In this document: positions 1 through 50,524 of the stretch, piece after piece | Layout of the letters: each line of letters begins with the position of its first letter | Numbering within the stretch: position 1 is the stretch's first letter | Source: Rhodocyclaceae bacterium | Lineage (GTDB): Bacteria; Pseudomonadota; Gammaproteobacteria; Burkholderiales; Rhodocyclaceae | Reading direction: 5' to 3' | Length of the DNA stretch: 50,524 nucleotides | NCBI GenBank assembly: GCA_013426785.1 | Contig: JACDZI010000016.1 | Span: 1 to 50,524 of the forward strand | The notes under the pieces: generated by a model | Told to the model about the DNA's origin: nothing | The model's input: only the letters and a program-made list of their open reading frames with translations | Database searches by the model: none | Translations under genes and position numbers: made by a program

Positions 1-54
1 GTTGCGATGGGAGATTTACGAGCAGAAATCATGCCTACTGAAATAGGCTCTTAA
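1..54 (+). CDS. Truncated 3' end of an unidentified CDS
   Basis: A reading frame is open from the left edge to a TAA at 52-54 and encodes 17 residues ending PTEIGS. The start lies outside the window, so the product cannot be recognised. The remaining bases up to 139 hold no convincing gene or RNA. The frame may be open by chance. Confidence 0.25.
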   Translation, partial: VAMGDLRAEIMPTEIGS

Positions 55-139
55 CCCGCATTGTTTGCGCGGATCGACAGGGTTTAAGTCGCATTGTGTT
101 GAGTCGTGACGGCAAGATGAACGGCATCTAAACCGATGG

Positions 140-502
140 ATGCCACGCATGAAAACCTATCGCCCGCCCGAAGTCCCTGATGACGTCGACCACCTGAAAG
201 ACGCCATCGCCCGCCGCGTCAATCCCGGAGATGATGTTCACGTATCGCTCGGCGGCATGAAGCAGACCACCGCGAAATGCACGGCACGCGGCAAGGACGG
301 AATCGTGGTTGAAACGCCGGAGGGAGAATTTAAGGTTGCATGGCATCACGTCATCGGCAAGGTCGAGAACGCCCACGCCAAGCCCGCAGAGCAGGTCGAG
401 AAATCAATCATCTTCACCGCCGACCCCGACCTACTCAAATCAGCCGAGACGCGCCGCAATCATGCCGCTGTCGCGCTGGTCGCGATGAAGGGGCAGCCGT
501 GA
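140..502 (+). CDS. Hypothetical phage-like protein, 120 aa
   Basis: This is a 120-residue soluble protein with no signal peptide or membrane segment. Residues 30-70 carry a beta-rich stretch (DDVHVSLGGMKQ, later VAWHHVIG). I do not recognise a family. It opens a run of small same-strand genes joined by 4-base overlaps, an arrangement typical of phage operons; that is the only basis for calling it phage-like. ATG codons at 136, 140 and 149 are candidate starts and none has a clear Shine-Dalgarno sequence. The stop TGA (500-502) overlaps the GTG start of the next gene, implying translational coupling. Confidence 0.55.
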   Translation: MPRMKTYRPPEVPDDVDHLKDAIARRVNPGDDVHVSLGGMKQTTAKCTARGKDGIVVETPEGEFKVAWHHVIGKVENAHAKPAEQVEKSIIFTADPDLLKSAETRRNHAAVALVAMKGQP

Positions 503-906
503 AATTCAAATCACTCGACGGCGAGCTTTTCATCATCCAGCGCCAAGGCCGGGACGACCGTTATCTGAAACCCGATGAAGCTATCCGGCAGATCGAGACG
601 CGCATTGATGAGCTTCAATCCGGAATCATCGCCAGCAGGAATGACCTCTTGCGCCTCGACGCCCGGATCAAGGTCGCATTGATGGCAAGCGAACCAACGA
701 CCGGCCTCCGCGCCGAGGTTGTCGCCGTCCGCGAGCAGATCAACCACATGGAGCAGCAGGTCGACGAGCTTCACGCCGACATTGAGCAGATTCGAGACCT
801 TGAAATCGAGCAGGTCGCGGAGGCAATCCGCAAGACCGATGCCGCCCGGATTGGTGCGGCAATCAAACCATTTTCAGACACCCTAGGGAGGGCAGCACGA
901 GCATGA
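499..906 (+). CDS. Hypothetical coiled-coil protein, 135 aa, phage-like
   Basis: The GTG start at 499 overlaps the preceding stop (GTGA). From about residue 25 to 115 the protein is almost wholly charged and helical (for example RIDELQSGIIASRNDLLRLD and REQINHMEQQVDELHADI), as in a coiled coil. No enzyme motif is visible. Its end overlaps the next start by 4 bases (ATGA at 903-906). Coiled-coil proteins in phage operons include scaffolds and accessory factors, but nothing here allows a choice. A longer frame opens at 340 but would overlap the first gene extensively, so GTG 499 is preferred. Confidence 0.55.
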   Translation: MKFKSLDGELFIIQRQGRDDRYLKPDEAIRQIETRIDELQSGIIASRNDLLRLDARIKVALMASEPTTGLRAEVVAVREQINHMEQQVDELHADIEQIRDLEIEQVAEAIRKTDAARIGAAIKPFSDTLGRAARA

Positions 907-1406
907 GCGCAGAACAAGTAGCACGAGCAGAACACGAGTTAAAGCAGGCATCGACGCGACACGCCAGCGCGGTTGAGAAGGTCAATTCGATTCGGGGGCG
1001 CATCGAATGGTCGCAGGCCCGCCAGCAGGCAATCACCGCCAGCCGGTTGAATGGCAGCGCCAGCGACGCCGATAACGCCGAATTTTCGGCACTCGACGGC
1101 GACCTGACCAGCCTCAAGACGATGTTGGTTGAAGCTGAGGCTGCAGCAAACGCCCTTGACCCCGTCGACGCCCGTTCCCGGCTTGCAATGGCGAAGGCGC
1201 AGCATGAGCGCGAACAGCTTGACGCAGAATATCAAGCCGTGTCAGCCAAGGCCACCGAACTTGACTTGGCACTGTGCCGAGCAATCGCCGCCGCACACGC
1301 GCTAGGCCGGAGGCTTGGGCATGTTTCGCTATCGCAATCGTGGCGTCCGTCGACCGAATTGGACAGGGCGCAGCGCTTGGGCGTTTGCCCATCCATCGGA
1401 GGCTGA
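903..1406 (+). CDS. Hypothetical coiled-coil protein, 167 aa, phage-like
   Basis: The ATG at 903 overlaps the stop of the gene before (ATGA). Residues 1-130 are rich in Ala, Glu, Gln and Arg and look like long helices; the last 35 residues are less regular and basic. There is no signal peptide, membrane segment or recognisable catalytic motif. It resembles its upstream neighbour in composition, so the two could be related or form a pair. The function is unknown. Confidence 0.55.
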   Translation: MSAEQVARAEHELKQASTRHASAVEKVNSIRGRIEWSQARQQAITASRLNGSASDADNAEFSALDGDLTSLKTMLVEAEAAANALDPVDARSRLAMAKAQHEREQLDAEYQAVSAKATELDLALCRAIAAAHALGRRLGHVSLSQSWRPSTELDRAQRLGVCPSIGG

Positions 1407-1407
1407 A

Positions 1408-1599
1408 ATGGTCAAACAATCCGTAGAATGTGGTCGCGTGATCGGTGGGAAAACAATCAGCATTCGGATTCGCCGCGCCCTTGGGCCAATCCTGCCGCAG
1501 GTTCTTGAATCAGTGGCAGCCCGCGCCCTTGCCGGCGACATGCAGGCAGTCACCGCCGCCGCCGCATTGCTTCAATCCGCCGTCGCACTCGAAAAATGA
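1408..1599 (+). CDS. Small hypothetical protein, 63 aa
   Basis: The ATG at 1408 is preceded by GGAGG at 1399-1403 and starts two bases after the previous stop TGA (1404-1406). The 63-residue product contains ISIRIRRALG and a helical Ala-rich tail ending LLQSAVALEK. A longer in-frame start at 1315 exists but lies inside the upstream gene; the Shine-Dalgarno position favours 1408. The stop overlaps the next ATG (ATGA at 1596-1599). No family is recognised. Confidence 0.55.
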   Translation: MVKQSVECGRVIGGKTISIRIRRALGPILPQVLESVAARALAGDMQAVTAAAALLQSAVALEK

Positions 1600-1769
1600 T
1601 TGCAACCCACTTCGGAACGGAAAGCCAGCGCCCCCGGAGTGGCCTCCTTGCGAGCTTGGCTAAGGTCGGTCGGGCACCGAGCACCACTTTGACAGAGCAC
1701 CGCAAAGCCCCGACACCACACTTCACAAAAGGACTCGACATGATTACCAAACCGACCTCGCAGCCTTAG
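1596..1769 (+). CDS. Small hypothetical protein, 57 aa, translationally coupled
   Basis: This short frame begins with an ATG overlapping the preceding TGA (ATGA) and runs to TAG at 1767-1769. The product is basic and low in complexity (MIATHFGTESQRP at the N-terminus). The 4-base overlap, shared with its neighbours, is the main argument that it is real. An internal ATG at 1740 with AAAAGGA upstream could be a separate start of a ten-residue peptide or the start of a frameshifted version of the next gene. Confidence 0.35.
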   Translation: MIATHFGTESQRPRSGLLASLAKVGRAPSTTLTEHRKAPTPHFTKGLDMITKPTSQP

Positions 1770-1816
1770 ACAACCGCGAAGATTGGGGTGGTCGCCTTCC
1801 GGCTGGACTGGCCCCA

Positions 1817-2050
1817 ATGCTCAAGCCGTCGCACAAGACCGACCCGCTCGGCGGCATGACCCGATTCGACACCGGCAACGGCAAGCAGCGATCCAGTGCA
1901 TTCTTGACGTTCAGGGTGATGACCGAAGATTCGCTCGGCTGGATCATCAAGGCCAAGCCCGGTCTTTACGTCGCCCGCGACCTTGCAGCGCAAGGGCAAA
2001 AGCTCCTGAGCGACCGCGTGAACGACATCCTGCGGAGCATCGGCACATGA
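1817..2050 (+). CDS. Hypothetical protein, 77 aa, possibly N-terminally frameshifted
   Basis: From the ATG at 1817 the frame gives 77 residues including GWIIKAKPGLYVARDL. The same frame continues open upstream with protein-like sequence (DYQTDLAALDNREDWGG, from 1742) but finds no start codon there. A well-placed ATG with AAAAGGA at 1740 lies in another frame and stops after ten codons. The real gene may therefore have started at 1740 and lost its frame through a small indel. Its end overlaps the next ATG (ATGA at 2047-2050). The function is unknown. Confidence 0.45.
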   Translation: MLKPSHKTDPLGGMTRFDTGNGKQRSSAFLTFRVMTEDSLGWIIKAKPGLYVARDLAAQGQKLLSDRVNDILRSIGT

Positions 2051-2238
2051 CCGGCGAACTGATCCAGCTTGTAGCCGAGGAAGCCGAGGCGCAGGCCGGA
2101 GACATTGACGGCGAAGCGGTTGCCGTGGTGGTGTTTGTGTTCGACAAGTCAGGCCGAGCAGCTTGCAGACGAGGCGATCCACAAGGCCCGGACGCACTGA
2201 CCCCGGAAACATGGGGGCGCTCCTGCGATATGCCCTGA
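2047..2238 (+). CDS. Small hypothetical protein, 63 aa
   Basis: The ATG at 2047 overlaps the preceding stop. The first 38 residues are acidic and hydrophobic (GEAVAVVVFVFDKS) and could form a small alpha/beta fold; the remainder looks less protein-like (CRRGDPQGPDALTPETW) and may be frameshifted or non-native. It is the last plus-strand member of the overlapping cassette. The 105 bases that follow contain only short imperfect repeats around AGTCGG and GCAGGACG and no gene. Confidence 0.4.
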   Translation: MTGELIQLVAEEAEAQAGDIDGEAVAVVVFVFDKSGRAACRRGDPQGPDALTPETWGRSCDMP

Positions 2239-2343
2239 GTTGAAATCAGGGCAGGACGCACTGACTCCGCAAAATTGCCGAGTCGGAACAGCAGGACGAA
2301 AAAAAAGTCGGCTGTTACGCCGGCCCGTTGCGCGATGATCAAT

Positions 2344-2610
2344 TCATGCCGTCAGATAGTCACTCGCCAGCGCGTCCCGTTCATCTGCAACGGTATTCGA
2401 TAAGTCGTCGCACAGATACCGGCCAACCCCGGCAAGCCGATGAACTGCGTCGCCCTCTTTTGACATTTGCTTGATGGCCGAGAAAACCCCGGCCACATTT
2501 TTGAGGCATTCAACAGCAAGATCGACGCCGTCGACGGCACGCCGAACCGCGATGACTGCATCGCTCATCGGTAATTCATCAAGTGTTACAGTTGCATCGT
2601 TCGTTTCCAT
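2344..2610 (-). CDS. Hypothetical protein, 88 aa, opposite the phage-like cassette
   Basis: The minus-strand ATG at 2610 has AAAGGGG a few bases upstream. The 88-residue product is acidic and helical ([14 protein letters not shown] at the start, later AVHRLAGVGRYLCDDLSN) and soluble. It converges on the plus-strand cassette. Its first 25 bases overlap the 3' end of the terC-like frame, so it sits exactly on the junction between the accessory segment and the conserved chromosome. No family is recognised; similar small acidic proteins are common in prophages. Confidence 0.55.
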   Translation of the reverse strand: METNDATVTLDELPMSDAVIAVRRAVDGVDLAVECLKNVAGVFSAIKQMSKEGDAVHRLAGVGRYLCDDLSNTVADERDALASDYLTA

Positions 2611-3485
2611 GTTGCACCCCTTTTAAAGTTTGAGAGTGTCGGCGCAGGGGTAGCAGTGTGATTCTGTTGGTGCTTTCGTTGGTGCTTTTGAAAACCGAAA
2701 ACATAGAACATCCTATTCATGAGGTTCTTCGGGAGTTGTTCGAGTCCCCCTCTCGGCTCATGCAGATCAACCGGCTTGGCGCTCTTCCTGCGCAAGCGGA
2801 TGTTCAGCATCTCGACGCAGACCGCGAAAGCCATGGCGAAGTAGATGTAGCCCTTCGGTACGTGGTGGCCGAAGCCGTCCGCGATCAGCACGATGCCGAC
2901 GACGACGAGGAACGACAGGGCCAGCATCTTGATGGTCGGGTGAGCAGACACGAAGCGGCCGATCGCGCTGGCAAATACCATCATCAGTGCCACCGAGGCG
3001 ATCACTGCTGCGATCATTACTGCAACTTCGCTGACCATGCCGACTGCCGTGATGATCGAATCAAGCGAGAAGACCAAATCGATCACCATGATCTGCGCGA
3101 TGACGCCGGCAAAAATGGCGGTGACCTTGCTTGATGACTCGCCTTCGATGCCTTCGAGCAGTTGATGCACTTCGCCGGTGCTCTTCCAGATCAGGAAGAG
3201 CCCCCCCGAAATAAGGATCAGGTCGCGTCCGGAAATGTCAAAGCCGAACAAACTCATTACCGGTTCGGTCAGGCCGACGATCCAGGACAACAGGAGCAGC
3301 AGGGCGATACGCATGAACATCGCCAGGAACAGCCCGATGCGACGGGCCGGTTCCTGTTGCTGTTTGGGCAGCTTGTCGACCAGGATCGAAATGAAGATGA
3401 TGTTGTCGATGCCCAGCACCAATTCCAGCGCCGTCAGCGTGAAAAAGGCGATCCAGACCTCCGGCGAGGCCAGCAGTTCGATCAT
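2586..3485 (-). CDS. TerC family integral membrane protein with odd C-terminal tail
   Basis: This 299-residue polytopic membrane protein begins [20 protein letters not shown] and has [12 protein letters not shown], the acidic motif of the TerC/YgdQ/YoaE family (implicated in metal ion export or manganese handling). A second characteristic segment is [17 protein letters not shown]. About seven membrane segments end near residue 230 with NIRLRRK. Family members usually stop close to there or shortly after. Here a hydrophilic tail ([16 protein letters not shown] and beyond) runs on to a stop inside the neighbouring cassette, suggesting that the native stop was lost at the junction. The start overlaps the htpX stop (ATGA), so the two are probably co-transcribed. 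Confidence 0.88.
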
Positions 3486-4363
3486 GCGTTGGCGCTGCTA
3501 CGCAGTGCGGCGATGCGCTCTTCCAACGGCGGGTGGGTCATGAACAGGCGCTTCAGGCCACCGCCCACGCCGCCAGCGATGCCGAACGCTGCCATCTTCT
3601 CCGGCAAAGGCTGCGGATGCAGGCTGTTGAGGCGTTCCAGCGCGGCGATCATGTTCTGCCGGCCTGACAGGCTGGCACCGCCTTGGTCGGCGCGGAATTC
3701 GCGCTGGCGCGAGAACCACATGACAATGATCGAGGCAAGGATGCCCAGCACCAGTTCGGCGACGATCATGGTGACGAAGAAGGCCGGCCCCTGGCCGCGT
3801 TCGGTCTTGAAGATCACCCGGTCGATCAGGTGGCCGATGACGCGCGACAGGAATATGACGAAGGTGTTCACCACGCCCTGGATCAGGGCCAGCGTCACCA
3901 TGTCACCATTGGCGGCGTGCGAGACCTCATGGCCGATCACTGCTTCGGCTTCCTGGCGGGTCATCTGCTGCAACAGGCCGGTGGATACGGCGATCAGCGA
4001 GCTGTTCTTGCTCATGCCGGTGGCGAAAGCGTTGACGTCGGGCGCCTCGTAGATGCCGACCTCGGGCATCTGGATGCCGGCTTGCTCGGAGTACTTGCGG
4101 ACGGTTTCCACCAGCCAGAACTCGGTGGAGTTGGCCGGTGTTTCGATCACCTGCACGCCCATGGCCCTCTTCGCCGACCACTTGGAAATAGCGAGCGAGA
4201 TCAGCGAACCGCCAAAGCCCATCACGGCCGCGAAGATCAGCAGCCCGGAGAGATTCAGTCCGTTGGCGTTCAGGTAGGGTTCCACGCCCAACAGGCGCAT
4301 GGTGACCGACAGCACCAGGACGATAGCCAGGTTCGTCATCAGGAAGAGAAAAATGCGTTTCAT
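3482..4363 (-). CDS. htpX: Membrane zinc metalloprotease HtpX
   Basis: HtpX is an inner-membrane M48 zinc protease that degrades damaged membrane proteins under envelope or heat stress. The 293-residue product has two N-terminal membrane segments (residues 5-27 and 38-60), the HEXXH zinc site as HEVSH near residue 140, two further membrane segments around 155-215, and the third zinc ligand in [11 protein letters not shown]. Length and order match the family. The minus-strand ATG at 4363 is preceded by GAGGGTTGCAAC. It is followed by the terC-like gene with a 4-base overlap. Confidence 0.96.
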
Positions 4364-4412
4364 GTTGCAACCCTCACTCAGCTTAGTTAAGACGAAATGC
4401 TAGATGAAAACA

Positions 4413-4466
4413 AATCATCGTACAATTCGATTAATATTTATTAAAAGATCGATATTTACGATGATT
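4413..4466. promoter_or_regulatory. 10-bp inverted repeat in htpX/LysR divergent promoter region
   Basis: The arms AATCATCGTA (4413-4422) and TACGATGATT (4457-4466) are perfect inverted copies separated by 34 AT-rich bases. They lie in the 122-bp gap between htpX and the LysR-type gene, with the right arm just before the latter's Shine-Dalgarno. The AT-rich spacer could hold a promoter for either gene. LysR-type regulators often bind such sites in a divergent intergenic region, so autoregulation is a reasonable inference that this sequence does not prove. Confidence 0.5.
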
Positions 4467-4485
4467 AATCAGGGAGTAATTGGCG

Positions 4486-5412
4486 ATGCCTAGTCTGAAT
4501 TTCAAGCACCTGCGCTATTTCTGGATGGTGGCCAAGTCCGGCAGCATCGCGCGGGCCAGCGAACACTTGCACCTGACGCCGCAGTCGATCAGCGGCCAAT
4601 TGAGCGAATTCGAGGCTGCCATGGGCGTGGATCTGTTCCGACGCGTCGGCCGCGGCCTTGAATTGACGGAAACGGGGCAACGCATACTGGGCTATGCCGA
4701 GCAGATATTTTCGCTGGGTGATGAATTACTGGAGGCCATTCGTGACGACACGCACGCCCAGAGTGTGACTTTCCGCGTCGGCATTGCCGATTCGGTGCCG
4801 AAGATGGTGGCTTATCGTCTGGTCGAGCCTTCCCTCGGCTTCGAGGAACCCGTCAAGCTGATTTGTCGGGAAGGTCGCTTGACCACCCTGCTGGCCGATC
4901 TGGCCGTGCACCGTCTCGATATGGTGATCGCCGATCGGCCCATGCCGGAAAACCTCAACGTGCGCGGCTACGACCATTTTCTCGGCGAAAGCGGGGTCAG
5001 CGTTTTTGGCGCACCGTCCTTGATCGGCAAGGGCGGGCTGCCTTTTCCGCAATTGCTGGATGGCGCCCCCTTCTTGCTGCCGGGGGTGGATGTGGCCCTG
5101 CATGCCCGACTGATCCGCTGGTTCGAGGCAGAGCGCATCCGCCCGCGCTTTGTTGGTGAGTTCGACGATAGCGCCCTGATGAATGCCTTCGGTCAGGCCG
5201 GGGCCGGCTATTTCGCCGCACCGACGGCCATCGAATCCCATGTGGTGCGCCAGAATGACGCGCCGGTGGTGGGACGCATTGAAACCGTTAGGGAGCAGAT
5301 CTATGCCATTACCAATGAACGCAAGCTGACACATCCGATCATCTCGGCCATTTGCCGTTTCGCCCAGCACGACATGTTTGGTGGCGGTATCGTGGCCGAC
5401 AAGTCGAAATAA
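4486..5412 (+). CDS. nhaR: LysR-type transcriptional regulator, NhaR-like
   Basis: The 309-residue protein opens with a winged helix-turn-helix (LNFKHLRYFWMVAKSGSIAR and TPQSISGQLSEFE), whose wording matches NhaR, the activator of Na+/H+ antiporter and stress genes, better than most LysR proteins. A periplasmic-binding-like effector domain follows from about residue 90 to 295. ATG 4486 is chosen over the TTG at 4480 because AGGGAG (4471-4476) is correctly spaced for 4486. It is divergent from htpX across an inverted repeat. No antiporter gene is nearby, so the target is uncertain. Confidence 0.85.
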   Translation: MPSLNFKHLRYFWMVAKSGSIARASEHLHLTPQSISGQLSEFEAAMGVDLFRRVGRGLELTETGQRILGYAEQIFSLGDELLEAIRDDTHAQSVTFRVGIADSVPKMVAYRLVEPSLGFEEPVKLICREGRLTTLLADLAVHRLDMVIADRPMPENLNVRGYDHFLGESGVSVFGAPSLIGKGGLPFPQLLDGAPFLLPGVDVALHARLIRWFEAERIRPRFVGEFDDSALMNAFGQAGAGYFAAPTAIESHVVRQNDAPVVGRIETVREQIYAITNERKLTHPIISAICRFAQHDMFGGGIVADKSK

Positions 5413-5417
5413 CGGCC

Positions 5418-5630
5418 ATGAAGATTTCCCGGCTTTATCGGCCGCGCAGCCCCCAGTTCTGGCTGTTGATCGTATTGAACCTGCTTTCTTCGGTGCTCTC
5501 GTTCATCCTGCGTACCTACGACCTGCCGGTGTGGCTCATGCTGGGTCTTGCGGGGTTCGCTATTGCCAACCTTCTGCTGGGCATGTGGATCGCCTGGCGT
5601 TTGATCAGCGATGAAACAGCTTCCGGATAG
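5418..5630 (+). CDS. Small membrane protein, 70 aa
   Basis: ATG 5418 lies 5 bases after the LysR stop. The product has two predicted membrane helices (about residues 13-31, FWLLIVLNLLSSVLSFIL, and 39-60, LMLGLAGFAIANLLLGMWIA) joined by a short loop and a basic N-terminus (MKISRLYRPRS). The frame can be extended upstream to 5352 but would then overlap the LysR gene. The family is not recognised; it is probably co-transcribed with the regulator. The 100 bases downstream are AT-rich and probably carry the promoter of the next gene. Confidence 0.7.
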   Translation: MKISRLYRPRSPQFWLLIVLNLLSSVLSFILRTYDLPVWLMLGLAGFAIANLLLGMWIAWRLISDETASG

Positions 5631-5731
5631 TCAGTATTTTTAGATATATCCGTAATGATAATTCTGTTTTTTTATTGGTGTGAGAGTGATTATGATTATG
5701 CCGTCACTTCTTCTACCGACAGGAGACCTCA

Positions 5732-6613
5732 ATGAAAGCTTTCTCGTTACTCGTGGCTGTTCTTGCCCTCAGCTTCACCTTGACGACCGGTGATGCACTG
5801 GCCGCCAAGCGTCTTGGCGGCGGCAGTTCCATCGGCATGCAACGCCAGATGACCGCTCCCCCGGCCAAGGCGCCCGCGGCTGCTCCGGCGCCTGCCCCGT
5901 CGCAAGCCGCGCCGGCCGGAGCGGCAGCCGCCAAACCTGCAGCCGCTGCTCCCGGTCGCTCCTGGATGGGCCCGATCGCTGGCCTGGCTGCCGGACTCGG
6001 TCTTGCCGCCCTGGCTTCGCACTTCGGTTTCGGCGAGGAACTGGCCTCGTTCATGATGATGGCCCTGCTGGCCTTCGTGGTAATCGCTGCCGTCGGGTAT
6101 TTCATGCGCAAGCGCGCTGGTTCGCAACAGCCTGCTCTGGCTGGGGTGCAGGGCATGCAGTATTCCTCCGAGCGCATGACGCCGGCCAGCCGCGACCTTG
6201 AAAAAGTCGGCGTTGGCGGGACGGCATTGAATACTGCCAAGATTCCCGCCGAGTTCGATGTGGCCGGGTTTGTGCGCAATGCCAAAGTGCATTTCATTCG
6301 TCTACAGGCCGCCAACGATGCCCGTAATCTCGACGATATCCGTGAATTCACCACGCCTGAAATGTTCGCCGAAGTCAAGATGAACTTCAGCGAGCGCGGC
6401 GAAGCGGCGCAGACAACCGATGTACTGAATATCGATGCCGATGTGCTGGAGGTGGTTGAGGAAGACTCCCGTTATGTGGTCAGCGTGCGCTTTACCGGCC
6501 AGGTGTGCGAGGATAACGGCCCGGCCGAGACGGTCGACGAGATCTGGCACCTGGTCAAGCCGCGTGTCGGCAAGGGCGGCTGGCAGCTCGCGGGGATTCA
6601 GCAGTTGCAGTAA
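5732..6613 (+). CDS. Tim44-like domain protein with repeat-derived insert
   Basis: ATG 5732 follows AGGAGA at 5721-5726. Residues 1-24 form a signal peptide ending DALA-AK, followed by an Ala/Pro-rich linker. There are one or two membrane segments around residues 84-130 and a C-terminal Tim44-like domain (about 165-293) ending WHLVKPRVGKGGWQLAGIQQ. Such proteins are widespread in Betaproteobacteria and presumed membrane-associated; their exact role is not established. Residues 157-165 (KVGVGGTAL region) are encoded by a copy of the dispersed 24-bp repeat, located in the linker between membrane segment and Tim44 domain, where an insertion would be tolerated. Confidence 0.88.
   Translation: MKAFSLLVAVLALSFTLTTGDALAAKRLGGGSSIGMQRQMTAPPAKAPAAAPAPAPSQAAPAGAAAAKPAAAAPGRSWMGPIAGLAAGLGLAALASHFGFGEELASFMMMALLAFVVIAAVGYFMRKRAGSQQPALAGVQGMQYSSERMTPASRDLEKVGVGGTALNTAKIPAEFDVAGFVRNAKVHFIRLQAANDARNLDDIREFTTPEMFAEVKMNFSERGEAAQTTDVLNIDADVLEVVEEDSRYVVSVRFTGQVCEDNGPAETVDEIWHLVKPRVGKGGWQLAGIQQLQ
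6202..6225 (+). repeat. Dispersed 24-bp repeat, copy 1 (in Tim44-like gene)
   Basis: It differs from the consensus (AAAAGTCGG, then CGCTGGCGG, then GACGGC) only in one base (GCGTTGG for GCGCTGG). It is in the sense direction and in frame, encoding KVGVGGTA. Confidence 0.85.
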
Positions 6614-6636
6614 GCGGCTAAGCTGAACCAAGAGCG

Positions 6637-7089
6637 ATGAAGCGACTTCACATGCTGCTGGGGGTGCTTGCCCTGGCGGGTTTGACCGGCTGCGGCGGCG
6701 AGGTGGAGGACGCTCGTCCCGGCCAGCCGGTCAAGACCCGCCAGCTCGCCTTCAAGGAGATGCTGAAAGTATTCGAACCGATGGGGACCATGCTGCGTAC
6801 CCAAAAGTACGAACCGGAGAAATTCGCCGGCCTGGCCGCCCAGTTGATGACGAAACGGGATGCGCCCTGGCCCCATTTCGGCGCCGGCACGAACTACCCG
6901 CCTACAAAAGCCAAGGAAGGGGTCTGGAGCCAAGCCGATCAGTTTGAGCGTGAGAGGCAGGGTTTCATGATTGCAACGGATGAACTGTTAGTCGCGGCGC
7001 AGACGAAACAACTGGCGGATGCGGAGAAAGCCTACTTCAAGGCCTACGACACCTGCCAGTCCTGCCACAAACGCTTCAAGGAAAAGTAG
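6637..7089 (+). CDS. Cytochrome c' (class II) family lipoprotein
   Basis: The 150-residue precursor has a lipoprotein signal with lipobox LTGC at residues 16-19, so the mature protein should be lipid-anchored. The haem motif CQSCH lies at the extreme C-terminus (CQSCHKRFKEK), as in class II cytochromes c'. The body is helical. Likely a small electron carrier or NO/CO-binding haem protein in the periplasm; the substrate cannot be told. It starts 23 bases after the Tim44-like gene. Its stop codon TAG (7087-7089) is formed by a base change inside a copy of the dispersed repeat, so the repeat defines the protein's end. Confidence 0.85.
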   Translation: MKRLHMLLGVLALAGLTGCGGEVEDARPGQPVKTRQLAFKEMLKVFEPMGTMLRTQKYEPEKFAGLAAQLMTKRDAPWPHFGAGTNYPPTKAKEGVWSQADQFERERQGFMIATDELLVAAQTKQLADAEKAYFKAYDTCQSCHKRFKEK

Positions 7090-7105
7090 GCACTGGCGGG
7101 ACGGC
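7082..7105 (+). repeat. Dispersed 24-bp repeat, copy 2 (contains the cytochrome stop codon)
   Basis: It matches the consensus except GTAGGCACTGG for GTCGGCGCTGG. The C-to-A change creates the in-frame TAG that ends the cytochrome gene. Confidence 0.8.
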
Positions 7106-7123
7106 ATGCCATTTCCCTGTCGG

Positions 7124-8742
<1,619 letters not shown>

Positions 8743-8746
<4 letters not shown>

Positions 8747-10791
8747 ACCGTCCGGTCCAGCCAAGCTTGCGACTGTGCCAGACGTTGCAATCGTTCATGC
8801 GCCAGATCGAAACGGAATTCTTCCAGCAACCGGCGGACATCGGCAATTTCGTTGGCAACGGTTGAGCCGGCAACGATGTCGACCAATGTTCCGATATGGT
8901 CGAGCGCATCGAACTTGTTATGCGCCATCAGTGGCAGTATCTGTCCGACCAAGGCAGAGACTTGCGAAATATCGAGCTGCTGGGCCGGTGCCGGTTCAGG
9001 TTGGGTGGCGGTTGTAACGGGAGCCGGCTTCATCCACTGGGCCATCATACGGGCGAGTTGGTCGAAAACGATCGGTTTGGCCATGAAGCCATCCATCCCG
9101 CAGTTATTGCAGTGCTTGCGATTTTCCTCGAAGGCATCGGCCGAGATGGCGATGATGGGTCGCCGAGGCTGTCCCTGCTCTTTCTCCCACTGGCGGATTT
9201 GCTCGGCGGCGGCATAGCCGTCCATGACTGGCATTTGCAGGTCCATCAGGATCAGGTCGGCCGCGAGGCCACCCAGGATGGCGTTTACGGCTTCTTGGCC
9301 ATTGTTCAAGATGGTGCTGGTCAGCCCCAAGGAGTTGAGTAGGGCGCGGAGCACTTGCTGATTGGTTGGGTTGTCTTCGACCAACAGTACGTGGCCGCAG
9401 AGCTGTGGGAGTGCCTCGATTCGCAATTGCGGGGGGGGCGATGTACGCGCGCCAAGCCGGCTGTCACTGCCCTCGGCGACGATATCCGCCCGGATGTGGA
9501 ACCAGAAACGGGAACCCTCGCCGGGGATGCTATCGACACCCACATCGCCGCCCATTATCCGCGCCAGGCTGCGCACGATCGACAGTCCCAGTCCAGTCCC
9601 GCCGAACTGGCGCGTCGTCGAGCTGTCGGCCTGCGAAAACGGCTGGAAAAGGAAAGACAATTTGTCCTGCGCTATGCCGATGCCGGAGTCGGCAACGGCG
9701 AACTCGAGCACGGCGGTTTGACCCTCCCGTTCGCATTCGCGCGCGGTGATCGTGACCCGCCCTTGCGGGGTGAACTTGATGGCATTGCCGATCAGGTTGG
9801 CGAGCATCTGGCGCAATCGGTGCGAATCGCCCAGATAACGCTGAGTGGGACCGTCCCAGAGGGATTCGATGCGCAGTCCCTTGCTTCCGGCTGTTTCGGA
9901 GAACAATGCCTGTGTTTCGTGAAGAATCTGTGCCGGGTCTACGAAGCCGCTTTCGAGTTCCAGCTTGCCGGCTTCGACCTTGCTGAGATCGAGGATGTCG
10001 TTGAGCAGAGTGAGCAGCGTTTGGCCGGAATTGAGGATGGTGCGCGCGTAATCGCATCGTTCGCCATCAGACAGGCTGGGTGACAATAGCAGCTGAGCCA
10101 TGCCGAGGATGCCGTTCATCGGCGTGCGTATTTCATGGCTCATGGTGGCGAGGAACTGGCTCTTCGCTACATTGGCGGATTCGGCGGCAATTTTGGCGAC
10201 GTTCAGCGCCGTCTCCCTGGCGGCTAACTCCAGTTCAACGGATTTATCAACGAGGATCAGTAGCGTGCCATAGGCGTGTTGGGGTCCCTCATTCAGATGG
10301 ATAACGTGTACGTCATAGACTGTTTCGGCATCCTGAGTGCCATTTAATCTCAGCATCCCGGCGATTTGCGGGCCGCGCACGAGCGGATCGCGCAGCACGG
10401 CATGCAGCTTGTCACGGCTATCGGAAGCGAACAACTGGAAAGCCGAACGATGCTGTAAATAGGTATTCGAGCGGATGTCAAAAAGTTCGCGGGCCTGCTG
10501 GTTGGCTTCGCTGATGAAGCCACGGGCATCGACGAGGATGCCTGGTAGGGGCAGGAACTCGAACAGGTTGCGGTATTTCTCCAGACCCAGGACGATCTTC
10601 GCTTGGGCATTGCCCAATTCCTGGTTCTGGATTTCCAGTTCCGTGTGGTAGATGCGCAGTTCTTCGACCAGCCGATCGATATCACGCGACTCTGCGTCGC
10701 TATCGGGATGGCTAGCCTGATCCTGACTCTCGGCGATCGCCCGTTCGGCGCGTTCGCGCAGGTCTCCCAGATTGACTTGCCGTTCTTTCAT
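8743..10791 (-). CDS. PAS-containing hybrid sensor histidine kinase
   Basis: The 682-residue soluble protein has a charged N-terminal helix (residues 1-70), a PAS-like domain (about 75-185), HisKA with H219 in [12 protein letters not shown], a HATPase domain with ADSGIGIA and GGTGLGLS, a receiver domain with [13 protein letters not shown] around residue 525, and a roughly 100-residue helical C-terminal region. That region lacks a clear Hpt histidine motif. The start overlaps the CheB-CheR stop (ATGA), so the three signalling genes are translationally coupled. It probably cooperates with both neighbours; the signal is unknown. Confidence 0.9.
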
Positions 10792-13745
10792 GAATCCTGG
10801 TGGTGATGCCAGGCGGAGATGTTGACATGGCTGACGACGGCGCCGAAGTCATAGCCGACTACGGGGGCCACATTCATCACGAACCAGCGCTGTTCGGTGG
10901 GAGAGTGGCAAGGGTATTCGAGCGAAAAGCTCGGCAGCGTGCCATCCAGCACGCCCCGCAGTCCCTGTGCGGCGGTGCTGGCAATCGTGCCATCTTCGTG
11001 ATTGCCCGCCTGACAGGCGTCGAGGTAATTGGAGCCGATGCCGGAATGGCGGAGTTCCGTATCGCCGTTAGCGCGGGCAAAGCGTCGCCAGGCGGCATTG
11101 ATCATGACGATCACGCCCACGGTATCGACCACGGCAATGTGCTCGGGCAGGGCATCGATGATCGATTGCAAGCGCCTGGCATCATGAATCGCCGTGACAT
11201 CGACGAAGGTAGCAACGACGCCGCGATCAGTGGAAGATGGCACCAGGTAAGGCAACATGCGCACGAGGAAGGTGCGCTTTTCGTCAGCGGACAGTACCTC
11301 GCGTTCCGTGGTGCGCTGAAGACGCAGGGTCGTTTCCAGATCACGCATCAGATCCGGATAATCCAGCACATGCGTGATGTCGTCGAGCGGCCGCCCGACA
11401 TCGGAATCGCGCAGCTTGAAGATTTGCGTGGTATCGGGGCTGAAGCGGGTGATGTGGAACTGCGCATTGATGAATACCGTCGCCACGCCGGCTGCCTTGG
11501 CCATGCTGTCGAGGTCGGCATTGACGCGATTGAGGAGGAGCATCTTCTCCTGGAACTCGGCGTTGACGGTGCTCATTTCCTCGTTGACCGACTGTAGTTC
11601 CTCGTTCGAGCTTTGCAGCTCCTCGTTCGAGGCCATCAGCTCCTCGTTGGTGGCCTGCAATTCCTCGTTGGAGGTTTCCAGTTCCTCGATGGTGGCTTGC
11701 AGGCTCGCGCGCGTTGCTGCCAGTTCCCGCTCCAGGATGGTCAGGCGCGCAACGGTTTCGGAGTCTACGTTCACCGCCTCGAGCCCGTCGTCCTTGTGCA
11801 CTGCATCCACTTCGAAGCACAGCAGCGTCAGCCGCTCGTCGTTTTCGGCGCCGACCGGGTGGACGGAAATGCGAATGGTCTGACGATCGCCACTGGGCAT
11901 GGCGACTTCGACCAGGTCGGAAATCAGCGAGCAGCGATCACGCGCCGCCTTGTAAAGCAGAGAAGAAGCGATCGGAGTGATCGATTCGGGTAACAGGCGG
12001 TTGATTTCCAGCGTGGCCATTCCCTCCCTGGCACGGAAGAAATTGGATATATCGCCATAAAGGTGTACCGCCTCGTGGTTTTCATTGACCAGCATGGCGG
12101 GAGGCGCATAGCGCGAGATCAGGGCGGCCAGACCGGCGTCGGATGATGTGGTGGTGGGCGTGATGCGGTGGCCCCGCACCAGAGAGATGGCCTTGGCGAT
12201 GGGAGGCCGCAGTGTGATGGCATTCCGTTTGCGGTCGAGGAAGGGGGGGGCCATGGGACCCGTGCGGCGGAAAATCTTGTGCTTGGCGCTGACGACCTGC
12301 AGGCCCTCTGTTTGCGCCGCCAGCGATTCGCTGGGGCCGAGAATCATGCCCCCACCCTCGTTGATCGCATACTGCAACGAGCGCAGCGCCCGTTCCTGGG
12401 CCGGCGTCTTGAAGTAGATCAGGGTATTGCGGCAGCCAACCAGGTCCATCTTCGTGAAGGGAGGATCGGCGAGCAGATTGTGGCGGGCGAAGACGATACA
12501 TTGGCGCAGTTCGTTCTTGATCAGGAAGTTGTCGCCCTTGCGCACGAAGAAGCGTTCGAGACGTTCGGGCGACAGTTCTGCCGCTGCTGATTCCGGATAC
12601 TGGCCGATGCCGGCGGTCTCGACGCACTGCTGATCGACATCGGTGGCGAAAATCTTCAGATTGGGCCAGCGGCGTTCGCGCTCGAAAGCCTCGATGAACA
12701 GCATGCCGATCGTGTAGGCCTCTTCGCCGGTGGCGCAGCCGGCGATCCAGACCCGGATGACATCACCGGACTGTTTTGCGGCCACCATCGGCGAAATGAC
12801 TTTTTCGGCCAGGATGGTATAGGTTTCCGGGTCGCGGAAAAAGCTGGTAACGGAAATCAGTATTTCCCGGCGCAGGGTGATGATTTCACTGCGGTCGTTT
12901 TCCATCAGGTCAAGATACTGGAATAGCTCCGGCGTGTGCCGTACCTGCTGGCGGCGCTCGATGCGGCGCATCACCGTCGTCGGCTTGTAGTCGGTGAAGT
13001 CGATGCCGCCCACCTGGTGCAGCAGCTGCATGATGCCGGCGAAGACCTCGTCGTTAGTCATCTTCGCGTAAGGGATGACCTTGTTCAGGTCTTCCAACTG
13101 GCGGTAGGGCAGGTTGCGGATATGCGCAACCAGGCGTGCCGGCAATTCTTCCGCGGGCAGAATGGCATCGACAATTCCGGTCGCGATGGCGCTACGCGGC
13201 ATGCCATCGAAGCCGGCCGATTCGGGTTCCTGCACCATCAGGAGACCGCCGGCGGCATTGACCGCCATCGCACCCCGCGTACCGTCCGTACCGGTACCGG
13301 AGAGGATGACAGCGACGGCCCTCTTGCCGTAGACCTCGGCCAGCGAACTGAAGAAGATATCGATGGGTAGGGTCAGCCCGCGCGGATTTTTGGGGGTCAG
13401 GTGCAAGTGGCCGGGCGTCACGTGCATGATCGTGCCAGGCGGGATCAGGTAGAGATGGTTGCCCTTGATCGGCATCTCGTCTTCCACCATGATCACCGGC
13501 ATTAAGGTATGGCGGGCGAGCAGATTGTTCATCATGCTCTTGTGGTCGGGCGACAGGTGCTGGACGACCACAAAGGCTACCCCGGTGTCGTTCGGGCAGT
13601 TCTTGAAGAACTTTTCCAGCGCATCCAATCCGCCGGCGGACGCGCCGATACAGACCAGGTAACCTTCGAAAGCGCCAATCTTGGCAGGCGGAACTTTCCG
13701 CGCGGCTTCTTTCGTGGTTTTTGGAGATGCTCTTTTTGGCGCCAT
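10788..13745 (-). CDS. CheB-CheR-PAS fusion chemoreceptor-modification-like protein
   Basis: This fusion of about 985 residues carries a CheB methylesterase domain (CIGASAGGLDALEKF, QHLSPDH and SGTGTDGTRG supply the Ser-His-Asp triad), then a CheR methyltransferase domain with SAM site GCATGEEAYTIGMLF and CRNTLIYF. A long Glu/Asn-rich coiled coil (many NEEL repeats) follows, then one or two PAS domains at the C-terminus. Such fusions usually act with hybrid kinases rather than in flagellar chemotaxis. No flagellar or other chemotaxis gene is nearby. Starts at GTG 13766 and ATG 13745 are possible, neither with a good ribosome site; ATG is preferred. Confidence 0.9.
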   Translation of the reverse strand: MAPKRASPKTTKEAARKVPPAKIGAFEGYLVCIGASAGGLDALEKFFKNCPNDTGVAFVVVQHLSPDHKSMMNNLLARHTLMPVIMVEDEMPIKGNHLYLIPPGTIMHVTPGHLHLTPKNPRGLTLPIDIFFSSLAEVYGKRAVAVILSGTGTDGTRGAMAVNAAGGLLMVQEPESAGFDGMPRSAIATGIVDAILPAEELPARLVAHIRNLPYRQLEDLNKVIPYAKMTNDEVFAGIMQLLHQVGGIDFTDYKPTTVMRRIERRQQVRHTPELFQYLDLMENDRSEIITLRREILISVTSFFRDPETYTILAEKVISPMVAAKQSGDVIRVWIAGCATGEEAYTIGMLFIEAFERERRWPNLKIFATDVDQQCVETAGIGQYPESAAAELSPERLERFFVRKGDNFLIKNELRQCIVFARHNLLADPPFTKMDLVGCRNTLIYFKTPAQERALRSLQYAINEGGGMILGPSESLAAQTEGLQVVSAKHKIFRRTGPMAPPFLDRKRNAITLRPPIAKAISLVRGHRITPTTTSSDAGLAALISRYAPPAMLVNENHEAVHLYGDISNFFRAREGMATLEINRLLPESITPIASSLLYKAARDRCSLISDLVEVAMPSGDRQTIRISVHPVGAENDERLTLLCFEVDAVHKDDGLEAVNVDSETVARLTILERELAATRASLQATIEELETSNEELQATNEELMASNEELQSSNEELQSVNEEMSTVNAEFQEKMLLLNRVNADLDSMAKAAGVATVFINAQFHITRFSPDTTQIFKLRDSDVGRPLDDITHVLDYPDLMRDLETTLRLQRTTEREVLSADEKRTFLVRMLPYLVPSSTDRGVVATFVDVTAIHDARRLQSIIDALPEHIAVVDTVGVIVMINAAWRRFARANGDTELRHSGIGSNYLDACQAGNHEDGTIASTAAQGLRGVLDGTLPSFSLEYPCHSPTEQRWFVMNVAPVVGYDFGAVVSHVNISAWHHHQDS

Positions 13746-14004
13746 AATTTCGGTATATGGTAACACCGCAAATCCGGCAACACCTGTCTCGGTGAGCAGG
13801 GTGCTGGGCCGGTACAGCTAGACCGCCATCATACGTAAGGTATGTTGTGCCGTTCTGCTGGAGCAGACTTTATTGTTGTCAAAGTCTGTTGGAGACCTTG
13901 TGTCCGATTGTCTTCTTATGCCTTGTTTCTTAGGTTCTTTAGCGCTATATTCAATTCGCGGAACGGCTGTAACTACCGCCCGATCGGGAAGAATAGGGGA
14001 CATC

Positions 14005-14280
14005 ATGGAAGTCAATGCCGTCAATATCGCCACTAGCGTTGTCCAGCAGCAGACTTATGCGGGCCGTTCTCCGACACAGTCGGTTGAGCGTTCGGGCCAG
14101 AATGACGAAGCCGTGAAGTCTTCCCGGGCACGCGAGGCTCAGGTTGTCAGCCGGGTGGAACAGGCGCAAGCCCAGCAGCAGGCGCAGCAAGCCCAGCGAC
14201 AGGAACTTTCAGAACCGCCAAAACCGGTGGTCAATGCGCAAGGTCAGAAAACCGGTACCATCATCAACACGACTGCTTGA
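14005..14280 (+). CDS. Hypothetical Gln-rich protein, 91 aa
   Basis: ATG 14005 follows AGGGGA (13995-14000). The 91-residue protein is hydrophilic and low in complexity, with a Gln/Ala-rich middle (EQAQAQQQAQQAQRQEL) and a C-terminus ending GTIINTTA. It is likely disordered or partly helical, and has no signal peptide or catalytic motif. A longer frame from 13873 lacks a better ribosome site. It precedes the HU gene by 38 bases and may share its transcript. The 259 bases upstream, between divergent genes, contain AT-rich segments that could be promoters. Confidence 0.6.
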   Translation: MEVNAVNIATSVVQQQTYAGRSPTQSVERSGQNDEAVKSSRAREAQVVSRVEQAQAQQQAQQAQRQELSEPPKPVVNAQGQKTGTIINTTA

Positions 14281-14318
14281 AACGAAACTCATCACCTTAC
14301 TACCCTAGGAGCTTTCCA

Positions 14319-14615
14319 ATGAACAAATCCGAATTGATCGAAGCGACTGCAAAAGCCGCCGACATTTCCAAGGCTGCTGCAGAGCGTGCCCTGTCCGCCA
14401 TCATCGACGCCGTCGTCAAGGCGGTTGCCAAGGGCGATACTGTAACGCTGGTTGGTTTCGGCACCTTCAAGTCGGCCAAGCGCGCAGCGCGCACCGGCAA
14501 GAACCCGAAGACCGGCGAAGCGCTGAAGATCGCCGCGACCACCGTGCCGAAGTTCTCTGCGGGTACCGGCTTCAAAACCGCCGTCGCCGGCAAGAAAGCC
14601 GCCAAGAAGAAGTAA
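14319..14615 (+). CDS. hupB: HU family DNA-binding protein
   Basis: The product is a 98-residue histone-like protein with the HU/IHF fold. MNKSELIEATAKAADISK is the N-terminal helix pair, and the GFGTF beta hairpin and the DNA-binding arm (RTGKNPKTGEALKIAA) follow. A short Lys/Ala-rich tail (GKKAAKKK) extends beyond the usual 90-residue core, as in several betaproteobacterial HU proteins. AGGAGC (14307-14312) precedes ATG 14319. The gene ends just before a strong terminator. Confidence 0.95.
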   Translation: MNKSELIEATAKAADISKAAAERALSAIIDAVVKAVAKGDTVTLVGFGTFKSAKRAARTGKNPKTGEALKIAATTVPKFSAGTGFKTAVAGKKAAKKK

Positions 14616-14636
14616 TCCGGTTTTTTATGTTGCTCG

Positions 14637-14666
14637 AAAAAAGTCAGCCTGCAGGCTGACTTTTTT
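14637..14666. terminator. Bidirectional intrinsic terminator (hup / hox operon)
   Basis: This is a perfect 30-bp palindrome: A6, then GTCAGCCTGCAGGCTGAC, then T6. On either strand it folds into a 7-bp GC-rich stem with a TGCA loop followed by a U-run. It stands between the convergent hup and hoxW genes and can end both transcripts; the last base of hoxW abuts it. Confidence 0.9.
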
Positions 14667-15138
14667 ACGGTGTGTTCGGTGTGGCTCCGATAGCGGAAAG
14701 CCAGTCGGTCAGCCATGCTAGTGCGGCTTCAAGATGAGTGGCCGCAACCGGCGAAAGGGGTTCGCCGAGTTCGAAATGCTCCCCGCGAATGGCCAGGAGA
14801 TCGCAGGGCGGCGGGGCGTCGTCGTGCAGGTCGACATAGACCTGCAACACCGACTCGGGCGTGAGCGCATGGGTGCTGAAGCTGGCATCGCGGGCCGGGA
14901 TAAGTCGGCGGTGGCGGTACGGCGCCGAGGGATCATTGGCGTCGACGCTGGCGTCCACGAACAGCACCCGGTGGCGACCCAGCAGGTCGAGCGCATGCTC
15001 CACCTGCAACTGGAAATCGGTGAGGCACTCGATGCCGGGCAGGTTGAGCGCCTCGACGCGTTCGACGAACAGCGGGCCGAGCGCATCGTCGCCGCGGCTG
15101 GGATTGCCCCAGCCGAAAACCAGGATCGGCGCAGTCAA
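14665..15138 (-). CDS. hoxW: Hydrogenase maturation endopeptidase HoxW
   Basis: HoxW clips the C-terminal peptide of the HoxH precursor after nickel insertion. The protein (157 residues) has the N-terminal hallmark ILVFGWGNPSRGDDALGP with the nickel-sensing Asp, and a second acidic site in LFVDASVDAND, matching the M52 protease family. TTG 15138 overlaps the HoxH stop (TTGA) and gives the family's usual N-terminus. An ATG at 15177 would create a 43-base overlap and an extra 13 residues. It is last in hoxFUYHW and ends at the terminator shared with hup. Confidence 0.88.
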   Translation of the reverse strand: MTAPILVFGWGNPSRGDDALGPLFVERVEALNLPGIECLTDFQLQVEHALDLLGRHRVLFVDASVDANDPSAPYRHRRLIPARDASFSTHALTPESVLQVYVDLHDDAPPPCDLLAIRGEHFELGEPLSPVAATHLEAALAWLTDWLSAIGATPNTP

Positions 15139-16631
15139 TCTCTGCTGCAGACGCCGTGCATGTCGCGCGTCAGGCAATCGAGCACCTTGCCATCGGCGTC
15201 GATGAGGTCGACCACCAGCGGCATCTGGCCGAGGGCGTGGGTGGCGCAGGACAGGCAGGGGTCGAAGGCGCGGATGGCAACCTCGATGTGGTTGAGCAGG
15301 CCCTCGGTGAGTTCGTGCCCGTCGAGGTATTGCCGCGCCACGGCGCGGATCGCCTCGTTCATCGCCTGGTTGTTGTGGGTCGTCGATACGATCAGGTTGG
15401 CGCGCGTCACCTGGTCGTTTTCATCCACCTTGTAGTGGTGGATCAGCGTGCCGCGCGGTGCCTCGATCACGCCGATGCCGCGCTCCCCGCGCACGCCGGT
15501 GTTGACCAAGTCGGTGCCGACGATGTCTTCGTCGTGCAGCAGGTCCTTGATCGCTTCGGCCGCATGCAGCATCTCGATCATGCGCGTCCAGTGGTAGCTG
15601 AGCGTGGCGCCCGTTACCCCATTTGCGCTGCCGTTGTCGAAGGCCATGAAGGTCTGGCGCTCCTTGTCGGCCAACGGGGTGGCGATGAAGTCGCACTGGG
15701 TGACGCGGGTCAATGGGCCGACGCGGTACCAGCCCTCGTCGGAATTGCCAATCGCCTTGAAGAAGGGAAACTTCATGTAGCTCCACGACTTGACGTCCTC
15801 GGCAATCACCTCCCAGTAGCGGCGGTAGTCATGGTGATCGAACAGCGTGGTGCCGTCAGCGCGGCGGGCACGCAGGTCGCCGTCATAGAGGTCCATCGCG
15901 CCGTCGGCGCGCACCAGGCTCATGCTGTGCGCAGTGAAGCGGCCGAAGCTGTTGAACTGTTCAAGGTTGTTTTCGAACAGCCCCTGCACGATGCGCACCG
16001 CCTCGCGGCTCCAGGCGATCATCTGATAGACGTCCTTGAGCAGCGCCGCGCGTTCCTCCGCCGTCAGCGATTTGTTGACGCCGCCGGGGACCGAGCCGGT
16101 GCCATGCACGCGCTTGCCGGCCGTCATGCGGATCACTTCCTGGCCGTATTTGCGCAGCAGCACGCCTTTCCTGGCCAACTCGGGCGCCACAGCGACGACG
16201 CCGACGACGTTGCGCATCGCCATGTCGGAACCGAAGCCGAACAGCAGGTCGGGCGAGGCGAGGTAGTAGAAGTGCAGTGCATGCGACTGCAGAATCTGGC
16301 CATAGTGCATCAGGCGGCGGATCTTCTCGGCGGTCGGCGTCAGCGTGGCGCCAACGACCTGGTCGAGGGCCTTCGACGCGGCCAGATGGTGCGAAACCGG
16401 GCAGATGCCGCACAGGCGCTGCACCATCACCGGCACTTCCCAGTAGGGCCGACCCTCGATGAATTTCTCGAAGCCGCGGAACTCGACGATGTGCAGGCGC
16501 ACCTGCTGGACATGGTTATCCTCGTCGAGCAGCAGGGTGACCTTGCCGTGACCTTCGACCCGCGATACCGGATCGATGGCGACGCGCTTCAGGTGTTCGG
16601 GGTGCGCGGCGGTTTCCAGTGCGAATGCCAT
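15135..16631 (-). CDS. hoxH: NAD-reducing [NiFe]-hydrogenase large subunit HoxH
   Basis: The 498-residue catalytic subunit binds the Ni-Fe(CN)2CO centre through four cysteines: C74 and C77 in RLCGICPVSHH and C459 and C462 in DPCLSCATHALG. The maturation protease is expected to cleave after H465, removing the last 33 residues. The N-terminal RVEGHG motif is present. Sequence and gene order match the bidirectional or NAD-reducing group 3d enzymes such as Ralstonia HoxH. There is no signal peptide, so it acts in the cytoplasm. It starts 10 bases after hoxY. Confidence 0.97.
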   Translation of the reverse strand: MAFALETAAHPEHLKRVAIDPVSRVEGHGKVTLLLDEDNHVQQVRLHIVEFRGFEKFIEGRPYWEVPVMVQRLCGICPVSHHLAASKALDQVVGATLTPTAEKIRRLMHYGQILQSHALHFYYLASPDLLFGFGSDMAMRNVVGVVAVAPELARKGVLLRKYGQEVIRMTAGKRVHGTGSVPGGVNKSLTAEERAALLKDVYQMIAWSREAVRIVQGLFENNLEQFNSFGRFTAHSMSLVRADGAMDLYDGDLRARRADGTTLFDHHDYRRYWEVIAEDVKSWSYMKFPFFKAIGNSDEGWYRVGPLTRVTQCDFIATPLADKERQTFMAFDNGSANGVTGATLSYHWTRMIEMLHAAEAIKDLLHDEDIVGTDLVNTGVRGERGIGVIEAPRGTLIHHYKVDENDQVTRANLIVSTTHNNQAMNEAIRAVARQYLDGHELTEGLLNHIEVAIRAFDPCLSCATHALGQMPLVVDLIDADGKVLDCLTRDMHGVCSRD

Positions 16632-16641
16632 GTTCGCCTTC

Positions 16642-17190
16642 CTAGTCGTAACGGATCAGCCCGTAGCCGAGATGCGGACTGCACCCGGCTACGAGGTCGG
16701 TGAGGAATTTCCAGATGGCGTCGCCGGACGGCGGGCAACCGGGCAGGAAGTAATCGACCTTCACCACCTCATGGATCGGGTGCACTTGGTTGAGCGGCAG
16801 CGGCAGTTCCGGGTCGTTGGGAATCTGCACCCCGCTCGCCAGGCCGGCTTCGGTGGCATATACGGCGGTGAGGATCTCGTGCAGCTGCAAATGGTTGCGC
16901 TGGGCCGGCAGCCCGCCATTCACCGCGCAGGCGCCCACGGCGACGAGAATCTTGCAGTTGGCGCGGAACTCGCGCAGCACATGCACATTCTCCGCGTTGC
17001 AAACGCCACCCTCGATCAGGCCGATGTCGCAGTGGCCGCAATGCTTGATGTCGGTCAGCGGCGAACGGTCAAATTCGACAATCTCCAGCAGGTCGAGCAG
17101 GCGTTCGTCGATGTCGAGCAGGGACATGTGGCAGCCGAAGCAGCCGGCCAGGCTGGTAGTGGCCACCTTGAGCTTGCGGGGGGCGTCCAT
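16642..17190 (-). CDS. hoxY: NAD-reducing hydrogenase small subunit HoxY
   Basis: The 182-residue small subunit has the four proximal [4Fe-4S] ligands: C17 and C20 (AGCFGCHMSLLDID), C88 (VGACAVNGG) and C152 (PGCPPSGD). It lacks the twin-arginine signal and the extra cluster domain of membrane-bound uptake hydrogenases, as expected for a soluble group 3d enzyme. ATG 17190 overlaps the hoxU stop (ATGA). The frame continues open far upstream but would run antiparallel in frame through hoxU, so the coupled ATG is the start. Confidence 0.96.
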   Translation of the reverse strand: MDAPRKLKVATTSLAGCFGCHMSLLDIDERLLDLLEIVEFDRSPLTDIKHCGHCDIGLIEGGVCNAENVHVLREFRANCKILVAVGACAVNGGLPAQRNHLQLHEILTAVYATEAGLASGVQIPNDPELPLPLNQVHPIHEVVKVDYFLPGCPPSGDAIWKFLTDLVAGCSPHLGYGLIRYD

Positions 17191-17915
17191 CAGACTTCCT
17201 CCTGCGCCGCCGCAGCGGCTTCTGTGACCTGCGTCGCGATGGAAGTGGCATCGAAGCGACGCTGGCCGATGGGAACGCTGAAACCCTTCTTCTTCGTCAG
17301 GATCACGCCGACCGGGCAGACCTGCGCCGCCTTGTCGTCGAGTGAAAAGTCGGTGTCGGCAAGACGGCCCGATTCGGCATTGACCACCAGGTGTTTGGCG
17401 ATGCCGCGACCGGAGAGGGCAAAAATGTTCTTGTGGTCGATGTCGCGGCTGACGCGCACGCACAACTCGCACAGGATGCAGCGGTTGAAATCGAGCAGCA
17501 CTTCGGGATGGGAGGCATCCACCGGGCGGTCGGGGAAGAAGTGGTCGAAATGCGGCGACATCATGTCCAGCTCGTAGGCGGTGGCCTGCAGCACGCAATT
17601 GCCGCTCTTCTCGCAGCTCGGGCAAAAATGGTTGCCTTCGACGAACAGCAACTGGAGCAGGGTACGGCGCTTGTCGTCGAGTTCCGGCGTGCGGTTCTCG
17701 ACCGTCATGTCCTTGCGCGCGGCGGTGACGCAGGCGGCGTTCAGGTGGCCGTTGGCCTTGACCGTGCACAGCTTGCACGAGCCGTGGCCGGTGAAGTCCG
17801 GATGCCAGCACAGGTGCGGGATGAACTTGCCGGCGGCACGGGCGGCTTCCATGATGGTCTGGCCGCGCGTGAAGGGGATCTCCTCGCCGTCGAGCAGGAA
17901 GGTGTCTTGGCTCAT
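17190..17915 (-). CDS. hoxU: Hydrogenase diaphorase iron-sulfur subunit HoxU
   Basis: The 241-residue protein is homologous to the N-terminal part of NuoG. It shows a plant-type [2Fe-2S] region (HLCWHPDF, GSCKLCTVKANG), a His/Cys [4Fe-4S] site (GNHFCPSCEKSGNC) and a further cluster (RCILCELCVRVSRD with later CPVG). It relays electrons between HoxY and the flavin in HoxF. The start overlaps the hoxF stop (ATGA). A 24-base segment at 17345-17368 resembles the dispersed repeat with five mismatches, but the peptide there (SGRLADT) is normal for HoxU. Confidence 0.96.
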   Translation of the reverse strand: MSQDTFLLDGEEIPFTRGQTIMEAARAAGKFIPHLCWHPDFTGHGSCKLCTVKANGHLNAACVTAARKDMTVENRTPELDDKRRTLLQLLFVEGNHFCPSCEKSGNCVLQATAYELDMMSPHFDHFFPDRPVDASHPEVLLDFNRCILCELCVRVSRDIDHKNIFALSGRGIAKHLVVNAESGRLADTDFSLDDKAAQVCPVGVILTKKKGFSVPIGQRRFDATSIATQVTEAAAAAQEEV

Positions 17916-19702
17916 GTCGATTCCGAGTTGGACAAGTGGGCGCCGCTGTCATCGCGGCCCGTCATCTGGCGTGCCTGCGACAGCGCGGAGTCAAGGTCGA
18001 AAGCGGGCTCGAAATCGAGCGATTTCATGCGCCGCTGGTAGGCCGGGTAGAACTTGGTCAGGGTGTCGTGGATGGCGTTGGTGGCGGTGCTGCCCAGGCC
18101 GCAGTGGCTGGTACCCTGCATCAGGCGGTGCATCTTGAACAGCTCGTTGATATCGTAAACCGAGCCGTGGCCGGCGGCCAGCTTGTCCATCAGCCGGGCA
18201 TTGACGGCCGTGCCGACGCGGCAGGGCGTGCAGAAACCGCAGGACTCGTGGGCGAAGAAGTGGCTGAAATGGCGCGCCATCTCCAGCATGTCGCGGCGCC
18301 GGTCGAACACCATGAAGGCGCCGCCGCTCGGCACATCCTCGAACGAGATGCGCCTGCCGAATTCCTCGGTAGTCAGGGTGATGCCGGAAGCGCCGGAAAC
18401 CTGCACCGCATAGGTATTGGTGGCGCCGCAATCGGCCAGCACCTGGGCCACGGTGACGCCATAGGGATATTCGTAGACGCCGGGCCGGGCGCAGTCGCCG
18501 GAGACCGACAGCAGTTTGGTACCGGAGGACTTGGCCGTGCCTACCCCGGCGTACCACGCGCCGCCATGGACGGCGACCAGGCAGGCGTTGGCCAGCGTCT
18601 CGACGTTATTGACGTCGGTTGGCAGGCCGAGGAAACCCTTGACCGACAGTGACCAGGTGCGCAGTCGCGGCCGCCCCGGCTTGCCTTCGAGCGATTCGAC
18701 CAGCGCCGAGCGCTCGCCGCACACGTAGGCGCCCGCGCCGTGGTGGATCTCGATGTCGAAGTCGAAGCCCGGCTGGCCGAGGATGTTGCGGCCCAGCAGA
18801 CCAGCGGCCCGCCGCCGGTCGAGCACTGCCTGCAGCGTTTCCAGCATGTAGCGGTATTCGCCGCGCAGGTACACATAGCCGCGGCTGGCCTTGATGCTCC
18901 AGGCCGCGATGGTCATGCCCTCGAACACCTGGTCCGGATGGTCGGTGAGCAGGATGCGATCCTTGAACGTGCCGGGCTCGCCCTCGTCGGCGTTGCAGAT
19001 CACGATGCGATCCGCGCCGGGCGAGTTGCGGCAGGCCTCCCACTTCTGGCCGGCTGGGAAGCCTGCGCCGCCGCGGCCGCGCAGGCCGGAGGTTTTCAGC
19101 TCGGCGATCATCGCCTCCGGGCCGCGTTCGATGGCGGCAAGCAGCGCCTGCCCCGGCACCAGGCCATGGTCTAACAGGCGGTCCTTGCGGCGCACCTGGC
19201 TGACCACGTTGAACCACTCGGCGGGCCAGTCGGACAGTGGCGTTCCGGTACAGATCAGATCGACCATCTGCTCGACGCCTTCCGCAGTCATGCGCGGGAT
19301 GGCGCGGTAATTCACCAGCACCGCCGGGCCCTGATCGCACAGGCCGGTGCAGGACGTCGTATCGACGCTCACCAGCCCGTCTTCGGAAACGCGCCCCGGT
19401 TCCAGCCACAGGGCCTGGCACATCTGCAGCATCAGGTCCTGGTTGCCGAGCATGCGGTCGGTGATGTTGTCGCTCCACAGCACGCGATAGCGGCCGCGTG
19501 GTTCGATGTGGAAGAAGCTGTAGAAGCTCGCGGTACCCTCGACTTCGGCGCGCGACCAGCCGATGCCGGCGGCGATGGTCGTCAGGGTGTGCGGGGCGAG
19601 CCAGCCGAGCGCTTCCTGCGTTTCACGCAGGATCTGCATCAGCCGGGTGCCGTCGTTGCCATGGCGGGCCAGGACGGACAGGATGATGTCGTTTTCGTTC
19701 AT
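17912..19702 (-). CDS. hoxF: Hydrogenase NADH-binding diaphorase subunit HoxF
   Basis: HoxF fuses a NuoE-like [2Fe-2S] domain (residues about 1-160, with CTGLCDQGP) to a NuoF-like flavoprotein. FMN and NADH sites are GLRGRGGAGFPAG and GAYVCGERSALVESLEG, and the C-terminal [4Fe-4S] site is ESCGFCTPCRVGT. At about 596 residues it matches the Ralstonia fusion rather than the split HoxE/HoxF of cyanobacteria. ATG 19702 is chosen because GAGGAAATC precedes it; GTG 19720 is in frame but lacks a ribosome site. It reduces NAD+ with electrons from H2 and is the first gene of hoxFUYHW. Confidence 0.96.
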   Translation of the reverse strand: MNENDIILSVLARHGNDGTRLMQILRETQEALGWLAPHTLTTIAAGIGWSRAEVEGTASFYSFFHIEPRGRYRVLWSDNITDRMLGNQDLMLQMCQALWLEPGRVSEDGLVSVDTTSCTGLCDQGPAVLVNYRAIPRMTAEGVEQMVDLICTGTPLSDWPAEWFNVVSQVRRKDRLLDHGLVPGQALLAAIERGPEAMIAELKTSGLRGRGGAGFPAGQKWEACRNSPGADRIVICNADEGEPGTFKDRILLTDHPDQVFEGMTIAAWSIKASRGYVYLRGEYRYMLETLQAVLDRRRAAGLLGRNILGQPGFDFDIEIHHGAGAYVCGERSALVESLEGKPGRPRLRTWSLSVKGFLGLPTDVNNVETLANACLVAVHGGAWYAGVGTAKSSGTKLLSVSGDCARPGVYEYPYGVTVAQVLADCGATNTYAVQVSGASGITLTTEEFGRRISFEDVPSGGAFMVFDRRRDMLEMARHFSHFFAHESCGFCTPCRVGTAVNARLMDKLAAGHGSVYDINELFKMHRLMQGTSHCGLGSTATNAIHDTLTKFYPAYQRRMKSLDFEPAFDLDSALSQARQMTGRDDSGAHLSNSEST

Positions 19703-19720
19703 GATTTCCTCATGCTGCAC

Positions 19721-19736
19721 TGCGACATGCTTGCCA
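19721..19736 (-). promoter_or_regulatory. Possible sigma54 (-24/-12) promoter of hoxFUYHW
   Basis: On the minus strand the bases TGGCAAGCATGTCGCA match the sigma54 pattern (GG, ten bases, GC; TGGCA and a near-TTGCA), 18 bases before hoxF ATG 19702. The predicted transcript start would leave only a very short leader holding the Shine-Dalgarno GAGGA. Hydrogenase operons in Ralstonia use sigma54 with the activator HoxA, which makes this plausible, but the tight spacing weakens it. Confidence 0.35.
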
Positions 19737-19774
19737 GCTTACCCTGATTGGCGCGAATTTTCTAGCGGCTGCGG

Positions 19775-20170
19775 GTAAATCTTGCCGTTAAGCCGATTAT
19801 GGGGGCGACGTGTTGTCGGCAGCCAGACGGGGGCGCTGGCAAGGTCGTCCGCAGTCGGGCATCTCCGTCAGTGTGGTGGGCAGGAACCCTGCCATTGAAA
19901 CCGTCGCGGCTATTGGCGTTGCGGTTGAGAGCACGGCGGGCCTCGTCGAAGGCATTGGCCGTCATGGCCAGGATATCAAAATCGTAAGTCTGCTGGCGAG
20001 CCTTTGCGAGCGCCTCCTCGCCATCGACGGCGGTGTCGGCCGGCTTGGGCATGACGCCGGGGCCCCGTTGTAGCGAAACGGTAAACCAGAAGGTGCTGCC
20101 CACCCCTGCCGTGCTGGCGGCGCCGACTTCTCCACTCATCAGGCCCACCAGACGTCGGGTCGGTCGTGTC
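19775..20170 (-). pseudogene. Remnant of a hybrid histidine kinase
   Basis: On the minus strand a fragment reads RLVGLMSGEVGAAS then GVGSTFWFTVSLQ, the end of a HATPase domain. It goes directly into VDGEEALAKARQQTYD and ILAMTANAFDEARRA, two parts of a receiver domain whose middle, including the phospho-acceptor motif, is missing. Downstream sequence is unrecognisable, and the part before the G2 box continues only in another frame. There is no start codon and no intact domain. It fills most of the 650-base gap between hoxF and hypC and looks like debris from deletion. Confidence 0.65.
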
Positions 20171-20353
20171 GTCCAATCCCGATGGCGGGGTCACTGGCGA
20201 TCCCGTCGTTCATGTGCGGTGATGGCAGTCTCCAGGCCGGTCAATGCGGCAATCATCATAGTCCGAATTCTGCCAAAGGTTGATGGCATGGGACCATTCC
20301 GCCAGCGCCGGCGCAGATTAGAATGGTGCCAGCCTGTTTGCCGGAGAACCGCC

Positions 20354-20611
20354 ATGTGCCTTGCCATTCCTGCCCGTGTTGTCGAACTGCACGCCGACGA
20401 GATGGCCATCGTCGAACTGGCTGGCGTGCGCAAGCAAATCTCGCTGGCGATGGTCGACGATGTCGCGATCGGCGACTACGTGATCGTGCATGTCGGCTTT
20501 GCGCTCAGCAAGCTGGATGCCGAGGAAGCCGCCAAGTCGCTCGCCCTGTTCGCCGAGATTGGCGCAGCCCTGGCGACCGAGGATGCGCTGGCAGCGGGAA
20601 ACCCCGCTTGA
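20354..20611 (+). CDS. hypC: Hydrogenase maturation chaperone HypC
   Basis: The 85-residue protein starts MCLAIPARVVEL; the conserved Cys2 binds the Fe(CN)2CO unit with HypD. It continues with the usual small beta-barrel (GDYVIVHVGFALSKLD). GGAGAA lies upstream of ATG 20354. Its stop overlaps the hypD start (TTGA), so the two partners are translationally coupled. It escorts iron to apo-HoxH in the cytoplasm. Confidence 0.95.
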   Translation: MCLAIPARVVELHADEMAIVELAGVRKQISLAMVDDVAIGDYVIVHVGFALSKLDAEEAAKSLALFAEIGAALATEDALAAGNPA

Positions 20612-21723
20612 AATTCATCGACGAGTTCCGTGACGGCAAGCTCGCCCAAGGCCTCGCGGCGGCCATCGCGGCGGCGGTGCAGCCGCAGCGGCACTATGCC
20701 TTCATGGAGTTCTGCGGTGGCCATACCCACGCCATCTCTCGTTATGGCGTAATCGACCTGCTGCCGGCGAATCTGCGCATGGTGCATGGGCCGGGCTGCC
20801 CGGTGTGCGTGCTGCCGATCGGCCGGGTGGACATGGCGATTGCGCTGGCGGTCGAGCAGGGCGTGATCCTGTGTAGCTACGGCGATTGCCTGCGCGTGCC
20901 GGCTTCCGATGGATTGTCGCTGCTCAAGGCCCGCAGCTTTTCAGGTGCGCGGGGTGGCGACGTGCGCATGGTCTATTCGGCGTCCGACGCGCTGCAGATC
21001 GCCCGTGATAATCCGGCGCGGCAGGTGGTGTTCTTCGCCATCGGCTTCGAGACCACCACGCCGCCGACCGCCGTGGTGATCCGTCAGGCGGCGGTCGGGG
21101 GACTGAGGAATTTCAGCGTACTCAACAACCATGTGCTTACACCCGCGGCGATCAGCGCCATCCTCGACGCCCCGGACGTACATCTGGATGGTTTCGTTGG
21201 CCCGGCGCACGTGTCCACCGTGATCGGCAGCGCGCCCTACGAGCCTTTCGCCGCGCGCTACCGCAAGCCGGTGGTGATCGCCGGTTTCGAGCCGCTCGAC
21301 GTCCTGCAGGCGATCCTCATGCTGGTGCGGCAGGTGAACGAGGGCCGCGCCGAGGTGGAGAACCAATTCACGCGCGCCGTGACGCGTGAAGGCAATCGCA
21401 AGGCGCAGGCACTGGTGGCGGATGTGTTCGCGTTGCGGCCGAGCTTCGAGTGGCGCGGACTGGGCAGCATCGAAAAGTCGGCGCTGGCGCTACGGCCTGA
21501 ATATGCGGAATTCGACGCCGAGCGTCGTTTCGATCTCGCCTACCGCACGGTGCCCGACCACCAGGCCTGCGAGTGCGGGGCGATCCTGCGCGGCGTCAAG
21601 GAACCCCGCGCTTGCAAGATTTTCGGCACGGTATGTACGCCGGAAACCCCGGTTGGTTCCTGCATGGTGTCGTCGGAAGGCGCCTGCGCGGCGCATTACA
21701 GCTACGGGCGATTCCGGGCGTAA
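20608..21723 (+). CDS. hypD: Hydrogenase maturation protein HypD
   Basis: TTG 20608 gives the family's N-terminus MKFIDEFRDG. The 371-residue protein has FMEFCGGHTHA, HGPGCPVCVLP, GFETTTPPTA and a C-terminal [4Fe-4S] region (ACECGAILRG and CKIFGTVCTPETPVGSC). HypD forms with HypC the scaffold on which the Fe(CN)2CO cofactor is assembled. At 21473-21496 the gene contains a 22-of-24 match to the dispersed repeat, but there it encodes a peptide (EKSALALRPEY) that looks native for HypD. hypE, the usual next gene, is absent; a minus-strand island follows. Confidence 0.95.
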   Translation: MKFIDEFRDGKLAQGLAAAIAAAVQPQRHYAFMEFCGGHTHAISRYGVIDLLPANLRMVHGPGCPVCVLPIGRVDMAIALAVEQGVILCSYGDCLRVPASDGLSLLKARSFSGARGGDVRMVYSASDALQIARDNPARQVVFFAIGFETTTPPTAVVIRQAAVGGLRNFSVLNNHVLTPAAISAILDAPDVHLDGFVGPAHVSTVIGSAPYEPFAARYRKPVVIAGFEPLDVLQAILMLVRQVNEGRAEVENQFTRAVTREGNRKAQALVADVFALRPSFEWRGLGSIEKSALALRPEYAEFDAERRFDLAYRTVPDHQACECGAILRGVKEPRACKIFGTVCTPETPVGSCMVSSEGACAAHYSYGRFRA

Positions 21724-21724
21724 C

Positions 21725-21748
21725 GCCGTCCCGCCAGCGCCGAGTTTT
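21725..21748 (-). repeat. Dispersed 24-bp repeat, copy 3 (between hypD and methylase stops)
   Basis: Minus-strand copy with ACTCGG in place of AGTCGG, otherwise consensus. Its first bases overlap the TAA stop of the methylase gene (21747-21749). It lies directly after the hypD TAA (21721-21723), so it fills nearly the whole convergent gap. Confidence 0.85.
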
Positions 21749-24700
21749 ACCCCAACCACCGCCCATCCTCCAACTGTCGCGCCCGGCCGAGGGTGGCGAG
21801 GGTGGCGAGCAGTTCGGGGAGTCTTGATTTCCATTTTCCCTTGCCGGTGAAGCGTGTTGCCAGTTCGGTTTCGGATTGCGGCTGCGCGGTGAGCGTGTTC
21901 GCCAGCGCGGCCATTTGTTCGGGGAGTGTTTGGGGCCAGGCTTGCTGGCCGGGCGGCTGAGGTCGGGTCGGCGCCGCCTCGTCAGGCTGCACATTCCTCG
22001 GCAGCGCCAACCGCTCCCCGCCGCCCTGCGGTTGTTGAAACTCCGGCCGCAGCCAGCGAATCTGGCCTTCTGCCTCCTCGGCTGCGCGTGCGGCGTTGAG
22101 CAGCACCAGTCGTTCGAGGATGTGTTCGTCGCTGGGATCGTCGCTCCAGCCGTAGGCGTCGCGCACGGCGGCGTCGAGGTCGTCGTGCAGGCTTTTCAGC
22201 ACCGCGACGAGGCCCTTGTCGTAAATCGCCTGTTCCTTCGCCGTCCTGCCGGAGCCGACTTTTTGCAGCACGTTGTAGAGGCCGGTCAGCGTCAGGTCGG
22301 CGTGTTGCGCCAGCACGCGCTTGCGGTGGGCGTCGAGTTGTTCCGCCAGGTCGCGGATGTGCGCCTGCTGTTCCGCAGTGGCGGCGGGGAAGGGAAATGC
22401 CTCGAATGAGCGCGATTTGACGTAAGTCGGATCGTTGCCAACGCCAAGCCAGCCTCCTGCGGCAGTTGCCCAGACGACATGTATGCGGCTGGAGAGAACG
22501 CCGAGTGCATAGGCATCGTCGAGGGCGATGGCGATCAGCTTGCTGTCCGGCAAGATGCTGGCGTTGAGGAACTGAAAGACGCGGTGCTTGGCGGTTTTGA
22601 CGGTGGCGATGTAGCGCGGCAAGCCGGCGAGTGCAGGCCGTAAGTCTTCACGCGGTCGGCCAAATATCCACCAGTTATCACGTGGTTTCGGATCACGGTT
22701 TTTATCGCGCTCTGGTTTCACCGTATCGAGCACACGCTGATATATGGCCGGCCAGCGGCGGCGCACGGTATCTGCGTCGTGGCCGAACAGGTCGATGACG
22801 CTGACGCCGCGCGGCCGGTCGGTGAGATCGCGGCCATTGCGGTAGTCGAAGATCGGTGCGTCGGTTTCGAGTTTTGCCCGCTCGTCAGGAGTGACGATGA
22901 ATCCCGCACCGTTTAATTTGACACCTTCGTGAGAAAGCATTTCGTTTGCGTGCAAGGCGTGCGCGGCGGCGACATTTGCGCCGATGGTGAGGTCAGCGTG
23001 AATCAGGCCGCGCTGTTCGGCGAGTTCCACTTCCAGCCCTTCGCCCTTGCCCTCGCGCTCGGCGACGACGTTGAGCAGACGGCCTTCGCCGCCGCCGGGC
23101 GCGACGACGGTCATGGCGATGCGCACTGCCGCGCCATCGGCGCTATCGACCCACGGGTGGTCGGGAATGGCGAAGTCGAGATGCACGCTCGCGTCGAGTG
23201 CGCCTTGCACGACGCGGCGGTTGAAGGTCTGGCGCAGGCTGTTGGTGGTGATGAAGCCGAAGCGCGCCAGCTTGCCCTGTGCGACCAGTTGCGCGGCGTG
23301 GTGCCACCAGAACATGACGAAATCGGCCGAGTCGGGCACCTGCTGCCAGGCCGCCCGCAGCGCTTCGACATATTCGTCACCCAGCGCGGCACGCATGCTC
23401 GCCGCGCCGATGAAGGGCGGATTGCCGACGACGACATCGGCTGCCGGCCACTCGGCTTGTCTTCCATCGGCGAGCACCGCGTCGCGGCATTCGATGTTGC
23501 GGAAATCCTTGAGGATCGGACTCGGCGGCAGGCCGCTGCCCTGCGTGCGGAAGTGCCATTGCAGGTAGCCGATCCACAGCACCAGTTCGGCAATGGCGGC
23601 GGCACGCGGGTTGAGTTCGAGGCCGAGGAACTGGTGCGGGTCGACCGTCAGCCCGGCCGCTTCGAGCAGCGATTGCGTCTCGCCGAGGTCGTGAATCTGG
23701 TTGAGCACTTCGCCTTCGAGGCGCTTCAAATGTTCCAGCGCGACGTAGAGGAAGTTGCCGCTGCCGCAGGCCGGGTCGAGCACGCGCAGATGGCAGAGGC
23801 GATGGTGGAAATGCCGCAGTTCGGCCACCGCTTCCTTGTGCTTGCCCTCGTTGGCGAGCAGCACCGCCGCGCCCTGCACGTAGGCCCATGCCTGCCGCAG
23901 CGGTTCGACCACGGTGGGCAACACCAGCCGCTCGACATAGGCGCGCGGCGTGTAGTGCGCGCCGAGGGCGTGGCGCTCCTGCTCGTCCAGCGCGCGTTCG
24001 AGCAGGGTGCCAAAGATGGCCGGCTCGACCTGCGTCCAGTCGGCTTTCGAGGCTTCGAGCAGCAGGCCGATTTGCGCCTTGGTGAGCGGCAGCACCTCGG
24101 GGTGCTTGAACAGCTTGCCGTTGAAGCGCGGCAGGGTCTGGCGCAGCACCACGGAAAAGCCGCCGCTGTCCATCTCCTGCCACAGGGCATGAACCAAGGG
24201 CACGAACTGCGTGGGATTGTCGGCGAGGCTGTCCAGCAGCTCGCTGAAGCTACCCTTGGGAATCAGTTGCACGTCCTCGGCGAACATGCTGAACAGGCAG
24301 CGGGTGAGGAAGCCGGCGACGGTTTCCGGATGATGCTTGCCCGCTTCGAGCGACCGGGCGAGTTCGGCCAGATGCGCGGCGATCTCGCGGGTGACCTTGG
24401 CGGACTGGCGCGTGGGATCGAGCGCCAGCGGGTCCAGCCACAGGGCGCGCAGGCGGGCGCGGATTTTCTCGTCGCGCAGGTCGGCCAGCCGCAGCCGGTG
24501 CGAGCGCGGATCGGGGAAGGGCACGTAGGTGCCGCCGCTGCGCGTGAATTCGGCATACAGCTCGATGACGTTGCCGACATCGACGACGATCACGAAGGGC
24601 GGCCGGCCTTCCTCGGCCGGCAGGGCGCGGGCGTAGCCTTCGGCTTGCGAGCGGGCGCGCAGCAGGGCATCGTCGAAGGTTTTTGCCGTCCCGCCAGCGC

Positions 24701-24974
24701 CGACTTTGCCAGCGTCGTCCCGCTGGCTTCGTTTGATTTTTTTGGCTTCGAGGACGAAGCAGCCGCGCCGGTAGCAGTCGATACGACCCGCGCTGGCGCC
24801 GCCATCCCCATGTCGAAACGTGATCGGCCGCTCGAACATGTAGTCGTGCTGATGCGTGGGCGGCTCGACCTCCAGCAACTGGCACAGGTCGATGACGAAG
24901 CTCTGCGCGGTGGCGAGTTCGGAGGCGCTAACGCCCTGCCAGCGGGCGATGAAGGATTCGATGGGGTTGCTCAT
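21747..24974 (-). CDS. Type IIG-like restriction-methyltransferase fusion
   Basis: This 1075-residue protein combines an N-terminal PD-(D/E)xK-like nuclease site (D66, then E76 and K78 in CFVLEAKK), a helical connector, and an N6-adenine methyltransferase domain (SAM motif LDPACGSGNFLY at 399-410, catalytic NPPF at 518-521). A long C-terminal region probably recognises the target. Layout and length resemble MmeI-like or other single-chain type II enzymes that modify and cut DNA; BREX PglX is a more distant alternative. Two repeat copies encode KVGAGGTA (about 90-97) and KVGSGRTA (about 904-911) without breaking the frame. It splits the hyp genes together with three other minus-strand loci. 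Confidence 0.85.
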   Translation of the reverse strand: MSNPIESFIARWQGVSASELATAQSFVIDLCQLLEVEPPTHQHDYMFERPITFRHGDGGASAGRIDCYRRGCFVLEAKKIKRSQRDDAGKVGAGGTAKTFDDALLRARSQAEGYARALPAEEGRPPFVIVVDVGNVIELYAEFTRSGGTYVPFPDPRSHRLRLADLRDEKIRARLRALWLDPLALDPTRQSAKVTREIAAHLAELARSLEAGKHHPETVAGFLTRCLFSMFAEDVQLIPKGSFSELLDSLADNPTQFVPLVHALWQEMDSGGFSVVLRQTLPRFNGKLFKHPEVLPLTKAQIGLLLEASKADWTQVEPAIFGTLLERALDEQERHALGAHYTPRAYVERLVLPTVVEPLRQAWAYVQGAAVLLANEGKHKEAVAELRHFHHRLCHLRVLDPACGSGNFLYVALEHLKRLEGEVLNQIHDLGETQSLLEAAGLTVDPHQFLGLELNPRAAAIAELVLWIGYLQWHFRTQGSGLPPSPILKDFRNIECRDAVLADGRQAEWPAADVVVGNPPFIGAASMRAALGDEYVEALRAAWQQVPDSADFVMFWWHHAAQLVAQGKLARFGFITTNSLRQTFNRRVVQGALDASVHLDFAIPDHPWVDSADGAAVRIAMTVVAPGGGEGRLLNVVAEREGKGEGLEVELAEQRGLIHADLTIGANVAAAHALHANEMLSHEGVKLNGAGFIVTPDERAKLETDAPIFDYRNGRDLTDRPRGVSVIDLFGHDADTVRRRWPAIYQRVLDTVKPERDKNRDPKPRDNWWIFGRPREDLRPALAGLPRYIATVKTAKHRVFQFLNASILPDSKLIAIALDDAYALGVLSSRIHVVWATAAGGWLGVGNDPTYVKSRSFEAFPFPAATAEQQAHIRDLAEQLDAHRKRVLAQHADLTLTGLYNVLQKVGSGRTAKEQAIYDKGLVAVLKSLHDDLDAAVRDAYGWSDDPSDEHILERLVLLNAARAAEEAEGQIRWLRPEFQQPQGGGERLALPRNVQPDEAAPTRPQPPGQQAWPQTLPEQMAALANTLTAQPQSETELATRFTGKGKWKSRLPELLATLATLGRARQLEDGRWLG
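22240..22263 (-). repeat. Dispersed 24-bp repeat, copy 4 (in methylase gene, C-terminal)
   Basis: Minus-strand variant with GGCTCCGGCAGGAC in the centre, the same subtype as copy 12 at 45636. It is in frame with the gene and encodes KVGSGRTA. Confidence 0.85.
24685..24708 (-). repeat. Dispersed 24-bp repeat, copy 5 (in methylase gene, N-terminal)
   Basis: Minus-strand copy identical to the consensus except for the first base. It is in frame, encoding KVGAGGTA just after the nuclease-like motif, in a region expected to be a surface loop. Confidence 0.88.
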
Positions 24975-24993
24975 GTCGCCGCGGCGCTGTCGT

Positions 24994-25425
24994 TCAGGCC
25001 GGCGCGATTAGTTCGCAGGCGATGCCGTGATAACGGCAACCCTGTGCCAGCCCCTGGTCGCAAGTGACGAGCGGTCGTTTCAGGCGGGCGGCGACGGCGG
25101 CATGCAGCGCATCGGGGGTGCGCAGGCCACTGCCATGAGCGGTGCAGAGTTGGGCGGCACGGTCGAAATCGGCGGCAAGGATATCGACAACAGGCAGATC
25201 GCCGCCGGCCACGATGGCATGCAGTCTGCCGAGCGCTTGCTGTGCGGTGGCTTCGTCGGTCTGGCCGGCGCGAATCTTGAATGCGGCGGCACTGGCGAAT
25301 TCGGCCAGCGTCCAGCGACTGATGGCGATTCCCTGTTCCTTACGCAAGCGTGCGCGCGCTGCCAGACTCGCCGGTTCGGCAAAAAACAACGGGATCAGGG
25401 TGGACGTGTCGAGATAAACCGCCAT
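24994..25425 (-). CDS. PIN-domain toxin, VapC-like
   Basis: This is a 143-residue PIN-fold ribonuclease. The acidic residues expected of the metal site are present: D6 in VYLDTSTLIPLFF, a Glu in WTLAEFASA, an Asp in RTPDALHAAVA and an Asp in VTCDQGLAQG. VapC toxins cleave tRNA or rRNA when freed from the antitoxin. ATG 25425 overlaps the antitoxin stop by one base (TGATG), the classical coupling. It lies 19 bases from the methylase start, as part of the accessory island inside the hyp genes. Confidence 0.88.
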   Translation of the reverse strand: MAVYLDTSTLIPLFFAEPASLAARARLRKEQGIAISRWTLAEFASAAAFKIRAGQTDEATAQQALGRLHAIVAGGDLPVVDILAADFDRAAQLCTAHGSGLRTPDALHAAVAARLKRPLVTCDQGLAQGCRYHGIACELIAPA

Positions 25426-25664
25426 CAATACTTTTCCAGCGCGCGCATCGTGACCACGCTGTTGTCTTGGGTAGTTTGTTGCGCATCGACAAAGGGTGCC
25501 AACGCGTCGATCCAGCGCGCATCGGTGGGTGAGGTTTGGCCTGCGACGACAATGCGCGCCACCGGGCGCCCGCGCCGCGTGATGACGACTTCTTCACCGT
25601 TCTGAACTTGATCGACGACGGCGGAAAGTTGCGCTTTGGTGGCGGCAAGGGTCATGGTCTGCAT
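25425..25664 (-). CDS. Phd/YefM-type antitoxin
   Basis: From ATG 25664 (AAGGGA upstream) the 79-residue protein reads MQTMTLAATKAQLSAVVDQV followed by NGEEVVITRRGRPVARIV, the Phd/YefM DNA-binding fold. The C-terminal part, which would neutralise the toxin, ends VTMRALEKY. The frame remains open upstream to 25787 through a repeat copy, but the family start is clear. Antitoxins of this type repress their own operon; two TGAC half-sites upstream (25680-25691 region) could be operators. Confidence 0.85.
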   Translation of the reverse strand: MQTMTLAATKAQLSAVVDQVQNGEEVVITRRGRPVARIVVAGQTSPTDARWIDALAPFVDAQQTTQDNSVVTMRALEKY

Positions 25665-25731
25665 GGCAATCCCTTTCGTGACTATGTGACCATTTGATTG
25701 TAGCCGTTTAATGGCGCCAAGTGTGCTGTGC

Positions 25732-25755
25732 ACCGTCCCGCCAGCGCCGAGTTTC
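25732..25755 (-). repeat. Dispersed 24-bp repeat, copy 6 (at stop of membrane protein gene)
   Basis: Minus-strand copy with ACTCGG and a final GGTG variant. Its beginning overlaps the TGA stop (25754-25756) of the membrane protein gene, and the rest separates that gene from the antitoxin. Confidence 0.8.
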
Positions 25756-26245
25756 AGTCGTCCCCGCCCCAACTGCTGCCGATCCACAGGCCAATTACCA
25801 ACGGCAACAGCCAGCTGCCACGTTTTTCGACGACGACGGGCGGCGGCGCAACAACATATGGCGCGGGTGGTGGTTTGACGTAAGGCTGGTTGTTACGGAT
25901 GCGCCAGCGGGCTTCGAGGCAAATCGACAGGAGTGCCAGCAGGACCAAGGGCAGGAGCGGAACGATGACAAGACACATAAACCCATAGGCGACCATCAGG
26001 GTGAATGCCGTCAGGCCACTGAATACCAAGCTGCCGGTCTGCGGACCATCGCCGAAATAGAACCTGATCCAGATGCTGATAAACCCCAGCCATGCCCAGC
26101 ACCAGACGTGGGTGTCGAAGCGTTCGTTCCAAAACTCGCCGGCAGGCACTTCATCCTGTCGCAGGGCCAATGCCACGGCCGGGCCGGCCAACAAGACGAC
26201 AACGAGAGCCAGGAGCGTAATCCAGACAAAAAGAACTTCCCACAT
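25754..26245 (-). CDS. Hypothetical membrane protein, 163 aa
   Basis: ATG 26245 follows AAGGGA. The protein starts MWEVLFVWITLLALVVVLL (first membrane helix, residues 2-25). It has further hydrophobic segments around 48-62 and 75-105, then a Pro/Val-rich linker (KPPPAPYVVAPPPVVVEKR) and a short final hydrophobic stretch ending SSWGGDD. No family is recognised. A TTG at 26299 is in frame but has no ribosome site. It lies between the WYL regulator and the VapBC-like pair; a role in the island is possible but nothing shows it. Confidence 0.7.
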   Translation of the reverse strand: MWEVLFVWITLLALVVVLLAGPAVALALRQDEVPAGEFWNERFDTHVWCWAWLGFISIWIRFYFGDGPQTGSLVFSGLTAFTLMVAYGFMCLVIVPLLPLVLLALLSICLEARWRIRNNQPYVKPPPAPYVVAPPPVVVEKRGSWLLPLVIGLWIGSSWGGDD

Positions 26246-26322
26246 CACCGGTCCCTTGCAATAGCTTTGACCAAGGATGGTATGCCCCGAGTGGCTCAAA
26301 TACTGCGCCAGGGAGAAAGGTC

Positions 26323-26346
26323 GCCGTCTTGCCAGCGCCGACTTTT
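26323..26346 (-). repeat. Dispersed 24-bp repeat, copy 7 (at stop of WYL gene)
   Basis: Minus-strand copy with GGCAAGAC for GGCGGGAC. Its first A is the last base of the TGA stop (26346-26348) of the WYL gene. Confidence 0.85.
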
Positions 26347-27317
26347 CATCGGTAGCGCGCGGCGGTTTTTTCCGCTTCCGCCGCCACGCGCTTTTTCAAT
26401 GCTGCCGGCGCTTCGACGATGACGTTCGATCCGTGGCGCAGGATGTCCATCAACAGTTCGCGTTCGTCGGCGTAGGGAACGGTCAGGCGGTAGCCGCCAT
26501 CGGGCAGCACTTCGCCGATCTGGTCGCGATGCCAGCGCTCGGCGCGTATCCAACGCGTGCGCTCGGGACTGAAGCGGAGGACGGCTTTCGCTTTCGGCTT
26601 GCCGGCGAAGATGCCGTAGGCGCTGGCGTAGTGGGCGTCCAGCGTCTTGTCGGCGATGTCGCGCGCCTTGTCCTTGAGCGGCTTGACGCGTTGGATGGCA
26701 TCCACGGCAAAGCTGCGCAACGCGCCGCGCAGGTGGCACCAGGCGTCGAGATACCAGTTGTCGCGATAATGGATGATGCGCTGCGGCGAGACGATGCGCG
26801 TGTCGAGTGTGTCGCGGCCGCGATTCCATGCGTCGATCTCGATGCGGCGACGTTCCATCAGGGCGTGGGCGATGTCGCCGAAGTGGCGCGGTTCGATGCC
26901 GCGACGGTTGATGGTCAGCAGCTTGACGCGCCGGGCCACATCCGCCGCTCCATGGCCGCCACTGTCGAGCAGCGCGGTCAGCCGCGCCTGCAATGGCTTG
27001 ATCTGGGCGGCCAGCAGGCCGGGTTCGATGTCGGCCAGCAGTTGCTGCGCCGCCAGCAGGGCGTGGATCTCGCTGGCGGAGAACCACAGGCCCGGCAGTT
27101 CGTAGGCCGGGCCAGCGACGTTGGCGGTTTCGAAGCGGTAGCCACCGGCCTCGCGATCCCAGACGATGGGTGCGTTGAGCCGGTCGCGCAGGTATTCCAT
27201 GTCGCGCTTGAAGGTGGCGCGCGAGATGGCCAATTCGTCGAGGAAGGCTTGCAGCGGCACGACGCGTCGCTCGTGCAGCAGTTGGTCGATATGGTAGAAG
27301 CGTTCAGTGCGGTTCAT
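26346..27317 (-). CDS. WYL-domain transcriptional regulator
   Basis: The 323-residue protein has an N-terminal DeoR-like helix-turn-helix (residues 1-60, RFYHIDQLLHERRVVPLQAF and SRATFKRDMEYLRDRL). A WYL domain (about 130-215) follows, with NWYLDAWCHLRGALRSFAVD, and a WCX-type C-terminal extension. WYL proteins commonly control phage-defence and DNA-damage loci through ligand or nucleic-acid binding, which fits its place at the head of a restriction and toxin island. The start at 27317 is 78 bases from the divergent hypA, so this gap may hold both promoters. Confidence 0.92.
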   Translation of the reverse strand: MNRTERFYHIDQLLHERRVVPLQAFLDELAISRATFKRDMEYLRDRLNAPIVWDREAGGYRFETANVAGPAYELPGLWFSASEIHALLAAQQLLADIEPGLLAAQIKPLQARLTALLDSGGHGAADVARRVKLLTINRRGIEPRHFGDIAHALMERRRIEIDAWNRGRDTLDTRIVSPQRIIHYRDNWYLDAWCHLRGALRSFAVDAIQRVKPLKDKARDIADKTLDAHYASAYGIFAGKPKAKAVLRFSPERTRWIRAERWHRDQIGEVLPDGGYRLTVPYADERELLMDILRHGSNVIVEAPAALKKRVAAEAEKTAARYR

Positions 27318-27394
27318 GGGCGGGCAGTGTAACCGCGGAGAGGCTCAGATTCCGAGCCGATGAATCGCCGCGCGCTACGTCTAGAATCGCCACC

Positions 27395-27736
27395 ATGCAC
27401 GAAATGTCGCTGGTCGAAGGGGTACGCGAACTGATCGAAGCCGCAGCGGAACGCGAAGGCTTCGCCCGGGTATGCGGCGTGCGCGTCGAGATCGGCCAGT
27501 TGAGCGGTGTCGAGCGCGCGGCCTTCGAGTTCTGTTTCGACCTGGCGATGCGTGGCAGCATCATCGAAGGCGCGCGGCTGGAGATTGTCGCCACGCCCGG
27601 GCGGGGGCGCTGTGCGGCCTGTGGCAGGGAGGGCGCGCTGGCGGTGGTTTATGATCCATGCGAACATTGCGGCGAGTTTCCGGTGGCGGTGGTGGCCGGC
27701 ACGGAAATGCGCGTCATCGACCTGGAAGTGGAGTAG
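27395..27736 (+). CDS. hypA: Hydrogenase nickel incorporation protein HypA
   Basis: The 113-residue nickel metallochaperone starts [15 protein letters not shown]; His2 with the N-terminal amine binds nickel. A zinc site made from two CxxC motifs (CAACGREG and CEHCGEFP) follows at about residues 70-90. It delivers nickel to HoxH together with HypB, encoded five bases downstream. It is separated from hypCD by the minus-strand island. Confidence 0.95.
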
Positions 27737-27741
27737 AGACC

Positions 27742-28533
27742 ATGTGCACGACTTGCGGCTGCGGCGAAGGCGAAACGAAAGTGGATGGGCAGGCTGTGAC
27801 CGCGCAGACTCACACCCATGCCGATGGCACCACGCACAGCCATGCGTACGATCATGGTCACAACCACGGCTACCGACGTACCGTGCAGTTGGAACAGGAC
27901 ATCTTGGCCAAGAACAACACCTACGCGGCGGAGAACCGCAGCTTGTTTGCCGCGCGCGGCGTCTTTGCGCTGAACCTCGTTTCCAGCCCCGGTTCGGGCA
28001 AGACCACGCTGCTAGTGAAGACCATCGAGGCGTTGCAACATAAATTGGACGTCGCGGTGATCGAAGGCGACCAGCAGACCAGCCACGATGCCGAACGCAT
28101 TCGCGCAGCCGGTGCCCCGGCCGTGCAGATCAATACCGGCAAGGGTTGTCACCTCGACGCCCACATGGTCGGCCATGCGCTGGAACAGCTAACGTTTGAT
28201 CAGCCCGGCGTGCTGATGATCGAGAACGTCGGCAACCTCGTCTGCCCGGCCGCCTTCGACCTCGGCGAAGCGGGCAAGGTGGTGATCCTCTCCGTCACGG
28301 AGGGTGAAGACAAGCCGCTCAAGTATCCGGACATGTTCCGTGCCGCGCGGCTCATGCTGGTGAATAAGATCGACCTGCTGCCGCATGTGGATTTCGATGT
28401 CGAGCAGGCTATCGGCTACGCCCGCCGCATCAATCCGCTGCTGGAGGTGCTGCGCGTGTCGGCGACCACGGGAGAAGGGCTTGGGGATTGGCTGGCGTGG
28501 ATCGAGAAGGGTGCCGCCGCAGCCCGTGGCTGA
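27742..28533 (+). CDS. hypB: Hydrogenase nickel GTPase HypB
   Basis: The 263-residue protein starts [11 protein letters not shown], giving the high-affinity CxxCGC nickel site. A His-rich segment at about residues 26-50 ([20 protein letters not shown]) may store nickel. The GTPase domain contains the P-loop SSPGSGKTT, the metal site near GCHLDAHMV and the base-recognition motif NKIDLL. GTP hydrolysis drives nickel transfer with HypA. The hypF start overlaps its end. Confidence 0.96.
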
Positions 28534-30748
28534 AGCGGCGCGGATCAGGGTCACGGGAGTCGTCCAGGGCGTCGGCTTTCGCCCTTTCGTCTGGCGCCTC
28601 GCGCAGGAACTGCAACTCGCCGGCTGGGTCAGGAACGATGCGGCCGGCGTCGAGATTCACGCCGAAGGTGCGGGACTTGACCGCTTTGTCGACCGTCTGA
28701 AAACCGAAGCTCCGCCGCTGGCGCGGGTAGATGCGGTGACGGTCGCCGCCGCCGGTCAGGCAGGCCATGCCGGTTTCACGATCTGCGACAGCGCGGGCGG
28801 CAGGGTCGGCACGGCCATCGGCCATGACACCGCGCCCTGCGCCGCTTGCCTCGCCGAATTGTTCGACCCGAAAAACCGACGCTGGCGACACGGCTTCATC
28901 ACCTGTACGCATTGCGGGCCGCGCTATACCCTAACGCGCCACCTGCCCTACGACCGGCCGCAGACCAGCCTGGCCCCATTTCCGCTCTGTCCGGACTGCG
29001 CGCGCGAATACGCCGATCCGGCCGACCGGCGTTTTCATGCCGAGACGACCTGCTGCCCGAACTGTGGCCCGCAGTTGTCCCTGCTCAACGGCACGGGCAA
29101 TGTGCTCGCCGGCGAGCCGATTGCCGCGACGCTGGCCTTGCTTCAGGCTGGCCGCATCGTTGCCATCAAGGGGTTGGGGGGCTTCCACCTCGCCTGCGAT
29201 GCGCGCAATGCGCAGGCGGTGACGGAACTGCGCCAGCGTAAGCAGCGCGAGGAAAAGCCGTTTGCGGTGATGGTGGCCGACACGGAGGCTGCCGCCCGCC
29301 ATGCAAAAGTCGGCGCTGGCGAGACGGCGTTGCTGGAAAGCCCGGAACGACCCATCGTGCTGCTGGAGCAGCTTATGGAGTTGCCAGGCGTCGCGCCAGC
29401 ATTATCTGAAATCGGCCTGATGCTGCCGGCGACGCCGATCCAGCAGATGCTGTTCCACGACGCGCCGGAACTGGCGCTGGTGATGACCAGCGCCAACCCG
29501 CATGGCGAACCGCTGGTGATCGGCAACACCGAGGCGCTTGAACGGCTGGCGGGCATCGCGGCTGCCTTCCTGCTGCACGACCGCGACATCGTCGTGCGCT
29601 GCGACGACAGCGTGCGACGCGGCACCCAATTCATCCGCCGGGCGCGTGGTTACGTGCCGTGCGCGATCAAGCTGCCGGGCGCGGGTCCGTCGATATTGGC
29701 CGTCGGCGGCTGGTTCAAGAACACGGTGTGCGTGATGCGGGATGACGAGGCTTTCGTTTCGCAGCACATCGGCGACCTCGACAATGCTGCGGCCTGCGGT
29801 TTCTTCGAGGAAACTGTCGCTCACCTGCTGCACATCCTCGATGTAGAGCCCGAATGCGTCGCCCACGACCTGCACCCTGATTTCCACTCGTCGCGCTTCG
29901 CTGCCGGACTGGGGATTCCAGCCGTTGGGGTGCAGCACCACCACGCCCACATTGCCGCCGTCTGCGCCGAGCATGGCATCGAGGCGCCCGTGCTGGGTCT
30001 GGCCCTCGATGGCGTCGGATTGGGCAACGACGGCAGCGCCTGGGGCGGCGAGTTGCTACGGGTCGACGGGGCGCAGTGCGAACGCCTCGGCCATCTGGCG
30101 CCGCTGGGATTGCCCGGCGGCGACGTGGCGGCGCGCGAACCCTGGCGCATGGCAGCGGCGGCCCTGCATGTGCTGGGCCGGGGCGACGAGATTGCCCAGC
30201 GCTTCGCCGCCGAACCGGCCGCGGCGACCGTGGCGACCATGCTGGCGCGTGGCCTGAATTGTCCACCGACTTCGAGCGCCGGCCGGCTGTTCGATGCGGC
30301 GGCAGGGCTGCTCGACGTCCGTCGCCGGGCGAACTTCGAGGGGCAGGCGGCAATGCTGCTGGAAGGTCTGGCGGCGCGGCATGGTCCCCTCGCGCCGCTG
30401 GCAGGTGGCTGGCAAATCGTGGATGATCAACTTGATTTGCGCCCCTTGCTGGCGGCGCTGGTCGAGGCGCCGGATCGCCAGGTTGCCGCAGCGTTGTTCC
30501 ATGCCACGCTGACGGCGGCGCTGGTCGACTGGGTGGTGCGGGCGGCGCAGCGTTGCGGCATCACCACGGTGGCTGTGGCGGGCGGCTGCCTGCTCAACCG
30601 ACTGCTGGCGACCGGGTTGCGCGAGGCCCTGCCGCGCCATGGCCTGCGTTTCGTTACGGCGCAGCGCCTGCCACCGAACGATGGTGGCTTGTCGCTCGGC
30701 CAGGCCTGGGTGGCGCGGCTTACTCGAACCAGGCCAGCTTGTCCTTGA
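28526..30748 (+). CDS. hypF: Carbamoyltransferase HypF
   Basis: HypF makes the cyanide precursor by carbamoylating HypE with carbamoyl phosphate. The product of about 740 residues has an acylphosphatase domain ([19 protein letters not shown]), two zinc fingers ([34 protein letters not shown]), a YrdC-like domain and a Kae1-like domain with [17 protein letters not shown] 28526 overlaps the hypB stop; GTG 28511 is an alternative. A repeat copy encodes KVGAGETA at about residues 261-268. The 3' end overlaps the convergent SUMT gene by 29 bases. Confidence 0.94.
29305..29328 (+). repeat. Dispersed 24-bp repeat, copy 8 (in hypF)
   Basis: One mismatch to the consensus (GCGAGAC for GCGGGAC). It is in the sense direction and in frame, encoding KVGAGETA between the first part of the YrdC-like domain and [12 protein letters not shown]. 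Confidence 0.8.
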
Positions 30749-31499
30749 GGCGGACGACTTCGCCGACGATGATCAGCGTCGGCGCTTTGAGTTGTGCGGC
30801 CTCGGCCAGTGCCGGCAGGGTCGCCAGCGTGCCAGTGACGGTGCGCTGGTTCGGCGTGGTGCCCTGCTGGACGATGGCGGCTGGCCAGTTCGGCGGCAGG
30901 CCATGGGCGATCATCTGCTCGCACAGGTAAGGCAGGCCGTGCAGGCCCATGTACACGATCACCGTCTGGCGGCGGCGGGCGAGGCCCGGCCAGTCGAGGT
31001 TCATGCTGCCGTCCTTGAGGTGGCCGGTAACGAAGACGCAGGCCTGCGCGTAGTTGCGGTGGGTGAGCGGAATGCCGGCATAGGCGGCGACGCCGGCCGC
31101 CGCGGTGACGCCCGGCACCACCTCGAAGGGCACGCCGTTTTCGCGCAGGGTCTCGACTTCCTCGCCGCCGCGCCCGAAGGTGTAGGGGTCGCCACCCTTG
31201 AGGCGCACCACGCTGCGGTTCGTGCGGGCGAGCCTGACCAGCAACTGGTTGAGTTCCTCCTGCGGCACGGTATGGTGGCCGCGCTGCTTGCCGGCATAGA
31301 TGCGTTCGGCCACCGGGTTGGCGAGTTCGAGGATCGCATCGGACACCAGTTGATCATAGACCAGCACGTCCGCTGCGCCGATCAGGCGCAGGGCGCGCAG
31401 GGTCAACAGTTCGGGATCGCCGGGGCCGGCGCCGACCAGGTAAACAGTACCGGGCTGGGCATTGCCGCGCGTGGGAAGTGTCTCGGGCAGGAGGTTCAT
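30720..31499 (-). CDS. cobA: Uroporphyrinogen-III C-methyltransferase (SUMT)
   Basis: The 259-residue protein has the SUMT signatures [18 protein letters not shown] near the N-terminus and [16 protein letters not shown] mid-protein. It methylates uroporphyrinogen III twice with SAM to precorrin-2, the precursor of sirohaem, the cofactor of DsrAB. ATG 31499 overlaps the dsrN stop (ATGA), tying it to the dsr operon. It lacks the dehydrogenase/chelatase domain of CysG, so another enzyme must finish sirohaem. Its 3' end runs 29 bases into hypF on the other strand. Confidence 0.94.
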
Positions 31500-32869
31500 G
31501 GTCTCGGTCGGGAGCGGGCGAACGCCAGGAAACGGGCCGGCCAGTCGCAGCCGGCGACGCCGCGCAGGTGCGTGTAGGACGCTAGCAGGTTGTGCAGCAC
31601 GATACCATCGTGCCGACTGTCGATGCCGTGGCCGCGCTTCACGATGTAGGCATAGCGGGTGTCGGCGGGCAGGCCGCGAATGTCGGAGTAGTGGAATTCG
31701 TGGGCGTGGATGGGCTGTGAAAACTCGGTGCTGGCAGGACGGCACCAAGGATGTTCTTCTGTGGCGTCGAGGATGACGTAGCCGCGTCCGACCGGCTTGG
31801 GCTGCATGACGATCTCGCCCGGAATGGCACCAACCATGGGACAAGTCTTATCGCCCCAGGTGATCGACTGGGCGAGGTACATCAGCCCGCCGCATTCGGC
31901 GTAGGTCGGCAGGCCGGCTCCGACCTTGCCGCGGATGTCGGCCCGCAGGGCGGTATTGGCGGATAGCTCGTCGAGGAAGGATTCGGGGAAACCGCCGCCG
32001 ATGAACAGCGCATCGCAGGTGGGCAGGGCGGCATCGTGCAGGGTATCGAAGGGCACCAGTTTGGCACCGGCGGCAGCCAGGGCATCGAGATCGTCGCTGT
32101 AGTAGAAGCCGAAGGCGGCATCGCGAGCAATGGCGATGCGTAGGCGCGGCCCGGCGACCTCTGCTGGAAAAGTCGGCTCTGGCAGCACGGTGTCCGTGGC
32201 GGTGACGGCGAGCAGGCGGTCGAGGTCGACCTGGCGTGCGACCTGCGTGGCGATGCCGGCGATCAGTTGTTCGGCATGGGCGACCTCATTCGCCGGCATC
32301 AGGCCGAGGTGGCGTTCGACCAGCGCGAGTTGCGCATCCTCCTGCACGGCGCCGAGCACCGGCACGTCGGTGTAGTGCTCGATCACGGCGCGCAGCTTGG
32401 CCTCGTGGCGGCTGCCCCCGAGTCGGTTGAGGATCACCCCGGCGATGCGGATGTCGCGCTCGAAGGCCTGATAACCGAGGATCAGCGGCGCGATGCCGCG
32501 CGTCATGCCGCGCGCGTCGAGCACCAGGATGACGGGCAGAGAAAGCAGGCGGGCGAGGGCAGCATTGCTGTTGGCGCCGTCGAGCGCCAACCCGTCGTAG
32601 AGCCCCTTGTTACCCTCGACCAAGCAGACATCCGCGTCATGGCCGTACGCGAACTGGGCGCGGAGCTCGTCGTGCGGCGACAGGAAAAAGTCGAGGTTGC
32701 GGCAGGACCGGCCGGCCGCGGCGGAGAGCCAGAGCGGATCAATGTAGTCTGGCCCCTTCTTGAAGGGTTGCACCGTCCGGCCGCGCGCCCGCAAGGCGGC
32801 GACCAGGCCGATGCTCAGGGTGGTCTTGCCGGAGGATTTGTGCGCGGCTGAAACGAGAAAACGATGCAT
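31496..32869 (-). CDS. dsrN: Sirohaem amidase-like protein DsrN
   Basis: The 457-residue protein is homologous to cobyrinate a,c-diamide synthase (CobB/CbiA). The N-terminal dethiobiotin-synthetase-like ATPase domain has [10 protein letters not shown] and [11 protein letters not shown]; the C-terminal class I amidotransferase domain has its Cys in [11 protein letters not shown] and a late HEFHYS motif. Placed after dsrP as in Allochromatium, it is assigned to DsrN, which amidates sirohaem for DsrAB. Two antisense repeat copies lie in the gene, encoding LPEPTF (inter-domain) and CRPASTEFS (just before HEFHYS). The frame is intact. Confidence 0.92.
31720..31743 (+). repeat. Dispersed 24-bp repeat, copy 9 (antisense in dsrN)
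   Basis: Variant with ACTCGGTGCTGGCAGGAC in the centre. It runs against dsrN, whose frame it enters as CRPASTEF. Confidence 0.75.
32168..32191 (+). repeat. Dispersed 24-bp repeat, copy 10 (antisense in dsrN)
   Basis: The most diverged accepted copy: GGCTCTGGCAGCACGGT in place of the consensus second half. It is read by dsrN as LPEPTF, between the ATPase and amidotransferase domains. Confidence 0.65.
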
Positions 32870-32895
32870 GCCCTACCGAAGCTGTCGTGCGCCGT

Positions 32896-34101
32896 TCAGT
32901 CGAGCATGTGCCCGGAGTTTTCCAGCTTCTGGATGTCGTCCTCGGGCAGGAACTTCAGCACGCGCACGCCGATGGCGGTGGCGGTAAAGGCGATGCCGAT
33001 GCCGCCGAAGCCGAGCAGGATTTCCGGCAGGCTGGGCGTGTAGTGGTCGATTTTGCCATCCATGAAACTGCTCGAGACTTCCATGCCGGGAAAAATGTCG
33101 AGCGGGAAAACCTGCGCGCCGATGATGAAGACGTAGAGCAGGCTGAACGCACCGACAAGGACCAAGCTGGCGGCGGCGAACACCGAGCCGGACCGGTTGC
33201 TGAACGCGGGAGCATAGAGCAGCAGCAAGGGCAGGAGGGTACCGAGCAGCACGTAACCACCCCAGAACAGCACCGTGAATGCGCCGCCGGAGAGCAGGAT
33301 GAAATGCTCGAAGGCGGTCTGCTTCGCGAAATAGAGGTTGGTCAGGTGATAGACGATGACGAAATAGAACACTGCGGCAACGAAGGTGCCGAGCAGGTTC
33401 TTCATGCGCGCGCGAATCTGCGGGTGGAGTTGCTTGTCGTTCCAGGAGAACATGGCCTTCTGCACGATCATGAACACCGCCAGCCCCCAGGCGAAGGACA
33501 TGATGATGAACATCGGCGCCAGCATGGCGGACTGGTAGGCCTGGCGGGCGACCAGGAAGCCGAAGATCGAACCCGTGCCGGTCGTCAACAGGATGCGCCA
33601 GATGAAGGCGGCCAGGCCGGCGGGCTTGGAGTAGGGGTTCATCTTGCGATCCATCAGCGTCCACATGTAGATGCCGACGATGGCGAAGAAGCCGGGATAG
33701 AGGATGGTGTTCCAGCCGAACATCGAGGTGATGTTGAGGTGCGTCATGGCCACGATCATGCGGTCGGCGCGGCCGAGGTCGAGCATGACGATGATCAGGC
33801 CGGCGGCCAGCATGGCCAGTGCCAGCAGGCCGGACAGCGGCGCCCGCGCCTTGTAGAGCGTCTTGCCGAACACCGAGCCGATTGAGGCGACGTTGAGCAC
33901 GCCCGAGGCGGCGACGACGAGGAAAATGGCGAAGACGTGCGGCATGCCCCAGACCACCTGGTTGTTCATGCCGGTGACGACGTGGCCGGAGTGTTCCATG
34001 TAGAGCGCCGCACCGAGGCCGACGGCAGTGATCAGGCTGCCGATGACGGCGAGCAGGTAGAAGAGGTTTTCTTCGAACAGGCTATTCTCTTCGAGATGCA
34101 T
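32896..34101 (-). CDS. dsrP: DsrP, quinone-interacting membrane subunit of DsrMKJOP
   Basis: The 401-residue NrfD-like integral membrane protein has about ten hydrophobic helices, from YLLAVIGSLITAVGLGAALY at residue 15 to LLGFGGIGIAFTATAIGV near the end. It is thought to exchange electrons between quinol and the DsrO iron-sulfur protein. The DsrMKJOP complex links sulfur chemistry at DsrC to the quinone pool. It starts 5 bases after dsrO and precedes dsrN. Confidence 0.95.
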   Translation of the reverse strand: MHLEENSLFEENLFYLLAVIGSLITAVGLGAALYMEHSGHVVTGMNNQVVWGMPHVFAIFLVVAASGVLNVASIGSVFGKTLYKARAPLSGLLALAMLAAGLIIVMLDLGRADRMIVAMTHLNITSMFGWNTILYPGFFAIVGIYMWTLMDRKMNPYSKPAGLAAFIWRILLTTGTGSIFGFLVARQAYQSAMLAPMFIIMSFAWGLAVFMIVQKAMFSWNDKQLHPQIRARMKNLLGTFVAAVFYFVIVYHLTNLYFAKQTAFEHFILLSGGAFTVLFWGGYVLLGTLLPLLLLYAPAFSNRSGSVFAAASLVLVGAFSLLYVFIIGAQVFPLDIFPGMEVSSSFMDGKIDHYTPSLPEILLGFGGIGIAFTATAIGVRVLKFLPEDDIQKLENSGHMLD

Positions 34102-34106
34102 GGCGG

Positions 34107-34862
34107 TCAGATCCCCTGGTAACGGACGCCGAGGCCGAGCTTGAGGTCGGCACGCACCTGCGTGCTGGCTTCGTTGGCGAGGCGCCGCGCGATGTCGCTG
34201 TTCGGGTCGTTGAGGTCACCGAAGGTCATCGCCCCTTCCGGGCAGGCTTCGACGCAGGCCGGCTTGAGGCCCCGGTCAACGCGCTGCACGCAGAAGGTGC
34301 AGGACTCGACGCAGCCCATGCCGCGCGGTACCTGCGGGTTCTGTTCGGTCAGCGGCTGATGGACGAAGGAGCGCGCCTTGTAGGGGCAGGCCATCATGCA
34401 ATAGCGGCAGCCGATGCAGATGTGGCGGTCGACCAGCACGATGCCGTCGGCGCGCTTCATCGAGGCACCGGTGGGACAGACATCGACGCAGGGCGGCTTT
34501 TCGCAGTGCTGGCACATCATCGGCAGCGAGTGCTGGCGGCCGCTCTGCGGGTCCTTGAGATCGATCTTGCGAATCCACTGCGAGCCCTGGCGTGCGTCCT
34601 GGACGGTCTCGTTGATACCGTTTTCGGTGTTGCAGGCCTGCACGCATTCGTCGCAGCCGCTGGCGCACTTGGTGGTGTCGATCAGCATGCCCCAGCGCAC
34701 TTTGCTGGATGCCCCGGCTGACGGTGCACTGGCCTGCGACACCTCGATCAGATGGAGGCCTGGGGCCAATGCAACCGCACCGAGGCTGGCCGCACCGACG
34801 GCAGTGGCTGCGATGAAGTTGCGGCGAGATGGATTGTTAATGCGGTTTTGCGGCGCACTCAT
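34107..34862 (-). CDS. dsrO: DsrO, periplasmic iron-sulfur protein
   Basis: The 251-residue precursor carries a twin-arginine signal (SRRNFIAATAVGAAS, residues 12-26), so it is exported folded. It has four ferredoxin-like Cys groups: CASGCDECVQAC, MCQHCEKPPCVDVCP, CIGCRYCMMACPYKA and CTFCVQRVDRG with CVEACPEGA. This layout matches DsrO and related NrfC-type proteins. It should hand electrons between DsrJ and DsrP at the periplasmic face. Its stop overlaps the dsrJ-dsrO junction with coupled spacing. Confidence 0.95.
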   Translation of the reverse strand: MSAPQNRINNPSRRNFIAATAVGAASLGAVALAPGLHLIEVSQASAPSAGASSKVRWGMLIDTTKCASGCDECVQACNTENGINETVQDARQGSQWIRKIDLKDPQSGRQHSLPMMCQHCEKPPCVDVCPTGASMKRADGIVLVDRHICIGCRYCMMACPYKARSFVHQPLTEQNPQVPRGMGCVESCTFCVQRVDRGLKPACVEACPEGAMTFGDLNDPNSDIARRLANEASTQVRADLKLGLGVRYQGI

Positions 34863-35227
34863 GGTTTGACTCCCGTCGCGGCATGCTGGTTGCCGGCCTT
34901 GGGCTGGTGGCAGTCCCAGCAGTCGAGCTTGACGGCCACGTAACTATGGCATTGCTGGCAGAAGCCATCCTGGCCGGTGACGGTGCCGCTGGTCTTGCCG
35001 GCATGGCAATTGATGCATTCGTTGAGGCTGGCCGCTTCGCCGCGGATGCCCTGACGCAGGGTGCGGTCGCGCTGGTGCTTGAGCATCTCCATGTGGTTCT
35101 TGCGCATCTCCGCCGCCGGTGCGATGCACTGGCCGGGGTTTTCGATCCTGATGACCGGCTTCGGCGCGCCGGCGAGGGCGAGCACTGAAGTCAGCGCAAG
35201 CAGCAGCGCAAGCGCGACAGCTTTCAT
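34859..35227 (-). CDS. dsrJ: DsrJ, triheme cytochrome c
   Basis: The 122-residue precursor has an N-terminal signal sequence (MKAVALALLLALTSVLALAG). Three haem sites are CINCH (71-75), CQQCH (90-94) and CWDCH (103-107). Cys34 in NPGQCIAPAAEMRKNHM fits the residue known as an unusual haem ligand in Allochromatium DsrJ. It is a periplasmic part of DsrMKJOP. Its ATG abuts the dsrL stop with no spacing and its end overlaps dsrO. Confidence 0.95.
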   Translation of the reverse strand: MKAVALALLLALTSVLALAGAPKPVIRIENPGQCIAPAAEMRKNHMEMLKHQRDRTLRQGIRGEAASLNECINCHAGKTSGTVTGQDGFCQQCHSYVAVKLDCWDCHQPKAGNQHAATGVKP

Positions 35228-37201
35228 TTACTCGCCCAGGCCCATCTGGATGTAGCCGGTCGGACAAACGTCATGACAGATGTGGCATCCGATGCATTTG
35301 TCGTAGTCGGTGGCGACGTAGCGGCCGGTGGTCGCCTCGGTCTTCTTGACCTTGTAGACCGCCGTCTGCGGGCAATACACCACGCAGTTGTCGCACTCGA
35401 AGCACAGGCCGCAGCTCATGCAGCGCTTGGCCTCGGCGACGGCCTGCTTGTCGTCGAGCGGATCGAGACGTTCCTCGAAGTTGCCGAGGGCGGAGTCCTT
35501 GGTCAGGTGCGTGATATGGCGCTTGTTGCGGGCGTTGTACTGGAAGTGGCCGAGGAACAGCTCGTCATGGGGGATGACGTAACGCTCGGAGCGGTTGTCG
35601 TAGTTGTGCACTGCGCCTTTGGTGGCATCGGTGCCGCGCAGGGGTTCGTCGATCTTTTCAAGCGAAACACCCTTCTCGACGTACTTGCGCATCAGGTCGA
35701 AGACGTGCACGTCGACCTTGGGGCGACGGCCGGCTTCGCTGCCGGCCAGGAACTGGTCGATGCCGTCGGCGGCAATGGCGCCGTGGCCGATGGCAGTGGT
35801 CAGCAGATGGGGACGCAACACGTCGCCGCCGGCAAACACGCCCGGCTTGCCTTGTACCTGGTAGTTACGGTCGGCGCTGACGGCGCCCTTGCCGTTGTTG
35901 AATTCTTCCAGCCCGGCCAAATCGACCATCTGGCCGATGGCGGAGACGATCAGGTCGGCGGGCAGATCCTTCTCGGTGCCTTCGATCGGCTTGATGTCGA
36001 GTTTGCCGCCGACCATTTTCGCCTCGCATTGCTTGACGCGTAACGCGGTAGCGCGGCCATCGGCACCCTTCACCACGGCGACGGGCATCCAGCCGCCCAT
36101 GATCTCGATGCCTTCGGACTGGGCATGCTCCAGTTCCTGTTTGCTGGCGGTCATGAAGACCGAGGTCAACACGACCTCGGCGCCTTTGCGCATCGAGATG
36201 TCGGCAACGTCCTGGGCAAGCTGGCCGGCAATGGCAGCTTCCCAGTCGGTGGGCTTGGCACTGTCGATATGACCGAGGCGGCGGGCGACGGTGGCGACGT
36301 CCATCGAAGTATCGCCGCCGCCGACGACGACGACGCGATGGCCGACGGTTTGCAGGCGACCATCGTTGAAGGCCTTGAGGAAGGCGGTGGCGGTGACGAC
36401 GTTGGAAACGTTATCCGCACCCTCGGCCGGCAGGGCACGACCGCCCTGGGCGCCGAGGCCGAGGAAGACGGCATCGTAGTCCTGGCGAACCTGCTCCATG
36501 CTGATGTCGACACCGACCTTGCACTTGAGCTTCACCTCGACGCCGAGGTTGAGGATGCGCTGGATCTCGGCATCGAGCACGTCACGCGGAGTGCGATAGC
36601 CCGGAATGCCGTAGCGCATCATGCCGCCGAGGTACTCATGGTCGTCGAAGATGGTCACCGAGTGGCCCTTGAGGGCGAGCTGGTAGGCCACCGACAGGCC
36701 GGCCGGGCCGCCGCCCAGCACGGCGACTTTTTTGCCGGTCTGTGTGGCGGGCTGGTTGAATTGCAGGTTGTTCTTGATCGCGTACTCGCCAAGGAAGTGC
36801 TCGACCGAGTTGATGCCGACGTGGTCTTCCACCTGATTGCGGTTGCAGCCGGTCTCGCAGGGCGCCGGGCAGACGCGGCCCATCACGGCGGGCAGCGGGT
36901 TGGCTTCGGTGAGGCGGCGCCAGGCATATTCCTGCCACGGCATGACCGGCTTGCCATCGGCACCGACGGGAGGCTTCTCGATGCCGCGCACGATGTTCAG
37001 GTAGCCACGGATGTCTTCGCCGGAGGGGCAGGAACCCTGGCAGGGCGGCGTCGACTGGATATAGGTCGGGCACTTGTGCGTCCAGCTGGCCTGGAAGATC
37101 TGGTCCTGCAGGCGCTTGAATTTCTGCGGCTCGCCATCCTTGTAGCGGCGGAAGGTCAGTTTTTCGCTTTGGGTTTCGGCCATCGTGGTATTGGCTGACA
37201 T
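35228..37201 (-). CDS. dsrL: DsrL, NAD(P)H:acceptor oxidoreductase
   Basis: The 657-residue iron-sulfur flavoprotein resembles the GltD subunit of glutamate synthase. It shows an N-terminal Cys-rich domain (CPAPCETGCNR near 111), an FAD site GGGPAGLSVAYQ (163-174), an NAD(P)H site GGGDTSMDVA (about 300), and a C-terminal pair of ferredoxin clusters (CMSCGLCFECDNCVVYC and CIGCHICHDVCP). In sulfur oxidisers DsrL partners DsrAB and couples sulfite formation to NAD+ reduction. GGAGAAG precedes ATG 37201. Position between dsrK and dsrJ is canonical. Confidence 0.96.
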   Translation of the reverse strand: MSANTTMAETQSEKLTFRRYKDGEPQKFKRLQDQIFQASWTHKCPTYIQSTPPCQGSCPSGEDIRGYLNIVRGIEKPPVGADGKPVMPWQEYAWRRLTEANPLPAVMGRVCPAPCETGCNRNQVEDHVGINSVEHFLGEYAIKNNLQFNQPATQTGKKVAVLGGGPAGLSVAYQLALKGHSVTIFDDHEYLGGMMRYGIPGYRTPRDVLDAEIQRILNLGVEVKLKCKVGVDISMEQVRQDYDAVFLGLGAQGGRALPAEGADNVSNVVTATAFLKAFNDGRLQTVGHRVVVVGGGDTSMDVATVARRLGHIDSAKPTDWEAAIAGQLAQDVADISMRKGAEVVLTSVFMTASKQELEHAQSEGIEIMGGWMPVAVVKGADGRATALRVKQCEAKMVGGKLDIKPIEGTEKDLPADLIVSAIGQMVDLAGLEEFNNGKGAVSADRNYQVQGKPGVFAGGDVLRPHLLTTAIGHGAIAADGIDQFLAGSEAGRRPKVDVHVFDLMRKYVEKGVSLEKIDEPLRGTDATKGAVHNYDNRSERYVIPHDELFLGHFQYNARNKRHITHLTKDSALGNFEERLDPLDDKQAVAEAKRCMSCGLCFECDNCVVYCPQTAVYKVKKTEATTGRYVATDYDKCIGCHICHDVCPTGYIQMGLGE

Positions 37202-37229
37202 TGTCTTCTCCGTAATCGTTATTTGAATG

Positions 37230-38762
37230 TTATTGCTCGTCGCCGAGGCGAATGGCGGTACTCACCAGCTGGTGCACGCCGCCGACCATGCGCATGTTGA
37301 AGCCGTAATACGGAAGTACTTTCGAGAACTGGGCCTTGCAGATGGCGCAAATGGTGGCCATGAAATTGACGCCGTGCTGTTCCTGGACCTGCTTGAGCGC
37401 TTCCATGCGCGGGAAGGCGCCCTTGACGCGTAGTTCGAGCAGATCGTCGGTGAGCACGCCGCCGCCGCCGCCGCAGCAGAAGGTCTTTTCGCGCACGGTG
37501 TCCGGTGCCATGTCGACGTACTTGTTGGCGACGGCCTTGATGATGCTGCGCGGGATGTCGAACTGGCCGCCGGGCCGGTCGCCCATGCGCGAGGCGCGCG
37601 CCACGTTGCAGGAGTCGTGGAAGGTGATGATGCGGCTGTCGTTGGCTTCTTTGTCGAACTTGAGGCGGCCCTGCTGGATCAGATCCCAGGTAAATTCGCA
37701 GATGTGCGAGGGTTCCTTGTAGCGCGGGTCGAGCTGCTTCTGCAGTTCCACCGAGAAGGGGTCAGTGCCGTTGTTGCCGATCCCGGTCAGTGTGTTCCAG
37801 AAGGCGTAGGCGACGCGCCAGGCGTGGCCACATTCACCGACCACGATGCGTTTCACGCCCAGTTCCAGCGCCTGCTCGCGGATGCGCATGGCGACCTTGC
37901 GCATCATGGCGTAGTCGCCGTTGAACAGGCCGAAGTTGCCGGCCTCGGACGCATAGGAGGAGAGCGTCCAGGAAATGCCGGCAGCGTGGAACACCTTGCC
38001 ATAGCCGATCAGGCTTTCGATGTGCGGTTCGGCGAAGAAGTCGGCCGAGGGTGTCACCAGCAGCACTTCGGCACCCTGCACGTCGAGCGGGTATTTGACA
38101 TCGACGCCGGTGTCGTCCTTGACGTCCTCTTCCAAACCTTCCAGCGTGTTTTCCAGCGCGGGGCCGGGCAGGCCGAGGTTGTTGCCGATCTTGTGAACCT
38201 TGCCGAGAATTTCGTTCGAGTATTTCTGGCCGTGGCCGATCGAGTCCATGATGTGGCGCGCCGCCATCGTCACTTCGGCGGTGTCGATGCCGTAGGGGCA
38301 GAACACCGAGCAGCGACGGCATTCCGAGCACTGCCAGAAGTAGGAGAACCACTCGTCGAGCACTTCGCGCGTCATGTCGCGCGCGCCGACCAGTTTCGGG
38401 AACAGCTTGCCGGGCAGGGTGAAGTAGCGGCGATAGACGCTGCGCATCAGTTCCTGGCGGGCGACGGGCATGTTCTTCGGGTCGCCGGTGCCGATGAAAT
38501 AATGGCACTTGTCGGTGCAGGCACCGCAATGCACACAGGAATCCATGAACACCCGCAGCGAACGGTATTTGCCGAGCAACTCGCCGAACTTCTCGATGGC
38601 TTTTGCTTCCCAGTTGTCGACCAGTTGGCCGGGCAGGCCGATGCCTTCCTGTACCTTCTCGCTGGCGACATAGGGTTTGGAGTGTGCCATTGAGCCGGGC
38701 ACCAGCGCCGGTACGCTGGGAAACTCGCGAAACTCGGGAACCTTGAACTCGGGCGCGGCCAT
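37230..38762 (-). CDS. dsrK: DsrK, HdrD-like iron-sulfur subunit
   Basis: The 510-residue cytoplasmic protein is homologous to the catalytic subunit of heterodisulfide reductase. Two N-terminal ferredoxin motifs are CVHCGACTDKCHYF and CSECRRCSVFCPYG; the C-terminal CCG domain has FCCGGGGG preceded by a conserved CNVARASRMG region. It is expected to act on the DsrC trisulfide or disulfide. ATG 38762 is one base after the dsrM stop; a longer frame to 38864 would overlap dsrM. Confidence 0.96.
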   Translation of the reverse strand: MAAPEFKVPEFREFPSVPALVPGSMAHSKPYVASEKVQEGIGLPGQLVDNWEAKAIEKFGELLGKYRSLRVFMDSCVHCGACTDKCHYFIGTGDPKNMPVARQELMRSVYRRYFTLPGKLFPKLVGARDMTREVLDEWFSYFWQCSECRRCSVFCPYGIDTAEVTMAARHIMDSIGHGQKYSNEILGKVHKIGNNLGLPGPALENTLEGLEEDVKDDTGVDVKYPLDVQGAEVLLVTPSADFFAEPHIESLIGYGKVFHAAGISWTLSSYASEAGNFGLFNGDYAMMRKVAMRIREQALELGVKRIVVGECGHAWRVAYAFWNTLTGIGNNGTDPFSVELQKQLDPRYKEPSHICEFTWDLIQQGRLKFDKEANDSRIITFHDSCNVARASRMGDRPGGQFDIPRSIIKAVANKYVDMAPDTVREKTFCCGGGGGVLTDDLLELRVKGAFPRMEALKQVQEQHGVNFMATICAICKAQFSKVLPYYGFNMRMVGGVHQLVSTAIRLGDEQ

Positions 38763-38763
38763 C

Positions 38764-39486
38764 TCAGTTCTTCTCGATCTGGGCGACCCACGGCGCCAGG
38801 CGGCGAACTTCGCGGGGGTTGTCGGTCTGGTTGCGGGTGGGGCTGAAGAACACGCCCGGCGCATGCAGCAGCTTGCTGAACGGGAAGATGATCATCAGCA
38901 GCGCAACCAGCAGCAGGTGGACGAACAGGGCCGGGTGGGCTGGCAGCGGCTGTAAGTCGAAGCTCATCAGGCCCTTGAAGAAGGCCTTCACGCCGACGAT
39001 GTCGGTGTGCATCACGAATTTCATGCCCAGTCCGGTGAGACCGATGGCTAGCAGCATGGCGAGCATCAGGTGATCGGAGGGGGTGGAGATGTAGCGGATG
39101 CGCTCGACCAGAAAGCGCCGCGCCCACAGGCCGGCGAGGCCGGCGACCATTATGAAGCCGGCGTAGGTGCCGAAGGGCTGGATGAACACGACCCAGCCCC
39201 ACACCGGTTCGATGAAATAGCGCAGGTGGCGCAATGCCACCAGCAACAGGCCGACGTGGAACAGCCAGCCGAACAGCCAGATCCACAGGTTGCCCTTGAA
39301 CAGGCTTTCGAAGAACACCACTTCGCGGGCGACGCGGAAGAAGACGCGGCCGCCGGTGGTCGGTGCCGGCGTGGTCGGGATCGACAGAGGTGCCGGCGTG
39401 CGGGCGAACTCATAGATCCTGTAGCCCAGGCCACCGACAAACACGACGAAGGCAAAGTAGAACAGGATCGCGAAAAACATTGTCAT
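38764..39486 (-). CDS. dsrM: DsrM, membrane cytochrome b subunit
   Basis: The 240-residue NarI-like integral membrane protein has five to six helices, beginning MTMFFAILFYFAFVVFVGGL. Histidines suited to haem b ligation lie in FHVGLLLVALRHLR and in the later LFVHLLLVALL. It transfers electrons between quinone and DsrK. It is the first gene after a 159-base gap from dsrC that contains a repeat copy and a strong hairpin. Confidence 0.94.
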   Translation of the reverse strand: MTMFFAILFYFAFVVFVGGLGYRIYEFARTPAPLSIPTTPAPTTGGRVFFRVAREVVFFESLFKGNLWIWLFGWLFHVGLLLVALRHLRYFIEPVWGWVVFIQPFGTYAGFIMVAGLAGLWARRFLVERIRYISTPSDHLMLAMLLAIGLTGLGMKFVMHTDIVGVKAFFKGLMSFDLQPLPAHPALFVHLLLVALLMIIFPFSKLLHAPGVFFSPTRNQTDNPREVRRLAPWVAQIEKN

Positions 39487-39580
39487 CGGCTGAGCACCAC
39501 GGCGAACACGGAGGTCAAACGGTCATTACGGTTGCAAGCACCCTGAGATGTGGCGCGGAGCCCATCTGGCAGGAGTTGCA

Positions 39581-39604
39581 AAAAGTCGGCGCTGGCGGGA
39601 CGGC
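39581..39604 (+). repeat. Dispersed 24-bp repeat, copy 11 (dsrC-dsrM gap)
   Basis: Perfect consensus copy, plus strand, antisense to the dsr transcript. Its 3' half forms the left arm of the hairpin at 39595-39620. Confidence 0.9.
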
Positions 39605-39620
39605 ATCCATGTCGTCCCGC
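39595..39620 (-). promoter_or_regulatory. Stem-loop downstream of dsrC, half built from the repeat
   Basis: GCGGGACGGCA (39595-39605) pairs with TGTCGTCCCGC (39610-39620) around a 4-base loop, an 11-bp stem with one imperfect pair. It lies 25 bases after the dsrC stop in the dsr transcript and lacks a U-run. It could protect dsrC mRNA from 3' decay or reduce read-through into dsrM, consistent with the high dsrC expression known in sulfur oxidisers; the function is inferred. Confidence 0.6.
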
Positions 39621-39645
39621 CGGTGCGACGGGTCTTGCCGCAGAA

Positions 39646-39978
39646 TCAGACGCAGCCGGTCGGCTTCGGCAGCCCGGCGATCTTGCACGCCTGTTTGGCC
39701 GGGCCGTAGGGGAACAGTTCGTAGAGGTACTGGCTGTTGCCCTTTTCCGGTCCCAGCTTCTTGCCGATGGCCTTGGTCAGCACACGCACGGCCGGGGCGA
39801 TCTGGAACTCGTTGTAGTAGTCACGCAGGAAGTTGATGACTTCCCAGTGCTGCTCGGTCATGTTTACGCCTTCCTGCTGCGCCAGGTAGCCGGCGACTTC
39901 TTCGTTCCACTCGGCGAGGTTGAGCAGATAGCCTTCTTCGTCGGTTTCGTAGGACTTGCCGTTCAGTTCGATACCCAT
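39646..39978 (-). CDS. dsrC: DsrC sulfur carrier
   Basis: The 110-residue protein has both redox cysteines of true DsrC in the flexible C-terminal arm: C98 in KQACKIAG and penultimate C109 in PKPTGCV. It carries sulfur from DsrE to DsrAB and is reoxidised or reduced by DsrMK. The core (MGIELNGKSYETDEEGYL, TEQHWEVINFLRDYY) is typical. It differs from the second DsrC-like protein at 45298, which keeps only one Cys. Confidence 0.97.
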   Translation of the reverse strand: MGIELNGKSYETDEEGYLLNLAEWNEEVAGYLAQQEGVNMTEQHWEVINFLRDYYNEFQIAPAVRVLTKAIGKKLGPEKGNSQYLYELFPYGPAKQACKIAGLPKPTGCV

Positions 39979-40022
39979 GTTTTCTTCTCCCAGTGATGAT
40001 TGATTGTGGATTGTCTACTGTA

Positions 40023-40316
40023 TTACAGCCAGGATTGGCAGGTCTTGTATTCGGCGACGAGGTCGACGAAACCACCGTAATCGACGGTGGTGACACCGTC
40101 GATTACGCGGTCGGCAATGCCGCGTGCTTCGAGGTCTTGTGTCAGGGCGTAGAACTTGAACTTGCCCTGGGCAGCGCTGATTTTGGCTTCGGTGGCGCCG
40201 CCCCTGGCGGCGGCATAAACGCCATCTTCGATCAGCAGGATGGCACCTTCACCGGTCTTGAGGGCCGAGTCGAAGGCCGGCCGGTCGTAGGGGGACTTGT
40301 TGATGATATGCAGCAT
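40023..40316 (-). CDS. dsrH: DsrH subunit of sulfurtransferase DsrEFH
   Basis: The 97-residue TusB/DsrH-family protein starts MLHIINKSPYDRPAFDSAL. It is part of the cytoplasmic DsrE2F2H2 complex that receives sulfur from TusA and passes it to DsrC. Its only Cys is near the C-terminus (EYKTCQSWL). It follows dsrF by ten bases and precedes dsrC by 44. Confidence 0.94.
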   Translation of the reverse strand: MLHIINKSPYDRPAFDSALKTGEGAILLIEDGVYAAARGGATEAKISAAQGKFKFYALTQDLEARGIADRVIDGVTTVDYGGFVDLVAEYKTCQSWL

Positions 40317-40326
40317 GTTGGTTTCC

Positions 40327-40689
40327 TCAGAACGACAGGACGACGTCCTGCGCCTCCATCAGTTTGCCCAGTTCGGCGCGGGAGAATACTTCGACCGGCA
40401 AGGCCAGATCGTCCGTGGTGAGACCACGCTCGGTCAGGGATTCCTGGTCGACGTAGATCTTGGTGACGTCATAGTCCTCAAGTGCGCCGAAAGTCTTCTC
40501 GAAGGCCTTGACCTCGATGCCCTTGGTCTGGTGGCCTTTCTTGAGCTGGAACACGCCATCGTCGAGGAAGGCCATCGACACATCCTGCTCGAAGGCAGCG
40601 GCGATCAACACGACTTCGAGCGATTCCCAGGCGTAGATGGTGCCGTAGGGGGCCTTGCGGTTGACGAACATGAATTGCTTGGTAGTCAT
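40327..40689 (-). CDS. dsrF: DsrF subunit of sulfurtransferase DsrEFH
   Basis: The 120-residue TusC/DsrF-family protein starts MTTKQFMFVNRKAPYGTIYA and contains no cysteine, in line with a structural role in DsrEFH. ATG 40689 has GGGAGAC upstream; a longer frame to 40809 would overlap dsrE. It lies 13 bases after dsrE. Confidence 0.94.
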   Translation of the reverse strand: MTTKQFMFVNRKAPYGTIYAWESLEVVLIAAAFEQDVSMAFLDDGVFQLKKGHQTKGIEVKAFEKTFGALEDYDVTKIYVDQESLTERGLTTDDLALPVEVFSRAELGKLMEAQDVVLSF

Positions 40690-40702
40690 TGGCTCGTCTC
40701 CC

Positions 40703-41095
40703 TCAATCGCCGAATACGACCAGACGGTCGGACTGGATGCCGGCTTCGACCAATTGACCGAGGCCGGAAATGCGGAAGCCGGCGGCCAGGTTGGTGGCGT
40801 CCTTGCCATTGCGCTTCATTTCACCTTCATCGACGATGCCGCGCCGCTGGGCCGCAGCAACGCAGACCACCATGTCGAGGTTGTGCTCCTCGGCCAGCTT
40901 GGACCAGCGGTTGACGATGTTGCGGTCGTCCTGCGGCGGGGTGGTGAGGCGCGTGGCGTTGTTGACGCCATCATGATAAAAGAAGACGCGAAACACCTCG
41001 TGGCCCTTGGCCAGCACCGCCTTGGTGAACTGGTAGGCGGTGTCGGAGGCCTGGTGGGTGTAGGGGCCTTCGTTAACCAGAATGGAAAACTTCAT
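40703..41095 (-). CDS. dsrE: DsrE sulfur-binding subunit of DsrEFH
   Basis: The 130-residue TusD/DsrE-family protein has Cys78 in LDMVVCVAAAQRRG, equivalent to the active Cys78 of Allochromatium DsrE that carries persulfide sulfur. The start MKFSILVNEGPYTHQ is typical. It accepts sulfur from TusA and donates it to DsrC. Twelve bases separate it from dsrB. Confidence 0.96.
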   Translation of the reverse strand: MKFSILVNEGPYTHQASDTAYQFTKAVLAKGHEVFRVFFYHDGVNNATRLTTPPQDDRNIVNRWSKLAEEHNLDMVVCVAAAQRRGIVDEGEMKRNGKDATNLAAGFRISGLGQLVEAGIQSDRLVVFGD

Positions 41096-41107
41096 CTTGA
41101 GCGATCC

Positions 41108-42181
41108 TCAGAAACGGATGTGGGCCGACGCGTTCAGGTTGTAGCGGCTGCCGCGCCAGTCGTCAATCATGTACTTGGTGAAGGGCAGGCCGGTTTTTTC
41201 GAAGAAACGGGGCCAACCGATGCGGTCGATCCAGTCAGCCATGCGCTCCCACGGACGGGCGTCGGTCTTGTAGGCCATGAGGATGCGCTTGACGACTTCG
41301 TTGACCTCGGGCCAGCGCGGCGCATTGTTGGGCAGGCCGGAGGCGACCATCTTGTGGAAGGTGGGCTTGCTGCGGGCATTGGAGTTCTTGCCGCCGACCC
41401 AGATGGCCAGCTTGGAGAACTCGGGATCGTTGATCTGCATGGGCGGGCAGGGGGGGTAGCAGGCGCCGCAGCAGATGCACTTCTTCTCATCGACTTCCAG
41501 CGAGGGCTTGCCATTCACCAGTGCGGGGCGGATGGCAGCGACCGGGCAACGGGCGACCACGGCGGGGCGCTCGCAGACGTTGGCGACGAGGTCGTGGTTG
41601 ATCTTCGGCGGCTTGGTGTGCTGGATGACGATGGCGATGTCGGCCTGGCCGCCGCAGTTGATCTCGCAGCAGGACGTCGAGAGGCGCACGCGGTTGGGCA
41701 TTTCCTCGTTCTTGAACTCGTCATAGAGCGCATCCATCATCGACTTGACTACGCCGGAGGCATCGGTGCCGGGGATGTCGCAGTGCAGCCAACCCTGCGT
41801 GTGGGCGACCATCGAGACCGAGTTGCCGGTGCCACCGACCGGGAAACCGTTCTTCTCCAGTTCGGCGATCAGCGGGGCCACCTTGGCTTCGTCGGAAACG
41901 ATGTACTCGATGTTGGAGCGGATGGTGAAGCGGACGCGGCCTTCGGCGAACTGGTCGGCGATGTCGCACAGCTTGCGAATGGTGAATACGTCCATCTGGC
42001 GCTGCGTGCCGGCACGCACCGACCAGACCTGGTCGCCGCTATTCGATACGTGGTGCAGGACGCCGGGACGCGGACGGTCGTGGTACTTCCAGTTGCCGTA
42101 GTTGGCGGCCAGCGTCGGGTGGAGGAATTTCTTGTTGTCGAGAAAGTGCTCGACGGGCCTGCGCATTTGAGGTTGTGCCAT
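41108..42181 (-). CDS. dsrB: Reverse dissimilatory sulfite reductase beta subunit DsrB
   Basis: The 357-residue subunit shows the sirohaem-domain cysteines (STSCCEINCGG near 171-176), CPVAAI and the ferredoxin domain KKCICCGACYPPCPPM (234-248). With DsrA it oxidises DsrC-bound sulfur to sulfite in the cytoplasm. ATG 42181 with GGAGAC upstream is preferred to a start at 42196. Overall wording and gene context favour the oxidative type over that of sulfate reducers. Confidence 0.97.
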   Translation of the reverse strand: MAQPQMRRPVEHFLDNKKFLHPTLAANYGNWKYHDRPRPGVLHHVSNSGDQVWSVRAGTQRQMDVFTIRKLCDIADQFAEGRVRFTIRSNIEYIVSDEAKVAPLIAELEKNGFPVGGTGNSVSMVAHTQGWLHCDIPGTDASGVVKSMMDALYDEFKNEEMPNRVRLSTSCCEINCGGQADIAIVIQHTKPPKINHDLVANVCERPAVVARCPVAAIRPALVNGKPSLEVDEKKCICCGACYPPCPPMQINDPEFSKLAIWVGGKNSNARSKPTFHKMVASGLPNNAPRWPEVNEVVKRILMAYKTDARPWERMADWIDRIGWPRFFEKTGLPFTKYMIDDWRGSRYNLNASAHIRF

Positions 42182-42237
42182 GAGTCGTCTCCGCAATAAT
42201 TGTTATGAATGGTCGCTATTCGAATAGGGTCATCAGC

Positions 42238-42274
42238 CTGGCCGGACGCCGGACTCCCTGGGGAATCCGGCCAG
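42238..42274 (-). promoter_or_regulatory. Stem-loop in the dsrA-dsrB intergenic gap
   Basis: CTGGCC and GGCCAG form the outer stem. GGACTCCC and GGGAATCC (42251-42268) form an inner stem with one mismatch, and a small bulge lies between. It occupies the centre of the 111-base gap between dsrA and dsrB, has no U-run, and probably works as an mRNA processing or stability element rather than a terminator. Confidence 0.55.
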
Positions 42275-42292
42275 CCGTGGGCTGGGCCAAAC

Positions 42293-43588
42293 CTAGGCTG
42301 CCGCTTTCTTAGCGTTGATTTTGGCGACTTCCTCGTCCCAACCATCGGTGCGCACATAGGGGTTCATGCGCGGGTTGTTCACCATGTTGGCATCGATATC
42401 CACGCCGATGCCTTCGAGGAAGTTGACCAGGCCGATGCGCTCGATCATTTCGCCGGTCCGCTCATGCTCCAGCGCGTTTTCGGCGAAGAAGTCGATGATG
42501 TTCTGGGCCAGTTCGACGAGTTGCTCGTAGTCCTCTTCCTTCTTGAGATCAACGAAGGGAACGATCACCGTGCCCATGGTGGCACCGATCTTGAGGTGGC
42601 TGTGGCCGCCGACGAGGATGGTGGCGCCCTTGTCATTGCCCGGAGCGAGTGCGCCGGTCATGACGTTGATGCAGTGCATGCAGCGCACGCAATCCTTGTT
42701 GTCGATTTCCAGCGACTGGCTGTCGTTTACTGCGACGGACGAAATGTGGGCATCCGAGCGGACATCCTTGCTGTCCTTGATCTGGATGGCGCGCGTCGGG
42801 CACATGCTGACGACGTCATTGATCAGTTCGTTCATGCCGTGCTTGGCGAACCACTGCTTGGCGAGCGCTGCATCGGTCTTCATGTTGTCGCGCCAGGTGC
42901 CGATCACGGCCATGTCGGCACGCTGGATCGAGTTCATGCAATCGTTGCCGCAGCCGGAGAACTTGAACTTGAACTTGTAGGGCAGGGCGGGACGGTGAAT
43001 GTCGTCGAGGAACTGGTTGATGACCTTCTGGTGCGCCATGGCTTCGTCGTAGCAGGACTGCTCGCAGCGGGCGGCACCGACACAGGACATCGCGGTGCGC
43101 ACGGCCGGACCGGCGCCACCCATGTCGAAGCCCATCTCGTTGATTTCATCCCAGGCCTTCTGCACGTTCTCGGTGGTGCAGCCCTGGAACATGATGTCGC
43201 CGGACTGGCCGTGCAGGGCGATCAGGCCGGAGCCATGCTTTTCCCAGATGTCGCAGAACTTACGCAGGGTGTCGGTATCGTAGTGCATGCCGGGGGGTGG
43301 CATGATGCGGATGGTGTGGAACTCGGCTGCATCCGAGAACTTTGGTGCACCGTTTTCATCCTTGATTTCGGTGAAGCGCGGGATGACGCCGCCGCCGTAG
43401 CCGAACACGCCGACCGTGCCGCCTTTCCAGTAGCCCTTCTTGGTTTCGTAGGAATGTTCCAGGTGGCCGAGCAGGTCGACTACGTAATCCTTGTCTTGAG
43501 CAAGACGCTTGAGGCCCGTCACGAAGCTCGGCCAGGGGCCGCTCTCGAGTTGGTCGAGCATTGGGGTTGCATGGGGCTTTTTGGCCAT
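42293..43588 (-). CDS. dsrA: Reverse dissimilatory sulfite reductase alpha subunit DsrA
   Basis: The 431-residue subunit carries the sirohaem-[4Fe-4S] ligands C169 and C175 (SCVGAARCEQSC) and C213 and C217 (SGCGNDCMNS). The inserted ferredoxin domain has C263 (MCPTRAIQI) and C300, C303 and C306 (DCVRCMHCINV). It heads the operon and is divergent from a cluster of auxiliary sulfur genes. GGAGGAGACAAC precedes the ATG. Together with dsrEFH, dsrL and dsrN it marks an oxidative Dsr pathway. Confidence 0.97.
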   Translation of the reverse strand: MAKKPHATPMLDQLESGPWPSFVTGLKRLAQDKDYVVDLLGHLEHSYETKKGYWKGGTVGVFGYGGGVIPRFTEIKDENGAPKFSDAAEFHTIRIMPPPGMHYDTDTLRKFCDIWEKHGSGLIALHGQSGDIMFQGCTTENVQKAWDEINEMGFDMGGAGPAVRTAMSCVGAARCEQSCYDEAMAHQKVINQFLDDIHRPALPYKFKFKFSGCGNDCMNSIQRADMAVIGTWRDNMKTDAALAKQWFAKHGMNELINDVVSMCPTRAIQIKDSKDVRSDAHISSVAVNDSQSLEIDNKDCVRCMHCINVMTGALAPGNDKGATILVGGHSHLKIGATMGTVIVPFVDLKKEEDYEQLVELAQNIIDFFAENALEHERTGEMIERIGLVNFLEGIGVDIDANMVNNPRMNPYVRTDGWDEEVAKINAKKAAA

Positions 43589-43704
43589 GTTGTCTCCTCC
43601 GGTCAGCAGTTGGGGAGCAAAGCGCGCGACGCACGCCTGTTCCCGGAATTTTTGCCATTATCAGGTTGGCGCTTGTCTGCGCGCCATACCTCCATCGGAT
43701 AGAT

Positions 43705-43737
43705 TACCCTCCTTACATGGGGTAGCGATACCTACCC
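43705..43737. promoter_or_regulatory. TACCC/GGGTA elements in the dsrA upstream region
   Basis: TACCC (43705-43709) and GGGTA (43720-43724) form an inverted pair spaced by ten bases, and another TACCC stands at 43733-43737. They lie 117-149 bases before dsrA in the 257-base divergent gap, which otherwise contains no gene. They could bind a regulator of the dsr genes; the heptamers are loosely NarL-like. No clear promoter boxes were found. Confidence 0.35.
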
Positions 43738-43845
43738 GAAAGGAGTATGCAGGTTTCCTCCCATCCGGTAATGGTCTTGTAAGGCCCGGAATGCGATAGT
43801 CTGCCCACCTCAAACTAGCAGCACTACTTACCAGGCCCGCAGACT

Positions 43846-44079
43846 GTGGACACCATCACCTCCCTCGACAAGTTTCGCGTGCCGGTCGGCAATCAGGAAA
43901 TCGAACTGCAGCAGATCGAGTTTGCTGCCGGAGGTATCCCGCAGTTGCGCGTGCGCATCCGCGAACACCGGCGCTTCACCATTTTCGATATCGATCCGGT
44001 GACCGCCGGCCACTGGGCGACCATGATGGCCAACTGGTCGCGCCAGCAGCTCGAGCGCTCGCCGGAAGCGCCGGAGTGA
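43846..44079 (+). CDS. Small conserved-looking protein, 77 aa, dsr-linked
   Basis: The frame starts at GTG 43846 and encodes 77 residues beginning MDTITSLDKFRVPVGNQEI, a compact, charged soluble protein with no Cys. No strong Shine-Dalgarno is visible. The next gene begins two bases after its stop with GGAG inside this gene, so they are coupled. It is the first gene divergent from dsrA. I do not recognise a family; the position suggests a role with the sulfur-oxidation genes. Confidence 0.65.
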   Translation: MDTITSLDKFRVPVGNQEIELQQIEFAAGGIPQLRVRIREHRRFTIFDIDPVTAGHWATMMANWSRQQLERSPEAPE

Positions 44080-44081
44080 CC

Positions 44082-44717
44082 ATGCCAGCGACGATGGAGC
44101 CGGACATGGTCGACCTGCAGTTCGTCCTGTCGGGGCGGGCGATCCCTACTGACTATGCCGATCTACTATGCGGTGCGGTGCAGCGGGTGCTGCCCTGGCT
44201 GGCGAGCGAAACGACTGCCGGCATCCATCCCGTTTCCGGCCTGAGTCCGGCCGCGGAAGGTTGGTATCTGTCGCGGCGTGCCCGGCTGACCCTGCGCCTC
44301 CCGCGCGGGCGCCTTGCGGATGCGACTGTATTGACGGGGAGCCACCTACAACTGCTCGATCATGTTGTGGAAGTGGGGGCGGGAGTGCTGCGCGAACTGA
44401 TGCCTGCTCAGGTAATCAACGCCAAGTTCATCACTTTTGACCCGGCCGGTGCTGCGAACGCGGCCATGAGCGAAGCGCTATTCCTGGAAACCTGTCAGGC
44501 GCACTTCGCGGCGCTGGGTATCCGACCGCAGATGGTCAGCGGCAAGTCGCGCCGGGCGCGGACGGCCGACGGCTGGCTGGCGGGCTTCAGCCTGTTGCTC
44601 GCCGGACTCGACGCTGCAACTGCGTTGTACCTGCAACGGGTTGGCATCGGGCTGGAGCGCCAGCGCGGCTGCGGACTGTTCATCCCTCACAAATCCCTGG
44701 CTGCGGTGGACGGCTAG
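44082..44717 (+). CDS. Orphan Cas6/Cmx6-like RNA endonuclease homologue
   Basis: The 211-residue protein matches the layout I know for the Cas6/Cmx6 (I-MYXAN) type of CRISPR repeat endonuclease. An N-terminal ferredoxin-like strand (MVDLQFVLSGRAIPTDY) is followed by LPWL, GIHP with H49 (47-50), SRRARLTLRLP (64-74), GKSRRAR (154-160), GFSLLLAGL (168-176) and a terminal Gly-rich loop GIGLERQRGCGLFIPHK (188-204). No CRISPR array or other cas gene is in the window. It is coupled to the 77-aa gene and followed by a TusA fusion, so it may act on RNA in the sulfur locus. ATG 44082 has GGAG upstream; GTG 44076 is an alternative. Confidence 0.72.
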   Translation: MPATMEPDMVDLQFVLSGRAIPTDYADLLCGAVQRVLPWLASETTAGIHPVSGLSPAAEGWYLSRRARLTLRLPRGRLADATVLTGSHLQLLDHVVEVGAGVLRELMPAQVINAKFITFDPAGAANAAMSEALFLETCQAHFAALGIRPQMVSGKSRRARTADGWLAGFSLLLAGLDAATALYLQRVGIGLERQRGCGLFIPHKSLAAVDG

Positions 44718-44778
44718 AATGAACCCATCCCCCGCAACGTCTTATTGCGACCATAAAAACACTTACGAGGAGACCGCC

Positions 44779-45261
44779 ATGTCCGACCAAGCTACCGTTA
44801 CCATTGATCTTTCCGGGTTACCCTGCCCGGCGCCGTTGCTGGGGGCCAAGAAGATCATCGACGATCTGCAGCCGGGCCAGACCATGCGGCTGCTGTCGGA
44901 TTGTCCCGGTACCTCCGACGATCTGCACGCCTGGTGCAAGTACACCGGCAACGAGATGCTCAGTAGCGTCAGGCAGCCTGACGGCAAGACCGCCTATACC
45001 CTGTGCAAGGCGGGTGGCGCCAGCACCACGCCGATCGCCCACGTGACGCTCGACATGCGTGGCGTATCCTGCCCCGGCCCGATCGTCGAGGCCAAACGCC
45101 TGCTCGATGGCATGAAGGCGGGAGAAGTCTTGCAACTGGTCAGCGATTGCCCGGGCGTCGTGGCCGACATCGAATCCTGGAGTCGTGCGACGAGCGTTGA
45201 ACTGCTGGCGTCGTTGCCGATGGCGCGCAATGCCTGCGAGTTCTACCTGCGCAAGAAGTGA
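44779..45261 (+). CDS. Tandem TusA-domain sulfur carrier
   Basis: The 160-residue protein contains two TusA (SirA-like) domains in a row, about 82 residues apart. The first has GLPCPAPLLGAKK with Cys16 and the second GVSCPGPIVEAKR with Cys98; both also have a matching SDCPG motif (40-44 and 122-126). Ordinary TusA is a single domain of 75-80 residues that transfers persulfide sulfur, in sulfur oxidisers to DsrEFH. Both active cysteines are intact here. GAGGAG precedes ATG 44779. It is transcribed away from dsrA with the Cas6-like and DsrC-like genes. Confidence 0.9.
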   Translation: MSDQATVTIDLSGLPCPAPLLGAKKIIDDLQPGQTMRLLSDCPGTSDDLHAWCKYTGNEMLSSVRQPDGKTAYTLCKAGGASTTPIAHVTLDMRGVSCPGPIVEAKRLLDGMKAGEVLQLVSDCPGVVADIESWSRATSVELLASLPMARNACEFYLRKK

Positions 45262-45297
45262 TTCATTCTTCAACCCCAAAAAACAAAGGAGGAGTCC

Positions 45298-45636
45298 ATG
45301 AGCATAGTCATCAACGGTATCGAGAAGGAAGTGGACGATTACGGCTACCTGCTGGAGCCAGACTTGAGCGAAGATGCCGTAACGGCTTTTGCTGCGGCAG
45401 AGGGCCTGGAACTGACCGAACAGCACTGGAAGATCATCAACTACCTGCGCCAGAAATTCCAGGAGGAAGGACATACCCCCAATGCGCGCAATCTAGTGAA
45501 GGGCTTGCAGGACGAGGCCGACATGCCCGAGGCCGACAACAAGCTGATGTTCGACCTCTTCCCGGATGGCGGTGCCGCCAAGCAGGGTTGCCGGATGGCC
45601 GGCCTGCCCCAGCCCAAAGGCAAGGGTGGATATTGA
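45298..45636 (+). CDS. DsrC/TusE-family paralogue with a single C-terminal Cys
   Basis: The 112-residue protein shares the DsrC core (NGIEKEVDDYGYL, TEQHWKIINYLRQKF) and C98 in KQGCRMAGLPQP, but the C-terminal arm ends KGKGGY, without the penultimate Cys needed to form the DsrC trisulfide. It therefore resembles TusE-type sulfur acceptors or regulatory DsrC-like proteins. AAAGGAGGAG precedes ATG 45298. Its TGA stop begins a copy of the dispersed repeat. Confidence 0.92.
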   Translation: MSIVINGIEKEVDDYGYLLEPDLSEDAVTAFAAAEGLELTEQHWKIINYLRQKFQEEGHTPNARNLVKGLQDEADMPEADNKLMFDLFPDGGAAKQGCRMAGLPQPKGKGGY

Positions 45637-45659
45637 AAAGTCGGCTCCGGCAGGACGGC
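45636..45659 (+). repeat. Dispersed 24-bp repeat, copy 12 (at stop of DsrC-like gene)
   Basis: Variant with GGCTCCGGCAGGAC, like copy 4. Its first A is the last base of the TGA stop. CAGGAC (45651-45656) in the repeat pairs with GTCCTG (45665-45670) directly before the next ATG. Confidence 0.85.
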
Positions 45660-45670
45660 ATTGAGTCCTG
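45651..45670 (+). promoter_or_regulatory. Short hairpin abutting the next start codon
   Basis: The arms CAGGAC and GTCCTG have an 8-base loop. The right arm ends at the base before ATG 45671 and no Shine-Dalgarno is visible, so in mRNA the hairpin could hinder initiation or couple it to translation of the DsrC-like gene. The left arm is part of the dispersed repeat. Confidence 0.45.
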
Positions 45671-46279
45671 ATGGCCATCCGTCTCAAGACCCGGTTCCAC
45701 ACCGCCGGCCAGCGTTCGCCTGAGACGCTGGCTTCGGTGGTGGCCGTGCTGGCCTGGAAACTGGCGCTCGAATCGATCAAGCGCATGCGCAAGGCCGACT
45801 ATGACATCGATGTCGGCCGGCCCTATTTCGACTTCGTCTGCGAGTTCCTCGTTTTCCTGGCGGTTAGCGCCGATCGGGTGGCCTATCGCGAACTGGACGA
45901 GGCCGACCGTGTTGCCTTCACCACTGCGCTGACGCAGAACATCGCCCGCTTCGTCGAGGAAAACAACATCATGCGGCTGGGCACCGTCGCACCCGGCGAG
46001 TCGCAACGGCACTTCATCGCGCTCTTCAATCAGCGCAGTCCGGAGTACGCCGGGTTCGACTACGACGAGCAGGGTCCCGACTTCGGCTTCAAGCGCTTCT
46101 TCGCAGCCTGTCTGCGCGAGATCCTGCCCGAGAAGGATCAACTCTGGGTGGTCGATCAGGCCATGGACATCGAAGCACCCGCGGCACTGAAGATGCTGGA
46201 AAAGACCCTCGTCGGACTGTTTGATCCGGACCAGGCCCACAGCCAGCGTCGCCAGGACGTGCGCGGTTCGATCGACTGA
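45671..46279 (+). CDS. Conserved-looking hypothetical protein, 202 aa
   Basis: This is a soluble, mostly helical 202-residue protein with no signal peptide or recognised catalytic motif. It starts MAIRLKTRFHTAGQRSPET and ends SQRRQDVRGSID. It lies between a repeat-derived hairpin and the TauD-family gene, whose ATG follows its stop by two bases; the two are almost certainly co-translated. The family is not recognised. Its operon links it to sulfur oxidation or to the oxygenase downstream. Confidence 0.75.
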   Translation: MAIRLKTRFHTAGQRSPETLASVVAVLAWKLALESIKRMRKADYDIDVGRPYFDFVCEFLVFLAVSADRVAYRELDEADRVAFTTALTQNIARFVEENNIMRLGTVAPGESQRHFIALFNQRSPEYAGFDYDEQGPDFGFKRFFAACLREILPEKDQLWVVDQAMDIEAPAALKMLEKTLVGLFDPDQAHSQRRQDVRGSID

Positions 46280-46281
46280 AC

Positions 46282-47160
46282 ATGCCCGGTCCTTTCGATC
46301 TGGGCGATGCTGTCGCCTATGCGCGCTGGCGCGAGCAGAAGCTCGATACGGCGCCGCAGCGCATCGAAGACATCGTCGTCGCACTGGATGATCCGCGCCG
46401 GTTGACGGTCGACGAACGCCAACGCCTGATTGACCTCAACGCCCGCTGCAACATGGCGATTTACGTTGGCAAGACTGGTAGCGATCCCGACAAGGAAATT
46501 CCCCGCCAACTGGGGGCTCGGCTCGGGTTGCACACGCTCGATGGCCACTGGCTGACCGACAACGATGGCATCTCGCCGCTCTCGGTGATCGGCGCCGAGC
46601 AGCGCGGTGAGCGCAAGGATTTCATTCCCTATACCGACAAACCGATCCGCTGGCATACCGACGGCTATTACAACCTGTCCGAGTGCAGCATCCGCAGCTT
46701 GATCCTGCATTGTGTATCCAGTGCCGCAACGGGTGGCGAAAATCAGTTGCTCGATCACGAGATCGCCTACCTGCTGTTGCGCGACGAAAATCCAGACATC
46801 ATTCGAGCCCTGTCCGCACCCGACGCGATGACGATCCCGCCGCGCTGCGATGACGATGAGGTGGCGCGCCCCGCGCAGTCCGGCCCGGTCTTTTCGGTGA
46901 ATGCCGATGACACCTTGCACATGCGCTATACCGCACGCACGGTCAGCATTGTCTGGAGCGAGGAGGCGACGGCAGCGCGCCAGGCGCTGGAACGAATTCT
47001 GGTCACGCCGATGCCTTGGACGCTGCGGGGCCGGCTCGAACCGGGCATGGGGCTGGTCTGCAACAACGTGTTGCACGACCGCAGTGGCTTTGCCGAAACG
47101 CAGCTGCAACGGCGTCTGCTGTATCGTGCCCGCTATTACGAACGCATTGCGGCGAACTGA
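46282..47160 (+). CDS. TauD/TfdA-family 2-oxoglutarate Fe(II) dioxygenase
   Basis: The 292-residue protein shows the iron-binding HxD at H125 and D127 (RWHTDGYYN) and the distal His at H265 in LVCNNVLHDRSGF, followed by Arg residues that may bind 2-oxoglutarate. TauD itself oxygenates taurine to release sulfite, but the family covers many substrates. With no transporter nearby the substrate is unknown. It closes the auxiliary sulfur cluster divergent from dsrA. Confidence 0.87.
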   Translation: MPGPFDLGDAVAYARWREQKLDTAPQRIEDIVVALDDPRRLTVDERQRLIDLNARCNMAIYVGKTGSDPDKEIPRQLGARLGLHTLDGHWLTDNDGISPLSVIGAEQRGERKDFIPYTDKPIRWHTDGYYNLSECSIRSLILHCVSSAATGGENQLLDHEIAYLLLRDENPDIIRALSAPDAMTIPPRCDDDEVARPAQSGPVFSVNADDTLHMRYTARTVSIVWSEEATAARQALERILVTPMPWTLRGRLEPGMGLVCNNVLHDRSGFAETQLQRRLLYRARYYERIAAN

Positions 47161-47177
47161 GCGCGCACCGATATAAT
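47147..47177 (+). promoter_or_regulatory. Possible sigma70 promoter of the HDOD gene
   Basis: A perfect TATAAT stands at 47172-47177, 31 bases before the HDOD start. A weak TTGCGG lies 19 bases upstream, which is longer than the ideal 17. The 47-base gap between the oxygenase and HDOD genes supports a new transcription unit here. Confidence 0.4.
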
Positions 47178-47207
47178 TGGCCCTCGCCCATCATCCGTTG
47201 AGCCAAG

Positions 47208-48077
47208 ATGCCGCAACTCTCACTGGAGCTTGAACGCAAGCTGACTACCGCCGTCGAGCGGATGCCCGCCTTCCCCAAGAGCGTGCAGACCATCCTCGAA
47301 ATGACGCGCAACATCAACTGCCTGCCAAAGGATCTGGTCGCCGTGATCGAAAAGGATCCGGTGATGACGGTGAAGATCCTGCGCGTCATCAACTCGGCCT
47401 ATTACGGCCTGCCCAACAAGATCACCTCGGTCGGCCAGTCGGTCGTCTATCTTGGCATCAACACCATCAAGAACCTGGCACTTTCCTTTGCCGCCGTCGG
47501 TATCCTGCCGCGCTTCAACACTACTGGCTTCGACATCCAGCGCTACCTGCTCCACTCGATTTCGGTGGCGATCATCGCCCGCCTGCTGTGCGAAAAGCAC
47601 GCCCGGGCCGAGGCCGATCCGGCCGATTGCTACATTGCAGGTTTGCTGCACGATTTCGGCAAGGTGGTCTTTGCTCAGTTCATGTCGGGCGAGTTCATGC
47701 ATGCCCTGGCGCACACCGTCGACTTTGGCAAGCCTCTGTACGTGGCCGAGGCCGAGGTGATCGGCGCCGACCACGCTTTTGTCGGCGCCCTGCTGGCTAA
47801 GAAATGGCAATTCGCCGAACCGCTGGTCAATTGCATTCGCGATCACCACAACGACGAAGCCGAACCCAGTGCCATGCTGGATTGCCTGCGCATGGCCGAT
47901 GCCATCTGCCGTAAATTCACTATTGGCGAGTCCGGCAACCTCTGGCGCGAAGAGGAGTTGCTGCTCCTGCCGAGGCGCTTTGGCGAGGACGTCGATGCAG
48001 TGATCGCTGCCCTGGGCGATCTGCAGAAGATTGTCGATGATGCCCAGTCTTTCGCGCAAATCGGCACGGGGAGATAG
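47208..48077 (+). CDS. HDOD domain protein
   Basis: The 289-residue protein has an N-terminal HDOD domain (residues about 15-215) with LPAFP-like MPAFPKSVQTILEM, INSAYYGLPNKITSVGQSVV and LLHDFGKVVFAQF. The C-terminal part contains IRDHHNDE. HDOD proteins are HD-superfamily relatives, usually signalling or post-transcriptional regulators without phosphodiesterase activity. The HD pair seems to survive here (GLLHDFG), so activity cannot be excluded. Followed after 8 bases by the beta-lactamase-fold gene. Confidence 0.92.
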   Translation: MPQLSLELERKLTTAVERMPAFPKSVQTILEMTRNINCLPKDLVAVIEKDPVMTVKILRVINSAYYGLPNKITSVGQSVVYLGINTIKNLALSFAAVGILPRFNTTGFDIQRYLLHSISVAIIARLLCEKHARAEADPADCYIAGLLHDFGKVVFAQFMSGEFMHALAHTVDFGKPLYVAEAEVIGADHAFVGALLAKKWQFAEPLVNCIRDHHNDEAEPSAMLDCLRMADAICRKFTIGESGNLWREEELLLLPRRFGEDVDAVIAALGDLQKIVDDAQSFAQIGTGR

Positions 48078-48085
48078 GTGTCCTC

Positions 48086-48967
48086 ATGAAAATCAGACTA
48101 TGGGGTGTGCGTGGATCGATCCCCTCGCCGGGACCGCATACCGTACGTTATGGTGGCAATACCACCTGCATCGAAGTGCGCAGCGACGACGATAGCCTGA
48201 TCATCCTTGATGCCGGAACCGGTATCTTTCCGCTGGCCCAGTCGCTGCTCGCCCGCCTGCCGGTGACGGCTAACGTGTTCATCAGTCATACGCACTGGGA
48301 CCATATCCAGGGTTTGCCCTTTTTCGTTCCCCTCTACATTCCGGGTAACCGGGTATGCATCCACGGCGCCTACGATATCGTCTCCATGCAGGGGATCGAG
48401 CAGATCATGAACGTGCAGTTGCAGTACAGCTATTTTCCTATCCGCGAGGCGGAACTGAAGGCTGGCATCGAGTATCAGACGCTGACGGTCGGCGAACCGG
48501 TGGCGGTCGGCGATGCGACCGTGACGCCGGTATTGCTGAATCATCCCGTTACCGATCTCGGCTATCGGGTGGCTTGCAACGGCAAGGCGGTTTTCTTCAC
48601 CGGCGACCACGAACCCTGGGGCAACATCTATCCGCCAGACGATCCCGAGCATGTGACTTATCAGGCGATGGTGGACCAGCGCCAGGCGGAACTCGATGCA
48701 ACCATCGGCCCGGTCGATGTACTGATCTGCGATACCGCCTACACGCTGGCCGAATATCCGGCCAAGATCGGTTGGGGGCACGGCACTTACGATCAGGCGA
48801 TTGCCATGGCAAAGCGCATCGGTGCCAAACAGTTGATCTGCACCCATCATGAACCGACGCGCAGCGACGATGATCTGGAGAAGGTCTTCGCCGCAGCGCT
48901 GGAGCGCAATCCAGTGCCAGGTTGCGAAGTGATGCTGGCCCGTGAGGGGTTGGAAATCGAGCTGTAG
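48086..48967 (+). CDS. Metallo-beta-lactamase fold hydrolase
   Basis: The 293-residue protein has the metal motif HxHxDH at H68, H70, D72 and H73 (SHTHWDHIQG), with additional ligands in FTGDHEPWG and CTHHEPTRSDD. The N-terminus MKIRLWGVRGSIPSPG is typical of a subgroup often found with cyclic-nucleotide or HDOD signalling genes and related to phosphodiesterases of the PhnP/RNase Z type. The substrate is unknown. Likely co-transcribed with the HDOD gene. Confidence 0.9.
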   Translation: MKIRLWGVRGSIPSPGPHTVRYGGNTTCIEVRSDDDSLIILDAGTGIFPLAQSLLARLPVTANVFISHTHWDHIQGLPFFVPLYIPGNRVCIHGAYDIVSMQGIEQIMNVQLQYSYFPIREAELKAGIEYQTLTVGEPVAVGDATVTPVLLNHPVTDLGYRVACNGKAVFFTGDHEPWGNIYPPDDPEHVTYQAMVDQRQAELDATIGPVDVLICDTAYTLAEYPAKIGWGHGTYDQAIAMAKRIGAKQLICTHHEPTRSDDDLEKVFAAALERNPVPGCEVMLAREGLEIEL

Positions 48968-48969
48968 AT

Positions 48970-50385
48970 TCAGTCTGAAACGAGGCCGGCCAGTTCGGTC
49001 TGCGCCAGTTCCAGTTGCTTGTCCAGTCGTTGCGCCATTTCTTCAAGCAAGTCGCGTCCCTGTTTGGTGGCAATGCGTGCGGCCGCGAAGAGTTCGTAGA
49101 GTTTCGAGCCATAGAGCCGGTCGAGTTCGGTCACGATGGCGGCAATGCGCTGGCGCACCTTCTCCACCTGCTTTTCGAGGGTTTCGCTTCCGGTCGTGGC
49201 GGCACGCAAGGGCATGGCAGCGCTGGTCTGTCCTTCCAGCCACAGGGCCAGCACTTCGTCGAGCGTGCCGGCATCGCCGGCGCGATAGGCGCGGTTGGCT
49301 TCGCTCATCAGATGGGTCCGCCAGGCCCGGTCGGCCTCGTCGCGGGCACGGTCGGGATGGATTTTCTGGGCGAGCTGGCGATAGCGCTTCTTGAGTTCCT
49401 TGCTCGGTGCGAAATGCGTTTCGCCTCGTTCTACCTTCGCCTGCCCGGCGGAATATTCCCGCTGCGACTGCTCGGCGCGCGCTTCCGCCTGCCGGGCGGT
49501 TTCACCGAGATCGGTGTTGTCGGGGGCCCGTTGTATCCTGAGTCTGGCGAGTTCGGCATGAAGGTGATCGAGCTCGGCCATGCGCCCGGCCACCATGCGG
49601 TGGTAGCGTTCGCTGAAGGCGGCGATTTCAGCCTGTGCCGTGGCCAGTTCCAGTTCCATTTCGGCCAGTTCCTGCCCCAGCAGTTCCAGTTCGTTGCGCT
49701 GGCGGGTGGCTTCGTCCATGATCGTCAGGGCGGTGGTGCCGGAGATCGCGGTTTCTGCCAGCATCAGCGTATGGCGTGTGCCTGACCAGGGAGTGCGCAA
49801 GTTGGCGGGCAAGGCGCCGGACTGGATCAGCATCACCCAGTCGGTCGGTGCGGCAAGCTGCTCGGCAACCGGCCAAGGACCGATGCGTACCGGGAAGAGG
49901 CGGGCAACGCCGTCCGGTGGCGCTTCGCGGTCGAGGCCGCGTGCGCACCAGGCTAGGCAATCGCGCCACAAGGCGGCTTCCGTCTGCAGGTGTAGGCGCA
50001 TCGTCGTCCATGCCGGGCCTTCTGTGTCCTCGGCTGCTCGCGTCAGGCGGCTTTTCAGCAGGGAAAGCGTCGCCCGCAGGGCGATGCGGCCGGCGAAGGG
50101 TGAAGCAGGTTGCACCAGGCACAACGGGCGCAGGTGCAGATCCAGCGCATTGGACAGTTCGGGCAGCAGGGCATCGTCGGCCGTAACTATCCAGAGTTGT
50201 CGCTCGTGCGCCAGGGTTTCGGCGGCCAGTGCGGCCAAGGCGGGAATGAGTGTGGCGGGATCGGCTGGCGCACCGATTTCGCAAAAAGTCGGTGCTGGCG
50301 GGACGGCGTAACAAACAGCCTGGCCGACGCCAAAATGCTTCAGCCAGGCTTCGATCGTGCTGGCAATGTCCGGCCCGGAATCCAT
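48970..50385 (-). CDS. Large coiled-coil protein with C-terminal J domain
   Basis: The 471-residue protein has a poorly recognisable N-terminal half, a coiled coil at about residues 235-340 (QELAEMELELATAQAEI), and a J-domain-like segment with intact HPD in RYRQLAQKIHPDRARDEAD (about 350-400). A helical tail follows. It is likely a DnaK co-chaperone with an unknown client. ATG 50385 is preferred over 50520. An antisense repeat copy encodes AVPPAPTF at about residues 27-34. It converges on the beta-lactamase-fold gene with a 2-base gap. Confidence 0.8.
   Translation of the reverse strand: MDSGPDIASTIEAWLKHFGVGQAVCYAVPPAPTFCEIGAPADPATLIPALAALAAETLAHERQLWIVTADDALLPELSNALDLHLRPLCLVQPASPFAGRIALRATLSLLKSRLTRAAEDTEGPAWTTMRLHLQTEAALWRDCLAWCARGLDREAPPDGVARLFPVRIGPWPVAEQLAAPTDWVMLIQSGALPANLRTPWSGTRHTLMLAETAISGTTALTIMDEATRQRNELELLGQELAEMELELATAQAEIAAFSERYHRMVAGRMAELDHLHAELARLRIQRAPDNTDLGETARQAEARAEQSQREYSAGQAKVERGETHFAPSKELKKRYRQLAQKIHPDRARDEADRAWRTHLMSEANRAYRAGDAGTLDEVLALWLEGQTSAAMPLRAATTGSETLEKQVEKVRQRIAAIVTELDRLYGSKLYELFAAARIATKQGRDLLEEMAQRLDKQLELAQTELAGLVSD
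50284..50307 (+). repeat. Dispersed 24-bp repeat, copy 13 (antisense in J-domain gene)
   Basis: One mismatch to the consensus (GGTGCTGG for GGCGCTGG). It is antisense to the J-domain gene and read there as AVPPAPTF. Confidence 0.85.
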
Positions 50386-50524
50386 GCGGCATTGTAGTCG
50401 CCACCCGGCAAGGGTTTTGGGGGTTTCAAACGCTGACAAAAGGGTGGAAAGCGGGTGTGTTCTCCGGGTCAGGGTCATCGCATACGCAGATGTCGTAGAC
50501 CCCAGACAAAAGTCGTTCACGGTC
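50386..50524. other. Right-edge non-coding sequence
   Basis: The 139 bases to the right edge hold no gene I can support. A minus-strand extension of the J-domain frame runs through them but shows no conserved-looking sequence, so they probably contain that gene's promoter. Confidence 0.4.

What the first reader, a model, noticed from the sequence alone, without database searches (positions are those of the whole stretch)
6202..50307. A 24-bp dispersed repeat family with at least 13 copies in 50 kb
The sequence AAAAGTCGG + CGCTGGCGG + GACGGC recurs at 6202, 7082, 21725, 22240, 24685, 25732, 26323, 29305, 31720, 32168, 39581, 45636 and 50284, on both strands, with only a few substitutions. It is not in tandem, is not a CRISPR and has no visible transposase. 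Seven copies are inside genes and six at gene ends or between genes. This density and the tolerance inside genes suggest a mobile or amplified micro-element comparable in habit to Rickettsia palindromic elements, but not palindromic. I do not recognise it.
Basis: seen in the sequence. Interest (0 to 1): 0.82.

Follow-up and report, generated by a model that had tools for sequence, protein, structure and literature searches.

The report
Genome-wide 24-base DNA tag in Rhodocyclaceae
This bacterium's chromosome carries hundreds of scattered copies of one 24-base sequence that arose by changing existing DNA in place, and it looks like a self-recognition tag for DNA uptake of the kind known from two other bacterial families.

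Summary
Copies within 3 mismatches number 706 in the 3.24 Mb genome (reversed-pattern control 0). Seventeen of 18 same-genus genomes carry 181-703. Family-wide, 37 of 297 genomes, in 6 of 68 genera, carry 43-585 at up to 2 mismatches; the other 260 carry 0-15.

It does not behave like a mobile micro-element. The motif stops at 24 bp with no conserved flank. Orthologues without it usually align over the site with no matching gap, so copies arise by substitution in place. No replication-strand bias was seen. Genus g85 has a one-letter "dialect".

These are marks of DNA uptake sequences, described from Neisseriaceae and Pasteurellaceae. ComEC (with three copies), DprA and a ComP-family minor pilin are present. 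Against: no classical ComEA in 20 motif-rich genomes tested, no inverted-pair enrichment, no receptor identified, and depletion in foreign DNA unclear. Uptake itself is untested. Best reading: a DUS-like tag in a further family (0.6).

The parts
6202..6225 (+). motif copy, 1 mismatch, inside a Tim44-domain gene, same strand (reads KVGVGGTA)
7082..7105 (+). motif copy, 2 mismatches, over the 3' end of a cytochrome c' gene
14900..14923 (+). motif copy, 3 mismatches, antisense inside a predicted gene (not in the finding's list)
21473..21496 (+). motif copy, 2 mismatches, inside a HypD-family gene (not in the finding's list)
21725..21748 (-). motif copy, 1 mismatch, over the 3' end of an MmeI-like gene, between convergent genes
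22240..22263 (-). motif copy, 3 mismatches, inside the MmeI-like gene
24685..24708 (-). motif copy, 1 mismatch, inside the MmeI-like gene
25732..25755 (-). motif copy, 3 mismatches, over a predicted gene's 3' end
26323..26346 (-). motif copy, 2 mismatches, at the stop codon of a WYL-domain gene
29305..29328 (+). motif copy, 1 mismatch, inside a HypF-family gene
31720..31743 (+). motif copy, 3 mismatches, antisense inside a cobB-like gene (name inferred from Pfam domains); 9 of 26 orthologues, this one included, have a copy at the aligned site, three more a few columns away
32168..32191 (+). motif copy, 4 mismatches, antisense inside the cobB-like gene; within 4 mismatches only in this genome among 26 orthologues
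39581..39604 (+). motif copy, exact consensus, intergenic; with its flank it forms a strong hairpin
45636..45659 (+). motif copy, 3 mismatches, over a predicted gene's 3' end
50284..50307 (+). motif copy, 1 mismatch, antisense inside a gene with a DnaJ match below the Pfam cut-off (reads AVPPAPTF)

Best explanation
The 24-mer is a genome-wide self-tag of the DNA-uptake-sequence kind. A surface receptor, most likely a type IV minor pilin, would prefer DNA carrying AAAAGTCGRCGCTGGCGNNACGGC. The DNA would enter by a type IV pilus and ComEC route and recombine. Because tagged alleles are taken up more often, point mutations that create or restore the tag spread by molecular drive wherever the gene product tolerates it. 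Shown here: copy number, 24-bp boundary, origin by substitution in place, DNA-level retention, uneven use of reading frames, no strand polarity in the sample, lineage dialects, and the presence of comEC, dprA and a minor-pilin cluster. Inferred: the receptor, the uptake step and the drive.
For: 706 copies, control 0. In 442 kb, 27, 40, 20, 18, 5, 5 and 6 copies at 0-6 mismatches, while the two control patterns give none below 7; no flank conservation beyond one purine on each side. ComEC site 1 is kept with 1-3 mismatches in 11 of 13 sequences while neighbouring codons vary; site 2 is present in 5 and replaced without a gap at the motif in 7. None of 7 sites aligned to motif-free G005 lacks 8 residues. 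At the 72 fully aligned sites, identical residues keep identical codons in 308/354 cases inside against 12355/22201 outside (named loci), and 37/53 against 2047/3348 (G017) (sums over the classes). Of 61 intragenic copies, 39 lie in the two frames reading KVGAGGTA or AVPPAPTF and 4 in the two frames of bulky residues. Leading 30, lagging 29 in 400 kb of single-contig G017. In G102, position 9 is A in 23 of 23, in this genome G in 58 of 61; the 15-mer with A has 131 copies in G102 and at most 11 in each of 149 others. ComEC and DprA over their NCBI cut-offs, a ComP_DUS-family pilin over its Pfam cut-off, PilV, PilW and PilY1 matches. Point-mutation origin and dialects are the published behaviour of uptake sequences (PMC1939737, PMC3630211: passages seen).
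Against: No classical ComEA: PF12836 gives nothing in this genome, TIGR00426 only E 0.025 and 0.88, and 0 of 20 motif-rich genomes pass its cut-off against 18 of 41 others. ComP_DUS does not discriminate: 89 of 101 genomes have a match, motif-free G005 included, while motif-rich drafts G012 and G015 have none. Inverted matches near extragenic copies are not enriched (5 of 47 against 18 of 235 control), unlike Neisseria. The ribosomal-protein operon, core DNA, has no copy, and it makes up much of the low-GC DNA, so the GC trend does not prove depletion in foreign DNA. One relative misses 10 residues at a motif site in a variable loop. The motif is longer than the uptake sequences I know of (recalled).
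Confidence: 0.6

Rival explanations
1. The motif is a binding site for an intracellular protein (nucleoid organiser, segregation or repair factor) kept by selection on the chromosome, not by uptake.
For: Genome-wide and lineage-limited, with DNA-level retention. It would not need ComEA, which was not found.
Against: No strand polarity in the G017 sample, which argues against Chi- or KOPS-like polar use. Copies occur in 19 of 20 evenly spaced stretches of that chromosome, so it is not a macrodomain mark. Hundreds of long copies at a cost in protein sequence, with one-letter dialects, are unusual for such sites (general knowledge).
Confidence: 0.22
2. An unknown copy-and-rewrite process (short gene conversion from donor copies) writes the 24 bases over resident DNA: a replicating micro-element without insertion.
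For: Substitution in place and the sharp boundary also fit overwriting.
Against: Seven of 72 fully aligned sites have 4-6 mismatches in the relative, and some resident codons are kept (ComEC site 2); both fit stepwise point mutation better.
Confidence: 0.1
3. An inserted mobile micro-element (like Rickettsia palindromic elements or REP/RAYT).
For: High copy number, both strands, inside genes. One Y1 transposase gene exists in the genome.
Against: Empty sites: 0 of 7 against G005 lack 8 residues, and 23 against motif-bearing relatives align in full. The motif alone does not fold better than shuffles. No motif in the Y1 locus. No flanking module.
Confidence: 0.02
4. A conserved protein motif or codon-bias effect.
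For: Two frames dominate.
Against: Copies occur in six frames, in unrelated proteins and between genes. Codon-order shuffles give 0 and synonymous shuffles 4-10 against 61.
Confidence: 0.01

Closest known systems
DNA uptake sequence (DUS) of Neisseriaceae
   Same: Many copies, inside and between genes, dialects, point-mutation origin (PMC3630211 and PMC1939737, passages seen)
   Different: 24 bp against 10-12 bp (length recalled); Rhodocyclaceae; no inverted-pair enrichment; no ComEA found; receptor unknown
Uptake signal sequence (USS) of Pasteurellaceae
   Same: A core with a less strict extension; the 17-mer extended USS begins AAAGTGCGG, this motif AAAAGTCGG (PMC12616744, passages seen); the likeness may be chance
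   Different: GC-rich distal part instead of an AT-rich one; different class of bacteria
HIP1 and other highly iterated chromosomal motifs (recalled, no call)
   Same: Genome-wide, intragenic, lineage-limited
   Different: HIP1 is an 8-bp palindrome (recalled); this motif is long and not palindromic
REP/RAYT and Rickettsia palindromic elements (recalled, no call)
   Same: Many dispersed copies; RPE also inside genes
   Different: Those are palindromic and inserted; this one tested as neither

Membership tests
DNA uptake sequence (DUS/USS) | Short motif in hundreds of copies on both strands | tested here: met
   706 copies, 363/343, control 0
DNA uptake sequence (DUS/USS) | Arises by point mutation in place, not insertion | tested here: met
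   1 of 97 rows with 8 or more residues missing in the relative, many rows being occupied in both
DNA uptake sequence (DUS/USS) | Lineage-specific dialects | tested here: met
   G102 against G000 at position 9
DNA uptake sequence (DUS/USS) | Permissive sites preferred | tested here: met
   61 of 110 copies inside genes although 84% of the sample is coding; exact copies 18 of 49 outside genes, 9 of 61 inside; gene calls are crude
DNA uptake sequence (DUS/USS) | Depleted in foreign DNA | tested here: inconclusive
   a polysaccharide island has none, but neither has the ribosomal-protein operon; GC trend confounded
DNA uptake sequence (DUS/USS) | Inverted pairs at transcription terminators (Neisseria) | tested here: not met
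   5 of 47 against 18 of 235 control
DNA uptake sequence (DUS/USS) | Transformation machinery: type IV pilus, ComEC, DprA, ComEA | tested here: inconclusive
   ComEC, DprA and minor pilins present; ComEA not found
DNA uptake sequence (DUS/USS) | Cognate ComP-type receptor | tested here: inconclusive
   one ComP_DUS-family pilin, 36.8 bits, but the family is in 89 of 101 genomes
DNA uptake sequence (DUS/USS) | Tagged DNA is taken up preferentially | not testable with these tools
   needs an uptake or transformation assay
Chi / KOPS-type polar motif | Leading-strand bias | tested here: not met
   leading 30, lagging 29 in 400 kb of G017
REP/RAYT | Palindromic, extragenic, linked to a Y1 transposase | tested here: not met
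   motif alone folds no better than shuffles, 61 of 110 in genes, none in the Y1 locus
Rickettsia palindromic element | Insertion of a palindrome into genes | tested here: not met

The most novel reading that the evidence does not exclude
A further, independent self-DNA recognition system for natural transformation, in Rhodocyclaceae: a bipartite tag (AAAAGTCGRCGCTGG plus ACGGC, about two helical turns long) with evolving dialects, read by a receptor that works without classical ComEA.
Probability: 0.45. Interest if true: 0.88.

Novelty: new variant of a known kind. Interest (0 to 1): 0.8.

Why it matters
The papers I saw describe uptake sequences from two families. A long, dialect-bearing tag in a further family of environmental bacteria would allow tests of how such tags start, spread and change, would predict natural competence in these bacteria, and would offer new DNA-receptor pairs for reading out recognition. 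If the tag is instead an intracellular site, it is still an unexplained genome-wide motif paid for in protein sequence.

Tried and rejected
Insertion element: rejected on aligned empty sites. Hairpin or terminator role: the exact motif alone folds no better than shuffles on either strand; of four copies folded with 20-base flanks, the one at 39581 forms a strong hairpin (z -3.43, and -1.92 on the other strand) and three do not (z -1.03, -0.25, -1.16); inverted matches are not enriched in the sample. RNA family: no Rfam match in the window. RAYT: one gene, no motif in its locus. Polar motif: no bias in the sample; the list is capped at 100 places, all forward, so I do not lean on it. ComP_DUS as a marker of motif-rich genomes: fails. 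A different tag in motif-free G005: no strongly over-represented 10- or 12-mer in 292 kb or 11-mer in 666 kb. Viral contigs: 40 hold the exact 23-mer, out of about 2.9 million in the collection; some have several near copies, perhaps host flanks. Papers: 'DNA uptake sequence' with Rhodocyclales and 'uptake sequence' with Rhodocyclaceae gave 0 and 0, the motif letters 0; the listings (20 of 37 shown), 12, 31 and 48 name no such tag in Rhodocyclaceae in titles or abstract starts. Only open-licence PMC papers were searched. Limits: the gene caller is crude; one search repeats a few genes and covers 72 of the 90 rows against motif-bearing relatives (18 dropped for gaps or low identity); its 'both' class is selected for DNA likeness, so I quote sums over all its classes. 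The reversed-pattern control is 0 in the motif-rich genomes and 1 in each of three motif-poor ones.

Full report
What was checked. The listed repeats are in the window: 14 matches within 3 mismatches of AAAAGTCGGCGCTGGCGGGACGGC against none in 100 shuffles, and one more with 4. The genome in which the window lies holds 706 within 3 mismatches, 363 forward and 343 reverse, with 0 for the reversed pattern.

What it is made of. In 442 kb of this genome (window plus 20 stretches) the numbers at 0 to 6 mismatches are 27, 40, 20, 18, 5, 5 and 6; the two control patterns give none below 7. The 107 copies with full flanks show strong preference at 24 positions, mostly a purine on either side, and nothing beyond, so no larger element is seen. 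The exact motif does not fold on its own better than shuffles; one of four copies folded with flanks, 39581, forms a strong hairpin.

Where it sits. Of 110 copies within 4 mismatches, 61 are inside predicted genes, 10 overlap the 3' end of a gene on the same strand, and 39 are between genes, while 84% of the sample is called coding. Intragenic copies use all six frames but favour two: 25 read KVGAGGTA and 14 AVPPAPTF, against 2 and 2 for the two frames of bulky residues. Extragenic copies are more often exact (18 of 49 against 9 of 61). Density rises with GC, from 0.60 per 10 kb below 0.55 (20 windows of 2.5 kb) to 4.69 at 0.64 or more (29 windows). Two 20-kb stretches have no copy: one holds polysaccharide genes, the other the ribosomal-protein operon (ten of their proteins named). 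Both are low in GC, so the trend mixes possible foreign DNA with constrained core DNA, and depletion in foreign DNA is not established.

Substitution, not insertion. ComEC from this genome carries three copies. In a codon alignment of 13 sequences, the first copy is present in 11 with 1-3 mismatches while neighbouring codons vary (of the other two, L090 does not cover it and L092 lacks it). The second is present in five (G000, L081, L086, L087, L091), and in seven others (L082-L085, L088, L089, L092) the same length holds other codons. The third lies in a loop of variable length. G005, placed in the same genus, has no copy within 4 mismatches in 666 kb, two at 5 and four at 6. Seven sites could be aligned to it: five ungapped, one with 3 residues missing, one with 7 extra, none with 8 missing. 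Against G017, 7 of 12 were ungapped with at most 4 residues missing; against the named loci, 37 of 78 were ungapped and one row missed 10 residues. Of these 90 rows against motif-bearing relatives, 72 cover the site in full: 42 have the copy (0-3 mismatches), 7 have 4-6 mismatches and 23 have 7 or more, that is, empty but not shorter. Rows repeat a few genes and are not independent. CobB-like orthologues from 26 genomes give a less clean picture: one site is private to this genome; the other lies in a loop of variable length, 9 carrying it in register.

Retention at DNA level. At those 72 sites, identical residues keep identical codons in 308 of 354 cases inside the site against 12355 of 22201 outside (named loci), and in 37 of 53 against 2047 of 3348 (G017) (sums over the classes). 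Where the copy is absent the figures are 50 of 76 and 4 of 14, near or below background.

No polarity. In single-contig genome G017 (2.737 Mb; 199 forward, 194 reverse) 20 even stretches hold 31 forward and 28 reverse copies. GC skew is positive in 9 of the first 10 stretches and negative in 9 of the last 10; counted by half, leading 30 and lagging 29.

Who has it. Seventeen of 18 same-genus genomes (181-703 copies), and three other family members among 100 relatives (438, 730, 611); of the remaining 39 family genomes 38 have 0-8 and one has 24, and 40 same-order genomes have 0-5. In a family-wide draw at up to 2 mismatches, 37 of 297 genomes, in genera g1, g2, g9, g38, g86 and g104, have 43-585, and 260 have 0-15; within those six genera G005 (0) and G293 (4) are the exceptions. 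Of 14 ComEC loci with named records, 12 are metagenome-assembled 'Rhodocyclaceae bacterium' records and hold 2-11 copies each; the other two (a Betaproteobacteria record and Microbulbifer) hold none. In single-contig genome G040 many of its few copies bunch in short stretches, which looks like imported DNA; not pursued.

Dialects. In 203 kb of G102 (genus g85) the consensus is AAAAGTCGACGCTGG, about four loose bases, then ACGGC; position 9 is A in 23 of 23, against G in 58 of 61 in this genome. The A form of the 15-mer has 131 copies in G102 and at most 11 in each of the other 149 genomes searched. G026 prefers T at position 10, where this genome has C in 94%.

Mechanism. Uptake sequences were argued to evolve by point mutation in existing sequence and molecular drive rather than by insertion (PMC1939737, passages), and dialects, permissive intragenic sites and inverted pairs at terminators are described for Neisseriaceae (PMC3630211, passages). 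Point-mutation origin, dialects and permissive placement are met here; inverted pairs are not enriched. This genome has ComEC and DprA over the NCBI cut-offs and a minor-pilin cluster with a ComP_DUS-family pilin over the Pfam cut-off. ComEA is not found, which is the strongest point against ordinary transformation; another periplasmic DNA-binding protein would be needed. The ComP_DUS family is too widespread to mark the receptor. I therefore say that it works like an uptake sequence (0.6) and do not file it as a proven member, since uptake cannot be tested here. The main rival is an intracellular binding site (0.22).

Noticed in passing
G000-G004, G006-G019, G026: No match over the cut-off to the ComEA model TIGR00426 in any of these 20 motif-rich genomes, though 18 of 41 other genomes have one; ComEC and DprA remain in this genome.
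   Followed up: partly
window 21725-24974: An MmeI-like restriction-modification gene, a type often gained horizontally (recalled), carries two motif copies inside and one over its 3' end.
   Followed up: no
L133 (G017, cobB-like orthologue): About 35 extra residues with an internal repeat follow the motif site of this orthologue.
   Followed up: no
L204, L205, L206 (G040), L207 (G113): Genomes with few copies have several bunched within 20-kb stretches, as if blocks of tagged DNA had been imported; in multi-contig genomes misbinning is possible.
   Followed up: no
L208-L247: 40 viral contigs hold the exact 23-mer, a few with up to five near copies; these could be prophages with host flanks.
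   Followed up: no
L040:17562-19895: The comEC gene itself carries three motif copies.
   Followed up: partly
L248-L267 (G102): The g85 dialect contains the palindrome GTCGAC, which the g1 consensus lacks.
   Followed up: no
L032:9321-10058: A pilin-like open frame has the residues AVPPAPTF, one reading of the motif, in its leader peptide.
   Followed up: no
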